In this document: positions 1 to 27,140 of the stretch, in pieces
Position numbering within the stretch: position 1 is the first letter of the stretch
How the letters are laid out: the number at the start of each line of letters is the position of its first letter
Notes under the pieces: generated by a model
What the model saw: only the letters and a program-made list of their open reading frames with translations
Told to the model about the DNA's origin: nothing
Database searches by the model: none
DNA from: a virus
Length of the DNA: 27,140 nucleotides
IMG/VR virus record: IMGVR_UViG_3300028735_000030
Coordinates: 1-27,140 of that record
Strand: one strand, 5' to 3'
Translations under genes and position numbers: made by a program

Positions 1-127
1 ATTTTATTGTAAATCAGTGAATTACATTTTTATTAAGATTTTTTAACATTATTTTTCTTGACACGTATTGAATTGCACTATATCTTTGTAGTATAAATTT
101 TAAAGAAAGGAAAAATGGAAAATTTAA
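1..127 (+). repeat. Direct repeat, promoter module copy A
   Basis: Bases 1-127 are identical to 858-984, base for base. The repeat carries a near-palindrome (9-27), the whole promoter, the leader and the first 13 bases of the downstream gene, so both genes begin with the residues MENL. It may extend left of the window. The two genes that follow are otherwise unrelated, so the repeat looks like a shared promoter-start module joined to different coding sequences. Confidence 0.95.
43..88 (+). promoter_or_regulatory. Three-part promoter P1
   Basis: TTAACA (43-48), nine bases, TTG (58-60), twenty bases, then TATCTTTG (81-88), which matches the Bacteroidota -7 consensus TAnnTTTG. A near-palindrome TGTAAATCAGTGAATTACA (9-27) lies just upstream and could be an operator. 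It should drive 115-474 and 479-793 with a leader of about 25 nt; the leader has a purine-rich stretch before the ATG. Confidence 0.8.
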
Positions 128-474
128 ATGAAATTTTAGAAGAACTTCAAGAAAATATCAAGCTCTATGAATGGGAAACATGGGAAGACATTCAGGAGAT
201 ATTGGTTGGAGCGTATAAAGATTATTATATTATCTATAATAATATGTTTGAGATAACTTGTCTTGCAGATATAATTATGTATAGGCATTATCTTGCATCA
301 AAAAAAAATAAGAAATTTCTATTAATTAAAAAAAGAACATTTAAAAAATTAGAAAGATATATAAAAGTTTTGAACAAACAAAAAAAAGCAGAAGAATGTA
401 TTTATATTTTCAAAACTTTAAATAAGCTATATCCTGGTTTTGATTTTTATTATTTAAAAAAATATAATATTTGA
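115..474 (+). CDS. Uncharacterised accessory protein, 119 aa
   Basis: I do not recognise this protein. It is lysine-, tyrosine- and isoleucine-rich, with an acidic helical N-terminus followed by a basic region around residues 60-90, and it has no evident signal peptide, metal-binding motif or catalytic motif. The start is fixed by promoter P1 about 27 nt upstream and by its match to the start of 972-1640, which shares the first four residues. It ends four bases before the TPHDV-family gene at 479, so the two are probably co-transcribed. Its position in a separately promoted cassette at the edge of the virion and recombination genes suggests an accessory (moron-like or early host-takeover) role, but this is inference from context only. 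Confidence 0.7.
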   Translation: MENLNEILEELQENIKLYEWETWEDIQEILVGAYKDYYIIYNNMFEITCLADIIMYRHYLASKKNKKFLLIKKRTFKKLERYIKVLNKQKKAEECIYIFKTLNKLYPGFDFYYLKKYNI

Positions 475-478
475 TTTT

Positions 479-793
479 ATGGTAACCCCCCACGATGTTA
501 ATATCGTTGATAAAGATGGGAATGTTATCTTGATTGTGCCTGCCTCCGATAAGCCTTTGCGGCTTATCGAAAAGCGGGATGTTATTGGAGACATCAATGG
601 GATACCATTGTCCAGTGTGTCTTATACAATAGACGAAGCAACGCCGTTACCCAATCCAGACACTGATACGTTTTACATTGTCAGCCGTGTAGTGGCTGAG
701 ACGTTTAAACGACGTGACTTTATCGTACCCGACCAAACGGTGCGTAATGATAAAGGGCAGATAGTAGGGTGCAAGGGATTTGCGTTTGTGTAA
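479..793 (+). CDS. TPHDV-family small conserved protein
   Basis: A 104-aa protein resembling a widespread small family of unknown function seen in bacteria and phages. Hallmarks are TPHDV (residues 3-7), the DKDGNV turn (11-16), a PAS/PPS-like segment (21-23), PLPNPDTDTFYIVSRVV (about 56-72), and a C-terminal RNDKGQIVGCKG (89-100). The base composition is clearly richer in G and C than the flanking AT-rich genes, which suggests transfer. The start is ATG at 479, but the second copy at 26996 has six extra residues before TPHDV (MEITFVNL versus MV), so this copy may be shortened at the 5' end. It follows 115-474 by four bases and is closed by a terminator. I know of no established function for the family. 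Confidence 0.85.
   Translation: MVTPHDVNIVDKDGNVILIVPASDKPLRLIEKRDVIGDINGIPLSSVSYTIDEATPLPNPDTDTFYIVSRVVAETFKRRDFIVPDQTVRNDKGQIVGCKGFAFV
485..605 (+). repeat. TPHDV gene repeat, copy 1
   Basis: Bases 485-605 are identical to 27020-27140, the last 121 bases of the window, so the repeat probably continues past the window end. Upstream sequence differs except for a shared GATTTTATGG just before the junction. Inside is a perfect 9-bp hairpin: CGATAAGCC (547-555), loop TTTGC, GGCTTATCG (561-569). Confidence 0.95.
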
Positions 794-814
794 TCCGTCA
801 TTGTGGTTTGCTTG

Positions 815-839
815 ACCGTGCTTAATGCACGGTTTTTTT
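815..839 (+). terminator. Rho-independent terminator
   Basis: Stem ACCGTGC (815-821), loop TTAAT, GCACGGT (827-833), then a T run to 839. It closes the 115-793 cassette. Confidence 0.9.
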
Positions 840-857
840 ATTTAGAAAAATAAATTT

Positions 858-984
858 ATTTTATTGTAAATCAGTGAATTACATTTTTATTAAGATTTTT
901 TAACATTATTTTTCTTGACACGTATTGAATTGCACTATATCTTTGTAGTATAAATTTTAAAGAAAGGAAAAATGGAAAATTTAA
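858..984 (+). repeat. Direct repeat, promoter module copy B
   Basis: Identical to bases 1-127, including the near-palindrome (866-884), the promoter and the first 13 bases of the gene at 972. The perfect identity over non-coding DNA points to recent duplication or ongoing recombination. Confidence 0.95.
900..945 (+). promoter_or_regulatory. Three-part promoter P2
   Basis: An exact copy of P1: TTAACA (900-905), N9, TTG (915-917), N20, TATCTTTG (938-945). It drives 972-1640. Confidence 0.8.
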
Positions 985-1640
985 GTCAATTAAAAGAGTT
1001 TTTCAAAGGTCAAGTAAGAGACAGTTACGACAACTATTCTGTTGGGGTATGGAGACCCGAAGAGTACATGGGCTTTACCGAATATTATTCTAAAAGAGCC
1101 TTTGATGCTCTTGAAGACCCTGCGAAACGTTCAGAGGGGGATTTGATTAGTATTATAAGTCGAATTACAGGGGATGATAAAGAATTGGTTTTAAAAGTAC
1201 TCAGAAAAATTATTCATGAAGATTTACTTGAATACCATCATATTGGTAAAAAACGTGGTAAAAACAGAAAAAAGGAGTATTTTTATAACGCAACTCAAAT
1301 CGTAATGGTTTGCGAGGAATATGAATCGGCAAAAGAAAAAGTTTTAAATGATAATATAATTAAAGAAAAAGCAAAATCAGAATTACAATTATTAGAAAAT
1401 GAATTAAAAGAATTAGCTAATAAAGGAAAATGGTTTGCACGCGTAAGCAGAGTACCCAATGGTTTTGTTTATATTGTTTACTATGAAATGAAAGGAAAGT
1501 TTGGTTGGTTTGATAGTAATCCTAAATACAATCTACCTGAATATTATAGTGGCTATATCTTTGAAAACGAACATGACTTGAATGATTATAAGGAAATTAA
1601 ACGCAAAATAGAAGACTTAAAAGAGTTGATATATCAATAA
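972..1640 (+). CDS. Putative winged-helix/coiled-coil protein, 222 aa
   Basis: Not assigned to a named family. Residues about 55-110 read like a winged-helix DNA-binding unit: GDLISIISRITGDDKELV is a plausible helix pair, followed by a helix with LRKIIHEDLLEYHHI, a basic turn KKRGKNRKK and a short strand YFYNATQIVMV. Residues about 115-150 form a charged coiled coil, and the C-terminus (150-222) is tyrosine-rich and may be a separate domain. The start is fixed by promoter P2 and by the 5' identity with 115-474. The gene stands alone between its own promoter and a terminator. A regulator, or a phage protein acting on host DNA, are both possible; the DNA-binding reading is from pattern only. 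Confidence 0.75.
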   Translation: MENLSQLKEFFKGQVRDSYDNYSVGVWRPEEYMGFTEYYSKRAFDALEDPAKRSEGDLISIISRITGDDKELVLKVLRKIIHEDLLEYHHIGKKRGKNRKKEYFYNATQIVMVCEEYESAKEKVLNDNIIKEKAKSELQLLENELKELANKGKWFARVSRVPNGFVYIVYYEMKGKFGWFDSNPKYNLPEYYSGYIFENEHDLNDYKEIKRKIEDLKELIYQ

Positions 1641-1656
1641 ATTTAGTTTTGATTTT

Positions 1657-1687
1657 AAAAAAGCCTACTATTATGGTAGGCTTTTTT
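1657..1687 (+). terminator. Bidirectional terminator
   Basis: A run (1657-1662), stem GCCTAC (1663-1668), loop TATTATG, GTAGGC (1676-1681), T run (1682-1687). With A and T runs on both sides it can stop the rightward gene at 972 and the converging leftward operon. Confidence 0.9.
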
Positions 1688-1695
1688 CATGTTTG

Positions 1696-1833
1696 TTAAT
1701 TTATTAACATTTTAAACCTGTCTAAATCCTCTTTTTGTTTAAATATATAACAAGCATTATCAATTACATAATTAAAGCCTTCAGGAATTTTATTTATAAA
1801 TCGTAATAAGAAATAAAATTCAAACCCAAATAA
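1696..1833 (-). pseudogene. Coding-like fragment after the DUF4406 gene
   Basis: This is a 45-codon open stretch without an ATG near its beginning, in the -1 frame relative to the DUF4406 gene and overlapping its last 40 bases. Its composition looks coding: after the stop of the upstream gene it reads INKIPEGFNYVIDNACYIF and then a charged helix with KQKEDLDRFKML. It could be the remnant of a gene whose start was lost, a C-terminal extension reached by a -1 frameshift, or chance. I see no canonical slippery heptamer. Confidence 0.35.
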
Positions 1834-2111
1834 TCAGCAAACATTATTTCAATATCCCTGCCTTTGCTTTGAGTATTTTCAGGGATAATAAATATATCCG
1901 TACATTCCTTTAATACATCTAAGCACTGAACCATTGCGTCTGCCCATATTTGTTTTTCAGTGCCGTTTTTGATAATAACAAAATCAGGGGGACTTTTGAC
2001 GATAGCTTTGGGATATCGGTTTTTCAATGACCGCTTCCATATTTCAAATTTTTTGATATAATCAGGGTCGTTAGTGATTGAACCGCTTAGGTATATTACT
2101 CTATTTTTCAT
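1794..2111 (-). CDS. DUF4406 protein (nucleoside deoxyribosyltransferase-like)
   Basis: The 105-aa protein fits the DUF4406 group, which has the fold of nucleoside 2-deoxyribosyltransferases. It opens with the strand-loop YLSGSIT (7-13), has W56 and M60 in the central helix, then LDVLKECTDIFIIP (64-77) and the SKGRDIEI..A motif (82-92), where E88 lies at the position usual for the family's catalytic glutamate. Members are common in phage genomes; a nucleotide-salvage or base-modification role is presumed but not proven. It is the last intact gene of the leftward operon, 11 bases after the VRR-NUC gene. A coding-like fragment follows in another frame. Confidence 0.8.
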   Translation of the reverse strand: MKNRVIYLSGSITNDPDYIKKFEIWKRSLKNRYPKAIVKSPPDFVIIKNGTEKQIWADAMVQCLDVLKECTDIFIIPENTQSKGRDIEIMFADYLGLNFISYYDL

Positions 2112-2122
2112 TATATATCTTT

Positions 2123-2482
2123 CTAATTTTTTAAATGTTCTTTTTTGATGTAAGTATTTACCTTGTAAATAAACTCATTAATAGTGTAACACACTGATAC
2201 ACAATACCCTGCGTTTTCAAGTTGCTTCATGATTTCCATTTGATGCTTAGTGGGCTTGTTATTGCCTACCTTTAATTCAATAAACATACCTGCATACTTG
2301 CCGTTTGGGTAGGCTATGAATAAATCAGGAATACCCCTAACTACCCCTTCACGTTTCATAATAGAAGCAGTTACTATATCCCTCTTGCCGCCGTTAGGGA
2401 TTGCAAAAATTAAAATATTAGGGTATTTTAGTTTGAAATACTTCAAGCAAGCACGTTGTAATTCTGATTCTTTATGTTTCAT
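2123..2482 (-). CDS. VRR-NUC domain nuclease
   Basis: A 119-aa single-domain protein of the VRR-NUC family, a branch of the PD-(D/E)XK nucleases. E7 lies in the first helix, then FAIPNGGKRD (26-35), the GIPDLFI signature with D53, and the MFIELKVG strand with E69 and K71. Q81 after the active-site strand and the closing GYCVSVCYT strand (92-100) also fit. Phage members act as structure-specific nucleases, and some cut Holliday junctions. Placement in the same operon as RecT suggests processing of recombination or replication intermediates before packaging. Its ATG overlaps the stop of a 33-aa ORF. Confidence 0.88.
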   Translation of the reverse strand: MKHKESELQRACLKYFKLKYPNILIFAIPNGGKRDIVTASIMKREGVVRGIPDLFIAYPNGKYAGMFIELKVGNNKPTKHQMEIMKQLENAGYCVSVCYTINEFIYKVNTYIKKEHLKN

Positions 2483-2580
2483 ATATCTAATTGTTTTATA
2501 CCTAGTTTCAATATGTTATTATTAGGGAACTGCTTAGATAGTCTATTGCTAATTAAACGTATTTTTTCTAAATATTTCAT
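2479..2580 (-). CDS. Small ORF, 33 aa
   Basis: A basic 33-residue ORF that begins MKYLEKIRLISNRLSKQF. Its TGA overlaps the ATG of the VRR-NUC gene in the ATGA arrangement, and it fills an otherwise empty gap between that gene and the lysin candidate. Translational coupling is plausible. It could be a functional microprotein or merely an upstream ORF aiding translation of the nuclease. No domain is recognisable. Confidence 0.45.
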   Translation of the reverse strand: MKYLEKIRLISNRLSKQFPNNNILKLGIKQLDI

Positions 2581-2631
2581 ATTTCAAAAAAATTAAAATC
2601 AGGGAATAGTTTGTTTATTCATAAAAATTAT

Positions 2632-3198
2632 TTAAACACTAATTAAATAAATATCATACAACTTGCCTAATTCTAACATGCTTTCAAGTGTGGTATATTG
2701 CTCCTTTGGAACAACAATACATCCAGCACTCCATTGATGAACTAACTGTGTGTATAACCCGCCGATATGTAAGTTAATACCAAAGTAACCCTGCTGAGTA
2801 TGTGTGTAGTCAATGGTATCGTTACGATTACCGTCCCTACCAACTATCACAGGTCTAACTTGTAATAACTCAATAGACTTGAAACCAAATCTATTGGTTT
2901 GAATGGCTTGCCAAGTCTTAGGATAGTAGCCCTCCTTCAATACAGCAACGCCTGTAATGCCACCGTAGGTTATCGGATTATAAACATAAAACCCGCCTGC
3001 ACGGGTAGTGCAGGCAAAGATTTCCTTTCTGATACCGTTTTCCACAAAAAAACAGAAGTCAGAATATTTATCATCGAACTTTTCGGTGGTTCTTATCAAA
3101 AAAAAGCCGTTCAGGTATTTAGGGTAGTTTAAACTTTCGGAGGCTTTGGTTTTGATAAACTCTAAATATCTATTGTAAGTTAATTGATTATTAAACAT
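2632..3198 (-). CDS. YkuD-like L,D-transpeptidase-fold enzyme, lysin candidate
   Basis: A 188-aa protein with the active-site layout of the YkuD (L,D-transpeptidase) fold: H144 in GINLHIGG, followed by S157 and the nucleophile C160 in HQWSAGCIVV (154-163). The aromatic, glycine-rich core (about 65-145) fits the beta-sheet body. There is no signal peptide or membrane segment, so export would need a holin or lysis from within. Cellular members form or trim peptide cross-links in peptidoglycan; in a phage the likely job is cutting or editing the host wall at lysis. It sits in the recombination operon rather than with the virion genes, seven bases before the next leftward gene. Fold identity is fairly sure; the role as endolysin is inference. 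Confidence 0.72.
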   Translation of the reverse strand: MFNNQLTYNRYLEFIKTKASESLNYPKYLNGFFLIRTTEKFDDKYSDFCFFVENGIRKEIFACTTRAGGFYVYNPITYGGITGVAVLKEGYYPKTWQAIQTNRFGFKSIELLQVRPVIVGRDGNRNDTIDYTHTQQGYFGINLHIGGLYTQLVHQWSAGCIVVPKEQYTTLESMLELGKLYDIYLISV

Positions 3199-3205
3199 AT
3201 TAAAT

Positions 3206-3604
3206 TTAATTAATTTCTATAATATATTTATTTTTGTTAGATGTTTTACCTAATAAATATGATAATATGGGGAATAATAATTTGTCTCTTAATAAACGAT
3301 CAATAACATTTATAACATTATAGCAATAATATATACATAAAGTATGTAAATTTCTGTTTTTTATATTTGAAATTTTTTTCATGAATTTATAAATTTCCGT
3401 TGCCAAATCCCTTAATATAATATAATGTTCATATTTATAAAAATTATATTCTCCTGCAATAGTATCTTCTATTAGCACACCTTGTTTAGTATTAAACTCT
3501 ATTGAATATCCTCTTTCTATATTTTGGTTTTTTATTATATTTATAACATCAATAAATAATTCTTCAATTTTGTTAATTGATTGGATTATTTCTTTTCTAT
3601 TCAT
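3206..3604 (-). CDS. Uncharacterised protein, 132 aa
   Basis: No family recognised. It is mostly helical by eye, rich in isoleucine, asparagine, lysine and tyrosine, and more AT-rich than its neighbours, which could mean late arrival in the operon. There is no clear membrane segment, although LLFPILSYLLG (109-119) is hydrophobic. It starts one base after the stop of the upstream gene and ends seven bases before the lysin candidate, so it is certainly co-transcribed with them. A lysis-related role from adjacency is possible but unsupported. Confidence 0.7.
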   Translation of the reverse strand: MNRKEIIQSINKIEELFIDVINIIKNQNIERGYSIEFNTKQGVLIEDTIAGEYNFYKYEHYIILRDLATEIYKFMKKISNIKNRNLHTLCIYYCYNVINVIDRLLRDKLLFPILSYLLGKTSNKNKYIIEIN

Positions 3605-3605
3605 A

Positions 3606-4016
3606 TTATTTTATTTTAGTTATAATTAAATTGTAATCTTGTTTTTTTATGTTTGCCTTTGGGATTTCTTCACATGAGATAGGATCAATACCTCCACCAC
3701 GTTTAGCAATATCTTTAAGTCCATCAAGGTAAGTAGTGAATTTTTCAATTTGAGCTTCGGTTTGTTTAATCGGTTCAATGTGGCTGTAATCGTATGTAGT
3801 ACGTGGTCTAATACTGAACCGATAGTTGTGAGTGTCGTATGTCTTATTGTTATCTTCCAAGAATTCAATCACTTTTGGTTTGATTTCCTTCATACATTCT
3901 TCAAGGAGTGTTTCAATCTCCTTTAATCTAATCATTGTGTCGGTTACACTGCTAATTCCATCACGGTAATTATCCATGATTTCATTAATTGCTTTGATTG
4001 CCATTAGTTTTTTCAT
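3606..4016 (-). CDS. RecT-associated phage protein, 136 aa
   Basis: This helical protein has a central segment NYRFSIRPRTTYDYSH (about 64-79) of a type often seen in small uncharacterised proteins encoded beside phage RecT or Bet genes: a predicted helix, a strand pair with a TYxYS-like stretch, then a second helix. The N-terminal helix (about 1-55) is long and charged. Its start overlaps the 3' end of the RecT gene by 32 bases in a different frame. A later start at the fifth codon (MAIKAINEI) is also possible. An accessory role in annealing or in protecting DNA ends is inferred from gene order only. Confidence 0.75.
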   Translation of the reverse strand: MKKLMAIKAINEIMDNYRDGISSVTDTMIRLKEIETLLEECMKEIKPKVIEFLEDNNKTYDTHNYRFSIRPRTTYDYSHIEPIKQTEAQIEKFTTYLDGLKDIAKRGGGIDPISCEEIPKANIKKQDYNLIITKIK

Positions 4017-4965
4017 TATTATTATTGTTGTTGTTGTTATTGTTATTGTTGTTAATTCCTTTTAATTTATTGTATTCATTCAACAAAATATCGTGGTCAT
4101 TGTATGCTTCTAAATCGTTGATAAACACGATTTTTTTTGCTTCATTCTTAATACATTTGACAATGCTATTATACAAGTCTTTGTTTGACTTGAATAATGC
4201 ATTCAAGAATGGTCTTGCGTTTGGTTTGTCAAATATAGCTAAGTAGCAAGACTTAATAACATCAGGGTGTTTGATAAATGGATATACATCTCCCGTTTCG
4301 TTATCTACCCATAGATTGTCATTATTGAACTCATCATTGGGTCTTGTAATAATGGATTGATTATTATTATGGTTGTTGCCATTACCATTACCATTGTTAT
4401 TGCCGTTGGACTCATCGTTATAATACAACATCTCCTCCCTTGTATAGGGTAGGGAATTCATGTGATTAGGAAAGCACAAACGCATTGCTTGACTTACTGC
4501 GGTTTTCATGAGCATGTGCCTTTCCATGCCTTTCTTAAACCGTGAGTAAACAGTACCGTCTTTCTTTGCAATTACACCGCAGTCAGAGAGATAGACTGTG
4601 TGTTTGAATGGTCTGCTCCAATCTTTGCGATAAATCGTTACTACACAGCGGTAGTCTTCTCCGTTTCCCATAAACTCGTAATCCCAACCGTCGAGCTTAT
4701 CACTCTGCTCCGCCCACTGTAGGTAAACGTGGTAAGATATGACTGTTTTAAGTTGCTGCTTGCCGTAGTTATCGGTTGTAATAAATGCGTAAACCTCATT
4801 CATAAATGGGTTCAGTTTTAATTCCTTGCAGTAAGTCAGGAACATTTCAATGTCGGTCTGATTGAAGTTCCCGTTTAACGCCCCGCTTTTTTGCAGATAC
4901 TCTCTTGCCTTAACTAAAAAGGCATCATTGCTGATTGCTTCGATTTCCTTCATGTTTATTAACAT
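3985..4965 (-). CDS. bet: RecT/Bet-family single-strand annealing protein
   Basis: A 326-aa protein whose N-terminal 180 residues match the Bet/RecT annealing family. Diagnostic stretches are CKELKLNPFMNEVYAF (46-61), VISYHVYLQWAEQSD (75-89) and the GMERHMLMKTAVSQAMRLCFP core helix (from 146), shared across phage annealases. It would coat single-stranded DNA and anneal it during replication-linked recombination. The C-terminal third is unusual: an Asn/Gly-rich linker (186-203), a small acidic-basic domain (210-300) and a pure run of 13 asparagines (305-317). The start at 4965 overlaps the upstream 87-aa gene by 41 bases; the methionine at codon 5 is an alternative. No exonuclease partner is evident next door; the VRR-NUC protein is the nearest nuclease. 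Confidence 0.9.
   Translation of the reverse strand: MLINMKEIEAISNDAFLVKAREYLQKSGALNGNFNQTDIEMFLTYCKELKLNPFMNEVYAFITTDNYGKQQLKTVISYHVYLQWAEQSDKLDGWDYEFMGNGEDYRCVVTIYRKDWSRPFKHTVYLSDCGVIAKKDGTVYSRFKKGMERHMLMKTAVSQAMRLCFPNHMNSLPYTREEMLYYNDESNGNNNGNGNGNNHNNNQSIITRPNDEFNNDNLWVDNETGDVYPFIKHPDVIKSCYLAIFDKPNARPFLNALFKSNKDLYNSIVKCIKNEAKKIVFINDLEAYNDHDILLNEYNKLKGINNNNNNNNNNNNNEKTNGNQSN
4015..4053 (-). repeat. Asparagine-codon triplet repeat
   Basis: Thirteen consecutive AAT/AAC codons near the 3' end of the RecT gene. The tract is a trinucleotide microsatellite prone to length change; because the unit is three bases, changes keep the frame. The next gene starts just inside its downstream edge. Confidence 0.95.
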
Positions 4966-5188
4966 TAATGGTTATATATTTAAATTTTATCATATTTTTG
5001 AAAAAATTCAAGGACACAAATGCCCATATATCATTGCCGTAGACTATGGTTTTTTTTCCAAGTCTATCAAGAATGAATGTTGTAGCACTTATGTCCTCGC
5101 CTTTAGTTATCATCTCGCTTAGCACGTTATCCACGTATTTAGCTATATGCAAATGCCTTCTTTGATGAATAATTATTTCTTTTTGCAT
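4925..5188 (-). CDS. Uncharacterised protein, 87 aa, first gene of recombination operon
   Basis: No family recognised. The N-terminal 50 residues (RRHLHIAKYVDNVLSEMI and following) read like an ordinary soluble helical protein. The C-terminus is lysine- and asparagine-rich and is partly encoded in the 41-base overlap with RecT, so the true protein may have been extended by loss of an earlier stop. The start at 5188 is supported by a well-formed promoter whose -7 element ends 12 bases upstream, leaving a leader of only about ten bases. As the promoter-proximal gene it may have a regulatory or early function, but nothing in the sequence shows this. Confidence 0.65.
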   Translation of the reverse strand: MQKEIIIHQRRHLHIAKYVDNVLSEMITKGEDISATTFILDRLGKKTIVYGNDIWAFVSLNFFKNMIKFKYITINVNKHEGNRSNQQ

Positions 5189-5200
5189 AATTTTTGATTA

Positions 5201-5246
5201 CAAAGATAAAAGGTTTTTTTTGATTTGTCAAAATAATATTTGTTAA
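5201..5246 (-). promoter_or_regulatory. Three-part promoter P6 (leftward)
   Basis: On the minus strand: TTAACA (5246-5241), N9, TTG (5231-5229), N20, TATCTTTG (5208-5201). It starts the 5188-1794 operon immediately downstream of the primase gene, so recombination and lysis genes can be expressed apart from the replication genes. Confidence 0.8.
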
Positions 5247-5257
5247 AATATATTAAA

Positions 5258-6193
5258 TTATTTACTAAATAAAATAGGTGCTTTTTTTTGAATAATTAAA
5301 TCCGCTATATCCTCACCATCATTGCCTTGAATATCCATAACCAATAAGTTACGTGAAGGTATTCTATTAATTATTGATTTCCAATCGTTTATAAATTTAT
5401 TTTGCTTATCACAATCAGGGATAAGGGTTATTGAGTAATTGGGATTCATGTTGATTAAATTGTAGAGTATATCATAATCAATGCTACTGCCGCCTGTTGC
5501 TAAAAAAACTGCATTGGTATCCTCAGGAAGTCCATAGTAAGCAGTACAGACTAAGGCAGTCTTGGGTGATTCTACGATATAGATATGGTTTAAGTTATTG
5601 TATTGCCTTAATAGATGCCAACCAAACATTACTTTACGTTTTTTGGGTGCATTTTCGTAGTCATTTAAGTATTTTTCAAATGTTAAATCATTGGTTATTA
5701 AATGTTTGAGTAGTTTAGTAATGCTATGCGGGGGGATAGTTTTGGAACGGTTTACTCCGTTGTACTTAACCACTTGCCCATAGTATATTAATGGTCTATC
5801 TCCTCTTTTTTCAAAGAAAAAAAAGACGGGGGAGCGGTAGTAGGGTTCAATGAAGGGGTTGGTAGAGTGCTTAATAGTATAAACTCGGTACAGTTCAAAT
5901 GTTTTGAATAAGGATTTGGTATCGAATAGGTTGAGGTTATTTAATGAGTATAGTAATTCGTTGTTGTATAAGTTGTTATCAACGATTTTGGATAGGTATT
6001 TCACCGGGAGGCAATGGGTATCAAACTCAATAGATTGCGGGGGATATTTTTTGTACCCGCATTTATTGTATCTATCGCACTTGCCGTATTCATCAGCGAG
6101 ATAGTTGCCGTGTCCATCGATTAATTTGACAAAAGTTTTTCTATGACAGGCAGGACAGGGGTGTTTTTTGTTCTTGTCGAAGCTCCATTTCAT
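5258..6193 (-). CDS. DNA primase-like protein, zinc ribbon plus Toprim
   Basis: A 311-aa protein with an N-terminal four-cysteine zinc site (C13, C16, C39, C45), as in primase zinc ribbons and the DUF6371-type proteins of Bacteroidota and their phages, then a linker domain and a C-terminal Toprim-like module. In the latter, YIVESPKTAL (205-214) carries the glutamate E208, and ITLIPDCDK (255-263) carries the D260/D262 pair that would bind metal. The pattern means a primase that makes RNA primers on DNA unwound by the helicase encoded just upstream. Its ATG overlaps the helicase stop by four bases (ATGA), a sign of coupled translation and likely of a working pair. It is shorter than DnaG because it lacks a fused helicase-binding domain. 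Confidence 0.82.
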   Translation of the reverse strand: MKWSFDKNKKHPCPACHRKTFVKLIDGHGNYLADEYGKCDRYNKCGYKKYPPQSIEFDTHCLPVKYLSKIVDNNLYNNELLYSLNNLNLFDTKSLFKTFELYRVYTIKHSTNPFIEPYYRSPVFFFFEKRGDRPLIYYGQVVKYNGVNRSKTIPPHSITKLLKHLITNDLTFEKYLNDYENAPKKRKVMFGWHLLRQYNNLNHIYIVESPKTALVCTAYYGLPEDTNAVFLATGGSSIDYDILYNLINMNPNYSITLIPDCDKQNKFINDWKSIINRIPSRNLLVMDIQGNDGEDIADLIIQKKAPILFSK

Positions 6194-7671
6194 TGCTTGC
6201 GTTTCAAACGAATAAACGTATGTTTATCGTGCCCATATTTATATACTTCAAATCCGTAGTCATGTTGCAATTTTCTCGAAAAAATTTTGTTGCTATCCGC
6301 TCTCAGGTGTCTTTCCTTGCAGAAGTCGGAATAAGCCTTGTAAAATTCGTTGAACCTAATAGGCTCGTTTAAGTCAAACATTTTAAAACCCACTTCTTCA
6401 ATGAAAACGCCAATAGAACTCATACCTTTGATTTCTTCGATAATTTTTTCTGTTGATTTTGATGTAATTACGCCTTCATTGATTAATGGTGTGATGCCTT
6501 GAATTATCCAATTAAATAATGCAGGTAGGTCGTGCTGAATAATCTTATCAAGTAAACCAACGTCAAGTTTCTCAGGGGATTTTGCGAATTCTACGATTGC
6601 TAAACGCCTTGCAATTGCTCCTTCTGCATCGATATTAGGATAGTTATTGCTAATAATCATTTGACGGGGATATTCTGATATCTCCTCAGGCATTGAGTAG
6701 AGTTTGCGGAATTGTCTCTTTTCTTTGGAAACAATGGTTTTAAATAACTCAAAATCAACAGCTTTCAAAGAAGTTTCGTTGGAAATGTTAAGCAGTTTTT
6801 CTTTCATTGAAAAAATCATATTATGGTCATGGGAGATGTTTTCAAGAGATACCGAGCTGACTAATTCAGATGTGAATAACGCTCTGATGGCTTCCGCAAA
6901 AGTGGATTTACCCGTTCCTCCTTTACCGAATATGTACAGACACTTTTCAGTTTTCATGGTAGGTAATAAGCAGGAGGCAAGGAATGTTTGAATGGAAAGC
7001 AAGTCGGTGGGGTGGAGGTTGTCAAAGATTTTATTAAGGTATTTGAACTCGGTTGCGTTACTATCATAGTTTACGGGGAGTTTATACTTGAAGAAATATC
7101 TACGTTCATGAGGAGCATCGAATATTCTTATACCATCGTAGGATATGGCTAATATTTTGTCTTTGGTATTTATATAGGTATAACCTTTTGGGAATTCCTT
7201 CAAATATCCTGATATGTTAAATTCTGCAAGTTTAGATGATAGCGAAGTGTCGCTCTTGTTAACGTCTCCATAATAATGCAATAGCTCGTATATTACATAC
7301 ATTAGCTTTTCATTAGGGATTTTATGATAGTAACCGTTATGATAGGCATAATAATAGTTACCTTCCTTGTGCATATCGCTATCATACCAATATAACCAAT
7401 ACTGTATTGCCCTGAGTAGGTAATAGTAACGAGATGTTGCATCAAGGGGGATTTTAATAATGGATACTTTTTGTTTGGGAATTTTAAAATGAACGTGAGC
7501 CATCAAGCTATTAATCTTATTGAAGGCTTCGTGCATGGTATCATCAGGGTATATGTTACAGCATTCGTTGGTGTACCTGACGATGTCCCTTATTGCTAAG
7601 TCAGGGTATTCATCGTGGATAAATTGCTTAACTAAATCTATTTGGTTGTTATTCATTAATGGTAAAATCAA
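6190..7671 (-). CDS. SF3 helicase (D5/P4-type replication helicase)
   Basis: A 493-aa superfamily 3 helicase. Walker A is GKGGTGKS (249-256), Walker B is in KLLNISNE (292-299, E299), sensor 1 is MIISNNYP (338-345), and the arginine-finger segment is GAIARRLAIVEF (351-362). The N-terminal 200 residues resemble the D5-like region found in phage and plasmid helicases, and the C-terminus (about 415-490) looks like a winged-helix tail. It would form a hexamer that opens DNA at the origin. The partner primase gene overlaps its 3' end, and the candidate origin lies just beyond the upstream gene. Codon 1 (7671) overlaps the previous gene by 23 bases; the methionine at codon 6 (7656) is an alternative start. 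Confidence 0.92.
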   Translation of the reverse strand: MILPLMNNNQIDLVKQFIHDEYPDLAIRDIVRYTNECCNIYPDDTMHEAFNKINSLMAHVHFKIPKQKVSIIKIPLDATSRYYYLLRAIQYWLYWYDSDMHKEGNYYYAYHNGYYHKIPNEKLMYVIYELLHYYGDVNKSDTSLSSKLAEFNISGYLKEFPKGYTYINTKDKILAISYDGIRIFDAPHERRYFFKYKLPVNYDSNATEFKYLNKIFDNLHPTDLLSIQTFLASCLLPTMKTEKCLYIFGKGGTGKSTFAEAIRALFTSELVSSVSLENISHDHNMIFSMKEKLLNISNETSLKAVDFELFKTIVSKEKRQFRKLYSMPEEISEYPRQMIISNNYPNIDAEGAIARRLAIVEFAKSPEKLDVGLLDKIIQHDLPALFNWIIQGITPLINEGVITSKSTEKIIEEIKGMSSIGVFIEEVGFKMFDLNEPIRFNEFYKAYSDFCKERHLRADSNKIFSRKLQHDYGFEVYKYGHDKHTFIRLKRKQ

Positions 7672-7942
7672 TTAGCCCTAATTTAATCAAAGAGCCCAAT
7701 GTTTGGCAAGGTAAATTTTTGTAAAATGCAAGTTTATCAAACATTAATATTGAGTTTGGCTTTTCGATAACATATTTTTCAAACATGGGTAGTTTGCCGT
7801 AATTATGATAATAGTTTTTTAAAAAGTTATCAATAATAATAGCAGTAGCATGCCCATCGTATTGAATAGTAACTGTGTCGTTATCAATAGAATAATCTAT
7901 TGGCTTTACTGTTAATGGATTAACTAAATATGCTTTTTTCAT
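7649..7942 (-). CDS. Uncharacterised protein, 97 aa, first gene of replication operon
   Basis: No family recognised. A soluble mixed alpha/beta protein with a short beta-rich N-terminus (residues 5-40, IDNDTVTIQYDG) and a helical C-terminus ending GSLIKLGLIDFTINE. It is the first gene read leftward from the iteron region and overlaps the helicase start. Its position, next to control sequences and ahead of helicase and primase, would suit an origin-binding or regulatory protein, but I see no clear DNA-binding motif. A TAnnTTTG-type element lies 18 bases upstream of its ATG. Confidence 0.72.
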   Translation of the reverse strand: MKKAYLVNPLTVKPIDYSIDNDTVTIQYDGHATAIIIDNFLKNYYHNYGKLPMFEKYVIEKPNSILMFDKLAFYKNLPCQTLGSLIKLGLIDFTINE

Positions 7943-7959
7943 GAATAATAATATTTTTG

Positions 7960-7993
7960 CAAATATAATAGCAATTTTTTAGCAATAAAACAA
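7960..7993 (-). promoter_or_regulatory. Leftward promoter P8 of the replication operon
   Basis: On the minus strand: TTG (7993-7991), 23-base spacer, TATATTTG (7967-7960), matching TAnnTTTG. It lacks the upstream TTAACA box of the three-part promoters and its spacer is at the long end of the usual range, so activation by a phage factor is possible. Confidence 0.6.
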
Positions 7994-8193
7994 GAATTTT
8001 AAAAATACGCAATTTTACTTATTTAATACGTAAGTAAATATACTTATAACAAAATTTTGAAATATTTTCAATAAAAGTGTCATTTCTTTGAAAATACCTA
8101 TAAAAACGGGGGTAAAAAACAGGCTTAAAAAATAGGTTTGTTTTTATTAATCCTATAAAAAATAGCGATACTTTTTAGAAAATTTAGTTTTTA

Positions 8194-8209
8194 TTAACCA
8201 TTTGGTTAA
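8194..8209. promoter_or_regulatory. Palindrome, possible operator
   Basis: TTAACCATTTGGTTAA has perfect 7-base arms around TT, in the leader-side DNA upstream of the replication operon. It is a plausible site for a dimeric regulator. Confidence 0.4.
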
Positions 8210-8275
8210 ATGCAAAAAGTGTGCCAAGAATTTAAAAATAAATTAAAAAATGTTAAGGTAAATTGTGTAATTAGG

Positions 8276-8294
8276 TGTAAATCAATAATTTACA
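8276..8294. promoter_or_regulatory. Palindrome of the GTAAATC family
   Basis: TGTAAATCAATAATTTACA has 7-base arms. Related sequence occurs upstream of P1 and P2 (TGTAAATCAGTGAATTACA) and in the iteron blocks (TGTAAATCAAA), so one regulator may bind all of them. Confidence 0.45.
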
Positions 8295-8323
8295 AAAATT
8301 GTTGTTAATGATTGGTTTTATTG

Positions 8324-8490
8324 CTGTTTAAATTGCTGTAAATCAAAGAATTAAGCACTCAGGCGGACTAACATTTTAAACATAGTCCGCAAAATAAAAA
8401 CGAGTTTCCTGCAATTGCTTAAAAATCAAATAAATACGCAAGTAAAACATGCGGACTGTTTTTTTTCTGTTTAAATTGCTGTAAATCAAA
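8324..8490 (+). repeat. 24-bp direct repeat with GTAAATCAAA core
   Basis: Bases 8324-8347 are identical to 8467-8490, each beginning CTGTTTAAATTGCTG and ending GTAAATCAAA. A shorter relative is at 8550-8566. The second copy is closed by TTAAACAG (8494-8501), which is the inverse of its own CTGTTTAA start, so the block can also fold on itself. Each copy lies shortly before a GCGGACTA element. Confidence 0.85.
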
Positions 8491-8907
8491 TAGTTAAACA
8501 GTTTTGCGGACTAAGATGCGGACTAAGATTTTTTGAAATTTTTGGCTCTAATTGTTTGTAAATCAAAGATTTAAACAGTTTTGCGGACTATGCGGACTAA
8601 GATTTTCGTAAACTTTCTTTTTTTTCTCTTTTTTCTGTTTTTTTACTGATTATTATTTTTTTAACGTTTTTGCTTTTTTATTATTATTCAACTAATTATT
8701 ATTTTTTTTTCACTATTAATTTTTTCCCCTAAGATATAAAAATATTAGTCCGCATAGTCCGCATTAACATTTAAAACCTTGAAAATCAAACAGTTACACG
8801 GATTTTTTTAACAATTCGATTAGTCCGCATCTTAGTCCGCAAAACTGTTTAACTATTTGATTTACAAAGATTTAAAAACAATTCGATTAGTCCGCATCTT
8901 AGTCCGC
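8363..8907. repeat. Mirror-symmetric array of 13 GCGGACTA elements
   Basis: Forward copies start at 8363, 8451 (last base differs), 8506, 8518, 8583 and 8592; reverse copies (TAGTCCGC) start at 8383, 8746, 8755, 8821, 8833, 8888 and 8900. Most come in close pairs whose start-to-start spacings mirror each other: 12 and 9 on the left, 9, 12 and 12 on the right. The space between the arms (about 8608-8745) is almost pure T/A with pyrimidines on the plus strand. The outermost right pair abuts promoter P7, so binding there could also repress the virion operon. Confidence 0.9.
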
Positions 8908-8911
8908 AAAA
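8810..8911. repeat. 35-bp direct repeat within the iteron array
   Basis: Bases 8810-8844 recur exactly at 8877-8911 (period 67). Each unit contains AATTCGAT followed by two TAGTCCGC elements 12 bases apart. The unit also occurs inverted, less exactly, at about 8499-8526. Confidence 0.9.
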
Positions 8912-8935
8912 AAGAAACCTATAAACTTACTGAAT

Positions 8936-8966
8936 TTTGTTTTTTGATTTATGTTTATTACATTTG
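8936..8966 (+). promoter_or_regulatory. Rightward promoter P7 of the virion operon
   Basis: TTTG (8936-8939), 19 bases, TACATTTG (8959-8966) is an excellent match to the Bacteroidota consensus. The ATG at 8971 follows the -7 element by only four bases, so the transcript probably begins at or next to the start codon. The last iteron pair ends 29 bases upstream. Confidence 0.75.
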
Positions 8967-8970
8967 CGGC

Positions 8971-9378
8971 ATGCGTAAAACCATTTTTGATTACCTTGAT
9001 AAGATGCCTGATGAGTGCGACGGGGGGACTAAGTGTCTGACGCTTGGTTGCCAAAACGCACCGTTTAGGAAATTCTGTAAAGTAAAGTTCAGTAAGACTA
9101 TGTTTGAGCTTCTTGACACCATCAGGAAATCCGCAAGGTACATCAAGGATTTGAACAGGGTTAGTGTGGTTAGACATTGCAGGGCAACGGACTATAACTT
9201 TGATAAAAAAATAGGCAAGCTCAACGAAAAAGAATTGAAAATACTCAAAGAAATCTTGCAGCTCGATGAGAACATTCACTTTCACTATGACAAAAACCAA
9301 GACGAGTACCTTGCCGCAAGTCAAGACATCGCAAAGCTTTTTGAAATTAGTAAAATTGACGATATAACATTTGAATAA
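8971..9378 (+). CDS. Uncharacterised protein, 135 aa, possibly leaderless
   Basis: No family recognised. The N-terminal third has four cysteines (CDGGTKCLTLGCQ about residues 16-28, plus C36) in a layout that could bind a metal. The middle is a basic helical region with a KSARYIKDL-type helix (about 53-61) and VVRHCRATDYNFDKKIGKL (about 66-84), and the tail is an acidic helix. I chose ATG 8971 because promoter P7 lies directly before it; a longer reading from 8857 would run through iterons. ATG 9004 is a later option. As the first gene of the virion operon it could be a regulator or a small terminase, since no small terminase is otherwise obvious, but the sequence does not prove either. Confidence 0.75.
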   Translation: MRKTIFDYLDKMPDECDGGTKCLTLGCQNAPFRKFCKVKFSKTMFELLDTIRKSARYIKDLNRVSVVRHCRATDYNFDKKIGKLNEKELKILKEILQLDENIHFHYDKNQDEYLAASQDIAKLFEISKIDDITFE

Positions 9379-9379
9379 T

Positions 9380-9694
9380 ATGATAGATAAGATTGATTTT
9401 AGTAAAGGTTCATTCATGGAATTAGCAAAACAAATCGCAACCCACTACGTTGCCGAAAAGAAAGATAACGACTATTACTTTAAGCTACGTAGCGGAGAAG
9501 GCAAACCCATCAGCCGTACTGAGTTTGAAAAGTTGGTATCGGATAAACTATCTAACTACCGCAATTTCACTGAAAAAGACCCTGAAACCAAAGCAATACG
9601 CATTGCAAGTATTGTTAGGTTCATTATAGATATGGTAATCAACCTATTAGGCTTCATTCGTGATACCCGTGACAGCACTCGAAAAGATAAGTAA
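9380..9694 (+). CDS. Uncharacterised protein, 104 aa, before the portal
   Basis: No family recognised. A charged, mostly helical N-terminus is followed by a C-terminal amphipathic or membrane-seeking helix (RIASIVRFIIDMVINLLGFI, about residues 75-94). ATG 9380 comes one base after the stop of the previous gene; TTG 9371 is possible but less likely. Its 3' end overlaps the portal gene by 35 bases in another frame. Location directly before the portal suggests a head-assembly or packaging role, by position only. Confidence 0.7.
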   Translation: MIDKIDFSKGSFMELAKQIATHYVAEKKDNDYYFKLRSGEGKPISRTEFEKLVSDKLSNYRNFTEKDPETKAIRIASIVRFIIDMVINLLGFIRDTRDSTRKDK

Positions 9695-10718
9695 CAAGCT
9701 ACGTAGCTTGTTCGGTTTAAAAACCAAATACATCAGTTACATTATCCCCCTGACTAAATACAAGCAGGCAATAGGAGACTATTATAACGTTGACTTAGTA
9801 CGCTGCTGTATTGACTATATTGCCAACTCCGCAGCTAAGATACCTTTACACTTTTTTGATGCTCAAAACAACATCATTGACACCAAAATCAACCTATCCA
9901 AATCCCCCAACTCTAATCAGAATTGGACATCCTTTGTCTCCACCGTTTTCAAACAAAAATTACTCAACGGTTATTCTATCATTTCCATCACCAAAGAAGG
10001 TTTAGTTATCCTTAACGACACCATTTCTGAACCCATCAACACCGACGCCACCAAAACCCTCTACTACCCCCATCCCACTGACCCTACTATGATTTACCCA
10101 ATAACCAAATCCATAGTTCACATCATCGAACGACACCAAAAAGCACTCGAAGCTATGCACAAGTACCTTGATAACAGCATTTTTGCAGGGATATTATCCG
10201 CAGAATTCAACAATAATACCTATGTAGATGCCAAAATATTGCAAGATGCTGAAAATGAACTCGTTACAAAATACGGCGGTTCCGAAAACTTTGGCAAAAT
10301 CGGTCTCGTCAAATACCCCTTGAAATTTACAAAAACCGCAATGAACGTAAATGAAAGTGGCATATTAGATTTCTATCTACGTGATTTACAAGATATTAGC
10401 AGGGCATTCGGAGTTCCCTCTATACTTATCGGAGACAATACCAACACCACTTACAATAATGTGCGTGAAGCACGTATTAGATTTTATGAGGACACCATAA
10501 TGCCCCAGCTTGATGAACTATGCGAAGCCATCACAACCCTTTTGAAAAACTACCTCCGTAAACTCGGCTATCCAGATGCTTATATAAGTTACCTCAAACA
10601 ATCTATTCCTAACGAACGAAATGATAAGCTGCTTGATATTTATTTAAAAATGTATGATAAAGGAGACCTTACTAAGGAAGATATTTTAAATTATGCAAAC
10701 AATTTAATAATACAATAA
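9660..10718 (+). CDS. Portal protein, HK97-like
   Basis: A 352-aa portal of the HK97/Phage_portal family. DLVRCCIDYIANSAAKIPLHFF (from 45) matches the usual N-terminal helix and strand, and the crown and stem region has FGVPSILIGDNTNTTYNNV (from 250) followed by RFYEDTIMPQLDELCEAI (about 274-291), a strong family signature. Portals form the twelve-fold ring through which DNA enters and leaves the head. It is on the short side for the family. The start is GTG at 9660, with a second GTG three codons later; both overlap the upstream gene. The protease-capsid gene follows after four bases. Confidence 0.93.
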   Translation: MIPVTALEKISNKLRSLFGLKTKYISYIIPLTKYKQAIGDYYNVDLVRCCIDYIANSAAKIPLHFFDAQNNIIDTKINLSKSPNSNQNWTSFVSTVFKQKLLNGYSIISITKEGLVILNDTISEPINTDATKTLYYPHPTDPTMIYPITKSIVHIIERHQKALEAMHKYLDNSIFAGILSAEFNNNTYVDAKILQDAENELVTKYGGSENFGKIGLVKYPLKFTKTAMNVNESGILDFYLRDLQDISRAFGVPSILIGDNTNTTYNNVREARIRFYEDTIMPQLDELCEAITTLLKNYLRKLGYPDAYISYLKQSIPNERNDKLLDIYLKMYDKGDLTKEDILNYANNLIIQ

Positions 10719-10722
10719 TAAT

Positions 10723-12306
10723 ATGGAACTTATTAAAAAACACCTTAAACTTGAAATAAAATCTATAGATCAATCTCAACGGCAAGTAACATTTTACTTT
10801 GCTAGAAAGAACTCCGTAGACTATCACGGCGATATATTCCAACCACAATCAATACAATTCGACCCGAACGAAATCCGCCACTTCAAAAACCACGACACCA
10901 ACCAACTCGTGGGCAAGATTCTTGAAATCGGAGAAGATGATTTCGGTTTCTACGCCGTCTCAAAAATCCTCCCAACCACGCTCGGCAACGACACCCTAAT
11001 TGAATACCAAGAGGGAGCTATCAACCAACACAGTGTCGGAGGCTTTGTGCTCGACTATTCTTATGACCCCAACGGGAACAGGCTAATTAAGCAATTCCGC
11101 TTACTTGAAGTCAGTACCATAACCGCATGGGCAGCACAACCCGACACCCCTGTAATTTCAATTAAAGAAAAAAACAACAACAGTAATATGAACGAAGATT
11201 TAATTTTGAAAAAAATTGACAGCCTCGAATCAGGACTGTCTAAGGTAGATAACGTTAATACTGAGGTCATTGAAATCAAAAAAGACCTTACAAGACTAAA
11301 CGAAGCACTGAACAAGTTTGCATTACATTCCGAACCCACCCCCAAACCACTCAAGCCAAAATTCTTAAAAAAAAGTGGCTTTGAAATTATTAAAGATAGT
11401 GGCATTATTCCCAACAAGTTAGATAATGGTAAACGAATTGAGTTTGAAATCAAATCCATTGTTGCACCCTATGCCGACGGTAACAACTCCCAAGACACCG
11501 CTATCCGTTGGATACCCCAATCCTTACAACCCTATATCCACACCTTATTTGATTTAGGTGTTACCGATAGCAGTGAGATTAACTACTCGGATATTACCTC
11601 CACCACCCTAAACGTAATCAGCAATGCAACAGCAGGTTGCTTTACCGTACCTGAGTCTGACTTAAATGTTACCTCTAATGCTTCTAAACCCATAACAGTG
11701 CGAGCATGGACTTCCATCTGCGACGCACATCTTGAAGACTATCCTTTATTACTTGATGAAGTAGATGCCTTACTACGTGATGCCATGATTAACCAATTCG
11801 ACGCCCAAGTCATCACCTCCCTCTTAACCACAGGCACACCCGGTACCGCAACACCTTCCTTCACTGCCCTAAACGCACAAGTCAATGATGCCACCCTTGC
11901 TGACCTTGCATTAATCCATATCGAAGACATCATCGCACTCACCCGTTCAAGACTCGGACGCAACCCTGTCTTATTCCTCCACCCCACCAATGTTGCTCGT
12001 TTGAAAACCACCAAGACCGACGCTAACATGCAACTCTACGGACTCACCCAAATGCTCCCAACCATAATACCCACCTTGCACGTACCCACCACACAATACA
12101 TCTTAGCTGACCGTGACGCAGTTCAAATACGATTACTACGTAACGTTGTTGCAGAGATAAAACCCGGTTCCCATGCAGAAAACGCATCAGGAACGGTTGG
12201 CTTGCACTTATCAATGCGTGGACACATCATATTCCGTAATGTTTACTCCGGCGGCGTAATCTTTGGTACTATCAATTCTGAAATTGCTAATTATAACCAA
12301 CCATAA
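10723..12306 (+). CDS. Prohead protease-major capsid protein fusion
   Basis: A 527-aa protein in three parts. Residues 1-147 form an HK97-type maturation protease: DYHGDIFQP (33-41), FKNHD with catalytic H57, QHSVGGF with nucleophile S104, and LLEVSTITAWA with E129 as a possible third residue. Residues about 155-205 are an acidic coiled coil like the scaffolding delta domain. Residues about 215-527 look like the HK97-fold major capsid protein, with VRAWTSICDAHLEDYP in the spine region, MLPTIIPTLHVP and a C-terminal strand ending RGHIIFRNVYSGG. Normally protease and capsid protein are separate genes. The reading frame is uninterrupted, with no ATG-rich break except M156 (NMNEDL), which could serve as an internal start. 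Self-cleavage would release the mature shell protein. Confidence 0.9.
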   Translation: MELIKKHLKLEIKSIDQSQRQVTFYFARKNSVDYHGDIFQPQSIQFDPNEIRHFKNHDTNQLVGKILEIGEDDFGFYAVSKILPTTLGNDTLIEYQEGAINQHSVGGFVLDYSYDPNGNRLIKQFRLLEVSTITAWAAQPDTPVISIKEKNNNSNMNEDLILKKIDSLESGLSKVDNVNTEVIEIKKDLTRLNEALNKFALHSEPTPKPLKPKFLKKSGFEIIKDSGIIPNKLDNGKRIEFEIKSIVAPYADGNNSQDTAIRWIPQSLQPYIHTLFDLGVTDSSEINYSDITSTTLNVISNATAGCFTVPESDLNVTSNASKPITVRAWTSICDAHLEDYPLLLDEVDALLRDAMINQFDAQVITSLLTTGTPGTATPSFTALNAQVNDATLADLALIHIEDIIALTRSRLGRNPVLFLHPTNVARLKTTKTDANMQLYGLTQMLPTIIPTLHVPTTQYILADRDAVQIRLLRNVVAEIKPGSHAENASGTVGLHLSMRGHIIFRNVYSGGVIFGTINSEIANYNQP

Positions 12307-12758
12307 TGTACTATTTAAAACAACAAGACTTCATTGGCAAGTTCTCCCTACCCATTGTAGTACCCACCCTAACCCCCAAGCTCAACCAAATCATTGAGCA
12401 GGAAGAGAAGGAAATGTTTACTTACACAATGGGAGAACTTGGCAAGGTAATGTATGCAGACCTTGACCCCTTTGGCAACCCCCAAGCCCCCCGCTTTATC
12501 CAACTCAACCCCTATTCATACCCCGCAATCCTTAGACTTACCTACTGCCGCATTTCCAAGCATCTTGATAGCACTCCCACCCCGCAAGGCAACATTTCCC
12601 CCGACAAATCCCCCTCCGCTAACATTGCATTGGATAGCATTTGGGACGAAGGCATATATTATGCAGAGGAATTGCGTAAGTATATAAGCCAAAACAGTCT
12701 TGTTTACCCTGAATTTTGTTTATGTAATTGTTTGACTTTAAGGAAATCAATAATTTAA
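12306..12758 (+). CDS. Head-tail connector candidate, 150 aa
   Basis: It directly follows the capsid gene, with the TAATG overlap of stop and start, which is where phages of this type keep their first head-completion or adaptor protein. Its composition (mostly helical, with a loop-rich middle containing FGNPQAPRFIQLNPYSYPAI about residues 56-75) fits a small connector, but I cannot match a named family. The C-terminus ends with a cysteine-rich CLCNCLTLR stretch. Coding strand is very rich in C. Function is assigned by position. Confidence 0.72.
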   Translation: MYYLKQQDFIGKFSLPIVVPTLTPKLNQIIEQEEKEMFTYTMGELGKVMYADLDPFGNPQAPRFIQLNPYSYPAILRLTYCRISKHLDSTPTPQGNISPDKSPSANIALDSIWDEGIYYAEELRKYISQNSLVYPEFCLCNCLTLRKSII

Positions 12759-12769
12759 AATTTAAAAAT

Positions 12770-13693
12770 ATGAGTTGCTGTAATCAACCCTTTATACCAC
12801 TCGGTTCACCTAATTGCGTAACCGATTTCAGTGTGATTCGTTCCATGATTTTCGTGGACGAATCGAAATTAACTTATGGAACAAATGGGCTTCCCAATAA
12901 CTTATTTAACTTGATAGATGACGGACTTGCTGTTATCTCTCCAAAAGTGGTTAATGTTGTTGCCGATAAGCCTGATAGCACATTTCAAGAATTCGAGGAC
13001 GGTAGTCGGATATTTATTCGACAATCCCAACGTAGTCTAACCTATATCATCACCAAACCCACTTATGCACAAATAAGTGCATTTGAAAGGTTAAGATGCC
13101 GTAAATCATCAGTTTATCTAATAGACCGCAATGGTAATTTATTAGGTTATACCAATGACCCCAACCTGCTCGGAACTCAGTTCAAACCAATACCCATCGA
13201 CCGCAATACCATTGATGCCATTTTACAATTCGCAACGGACACCACAGTCACCCAATTGCGTATTACCATGCAGTTTGAGTTGTTCAAAGAGGAAACTATG
13301 GTTGTAACAGATAGTTTCCAATCTACTGTACTTGACCTAATCAATAACGCACCTACGCAAGTGTATTACACCAACCTTACTGTCAATACAGCCTTAACCG
13401 ATGTTACCTTCAAGTTATATGCCTTCGATAACAATTATGGAGGATTATCTATCAACAACGACGACTTCAATAACACCCCTTTCACCATCACAATGCGTAA
13501 TACCACCACATCTACCGATGTAACATTGACCATTAACAATGTTAATTACAACAACAATACCCAAGTAATTACCTTAGACTATACAGGTTCAGGTATTACA
13601 GCAGGCGATGTTGTTTACATTAAGAAGCTCAACGGTATTAAAGCACCCTTCGCAAAGACCCCTAACAACAAAGACACCACCACTGCAACCTAA
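12770..13693 (+). CDS. Virion structural protein, tail-tube candidate, 307 aa
   Basis: A beta-rich protein with many Thr, Asn and Asp residues and little charge, typical of a virion surface or tube protein. The N-terminal two thirds read like a folded core (SLTYIITKPTYAQISAFERL around residue 75-94, then SVYLIDRNGNLLGY), and residues about 210-290 form a separate Thr/Asn-rich, Ig-like beta domain, a decoration often seen on major tail proteins. ATG 12770 is preferred to a TTG at 12728, which would overlap the previous gene. It sits between the connector candidate and the genes leading to the tail tip. Tail tube is the best guess; another abundant virion protein is possible. Confidence 0.7.
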   Translation: MSCCNQPFIPLGSPNCVTDFSVIRSMIFVDESKLTYGTNGLPNNLFNLIDDGLAVISPKVVNVVADKPDSTFQEFEDGSRIFIRQSQRSLTYIITKPTYAQISAFERLRCRKSSVYLIDRNGNLLGYTNDPNLLGTQFKPIPIDRNTIDAILQFATDTTVTQLRITMQFELFKEETMVVTDSFQSTVLDLINNAPTQVYYTNLTVNTALTDVTFKLYAFDNNYGGLSINNDDFNNTPFTITMRNTTTSTDVTLTINNVNYNNNTQVITLDYTGSGITAGDVVYIKKLNGIKAPFAKTPNNKDTTTAT

Positions 13694-14154
13694 TGCGTTT
13701 GAACATTGTTAATATCCATACTGTAATAGCCATATATTTGGACAGGTATCCTTATTATAAGGATGCCTTGACCAAATTTCAACTTTATGACTTAGGTATC
13801 GGAGGCAGTGGGCAAATCTTGCGGACTAAATCCAAACGCAAAGGTAGATATGGTATCTACTCCGAAGTCTATGAACCTTATAAGTTATCCGTAGGAGGCA
13901 AGGTAACCACCTTTAACTTGATACTTACAGGTAAACTATACGATAGTTATCGATTTAAAGTAAATCAAAAAGAAATCATCACCTATGCAAACACTATCAA
14001 AGGCAATGACAACCTACTTACACTATACCCTGATGCTTTTCAACCTGCTAAAATCACACTTAACACAATTATTAAAGGCAATAATGACCGTATTAAAGTC
14101 GGTCTTATTGAGCATAGTATTAAGACTATACTCAGTAAGTTCAAGACTAACTAA
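13693..14154 (+). CDS. Tail or neck protein candidate, 153 aa
   Basis: No named family. The central GRYGIYSEVYEPYKLSVG and FNLILTGKLYDSYRFKV (about 50-90) read like paired beta strands, and the C-terminal 25 residues are a basic helix. It starts with the TAATG overlap after the previous structural gene, so expression is coupled. Position between the tail-tube candidate and the tail-tip proteins suggests a neck, tail-terminator or assembly protein. A following ORF in the +1 frame overlaps its 3' end. Confidence 0.7.
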   Translation: MRLNIVNIHTVIAIYLDRYPYYKDALTKFQLYDLGIGGSGQILRTKSKRKGRYGIYSEVYEPYKLSVGGKVTTFNLILTGKLYDSYRFKVNQKEIITYANTIKGNDNLLTLYPDAFQPAKITLNTIIKGNNDRIKVGLIEHSIKTILSKFKTN

Positions 14155-14512
14155 CCGACCCGCTCGATGGCTATACAACGAGGCAAGTTACCTTGAACAG
14201 CCTTTTGCATTTAAAACTATGGTTGACGCTATCAATTACTACCCATTATCCGAAGAAGCAGTAGATTACTTAAATGAAAAGAAAAAAAAAGCAAGACTAT
14301 ACCTACAATCGGTAATTGAGGGCAGAAGTAGCTTGAAAGCAATTGCGGAAAGTATTCAACTTGAAAGCAAGCAAGTATCGTTTTACGATGAAAAAGCCGC
14401 TATCGAGAACTATCTAAAACTAAAATTAAACAACGACGTAACCATTGGAGAATGGAAGTCGTATATATCTTTGATTAACAACAATTTAAAAAATGAAAAA
14501 ACGAAAGTATAA
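14084..14512 (+). CDS. Uncharacterised helical protein, start uncertain
   Basis: The coding signal is clear from about 14150 on (RPARWLYNEASYLEQPF, then NEKKKKARLYLQSVIEGR and a helical, charged remainder), but no good ATG lies at that point. ATG 14084 and TTG 14107 are in frame yet fall inside the previous gene, and ATG 14219 would discard the well-formed RPARWLYNEA segment. Because it lies in the +1 frame after 13693-14154, a frameshift product joining the two is conceivable, as in tail-assembly chaperone pairs, though I see no recognisable slippery site. The 3' end overlaps a small basic ORF. Coordinates given use the nearest upstream ATG. Confidence 0.6.
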   Translation: MTVLKSVLLSIVLRLYSVSSRLTNRPARWLYNEASYLEQPFAFKTMVDAINYYPLSEEAVDYLNEKKKKARLYLQSVIEGRSSLKAIAESIQLESKQVSFYDEKAAIENYLKLKLNNDVTIGEWKSYISLINNNLKNEKTKV

Positions 14513-14648
14513 ACATAAGTACAATCAGAAGTACATACAATCACTAAGAGACAAGTTCAAAGAACGCTCTAAATCACAGAATGTTGATATGTTACAACTG
14601 TTAAAGATACTAAGAGGTAGAGATGATAATCAAGCAAGTAGTGGATAA
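14493..14648 (+). CDS. Small basic protein, 51 aa
   Basis: A lysine/arginine/tyrosine-rich ORF beginning MKKRKYKHKYNQKYIQSL, followed by a helix (LLKILRGRDDNQ). It overlaps the gene before it by 20 bases and the gene after it by 26 bases, the same head-to-tail overlap style as the rest of the operon, and it fills what would otherwise be a gap. The basic charge would suit nucleic-acid or acidic-surface binding. No domain is recognisable. Confidence 0.6.
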   Translation: MKKRKYKHKYNQKYIQSLRDKFKERSKSQNVDMLQLLKILRGRDDNQASSG

Positions 14649-15198
14649 TATCTGCAATAAGGTACATATTAAGCAATACTTAACCAATGGATATATCATA
14701 AGTAAACCCAAATGGATATTCAATGGGATAACTATTACTTACAACAATCAGGAAGCAATTGTAACTGATATACAATCCAACACCATCACTGTTGATACCC
14801 TTATTCCTACTCCGTTAGACTATTTTTTTATTCAAAAACCAAATGTATATTACAATGAACGTTTAGTTGATGTCATCAGCAGGTTACCTTTTGAAGGCTT
14901 TACCTTTTTTTTAATTGACAACGAAATCAAACTCCTTAACAACACGGGTAACGTACAGTGTCAACTAACGATATGCGTACAGTATGCCATCTATGATGCA
15001 CACAGACAAGCCACCCGAGCTGCTTCCTATTTAGCAATTACCATTCTCAACAGCCTTAACCGATACACCCCCTCAGCATTACTAACCATCAACGATATGA
15101 CCATTACCCCAAACATCACAGCCTCTTTTGAACAAGAATTGAATTTAAAATTTAATGCCTATCACGCCGCTGTAATTATTGATTATACACGCTCATGA
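14623..15198 (+). CDS. Tail-associated protein candidate, 191 aa
   Basis: No named family. N-terminal half is beta-rich (GYIISKPKWIFNGITITYNN, about residues 23-42, then VTDIQSNTITVD), and the C-terminal half has a helix DAHRQATRAASYLAITILN (about 125-143) followed by strands. Its last four bases overlap the start of the 547-aa tail protein (ATGA), so the two are translationally coupled and probably act in one structure. Tail terminator or distal tail are both possible by position. Confidence 0.7.
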   Translation: MIIKQVVDNICNKVHIKQYLTNGYIISKPKWIFNGITITYNNQEAIVTDIQSNTITVDTLIPTPLDYFFIQKPNVYYNERLVDVISRLPFEGFTFFLIDNEIKLLNNTGNVQCQLTICVQYAIYDAHRQATRAASYLAITILNSLNRYTPSALLTINDMTITPNITASFEQELNLKFNAYHAAVIIDYTRS

Positions 15199-16838
15199 TA
15201 CAATATAAAATAGATACCCAACCTTTTGACGATATTGTTCAGCAAGATATTACCCTACAATGGGAGGGAGACACTATTGATATTGATATAGGTAACCTCA
15301 CATTAACAGGTCTTTCCAAAGACCTAATTATTAACAAGATACTTAACCAACAAGTATTCGATAAGATACCCTTTGAGTTACTAATTGATAACAATACTAT
15401 TTACAAGGGATATATATCATTCCGCAATACCCACAATGTACACCCTAACTGTGATTACATCTCAGTAAGTGTAACAAGAGATAACAGTGTAACAAGCATA
15501 TTTGATTTAATCGATAACGTAACTGTTCAATCATTAATAACTAATAACGATATTCAAACCCAAACCGTTGATTATCAGTACAGTAACGTACCTGATAGAC
15601 ACGCACAGGGTACATTATTGTTGATGATATTGGTTAGTAGCTATATACTTACTGATATAGTCAAGGAGATAACTAAGGATATTGCAGTAGCCACCTCTAA
15701 TCCCTTTACCATCAATGTTGCCTTAGGTATTGCCTTTGAAGTGTTATACGCAGGTATTAATATTGTTGCTATTGCTAAATTAATTAGAGATTTTATCAAT
15801 GTTAGTATACCCCAACAAAAAAGCACTATATCATTTAAGTTACAACAAGCCATCTCCGCAGGTTTCAACAAAATAGGCTATCAATATTTACCCTATCCTG
15901 AACCCTACCCACTTAGCATTATCCCTATAACTGATGCAAATAGTAATATAGTACGTAATAATTGGACACTTAGAGAGTTAATTAGGCTATTCGAGCAATA
16001 TTATAATGTAAAATTAAATGTTAAAGGCAATATTGTTTACTTTGAAAGACACCCTAATCAAACCAATGCTTACAGTATTGAAGATTATACCATAATTGCT
16101 AAATACATTGACCTATCCGATTGCCCGAGCAGTATATTGATACGTTTCAGTTATGACGGCGGCGATGCCAACAGTTGGGACATACCTACGCCCAATTCCT
16201 GTCAAGTATTGTTCAACAGACACGGAGATGCTAAGGTTTTTGAATTGCCCGTGGCAAGAGCTAAACGCAAGGATAAACTTTTAGCAGTTGAAAATCTTTT
16301 AAAAGACTTGTTAGAATTATTGGATAAAGCCATTGCATTAATTGTTACTCCTATTAATGCGGCAATTAGTGCTATCAATGGCGTAATTAAGTTTTTTAAC
16401 AATATCATAAAAAATCTAAACAAAATCGGTATTAATATCAAACGTATTAACATCAACATCAAACCACTTGACAAACCTGACTTATCCGCAAATTTTTCAA
16501 ACCGAATCGGTAACTTATTGGTTGAAGGAGATACTTGGGGAGTAGATAAGTTATGTTTAGTTGATGGCAGTAAAATTGCAATTAATAACAATAACGTTGT
16601 AAATGCTGAAGCTGTATATGACAACTATTCAGAAAGGTATGTATGGGAATTCATTGAGATAAAAACTAAAGTTTGTTATGATAGTTTAACCCAAATCATA
16701 GACCTACAAGCATTTTCCATTGAAAATAAAATCTATCAAATCACAAAAATTGAATATAATGTAAACAATTCTGAATTAAATTTGCAAGGGAAACGTAAAT
16801 TATTCAAGGACAATAACAATGGAACAAAAATTATTTGA
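15195..16838 (+). CDS. Large tail/baseplate protein, hub candidate, 547 aa
   Basis: A 547-aa protein whose N-terminus resembles tail-hub beta domains: alternating strands with DITLQWEGDTIDIDIGN (about 18-34), then LTGLSKDLIINKILNQQVFD and strands around TIYKGYISFRNT. Residues about 140-215 contain two hydrophobic helices (LLLMILVSSYILTDIV and IAFEVLYAGINIVAIAKLI), and about 365-410 another helical hydrophobic block (AIALIVTPINAAISAINGVI), which may insert into or cross the host membrane. The C-terminal 100 residues are beta-rich again. A DNA-delivery hub or baseplate role is a reasonable reading from layout and size; I cannot name a family with confidence. Overlaps both neighbours. Confidence 0.72.
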   Translation: MIQYKIDTQPFDDIVQQDITLQWEGDTIDIDIGNLTLTGLSKDLIINKILNQQVFDKIPFELLIDNNTIYKGYISFRNTHNVHPNCDYISVSVTRDNSVTSIFDLIDNVTVQSLITNNDIQTQTVDYQYSNVPDRHAQGTLLLMILVSSYILTDIVKEITKDIAVATSNPFTINVALGIAFEVLYAGINIVAIAKLIRDFINVSIPQQKSTISFKLQQAISAGFNKIGYQYLPYPEPYPLSIIPITDANSNIVRNNWTLRELIRLFEQYYNVKLNVKGNIVYFERHPNQTNAYSIEDYTIIAKYIDLSDCPSSILIRFSYDGGDANSWDIPTPNSCQVLFNRHGDAKVFELPVARAKRKDKLLAVENLLKDLLELLDKAIALIVTPINAAISAINGVIKFFNNIIKNLNKIGINIKRININIKPLDKPDLSANFSNRIGNLLVEGDTWGVDKLCLVDGSKIAINNNNVVNAEAVYDNYSERYVWEFIEIKTKVCYDSLTQIIDLQAFSIENKIYQITKIEYNVNNSELNLQGKRKLFKDNNNGTKII

Positions 16839-17010
16839 AATTGAGAAAAAAATTAAGGAATTAGAAGAGAACTTCAATACATTATTGAAATCTTATCAAG
16901 AAATGCAGTCATTTTTTGATGATTTTCAAAAGGAATTAAAAAAAATTGAAGGTTTAAATGATAATTTCCAAAAAATCGTAAAGTTACTTAATCAGTTCAA
17001 CCATGTTTAA
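16819..17010 (+). CDS. Small coiled-coil protein, 63 aa
   Basis: Almost entirely one coiled coil: EQKLFEIEKKIKELEENF and the rest show regular leucine/isoleucine/phenylalanine spacing with charged faces. It starts 20 bases inside the previous gene and its stop overlaps the start of the 997-aa gene by eight bases. A small trimerising or chaperone-like partner for one of its large neighbours is plausible. No catalytic features. Confidence 0.72.
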   Translation: MEQKLFEIEKKIKELEENFNTLLKSYQEMQSFFDDFQKELKKIEGLNDNFQKIVKLLNQFNHV

Positions 17011-19996
17011 TATTACTCCATTTGTTAGTATTCAAAGTTTAAAGAACAATGCCTATTTTGCGGCTGGCCAAATTGCAAACATATCTTTAATAGTAAGAAT
17101 AATAGTAGGCGGCGAGTGTGAGCTATCTAACTACAATGGCAATAGCTTGTTTTTAGAAGCAGATTTGCCCGTATTTGAAAATATGGATAATGGCAACAAT
17201 ATCCGCATTAACTTAGGCAACGGTATTCCTATTGATAGAACCATAACTAATAAGATAAGTGATTATGTTGTTCAAATCAATACCCCCTATACTATTGCAA
17301 CAAGTGTTAAATGCTATGTATCTAAACAGCTTACCAACGCATTTGAAGGAGAAATATTTAGATTTATTATTGATAATATCTCTGCTAATAGTTATATCAA
17401 TAAGATAAGTAATTACGAGCAAGGATATTATACTTATGGCAATGATACACAAGGATTTACCAACACCCTAAACGCAGCACCATTGTTTAAACAAATTGAT
17501 AAGAACATATTTGAGTTCAACGGAGCATTTATTGCTGATAATATTGCATATGGAAACGACACAGGCACTGATGGTATTTATGTAGGGCAATTTTTTTTTG
17601 GTAACCACTTAGCCAATCGCAATGATATACAGAATGCAACAGGTTTATTTTTTTTACCATTTATTAAACTTATCTTCCACCATATTAACCCCTATTTACT
17701 CAGGGATATTAGCGGCAATGCACGTGCATTATTCAATTACTCCTTTGCTTTCCAACCCAAACTGTTCCAAACCGATGGCGAGTTACGTTCGGATAATTCT
17801 TTTGAATTGGTTCAATTTGGGTACTATGATGAACTCGGCAATGGACAATTACCCCCATTTAAACCTTATGATATAGTTATTAACTTCGGCGCAGGATTAT
17901 TATTCAACACATTACCTCAAACATTACAGTTCAAATACCCATTACAAGCTAACTCTAATAACATCATCTACCTCGTATTCCAACGGATGCCTGTTGATGG
18001 AGTAGATTTTGACTTAGATAAAGACTATCAATACAATTGGGGCGTAACCTTTGCTTTTTTCAATAATTTAACCACCCCCACCTTATCCACCCTACCTAAC
18101 CAATTGGTTCAAATCACTTCCATGACCATAGCCCCCGCAGGTCCCGATTGGTTATACACCTGTAACTTCAACCTAACCCCCCGCTTTACCGACTTATTAC
18201 AATTCAAAGGGCTTGCTTGTTATGTAGTCATTGATACTAACTATAATAATACCACTACCATCAATCAAGGTTTCGCCATCTCTCACAAAATCTTTGAAAA
18301 AGAATACACTGCGCCACCCCCCACCCCCAACCCTATATTTACTTTCTTATCTGAATCGTTTGTACCATATGAAACCTTTGATATAGACAAACGAGCAATC
18401 ACTTCCTACCAAACCGCAAGGGTTGCATTTACAATACAATTAAACTTTACCAACGTTTATATTAACAACATAAAAGCAACAATCAAAGACAATGATTATG
18501 ACGTTATTTTAGAGCAATACCAAGCCAACCTATCAGGACACCAATTCACCACCACAGGTTACCCAATCATTGATTATAAGTTACCCACACAGGGAGACCC
18601 TGATACTAATAATTACACAACGTTTTCTATTGTTACAAATAATGACCAATTAACCATATTAGTTCCTGTGGTACACCGCAGGGAGTATTGGTTACCCTTA
18701 CAACCCAATGATGGAGCATTTTACAACCCCCTCCTACCCAACAATGGTCAATCCTTTGATTTTTTTAATTATTTAGAAATATCTATCAGAATAAAAATTG
18801 AATATACCTACAATAACGCAGCGGGTACATTTATACACGATTCAAATAGCATTAAACTAATTAATGACAATCTAAAATGCGGGCAAGTATTACTCCCCCA
18901 TAACATTGTAGGCATCTTTGACCTTTCCAACAACTCTGTAAGCACCCTGACCGTAGGCGAGATTTATTACCTACGTGTTACATCATTGCCCCATGATACG
19001 TTTGACCATGTAGCATCACTGAAATATGTACATATTGATAGTGATAACATCAACACAATGGGCTATATGTATGGCACCGGTAGTCTTTATACTTCAACAA
19101 ACAAAAAAATATTCACCGAACAAATCGGCGATAACTTCTATTTTATCCCACCCAAACCCGGAGACGTTACAATTTACGTTTTATTTGCCAAAAACTCCCT
19201 GACACCTAATCAAGATAGTACCTTGTCAAGAAAAATTTCCTTCTATGTATATCCCAAGCCTGAGGCACTTCCTGATATTACTAATGTTGATTATACTTGT
19301 TGTGAACCAAGAATTGTTTACATTACCGACAAGACTGCATTATTCTATGATGATGACCATTTAATTACGCTAAAAAAAGACGGAGTAGTTATTGCTAACA
19401 TTGTTGATGATACCTTAGGTAAGTATTATGATTATGATAGTATATTAGGTTATCAAGTATTTACAGTGGATTGGAATTTAGTGTTTACTCAATATGGTTT
19501 AGGAGAGTATGTATTTGAAGCAAACGGTAATCCAATAAGTCCAACTTATTGTCTTACCAATAACTTATCACTAATAAACAAAACGGTTTACATTGAATTT
19601 AAAGCAAACAAAAGTGTATCTACTTTCGATTTTAAAAATTATCCCGTAATTATGGGATTTCGTTTAGATGGTATTTTACAAAAAGAAAGTTATTCTGTTG
19701 AGCGTGAGGAAGTTAGTCTTGCAAGCGGCAAGATATTGCCCGCTAATCAAAAGATATTGACTAATTTTTTAGTACAAATTAAACAAATGTACCGGTATGA
19801 GTTTGAATTGATTAAGTTTGGTTTAGTCTTAAATGAATGGACTATTGAAGTAAATGACACTAATAATGTTTTAAGTGGTATCTACAAGATAATTCCCCCT
19901 GCCTCCATAGACCCAACATGGCATTATAAACGTAATTTCTGTTCATTTTCATTTGAAACGAAATTAATTAATATTCTAAGCAGTCAAAATTGTTAA
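17003..19996 (+). CDS. Large tail-tip or receptor-binding protein, 997 aa
   Basis: A very long beta-rich protein, high in Asn, Thr, Tyr, Asp and Pro and low in Lys until the C-terminus, typical of tail fibres and baseplate wings. Several Ig-like or carbohydrate-module-like segments can be guessed, for example VSTLTVGEIYYLRVTSLP (about 645-662) followed by a strand-rich block to about 760, and two CC/C cysteine sites around TCCEPRIVYITDK (about 767-779) that could pair or bind metal. No enzyme motif seen. The plus-strand composition changes from C-rich to G-rich within this gene (about 19.2-19.7 kb). Recognition of the host surface is the likely job. It lies before the tape measure gene, not after it. 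Confidence 0.72.
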   Translation: MFNITPFVSIQSLKNNAYFAAGQIANISLIVRIIVGGECELSNYNGNSLFLEADLPVFENMDNGNNIRINLGNGIPIDRTITNKISDYVVQINTPYTIATSVKCYVSKQLTNAFEGEIFRFIIDNISANSYINKISNYEQGYYTYGNDTQGFTNTLNAAPLFKQIDKNIFEFNGAFIADNIAYGNDTGTDGIYVGQFFFGNHLANRNDIQNATGLFFLPFIKLIFHHINPYLLRDISGNARALFNYSFAFQPKLFQTDGELRSDNSFELVQFGYYDELGNGQLPPFKPYDIVINFGAGLLFNTLPQTLQFKYPLQANSNNIIYLVFQRMPVDGVDFDLDKDYQYNWGVTFAFFNNLTTPTLSTLPNQLVQITSMTIAPAGPDWLYTCNFNLTPRFTDLLQFKGLACYVVIDTNYNNTTTINQGFAISHKIFEKEYTAPPPTPNPIFTFLSESFVPYETFDIDKRAITSYQTARVAFTIQLNFTNVYINNIKATIKDNDYDVILEQYQANLSGHQFTTTGYPIIDYKLPTQGDPDTNNYTTFSIVTNNDQLTILVPVVHRREYWLPLQPNDGAFYNPLLPNNGQSFDFFNYLEISIRIKIEYTYNNAAGTFIHDSNSIKLINDNLKCGQVLLPHNIVGIFDLSNNSVSTLTVGEIYYLRVTSLPHDTFDHVASLKYVHIDSDNINTMGYMYGTGSLYTSTNKKIFTEQIGDNFYFIPPKPGDVTIYVLFAKNSLTPNQDSTLSRKISFYVYPKPEALPDITNVDYTCCEPRIVYITDKTALFYDDDHLITLKKDGVVIANIVDDTLGKYYDYDSILGYQVFTVDWNLVFTQYGLGEYVFEANGNPISPTYCLTNNLSLINKTVYIEFKANKSVSTFDFKNYPVIMGFRLDGILQKESYSVEREEVSLASGKILPANQKILTNFLVQIKQMYRYEFELIKFGLVLNEWTIEVNDTNNVLSGIYKIIPPASIDPTWHYKRNFCSFSFETKLINILSSQNC

Positions 19997-20000
19997 TATT

Positions 20001-20264
20001 ATGATATACTTACAGATAATCAACGAGTTAGACCTAAATAAAATGCCATTATATGCATTGTTAATAATGGCTATTTATTATCTTTGGAAATCCTATCAAA
20101 ATAGTATTGAACGTGCTATAAACCGAGAAAAAGAGGTTTATGACCGTTTGGAGACCAAGATTGACCAACTGAACCTATGTTTAAATAAGTTTGGAACAAA
20201 AATCAATGAACTTGAAATTAAAATTATTGAACTTGAGAACATTGTAAAGAATGGAAGTAAATAA
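20001..20264 (+). CDS. Membrane-anchored coiled-coil protein, holin-like candidate
   Basis: An 87-aa protein with one likely membrane helix (MPLYALLIMAIYYLWKSY, residues 15-32) and a long charged coiled coil (about 33-85). Single-helix plus coiled-coil proteins of this size include BhlA/XhlA-type holins and other lysis accessories. It starts four bases after the 997-aa gene and overlaps the tape measure start by 14 bases. Holin is my first guess because no other holin is evident, but a tail-assembly partner of the tape measure is an alternative. Confidence 0.65.
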   Translation: MIYLQIINELDLNKMPLYALLIMAIYYLWKSYQNSIERAINREKEVYDRLETKIDQLNLCLNKFGTKINELEIKIIELENIVKNGSK

Positions 20265-23200
20265 AATTAAGTTTGAGGACTTATTCGATGGCGACCCATT
20301 TGAGAAGGCAAGAGAGAGTCTTATTAAGCTAATTGAAACTCTCGAAGAACTCAAAAAAAAAAATATAGAAATTGCCAAAATCAAACTTATTGAGCTTGAT
20401 AAAGAGACAAAATCTAATGAGGAACTAATAAAACGTATTGAGGAAATATTAAACCTATCAAAACAACTTGCTGAAAATCAAAAAATTATAAATGAAACGC
20501 AAAAAAAGGCACAAAAAGAACTTAATGAGCTTGATAAGAAGAAAAAAGAGCTTTCTTTTGATGATTTGGTTTTAAAAGAAAAAGAAAAATTAGTACAATC
20601 AGAACTAATTAAGAAGGCAAAGGAACGTGCAAAGGAGGAATTAGGTATATCAAAAGCCACAGAAAAGCAAATAGGAGCTTATAAACAACTCGATAATCAG
20701 CTAAAAATATTACGTAATCAATTCAAAGATTTAGCAGCGGAGGCTGTGCAGTTAGAACTATCAGGAGACAATCCTGAAAGACTTGCTGAAATTAAGAAGC
20801 AACTTGCTGAAATTCAGCCAAAAATTACTGAGTTGGATACTGCATTGAAGCAGATAGATGCCAATGTAGGGCAGTTTCAAAGGCAAGTCGGTAGTTATAA
20901 AGTAGCTATTGTTGAAGCATTCAAGGAAGTGAAGGGACAGATTTCTGAAAATATCAAGGGACTTACGGGATTAGATGAACGGGCGGATATTGTGGTAGAT
21001 GCGGCGGGGCAGATGAAGGAGGCGTTTAATAAGTTCGGCGATTCGTTAAAAAATAATCAAAGTAAACTAAAAAGTTTTTTAGATTTTTTGAAAAATATAG
21101 GGAAAGCAGGGGTATTGGGACTATTGTTAGTGGCACTATCAAGCATTCAAGCGGTTGCACAGGGACTTGGCGGGACGTTTAATACCCTGAAAGACACAGG
21201 TGCGGGAGCTTTGGGGGCTGTAAACGCAATAGCAAGCCAATTGGCGTTATTGTTTACGGGCAAGTTCAAAGATGCCTTAAACGTATCAGCCACTGAGGCG
21301 TTTAAGTTAAGTAAGGAGATAAGCAAGTTACAACGGGAGTTTGAAAGACTGCAAATAGCAGTAAATAACACTATTGGCAACTTGGAGAGTTCTATTCAAT
21401 CACAACAAGCTATCGCAAGCAATGCTTTTAAAACCGATAAGGAGCGGTTTGAAGCACAGGAGGAGGCACTGAAATTACAAATCTCACTGATTGAGATTAG
21501 AACAGCTAAGTTGTTGAATGAATTAGAGATAGCGCAAAAGCAATTGGACTTACAAGTTAAGTCTACGGGACTATCACAAGAGCAAGTTGATTTGGTTGAG
21601 AAATTCAGAACGGGGCAATTATCTATCTTAGATGCCAACAATAAGGTAAGGGAGGAATTCAATCAGTTACCGAATGCTGTTCAAGATGCTTTATTGAAGA
21701 TAGACGAGATAACAGGCAACTTAATAGTTGAACAAGATGAGCTATTTAGAGCAAGACTTGAATCGCAGACGTTTTATTTAGAAAAATTATTCAAAGAACT
21801 AAATATCAACTTGAAAAAAACTATCAAAAAAACAGTATCCGATATTGATTTATTACTTAACCAATTATCTGACAATATAACATTCAAGGACGCAATTGAT
21901 GCTAATCAGAAGGCTTTTGAAAGATTAATTAATACTTTTGATAGCGTTTTACAACCAATTTTCAAAAATTTTGGTAAAAACATTGATGGTTTGAATGCAA
22001 GGTTTTTATTGACATTTAAAACCGCAGAGGATTTGCGTAAAGAGCTATCCGAGAGAGGATTTGGGGAGGAGGTGGTTAATGAATTGATAGATGCATGGGA
22101 GGACGTTGCTGATAAATCTAATAAATATCTAAATAATATTGAAGCAATAAAAAAAGCAGAACAAGAAGCCATTCAAGATGGATTAAAGAGGCAAACTTTG
22201 GCAAAAGAAGCATTACAATTGCAAGAATTGCAGTTTGATTTGGAGCAAGCGCGGATTAAACAAGGCTTGCCTGCTATTTTGGAACAGGAAAAATTGTTGA
22301 TACAAATCAGAAATGCACAAATTGAAAAGATTAAAAAGGATTTTCAAGAACAATTAAAGAATAAAAAATTAACCAATGAACAAATTGTTGCACTTGAATT
22401 GGAAACTCAACAAAAAATAAATGAAATCACACAAAACTATGAACTTGAAAGGCAAAGATTAGAACAAGAAAGGCTTCAAAGAATTAAACAGATTAATAAA
22501 GAGATTGAAGCAATATCAGATGAACTAACTATTGCAAATATAGAAGATACTATTCAAAAAAATAAAAACTTTATTTTAGTTTCATTAAATCAAACAAAAA
22601 AATTATTGCTTGAAATTCAAGATATTAGGCTAAAACAATTAATGATTGCAAGAGATGAACAATTACTTGCTGCAAAATCAGAAGAAGAACGTATTGCAAT
22701 ATTAAAAAAATTTAACTTAGAAATTGAAAAATTGCAAAGGGACACGAATAAAAAACTCAAAGAGGTTAATAGGCAAGCACTTAACGAGCTTATCGATATT
22801 GGGACTAAATCTATCAATGAAGCTCAGAATTTAGTTAATCAAAACTTCCAAAAAAATATTCAAAACATTGATAGGCAACTAAATACATTGAATAATGCAA
22901 TTGAGAAGGAAAGACAATTGGCAAATCAGGGAGTTCAGACTAATTTAGATGCTATTGAAAAACAAGTTGCACAATTAGAGGCAAAGAAAAGAGCTGAGGA
23001 AAAAAGAAACCAAAATGCACAATTAGCACTTGCATTTGTGAATAGTGTAGCAAGCTATGCTAAGATTGAACCTAAGACTGCGGTTCAGAATGCGTTTAAG
23101 GATATTATATTAGCTAAGGCACTTGCGGCAGTTATTGCGGGGGCGTTTAAGGAGGGGGTTGAGAATTTTCAAGGGAAAGGAACAGAAACAAGCGATAGTA

Positions 23201-23424
23201 ATTTAGTTTTGATTTCAAGGGGTGAAAGTGTGGTTACTGCAAAGGGTACTAAGCAGTATAAGGGATTAGCTACTGCTATGAATGAAGGTAAAGTAGAACA
23301 GTGGATAAGTAATAATTATGCAGGTGGGACTAATATCAATGTAGATGAACTCGGTAATTTAATTGAAACCAAAATAGTCAATCAATCAAAGCGGGTTATT
23401 AAGCATTTGAATAAGAAAAGATAA
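20251..23424 (+). CDS. Tape measure protein, 1057 aa
   Basis: Long coiled-coil segments (about 1-200, 345-400 and 600-925) flank a central hydrophobic region with KAGVLGLLLVALSSIQAVAQ (about 285-304). GQFQRQVGSYKVAI (about 206-219) resembles a stretch common in tape measures of Bacteroidota phages. The end is also typical: a hydrophobic ALAAVIAGAFKEGVENF block (about 955-971), then a segment with VLISRGESVVTAKGTKQYKG. By the usual rule of about 1.5 angstrom per residue, the tail would be near 150-160 nm, indicating a siphovirus. The coding strand is A- and G-rich, unlike the C-rich genes upstream. A bidirectional terminator follows directly. Confidence 0.9.
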   Translation: MEVNKIKFEDLFDGDPFEKARESLIKLIETLEELKKKNIEIAKIKLIELDKETKSNEELIKRIEEILNLSKQLAENQKIINETQKKAQKELNELDKKKKELSFDDLVLKEKEKLVQSELIKKAKERAKEELGISKATEKQIGAYKQLDNQLKILRNQFKDLAAEAVQLELSGDNPERLAEIKKQLAEIQPKITELDTALKQIDANVGQFQRQVGSYKVAIVEAFKEVKGQISENIKGLTGLDERADIVVDAAGQMKEAFNKFGDSLKNNQSKLKSFLDFLKNIGKAGVLGLLLVALSSIQAVAQGLGGTFNTLKDTGAGALGAVNAIASQLALLFTGKFKDALNVSATEAFKLSKEISKLQREFERLQIAVNNTIGNLESSIQSQQAIASNAFKTDKERFEAQEEALKLQISLIEIRTAKLLNELEIAQKQLDLQVKSTGLSQEQVDLVEKFRTGQLSILDANNKVREEFNQLPNAVQDALLKIDEITGNLIVEQDELFRARLESQTFYLEKLFKELNINLKKTIKKTVSDIDLLLNQLSDNITFKDAIDANQKAFERLINTFDSVLQPIFKNFGKNIDGLNARFLLTFKTAEDLRKELSERGFGEEVVNELIDAWEDVADKSNKYLNNIEAIKKAEQEAIQDGLKRQTLAKEALQLQELQFDLEQARIKQGLPAILEQEKLLIQIRNAQIEKIKKDFQEQLKNKKLTNEQIVALELETQQKINEITQNYELERQRLEQERLQRIKQINKEIEAISDELTIANIEDTIQKNKNFILVSLNQTKKLLLEIQDIRLKQLMIARDEQLLAAKSEEERIAILKKFNLEIEKLQRDTNKKLKEVNRQALNELIDIGTKSINEAQNLVNQNFQKNIQNIDRQLNTLNNAIEKERQLANQGVQTNLDAIEKQVAQLEAKKRAEEKRNQNAQLALAFVNSVASYAKIEPKTAVQNAFKDIILAKALAAVIAGAFKEGVENFQGKGTETSDSNLVLISRGESVVTAKGTKQYKGLATAMNEGKVEQWISNNYAGGTNINVDELGNLIETKIVNQSKRVIKHLNKKR

Positions 23425-23425
23425 A

Positions 23426-23446
23426 AGCCACTGTTAAGTGGCTTTC
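23426..23446. terminator. Bidirectional terminator after the tape measure
   Basis: Stem AGCCACT (23426-23432), loop GTTA, AGTGGCT (23437-23443), with short T runs on both strands. It separates the rightward virion operon from the leftward gene at 23450-23968. Confidence 0.8.
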
Positions 23447-23449
23447 TGA

Positions 23450-23968
23450 TTAGTAGGCTTTAGTAATGAACTTTTTAAACTTCTTAAATGCAATTTGCTT
23501 TTTATCGCATTTATCAAAGTAGGTTAGCAGCATATCGATATGATGCCACTTAACTGCCTTATTAATACAAATGAACTTCTCAACATAGTCTCCTCTGAAA
23601 TATACATAAACGGGTATATTAAACATTCCAAAACCCATGCGTTGCAATTGGTTGGCAAGTCTAAACGGAACGGCAAACACAATGGGGGTAGTAGTGTAGA
23701 GCAAGTCAAGTAAGTAATTATATCGGTCTCTTCTATCTGCAATGCAGATATGGCTTACAAAAAACACATCACAAATAACATTACCACAGAAACCAATATC
23801 TGTGCGAGGATACTGTCTCCATACATAACAATTACCGTTAGTGATATGTGTGTATAAATCGCAGGGCTCAATCCCTGCAATGTCCGCACAAATCAAATAA
23901 TTATCGTATAATGCCATTGCATCATCATGGGTTACATCAATGCTGTTAACTATTCTTGAATTGTTCAT
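23450..23968 (-). CDS. Uncharacterised leftward moron-like protein, 172 aa
   Basis: No family recognised. It has many aromatic residues and cysteines (C27, C36, C47, C61, C66, C75), a hydrophobic core GNVICDVFFVSHICIA (about 62-77), and PIVFAVPFRLANQLQRMGFG (from 94), vaguely reminiscent of the late part of an acetyltransferase fold but without a convincing acetyl-CoA motif. The basic C-terminus ends KKFKKFITKAY. It is the only leftward gene among the virion genes, with its own three-part promoter and a terminator directly after its stop. That independence fits a moron, such as a superinfection-exclusion or defence-related gene. ATG 23968 lies 20 bases after the -7 element. Confidence 0.75.
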   Translation of the reverse strand: MNNSRIVNSIDVTHDDAMALYDNYLICADIAGIEPCDLYTHITNGNCYVWRQYPRTDIGFCGNVICDVFFVSHICIADRRDRYNYLLDLLYTTTPIVFAVPFRLANQLQRMGFGMFNIPVYVYFRGDYVEKFICINKAVKWHHIDMLLTYFDKCDKKQIAFKKFKKFITKAY

Positions 23969-23988
23969 TTTTCTTTGAAATTATACTA

Positions 23989-24034
23989 CAAAGATATATC
24001 GGTTTAAAATGTTTGTCAAGTTAAAATATGTTAA
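23989..24034 (-). promoter_or_regulatory. Three-part promoter P5 (leftward)
   Basis: On the minus strand: TTAACA (24034-24029), N9, TTG (24019-24017), N20, TATCTTTG (23996-23989), followed by the same TAGTATAA-like downstream bases as P1. It drives the single gene at 23968-23450. Confidence 0.8.
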
Positions 24035-24056
24035 TAATAAAAATTTATTGTTACTA

Positions 24057-24087
24057 TTGCATTTCTTGTTTGATTTTTGTAATATTG
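24057..24087 (+). promoter_or_regulatory. Weak rightward promoter before 24100
   Basis: TTG (24057-24059), exactly 20 bases, TAATATTG (24080-24087), one base away from TAnnTTTG. It lacks a TTAACA box. It would restart transcription of the terminase gene group after the upstream terminator. Confidence 0.45.
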
Positions 24088-24099
24088 CAAAAAATTCTT

Positions 24100-24642
24100 A
24101 TGGATTATAAGTTTAACGGTTTCAGGTGCTTTGCGGGCAAGTTAATGTTGCCTATTGTTAATCCCAAGATGCACGTTACGGGCATTGTAACGGCTGTAAA
24201 TGCTATTACTATTCAATCATTTAATAATATAACGCAATCCCAATTTAATAATAGGATTGCAACCATAGTAGGCTCAGCAATACACAGACCTATTGCCGAA
24301 TTCTTTGAACCAATTGTTATTTATGGCGGCGGAGTATTTTGGAAAAAAAACAATATAAGTAGTTATAATATTGCTATACAGATAATGGGGTTTTCATTAG
24401 CAATAAATTTACCCATAGGAACAATTGTTGACTTTCAAATTTATGATATTTGGGCGCCTACCAATGAGGATAAACCTATTAACAGGATATCTGTTATTAA
24501 TACTATTGCATCATTCCCATATATAGACGAATCTAATAGTGGAATTGTTATTAATATGCCTGCTACATTTAGGGGGGTTATTGAAATAGGCAATTTTATT
24601 CAAGCAAGCATTACATCAAACGCAGTAATTTTATTAAACTAA
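24100..24642 (+). CDS. Beta-rich structural protein candidate, 180 aa
   Basis: No family recognised. It is a hydrophobic, strand-rich protein (KLMLPIVNPKMHVTGIVTA, about residues 14-32, and IVIYGGGVFWKKNN later) of low charge, resembling small phage virion proteins. ATG 24100 is preferred because the weak promoter lies just before it; a start at 24028 would add a 24-residue hydrophobic leader encoded within the divergent promoter DNA. It heads the short group that ends with the large terminase. A minor tail or fibre-like protein is possible. Confidence 0.65.
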   Translation: MDYKFNGFRCFAGKLMLPIVNPKMHVTGIVTAVNAITIQSFNNITQSQFNNRIATIVGSAIHRPIAEFFEPIVIYGGGVFWKKNNISSYNIAIQIMGFSLAINLPIGTIVDFQIYDIWAPTNEDKPINRISVINTIASFPYIDESNSGIVINMPATFRGVIEIGNFIQASITSNAVILLN

Positions 24643-24646
24643 AAAT

Positions 24647-24844
24647 ATGAAGTTAGTTTTTTTTGATAGCAAAATCGTTGGTTATTATACTGATAGGTAT
24701 TACTTCCATGAATGCAGTGATTTCTTTGAGCAAGCAATTCAGGATGGTGTAATAATAGAGAATCACAAAAAAAGGGCAATTATGTTATACATTGCTGATG
24801 ATGCTTTTGATGAGTTGGAAGAAGTAACCAATGAGACTAAGTAA
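24647..24844 (+). CDS. Uncharacterised small protein, 65 aa
   Basis: A short acidic protein (pattern FFDSKIVGYYTDRYYFHE at residues 5-22, then a helix, ending DDAFDELEEVTNETK). It starts four bases after the previous gene and overlaps the terminase start by 14 bases, so it is co-translated with the terminase. Small-terminase genes often occupy this place, but 65 residues is short for one and I see no DNA-binding helix-turn-helix. Confidence 0.68.
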   Translation: MKLVFFDSKIVGYYTDRYYFHECSDFFEQAIQDGVIIENHKKRAIMLYIADDAFDELEEVTNETK

Positions 24845-26000
24845 TAAGTTCAAACCATACGTGGAAAGGATGTTGAGTAAACGGGGTGTTAGGTATGTGT
24901 TAATGAGTGGGGGGAGGGGGAGCGGTAAAACTTATGTTTCATTTCAGTTGCTTGCCAAGCGGGTGAGGTTGGTGTCGGGGGAGGTGGGGGTAGTGGCGAG
25001 ATATACCTACACAGGGGCAAGGAAGATGATAAACGATATTGCAGACACTATTCCTGACGGGGTAGTAACCAAAAGTCAAATTATCTATGGGAATAATAGG
25101 TATTATATCGATGGGATTAAGACGTCATCTCCGTCTAAGTTAAAGAGTATCAATAGGATGAGTTTTTTGATGATAGATGAGGCGCAAGATATTAAGAGTT
25201 ATCAGGAGTTTAGTATTCCTGACAAGTCAATCAGGGGAGGTATTGATAAGCTAACGGTACTAATATTCAATCCTACGCACAGCAGGCATTGGATATACAG
25301 TAGCTTTGGTAATAACATTGAGTATGAACAAGTTGAGTACAATAACAATACTTACAATGTACCTATTATCAAGGATAATGATGTGATCCATATCCATACT
25401 ACGTTTTTAGACTTGCCAAAAAATACCTTAGGATATTACGATATGGTTACACAGGCTGAGGTTGCTTATAGGTTTAATCAGGAACTTTTTGCAAACGAAT
25501 TTATTGGAGTTCCTTTAGACTACTCAGGCAATATTATACTAAGGTTTAAGCGGTGCAGGGAGGAGGATATAGATTATTCATTGCCTACCTTATATGGGTT
25601 AGATATAGGATTTCATGATGCTACGGCGCTAGTGAAGGTGTGGGTTGATAGAGGTGGGGGGAGAGTGTTTGCAAAAGTGTTATTATACATTACGCATGCC
25701 ACTGCTAATCAACTATTTGAAATTATAAAAAATTACCAAGATGCTCCGATTATTTCAGACGTGAGTAATAAGCAACTCACGGAGGAATTAAGATTAGCGG
25801 GGTGTAGGATATTTTACAAGAATCAAAGGGTTAGTTTAGTGGAACAATTACGTAAGTTATCCGATTACATCATATACACTCCTGATAATCAATTGTTGAA
25901 TGAATTAGTGGGTTATTGTTATGGTGAGAAGGGCATTGTTAATAATAATGGCGACCATGCCATTGATGCCGTTAGGTATGCTTCTTTTGATTTAATTTAG
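24831..26000 (+). CDS. terL: Terminase large subunit
   Basis: A 389-aa packaging motor of the Terminase_3 (PBSX-like) type. The ATPase has Walker A GGRGSGKT (27-34), Walker B LMIDEA (113-118) and the coupling motif LIFNPT (144-149). The nuclease domain has three acidic sites in order: GLDIGFHD (D258), IISDVSN (D310) and DHAIDAVRY (D375/D379). It binds the portal, cuts concatemeric DNA and pumps it into the prohead. The gene lies about 14 kb downstream of the portal instead of before it, closing the virion region, followed by a strong terminator. Coding strand is strikingly G-rich, unlike the C-rich head genes. Confidence 0.95.
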   Translation: MRLSNKFKPYVERMLSKRGVRYVLMSGGRGSGKTYVSFQLLAKRVRLVSGEVGVVARYTYTGARKMINDIADTIPDGVVTKSQIIYGNNRYYIDGIKTSSPSKLKSINRMSFLMIDEAQDIKSYQEFSIPDKSIRGGIDKLTVLIFNPTHSRHWIYSSFGNNIEYEQVEYNNNTYNVPIIKDNDVIHIHTTFLDLPKNTLGYYDMVTQAEVAYRFNQELFANEFIGVPLDYSGNIILRFKRCREEDIDYSLPTLYGLDIGFHDATALVKVWVDRGGGRVFAKVLLYITHATANQLFEIIKNYQDAPIISDVSNKQLTEELRLAGCRIFYKNQRVSLVEQLRKLSDYIIYTPDNQLLNELVGYCYGEKGIVNNNGDHAIDAVRYASFDLI

Positions 26001-26020
26001 CTTCATTTTTCTTTCAGTAG

Positions 26021-26049
26021 AACCACAGATGTATTTCTGTGGTTTTTTT
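26021..26049 (+). terminator. Terminator T1 after terL
   Basis: Perfect 9-bp stem AACCACAGA (26021-26029), loop TGTATT, TCTGTGGTT (26036-26044), then T run to 26049. Confidence 0.95.
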
Positions 26050-26092
26050 ATTTTGTTGATTATTAGTTAGTTAGATTTGTTTTTAATATTTT

Positions 26093-26138
26093 TTAACATT
26101 ATTTTTCTTGACATGTATTGAAAAGTGGTTTATTTTTG
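26093..26138 (+). promoter_or_regulatory. Three-part promoter P3, orphan
   Basis: TTAACA (26093-26098), N9, TTG (26108-26110), N20, TATTTTTG (26131-26138). No ORF starts between it and terminator T2 about 34 bases further on. Confidence 0.75.
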
Positions 26139-26143
26139 CATAC

Positions 26144-26199
26144 CATTTTAAAAAGTTTTTATTTTCATTATAACCACAGATGTATTTCTGTGGTTTTTT
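26144..26199 (+). ncRNA. Putative short transcript between P3 and T2
   Basis: Promoter P3 should start transcription near 26142-26145, and terminator T2 would stop it near 26199, giving an RNA of roughly 55 nt that is mostly the terminator hairpin. No ATG lies ahead of the hairpin. It may be a small RNA or simply the scar of a deleted gene; ends are estimates. Confidence 0.35.
26172..26199 (+). terminator. Terminator T2, copy of T1
   Basis: The same 24-base hairpin as T1 (26172-26195) with a T run to 26199. Exact reuse within 151 bases suggests that the intervening segment, which includes a promoter, arose by duplication. Confidence 0.95.
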
Positions 26200-26225
26200 A
26201 TTTGTTTTTATTATTTTAATATTTT

Positions 26226-26271
26226 TTAACATATTTTTTCTTGACACGTATAAAAAAACAATATATCTTTG
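26226..26271 (+). promoter_or_regulatory. Three-part promoter P4
   Basis: TTAACA (26226-26231), N9, TTG (26241-26243), N20, TATCTTTG (26264-26271), followed by the same TAGTATAAATTTTAA leader start as P1. It drives 26298-26669 and the partial gene after it. Confidence 0.8.
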
Positions 26272-26297
26272 TAGTATAAATTTTAATTAAAAGAAAA

Positions 26298-26669
26298 ATG
26301 AAAAATAAAAGTAGTATTTTAAGAAAAGCAAAAAAGTGGTCTAAAAGATTTATGTTATTAAAAAGACTAACTCAATTGGACTCTATTATTGATTCTACAA
26401 GTAAAAAGGCAGTTATATCTAAGGCATTTGTTTTATCTAATCAAAATGGGTTGTTTGATAAGCCTAACTTACCGGGGCATAATTACTATATGCCCTATTT
26501 ACAAAAATTCAAGCCCGTTGCAAAATGTTACTTTAAAGTGTATACATTTCCTTGCATAATAGATTTATTGAATTTTAACAATGCTATAAAAGAGCATTGT
26601 GATATACGATTCGTTCTTGAAAAAGAGTTTGACTATCACGATGCTTGGAAGAGAAATTTTTTAAAATAA
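26298..26669 (+). CDS. Uncharacterised accessory protein, 123 aa
   Basis: No family recognised. A strongly basic N-terminus (MKNKSSILRKAKKWSKRF and following) leads into a loop-rich middle with LPGHNYYMPYL (about 58-68) and a beta-alpha C-terminus (CYFKVYTFPCIIDLLNF, about 77-93). It is the first gene of a cassette built like the one at 115-793: three-part promoter, variable ORF, then a TPHDV-domain gene. Start is supported by P4 about 27 bases upstream. Accessory function presumed from context. Confidence 0.68.
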   Translation: MKNKSSILRKAKKWSKRFMLLKRLTQLDSIIDSTSKKAVISKAFVLSNQNGLFDKPNLPGHNYYMPYLQKFKPVAKCYFKVYTFPCIIDLLNFNNAIKEHCDIRFVLEKEFDYHDAWKRNFLK

Positions 26670-26677
26670 ATATAAAA

Positions 26678-27140
26678 ATGAACGATTTAGTTTTTGAAAA
26701 CATCAAAAAAATCTTGGGGGATACATTATCCCATGAGAAAATCAGAAAAACCTATAATGGGTATGTTGTGGATTGGTTTTACCTATCTTATAAGGAAGGT
26801 AGGACTTTCAAGGGAGGTATGTTTGTAGGCACTGTTTACGATGCTATAACAATGGCTAAGGAATTCAATCAAAAGTATAGCAGTGAAGTTGAAATTGTGC
26901 TTTATAATGATACGTTTGATGAGAATGGTAGAAATACCTACTCGAAAAAAACGAATTATATTATAATTAATAACAACAAAATAACATTCGATTTTATGGA
27001 AATTACATTTGTAAACTTGACCCCCCACGATGTTAATATCGTTGATAAAGATGGGAATGTTATCTTGATTGTGCCTGCCTCCGATAAGCCTTTGCGGCTT
27101 ATCGAAAAGCGGGATGTTATTGGAGACATCAATGGGATAC
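26678..27140 (+). CDS. TPHDV-domain protein with extra N-terminal domain, partial
   Basis: The frame is open from ATG 26678 to the window end. Residues 1-106 form an unrecognised domain (MNDLVFENIKKILGDTLS at the start, GGMFVGTVYDAITMAKEF in the middle). From codon 107 (ATG 26996) it reads MEITFVNLTPHDVNIV and continues identically to the TPHDV protein at 479-793. So either this is a two-domain fusion or two products share one frame, the shorter starting at 26996. The family elsewhere usually begins near this internal methionine, so an internal start is quite possible. The 3' end lies outside the window. Confidence 0.7.
   Translation, partial: MNDLVFENIKKILGDTLSHEKIRKTYNGYVVDWFYLSYKEGRTFKGGMFVGTVYDAITMAKEFNQKYSSEVEIVLYNDTFDENGRNTYSKKTNYIIINNNKITFDFMEITFVNLTPHDVNIVDKDGNVILIVPASDKPLRLIEKRDVIGDINGI
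27020..27140 (+). repeat. TPHDV gene repeat, copy 2, running off the window
   Basis: Identical to 485-605 for all 121 bases available. The upstream junction differs: here AAATTACATTTGTAAACTTG follows GATTTTATGG, where copy 1 has only TA. Confidence 0.95.

What the first reader, a model, noticed from the sequence alone, without database searches (positions are those of the whole stretch)
43..26271. Six promoters share a rigid three-part architecture
TTAACA-N9-TTG-N20-TAnnTTTG occurs before genes at 115, 972, 26298, the leftward genes at 5188 and 23968, and in the orphan unit at 26093. Both spacers are exactly 9 and 20 in all six. The standard Bacteroidota promoter has only the last two elements and a looser spacer. 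The TTAACA box one turn upstream of the -33 looks like an activator or UP-like contact. The two promoters beside the iteron region lack it, suggesting two regulatory classes.
Basis: partly seen in the sequence, partly recalled or inferred. Interest (0 to 1): 0.75.

Follow-up and report, generated by a model that had tools for sequence, protein, structure and literature searches.

The report
Six phage promoters with a TTAACA box
This uncultured Bacteroidota phage carries six copies of an ordinary host-type promoter, several made by duplication, and all keep an extra six-letter box (TTAACA) at one fixed place upstream, which is probably an upstream contact for the transcription machinery but has not been tested.

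Summary
TTAACA-N9-TTG-N20-TAnnTTTG occurs exactly six times, at the stated places, against none in 200 simulated windows. These six are all the TTG-N20-TAnnTTTG sites in the window, and each has the fuller core TTGACA-N17-TATYTTTG.

They are not six independent cases. The sites at 43 and 900 are one recent duplication (127 nt identical). Those at 26093 and 26226 are a tandem terminator-promoter duplication. The site at 23989 resembles 26226 from TTAACA to the start codon. Still, among the three most diverged copies TTAACA is 6/6 while the 9-nt spacer is only 3-5/9 and the upstream flank is near background, so the box appears retained by selection (20 of 20,000 shuffles reach a six-column run).

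The architecture is not a general Bacteroidota one. A gap of 9 is at chance level in 494 Bacteroidota genomes, and no other of 19 viral records searched, including all 14 that hold the pattern, has it exactly more than once. Most likely these are host sigma-ABfr-type promoters of phage accessory and recombination genes, with an upstream RNA polymerase contact at about -50 to -45. A phage- or lineage-specific DNA-binding protein is the main rival. The 'two regulatory classes' claim is not established.

The parts
43..88 (+). Promoter 1: TTAACA 43-48, TTGACA 58-63, TATCTTTG 81-88; start site predicted near 93
   Evidence: Exact match; 26 nt before the ATG at 115
900..945 (+). Promoter 2: TTAACA 900-905, TTGACA 915-920, TATCTTTG 938-945; identical copy of promoter 1
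   Evidence: 1-127 = 858-984 exactly; 26 nt before the ATG at 972
26093..26138 (+). Promoter 3 (orphan): TTAACA 26093-26098, TTGACA 26108-26113, TATTTTTG 26131-26138
   Evidence: no ORF before the terminator at 26172-26195
26226..26271 (+). Promoter 4: TTAACA 26226-26231, TTGACA 26241-26246, TATCTTTG 26264-26271
   Evidence: 26 nt before the ATG at 26298
5201..5246 (-). Promoter 5, inside the leftward replication/recombination gene run: TTAACA 5246-5241, TTGACA 5231-5226, TATCTTTG 5208-5201
   Evidence: 12 nt before the ATG at 5188; most diverged copy
23989..24034 (-). Promoter 6: TTAACA 24034-24029, TTGACA 24019-24014, TATCTTTG 23996-23989
   Evidence: 20 nt before the ATG at 23968
115..474 (+). 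119-aa accessory gene of unknown function, driven by promoter 1
   Evidence: no Pfam match
485..793 (+). Tail fragment (104-aa ORF from 479) of a phrog_30542-type protein; its 5' part is also at 27020-27140
972..1640 (+). 222-aa gene driven by promoter 2; middle part looks winged-helix-like by eye, not confirmed
   Evidence: no family match; structure model of low confidence
4925..5188 (-). 87-aa gene heading the RecT gene (3985-4965, -), driven by promoter 5
   Evidence: RecT PF03837, E 5e-22
23450..23968 (-). 172-aa gene of unknown function driven by promoter 6
26298..26669 (+). 123-aa gene of unknown function driven by promoter 4
26019..26046 (+). Terminator after the terminase gene; same hairpin sequence as 26172-26195
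   Evidence: 85% repeat of 26157-26215
26172..26195 (+). Terminator closing the orphan unit of promoter 3
   Evidence: -13.1 kcal/mol, z -4.4
814..834 (+). Terminator between the 104-aa ORF and promoter 2
8937..8966 (+). Candidate promoter without TTAACA (TTG-N19-TACATTTG) before the rightward gene run

Best explanation
The six sites are strong host-type promoters of a Bacteroidota phage, read by the host RNA polymerase with its sigma-ABfr (core TTGACA-N17-TATYTTTG). They drive small accessory genes and the RecT operon. Several copies arose by duplicating promoter or terminator-promoter cassettes. In every copy TTAACA, at about -50 to -45, is kept because it is an upstream recognition site that raises initiation. 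Most likely it is where the carboxy-terminal domain of the polymerase alpha subunit docks, inside an otherwise all-A/T stretch, as a variant of the UP element. Shown by sequence: the six exact copies, their fixed spacing, their place before genes, the duplications, and the conservation of the box against diverged spacers. Inferred: promoter activity, the start sites, use of host polymerase, and the alpha-subunit contact.
For: Six exact copies, none in simulated sequence. Every TTG-N20-TAnnTTTG site in the window has the box. Between the most diverged copies the 20 element letters are identical while the 9-nt spacer is 3-5/9 and the 17-nt spacer 5-7/17. A six-column invariant run upstream of TTGACA is reached in 20 of 20,000 shuffles, and in 1 of 20,000 if it must contain G or C. 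Similarity of 23989 to 26226 stops just upstream of TTAACA (9/45 beyond it), as if the box were the upstream edge of the promoter. The stretch from -51 to -37 is all A/T apart from the C of TTAACA (and, in 23989 only, none further). Other phage promoters with this core have an UP-like A/T pattern at just this place. The box is short and not palindromic, which suits a monomeric contact. No sigma factor, RNA polymerase or confident transcription activator is among the scanned phage proteins.
Against: The letters differ from the A-tract UP-like pattern seen elsewhere, and an invariant C is odd for a minor-groove A-tract contact. TTAACA at gap 9 is not enriched in Bacteroidota chromosomes: 2 of 52 matches over 26 possible gaps. 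It is not enriched in viral contigs either (3 of 126 over 31 gaps in a truncated scan). So the polymerase does not generally use this box. The number of independent copies may be as low as two or three.
Confidence: 0.42

Rival explanations
1. TTAACA is the binding site of a sequence-specific DNA-binding protein (phage-encoded, or host-lineage-specific) that activates or represses this set of promoters as a regulon, for example an early set switched together.
For: Base-specific box with an invariant C and rigid spacing in all copies. Not a general feature of Bacteroidota promoters. Exact multiple copies were seen only in this record among the viral records searched. Candidate regulators exist: a 65-aa protein with a sub-threshold ribbon-helix-helix match (24647-24844, E 0.0024) and the 222-aa product of promoter 2.
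Against: The box is 6 nt with no inverted or repeated partner, unlike most dimer sites. Neither candidate regulator is confirmed. Single copies of the same arrangement occur in unrelated Bacteroidales chromosomes.
Confidence: 0.3
2. TTAACA has no function of its own. The six promoters descend from one ancestor by cassette duplication and the box has simply not yet changed.
For: Duplication is plain for 43/900 and 26093/26226, and likely for 23989. The box is A/T-rich apart from one C, in an A/T-rich region.
Against: Spacers and flanks have diverged to 20-50% identity between the most distant copies while TTAACA is 6/6. Chance of such a run is about 0.001 under shuffling.
Confidence: 0.2
3. The sites are not promoters but repeats with another role, for example recombination or packaging sites.
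For: Two copies flank duplicated segments, and one copy has no gene.
Against: The core matches the published sigma-ABfr consensus. Five of six sit 12-26 nt before an ATG in the right direction, and several follow terminators (PMC7366714).
Confidence: 0.04

Closest known systems
Sigma-ABfr (sigma-A) promoters of Bacteroides and Flavobacterium (-33 TTTG/TTG, -7 TAnnTTTG)
   Same: Both core elements; N20 spacer; position shortly before genes
   Different: Full TTGACA at -33 in all six, one fixed spacer, and an added TTAACA box that the published consensus lacks (PMC7366714, PMC9723704)
[quoted passage not shown]
   Same: Place relative to the -33/-35 element; very A/T-rich surroundings
   Different: No A-tract pattern; base-specific box with a C; not enriched in other Bacteroidota promoters
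Promoter families repeated within one phage genome, e.g. the 91-kb contig of L166/L169 with AGAAAAAGCTTGACACGTATYGATATTTTYCTTATCTTTG
   Same: Several near-consensus host-type promoters per phage with a phage-specific extension; the window's 43/900 share TTGACACGTATTG with it
   Different: The extension there is an A-tract, not TTAACA
Moron-like phage gene cassettes with their own promoter and terminator
   Same: Small unknown genes, own promoter, own terminator, duplicated units
   Different: Independent expression and acquisition not shown

Membership tests
Bacteroidota sigma-ABfr promoter | TAnnTTTG at -7 | tested here: met
   6/6
Bacteroidota sigma-ABfr promoter | TTG/TTTG at -33 at a suitable spacing | tested here: met
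   6/6 with TTG-N20 and in fact TTGACA-N17
Bacteroidota sigma-ABfr promoter | Transcription start just downstream of the -7 box | not testable with these tools
   No RNA data; placed 12-26 nt before an ATG in five of six
UP element | A-tract/T-tract pattern between about -59 and -38 | tested here: not met
   Other phage promoters with the same core show A at -20..-14 and -9..-4 and T at -12/-11 before TTGACA; the window's sites have T-rich sequence and TTAACA at -15..-10
UP element | Stimulation through the alpha carboxy-terminal domain | not testable with these tools
   Needs in vitro transcription
General three-part Bacteroidota promoter (TTAACA-N9) | TTAACA enriched at gap 9 before TTGAC-N18-TAnnTTTG in the phylum | tested here: not met
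   2 of 52 matches at gap 9 over 26 gaps outside the genome chosen for having it
Phage regulon with a dedicated activator | A phage-encoded DNA-binding regulator for the box | tested here: inconclusive
   Only sub-threshold or unconfirmed candidates
Moron-like cassette | Gene flanked by its own promoter and terminator | tested here: met
   Met in sequence for the 26298 unit, the 115-793 unit and 972; transcription itself not shown

The most novel reading that the evidence does not exclude
TTAACA at -50 to -45 is a base-specific upstream recognition element, read by a phage-encoded or host-lineage-specific factor, that defines a regulon of promoters within one Bacteroidota phage.
Probability: 0.28. 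Interest if true: 0.5.

Novelty: new variant of a known kind. Interest (0 to 1): 0.36.

Why it matters
Published consensus work on Bacteroidota promoters describes only the -33 and -7 boxes, and the literature searches made here found no upstream element described for them. A conserved third element, together with the UP-like pattern found in other phage promoters with the same core, would give a testable handle on how these polymerases read DNA upstream of -35, and useful parts for expression tools in this phylum.

Tried and rejected
Tested TTAACA as a general feature of Bacteroidota promoters and rejected it. Considered TTAACA as an alternative -35 box of an overlapping promoter: no conserved -10-like hexamer lies 17 nt downstream of it in the aligned sites. 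Looked for relatives of the phage through terminase, prohead protease and RecT in viral contigs, several proteins in named phages and two proteins in Bacteroidota genomes: only distant matches (24-41% identity), so orthologous promoters could not be compared. A search for the promoter plus its TAGTATAA leader found no other viral contig. A structure model of the 222-aa protein was of low confidence (mean pLDDT 57.5) and was not searched. No Rfam family matches the window, which gives no support for the orphan transcript being a known RNA. Three copies of TTAACA with gap 19 in one Bacteroidales chromosome (G453, L277) proved to be repeated chromosomal leaders beside ordinary cellular genes, not a phage.

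Full report
What is in the sequence. The reversed control pattern gives none, and 200 simulated windows from an order-2 Markov model give none. The core is stronger than stated: every site reads TTGACA-N17-TAT(C/T)TTTG. These six are also all the TTG-N20-TAnnTTTG sites in the window. Five lie 12-26 nt before an ATG in the right orientation. The sixth, 26093, is followed by a terminator (26172-26195) and no gene, so it would make an RNA of roughly 60 nt whose only predicted structure is the terminator hairpin.

Copies versus independent cases. The sites at 43 and 900 are one recent duplication: 1-127 equals 858-984 exactly. The sites at 26093 and 26226 belong to a tandem duplication of a terminator plus promoter. 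The site at 23989 resembles 26226 from TTAACA to the start codon, but only 9 of 45 letters agree further upstream. The site at 5201 is the most diverged. So 'six of six' overstates the independent evidence; the count of independent copies may be two to four.

Is TTAACA more than inheritance? Among 900, 23989 and 5201 the elements are identical (20 letters), while the 9-nt spacer agrees at 3-5 of 9, the 17-nt spacer at 5-7 of 17, and the upstream 45 nt at 13-18 of 45. Shuffling the 50 nt upstream of TTGACA in these three, keeping dinucleotides, gives an invariant run of six or more columns in 20 of 20,000 trials, and one containing G or C in 1 of 20,000. The trials assume independence, so the true support is weaker, but conservation of the box against changed neighbours points to selection.

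Is it a general Bacteroidota feature? No. In a scan allowing gaps of 0-30, gap 9 made up 3 of 126 cases in viral contigs (the scan was truncated). In 99 Bacteroidales and 395 Bacteroidota genomes, leaving out the genome chosen because it had the pattern, gap 9 made up 2 of 52 matches over 26 gaps. The exact 18-base form occurs in only 14 other IMG/VR stretches, once each. When 19 other viral records, including all 14 of those, were searched whole, none had the exact pattern twice; one 312-kb contig has three copies if one mismatch is allowed. A 20-base form is found in 15 contigs of about 85,000 genomes, 13 of them Bacteroidota by record title, mostly Bacteroidales, and usually before a gene. 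Chromosomes carrying it have one to three copies in 2-3.5 Mb, against six in 27 kb here.

What do other phage promoters have at this place? In 59 noncoding, de-duplicated CTTGACA-N17-TATCTTTG sites from other viral contigs, A is favoured at -20 to -14 and at -9 to -4 relative to the first T of TTGACA, and T at -12 and -11. Thirty-five sites inside long ORFs do not show the full pattern. A second set (TTGACA-N17-TAACTTTG, 39 sites) shows it more weakly. This resembles the UP element of Escherichia coli (consensus recalled from general knowledge, not looked up). TTAACA at gap 9 is absent from all of these sites. The window's promoters put TTAACA at -15 to -10, the same place, with T-rich rather than A-rich neighbours. 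They are therefore a distinct variant and fail the letter test for an ordinary UP element.

Genome setting. The window is a viral record with terminase, portal, prohead protease, RecT, a primase-like DUF6371 protein, a VapE-like helicase and a VRR-NUC nuclease. Its nearest named relatives by terminase are mostly phages of Riemerella, Cellulophaga and Nonlabens at about 30% identity. The DUF6371 protein has its best chromosomal matches in Bacteroidales (29-37%) and none in 395 genomes of the order of a Flavobacteriaceae MAG. A Bacteroidota host is likely; the species is unknown. The contig's last 121 nt equal 485-605, and reading on from 27140 into 606 restores one 216-aa ORF whose match to phrog_30542 rises from 86.6 to 95.1 bits. 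The ends therefore probably lie in a repeat of about 500 nt, and the map closes at about 27.4 kb (inference). Promoters 26093, 26226, 43 and 900 then stand in one accessory block of small unknown genes separated by terminators.

Mechanism. I take these as host-polymerase promoters that arose partly by cassette duplication, with TTAACA at about -50 to -45 kept as an upstream recognition site. An alpha-subunit contact is my first choice because of its place, its A/T surroundings and the short, non-palindromic form. A dedicated DNA-binding protein is a serious rival because the box is base-specific and not used elsewhere. Sequence alone cannot decide. The claim of two regulatory classes is weak: the promoters that lack the box (8937-8966 and near 7967) also lack the TTGACA-N17 core.

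Prior knowledge. The published consensus has only -33 and -7 elements with a variable AT-rich spacer (PMC7366714; PMC9723704). Searches for TTAACA or UP elements in Bacteroidota promoters in the held literature found nothing relevant, which is not proof of absence because most subscription journals are not held.

Noticed in passing
viral contigs L136-L250 and L285-L404 (sites): Bacteroidota-type phage promoters with a TTGACA-N17-TAnCTTTG core carry an UP-like A/T pattern (A at -20..-14 and -9..-4, T at -12/-11 before TTGACA), weaker or absent in matched coding sites. I found no published description in the held library.
   Followed up: partly
1-127, 485-605, 858-984, 27020-27140: The contig ends lie in a repeat; the record listed as linear is probably a circular map of about 27.4 kb with one ~500-nt repeat collapsed at the ends.
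   Followed up: partly
26000-26275: Tandem duplication of a terminator plus promoter leaves a promoter-to-terminator unit of about 60 nt with no gene.
   Followed up: partly
8261-8911: Dense direct and inverted repeats (GCGGACTAAGAT, GTAAATCAAA and their complements), including an 81-nt inverted pair, between the divergent gene runs; possible replication origin.
   Followed up: no
L277 (G453:C112) 5224, 6439, 15249 on the - strand: A Bacteroidales chromosome has three diverged promoters with TTAACA at gap 19 and one shared leader (TATCTTTGCAATGTGGTTTTTTCATAATAGTATTAGA), i.e. a repeated chromosomal promoter-leader.
   Followed up: partly
L166, L169 (one 91-kb contig): Several promoters share AGAAAAAGCTTGACACGTATYGATATTTTYCTTATCTTTG; the TTGACACGTATTG part also appears at window 58-70 and 915-927.
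   Followed up: no
4004-4056: The RecT gene end holds a (GTT/ATT)n repeat coding a run of asparagines.
   Followed up: no

What the first reader, a model, noticed from the sequence alone, without database searches (positions are those of the whole stretch)
8363..8907. Mirror-symmetric GCGGACTA iteron array around a T-rich core: candidate phage origin
Thirteen copies of GCGGACTA lie in about 545 bases, mostly forward to the left and reverse to the right of a T-rich pyrimidine core. Pair spacings mirror each other (12 and 9, then 9, 12, 12). The array sits between divergent operons, next to SF3 helicase and primase genes. This layout fits a bidirectional origin whose initiator binds paired half-sites, and I do not recognise it from a described phage. 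The binder is unknown; the 97-aa protein (7649-7942) and the 135-aa protein (8971-9378) are the nearest candidates.
Basis: partly seen in the sequence, partly recalled or inferred. Interest (0 to 1): 0.85.

Follow-up and report, generated by a model that had tools for sequence, protein, structure and literature searches.

The report
Phage replication origin with mirrored iterons
This small virus of (probably) Bacteroidota bacteria carries a mirror-image row of short repeated DNA sites around a T-rich strip, most likely the place where its own DNA-unwinding enzyme docks to start copying the genome; the same layout, with different repeat words, sits beside the related enzyme in some other phages and mobile elements.

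Summary
The array is real: 12 exact GCGGACTA plus one GCGGACTG in 8363-8907 (chance 0.2 in the whole window). Outward from the core the intervals run 9, 65, 12, 55 (left) and 9, 66, 12, 55, 12 (right). It fills the one large gap (1028 bp) of the genome. Two Bacteroidota-type promoters flank it, both pointing outward.

The helicase profile matches SaPI5 Rep (7OLA, E 2e-25), and the alignment runs into the C-terminal region that in SaPI Reps recognises iterons.

Support: diverged homologous helicases in Bacteroidota genomes (L223, L224, L225, L247) and in phage phi105 have neighbouring arrays of other words with inverted sets around an AT-rich middle; L224 is mirror-exact. Most other helicase loci show none.

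New detail: six copies of AATCAANNNNTTA, the E. coli IHF consensus, are interleaved (0.2 expected); four lie exactly 22 bp before an iteron.

Unproven: binding, replication, bidirectionality. GC skew does not support an origin here. No close relative was found, so conservation of this array itself is untested.

The parts
7943..8970 (.). divergent non-coding region holding the proposed origin; largest gap of the genome
8363..8370 (+). iteron L-outer, GCGGACTA
8383..8390 (-). reversed iteron in left arm (pairs with 8363 as a 28-bp inverted repeat)
8451..8458 (+). variant iteron GCGGACTG; mirrors 8888 (55 bp inward interval on both sides)
8506..8525 (+). iteron pair, 12-bp spacing
8583..8599 (+). 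inner left iteron pair, 9-bp spacing
8600..8745 (.). T-rich core (84% AT, 60% T on + strand): proposed melting/loading region
8746..8762 (-). inner right iteron pair, 9-bp spacing
8821..8840 (-). iteron pair, 12-bp spacing
8888..8907 (-). outer right iteron pair, 12-bp spacing
8280..8292 (+). IHF-consensus site AATCAATAATTTA (no iteron attached)
8341..8353 (+). IHF-consensus site, starts 22 bp before iteron 8363
8484..8496 (+). IHF-consensus site, starts 22 bp before iteron 8506
8561..8573 (+). IHF-consensus site, starts 22 bp before iteron 8583
8784..8796 (+). IHF-consensus site between the two inner right pairs, not in the 22-bp register
8850..8862 (-). IHF-consensus site, starts 22 bp before iteron 8840 on the minus strand
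7960..7993 (-). Bacteroidota-type promoter TTG-N23-TATATTTG for the replication operon, outside the array
   Evidence: pattern match
8937..8966 (+). Bacteroidota-type promoter TTG-N19-TACATTTG for the rightward operon, outside the array
   Evidence: pattern match
6190..7671 (-). D5-like SF3 helicase (DUF5906/VapE-like, partial TIGR01613, profile match to SaPI5 Rep 7OLA); proposed initiator, C-terminal residues about 405-493 proposed to bind iterons
5258..6193 (-). putative primase (zinc ribbon plus DUF6371 matches)
7649..7942 (-). 97-aa protein of unknown function, first gene of the leftward operon
8971..9378 (+). 135-aa protein of unknown function, first gene of the rightward operon

Best explanation
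The region is the phage's replication origin, of the self-loading SF3 helicase type. Proposed steps: (1) the helicase (6190-7671) binds the GCGGACTA sites through its C-terminal winged-helix region [inferred from homology to SaPI Rep]; (2) six forward sites on the left (five exact, one variant) and six reverse sites on the right would place one hexamer on each side, facing each other across the core [site counts shown, hexamers inferred]; (3) IHF or a host HU/IHF-family protein bends the DNA at the AATCAANNNNTTA sites and compacts each arm [consensus shown, binding inferred]; (4) the T-rich core melts, the helicases load and move apart, and the neighbouring primase and host polymerase start both forks [inferred]. 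The two outward promoters may share the region, so that origin occupancy also affects early and late transcription [inferred].
For: Array and mirror spacing far beyond chance; sole large gap of the genome, most T-biased core. Helicase: DUF5906, VapE-like and TIGR01613 (below its cut-off) matches; an 18-sequence profile hits SaPI5 Rep 7OLA at 2e-25, the alignment including LYkeYkefCkdegyralskkkfskrlknyG of the C-terminal region. [quoted passage not shown] SCC helicase Cch2 binds a repeat-containing region beside its gene (PMC7581432); [quoted passage not shown] Homologous helicases with nearby arrays of other words: L223 (AGTAACC, divergent gap 5' of helicase, same placement as here), L224 (intervals 9,10,45,86,45,10,9), L225, L247, phi105 (two 9-bp-spaced pairs around a very AT-rich core). 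Sorted arrays at logE below -1: 9 in about 105 kb within 1.5 kb of other helicases versus 6 in about 415 kb further off (the zones were set by me and the hits include weak ones).
Against: No experiment. Most helicase loci examined show no array by my scans, including the closest homologues (L194-L203), so an array is not a general companion of this family. The array lies 5' of the helicase with a gene between, whereas SaPI/PICI origins lie directly 3'. Cumulative GC skew peaks near 9 kb and is lowest near 20 kb, the reverse of the usual origin signal; fourfold-site skew changes sign at 9.4-9.7 kb and near 20 kb and mostly follows coding strand. Structure models were poor and gave no fold match, so the winged helix rests on sequence. 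The array word was not found in any relative, and mirror symmetry could come from one inverted duplication.
Confidence: 0.77

Rival explanations
1. The array is a regulatory region: sites for a phage repressor/activator controlling the two divergent operons, bound by one of the flanking small proteins.
For: Lies between divergent operons with outward promoters; short direct repeats of this octamer next to promoter-like sequence occur in unrelated viral contigs (L007, L019, L024, L028, L031), where operators are plausible.
Against: Neither predicted promoter overlaps an iteron: the left one is about 370 bp away, the right one starts 30 bp past the last site. Arms 160-240 bp long facing each other across a 146-bp T-rich strip are not needed for an operator. 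Small proteins have no DNA-binding family match. Several of the relatives' arrays lie 3' of the helicase, not between divergent promoters.
Confidence: 0.13
2. It is the DNA packaging site (cos/pac) recognised by a small terminase, comparable to lambda cosB with its repeated sites and IHF site.
For: Lies just upstream of the rightward operon that begins with two small genes and portal; in L223 the array lies upstream of a TerS-like ORF and TerL; IHF-consensus sites are present.
Against: Mirror-inverted halves around a melting-prone core are not typical of pac or cosB (my knowledge). In L225, L247 and phi105 the array is beside the helicase, with no terminase seen next to it. TerL of this phage is at 24.8-26.0 kb. 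The contig end rejoins position 485, which suggests a circular or permuted map without a break at the array.
Confidence: 0.05
3. It is a partition (centromere) or incompatibility site of a plasmid-like phage state.
For: Iterons with IHF sites also occur in plasmid partition sites (my knowledge).
Against: No ParA/ParB-like match among the proteins scanned (not every ORF was scanned); a helicase rather than a partition gene is shared by the comparable loci.
Confidence: 0.03

Closest known systems
SaPI / PICI replication origins (SaPI5 Rep, SaPIbov1 Rep, EcCICFT073 pri-rep-ori)
   Same: Primase_Cterm/D5-type SF3 helicase gene next to the origin; [quoted passage not shown]
   Different: Here in a contig with portal, capsid, tape-measure and large-terminase genes; array is 5' of the helicase beyond a 97-aa gene, in a divergent gap, not 3'; paired octamers at 9 and 12 bp; interleaved IHF-consensus sites; strongly T-biased core
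Phage P4 alpha protein and its origin
   Same: Winged-helix domain of an SF3 helicase-primase binds repeats at the origin (as described in PMC4234260)
   Different: P4 alpha is a primase-helicase fusion; here primase and helicase are separate genes and the repeats differ
SCCmec Cch2 putative origin
   Same: SaPI5-Rep-like helicase that binds direct repeats next to its gene (PMC7581432)
   Different: Three iterons downstream of the gene, against thirteen sites in mirrored arms upstream
Bacillus phage phi105, region 3' of its primase-helicase (L085 5115-5285)
   Same: TGTTACTTTTGTTACT / AGTAACAAAAGTAACA pairs with 9-bp spacing inverted around a very AT-rich core
   Different: Fewer sites, other word, 3' location; I did not look for a published origin of phi105

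Membership tests
SaPI/PICI-type iteron origin | adjacent D5/Primase_Cterm SF3 helicase with a C-terminal DNA-binding region | tested here: met
   7OLA E 2e-25, alignment runs into the C-terminal winged-helix region; TIGR01613 matched below its cut-off; fold itself not confirmed
SaPI/PICI-type iteron origin | two iteron sets flanking an AT-rich region | tested here: met
SaPI/PICI-type iteron origin | origin directly 3' of the rep gene | tested here: not met
   array is 5' of the helicase with the 97-aa gene between
SaPI/PICI-type iteron origin | initiator binds the iterons; rep plus ori replicates autonomously | not testable with these tools
   needs gel shift and plasmid assay
PICI (the element as a whole) | satellite that uses a helper phage's virion genes | tested here: not met
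   window encodes portal and TerL plus long tail-like and tape-measure-like ORFs
DnaA-dependent origin | DnaA boxes TTATNCACA in the region | tested here: not met
   none in 7943-8970; four in the whole window, all elsewhere
IHF binding sites | match to WATCAANNNNTTR beyond chance | tested here: met
   6 in the gap against 0.20 expected, max 3 of 2000 shuffles; copies are partly duplicates of one another
IHF binding sites | bound by the host's IHF/HU protein | not testable with these tools
   host unknown

The most novel reading that the evidence does not exclude
A composite origin in which each unit is an IHF-type bend site placed 22 bp from an iteron pair, so that host IHF/HU protein shapes two facing helicase hexamers: an IHF-assisted self-loading SF3 origin in an independent tailed phage, widening an origin type described in 2018 (PMC6092414) as shared by no known bacterial replicon other than PICIs.
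Probability: 0.3. Interest if true: 0.65.

Novelty: new variant of a known kind. Interest (0 to 1): 0.52.

Why it matters
It gives a concrete, testable origin and initiator for a Bacteroidota-type phage lineage in which none was recognised, and suggests that the PICI-type origin is not confined to satellites. Recognising the layout (word-independent, inverted iteron sets around an AT-rich core beside a D5-like helicase) may allow origins to be predicted in some other phage genomes, and the pairing of helicase C-terminal regions with different iteron words offers material for a recognition code.

Tried and rejected
Close relatives by helicase, primase, TerL and capsid proteins in viral contigs, and by helicase in genome contigs: none; L223's helicase in viral contigs: none. 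Array DNA against phages and plasmids: only chance-level matches. Octamer pairs in viral contigs (74 stretches) and genome contigs (78 stretches): contexts inspected were mostly coding or unrelated tandem repeats; the Pedobacter hit L098 lies by a XerC-like gene and looks unrelated. Composite IHF-plus-iteron pattern: 5 single hits, each with one octamer only. IHF consensus in the arrays of L223, L224, L225 and L247: none, so the IHF element is not shared. L245, a helicase homologue next to an integrase-like gene: no array seen. Control loci L086-L163 for the array count: unsuitable because chosen for repeats. Single-sequence AlphaFold models: low confidence and no Foldseek match. Second element as a palindromic operator TGTAAAT-N5-ATTTACA: perfect only at 8276, the right half not kept in other copies.

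Full report
What is there. The window is a whole virus record of 27,140 bases. Twelve exact GCGGACTA and one GCGGACTG lie in 8363-8907; the thirteenth exact copy is at 13821 within a coding ORF. Orientation is forward left and reverse right apart from 8383. Counting outward from the core, left intervals are 9, 65, 12, 55, 88 and right ones 9, 66, 12, 55, 12. Thus the variant at 8451 mirrors 8888; the position that would mirror 8900 (8439) holds GCAAGTAA, which I cannot call a site. Long inverted repeats (81 nt at 85%, 58 nt at 78%) show that the arms share ancestry, so the copies are not independent draws. The core 8600-8745 is 84% AT and the most T-biased 146-bp stretch of the genome, but not the least stable one.

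Second element. Between the pairs lies a repeated AATCAANNNNTTA, equal to the E. coli IHF consensus WATCAANNNNTTR: 6 exact copies in the gap, 0.20 expected, maximum 3 in 2000 shuffles. In four units it begins exactly 22 bp before the first iteron. Variation between copies falls mostly on the N positions. Since the units are partly duplicates the count overstates independence. The arrays of L223, L224, L225 and L247 have no such match, so it is a feature of this phage as far as I can see, and that a Bacteroidota protein binds it is inference.

Surroundings. Leftward operon: 97-aa protein, D5-like SF3 helicase, putative primase (zinc ribbon plus DUF6371), RecT, VRR-NUC nuclease. Rightward: two small genes, portal, capsid-type ORF, tail ORFs, TerL. 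Bacteroidota-type promoters TTG-N-TAnnTTTG are predicted at 7960-7993 (minus) and 8937-8966 (plus), both outside the array and pointing outward. The last 121 bases equal 485-605, so the map probably closes as a circle of 26,535 bp with 1-484 as an alternative path; this is my inference from the repeat.

Initiator. The helicase has DUF5906 and VapE-like matches and a TIGR01613 match below that model's cut-off. A profile of 18 homologues hits SaPI5 Rep (7OLA) at E 2e-25, next ASFV C962R at 3e-14. The identification of 7OLA as SaPI5 Rep is my knowledge; the table calls it DNA primase. The 7OLA alignment continues into the C-terminal segment, which in SaPI Rep recognises the origin iterons (PMC7581432). 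Structure prediction from single sequences was too weak to confirm the fold. The 97-aa and 135-aa proteins match no DNA-binding family at meaningful scores (the 135-aa protein was scanned without its first residue).

Comparison. No near relative was found in the collections I could scan. In 395 Bacteroidota genomes 36 have a homologue, about 23-32% identical. I fetched flanks for 32 places and five more from a later search. Arrays of a different word with inverted sets around an AT-rich middle are seen beside the helicase in L223 (AGTAACC, 5', divergent gap, TerS-like ORF and TerL on the far side), L247 (AGTGCAAA, 3'), L224 (TTATTAACA; + + + - + - - - with intervals 9, 10, 45, 86, 45, 10, 9) and L225 (CATTCTTAA, 3'). 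Top 7-mer counts exceed most or all shuffles in these gaps (4/300, 1/300, 0/300 and 0/300 shuffles reach them for L223, L247, L224, L225). Of six phage-collection loci taken as helicase hits, L081, L083, L084 and L085 (phi105) have over-represented words near the helicase and L080 and L082 do not; of these only phi105 shows a clean inverted pair layout. Most of the other genome loci show nothing. A count of sorted arrays gave 9 near (about 105 kb) against 6 far (about 415 kb) without the window; several of the 9 are weak, and I chose the zone and threshold, so I treat it as suggestive.

Against. GC skew: the cumulative maximum is near 9 kb and the minimum near 20 kb; fourfold-site skew is mostly positive from 1.8 to 9.4 kb, about -0.67 from 9.66 to 20.0 kb, and mostly positive after. 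That is the opposite of the usual polarity if the array is the origin. Because left genes and the 9.7-20 kb genes both have C above G on the coding strand, I read it as mainly coding-strand bias, yet TerL and the tape-measure-like gene do not follow, so it remains an open point. The position 5' of the helicase also departs from the SaPI/PICI pattern.

Judgement. The origin reading is favoured (0.77), with the helicase as probable binder; a regulatory region is the main rival (0.13). [quoted passage not shown] What is new is its occurrence in a tailed phage of this lineage, the paired 9/12-bp sites, the position, and the interleaved IHF-consensus sites. That 2018 statement may be outdated; I did not find a later paper on phages with this layout in the few open-access searches I made, and the 2022 SaPI helicase structure paper was not held.

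Noticed in passing
window 485-605 and 27020-27140: Identical 121-bp stretches: the contig end rejoins internal position 485, suggesting a circular or permuted unit of 26,535 bp, with 1-484 as an alternative path.
   Followed up: partly
window 1-132, 858-989, 26184-26315; 26006-26064 and 26157-26215: Repeated promoter-bearing segments (TTGACA...TAnnTTTG), 98% and 71% alike, and two near-identical terminator-like hairpins AACCACAGATGTATTTCTGTGGTT between TerL and the next gene.
   Followed up: no
window 9378-9660 and 19996-20251: Abrupt sign changes of fourfold-site GC skew at both places; a replication or mosaic-module boundary, unexplained.
   Followed up: partly
window 8276-8294: Perfect palindrome TGTAAATCAATAATTTACA overlapping the outermost IHF-consensus site; could be an operator.
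   Followed up: no
L224 7291-7513: Eight TTATTAACA sites with exactly mirror-symmetric intervals 9,10,45,86,45,10,9 near a primase-helicase gene, one ORF away.
   Followed up: partly
L085 5115-5285 (Bacillus phage phi105): Two 9-bp-spaced inverted pairs around a very AT-rich core directly 3' of the primase-helicase: candidate phi105 origin.
   Followed up: partly
L007, L019, L023, L024, L031, L028: GCGGACTA direct repeats with 11-bp period beside promoter-like sequence in viral contigs (the first five nearly identical); possible operators of an unrelated regulator.
   Followed up: no
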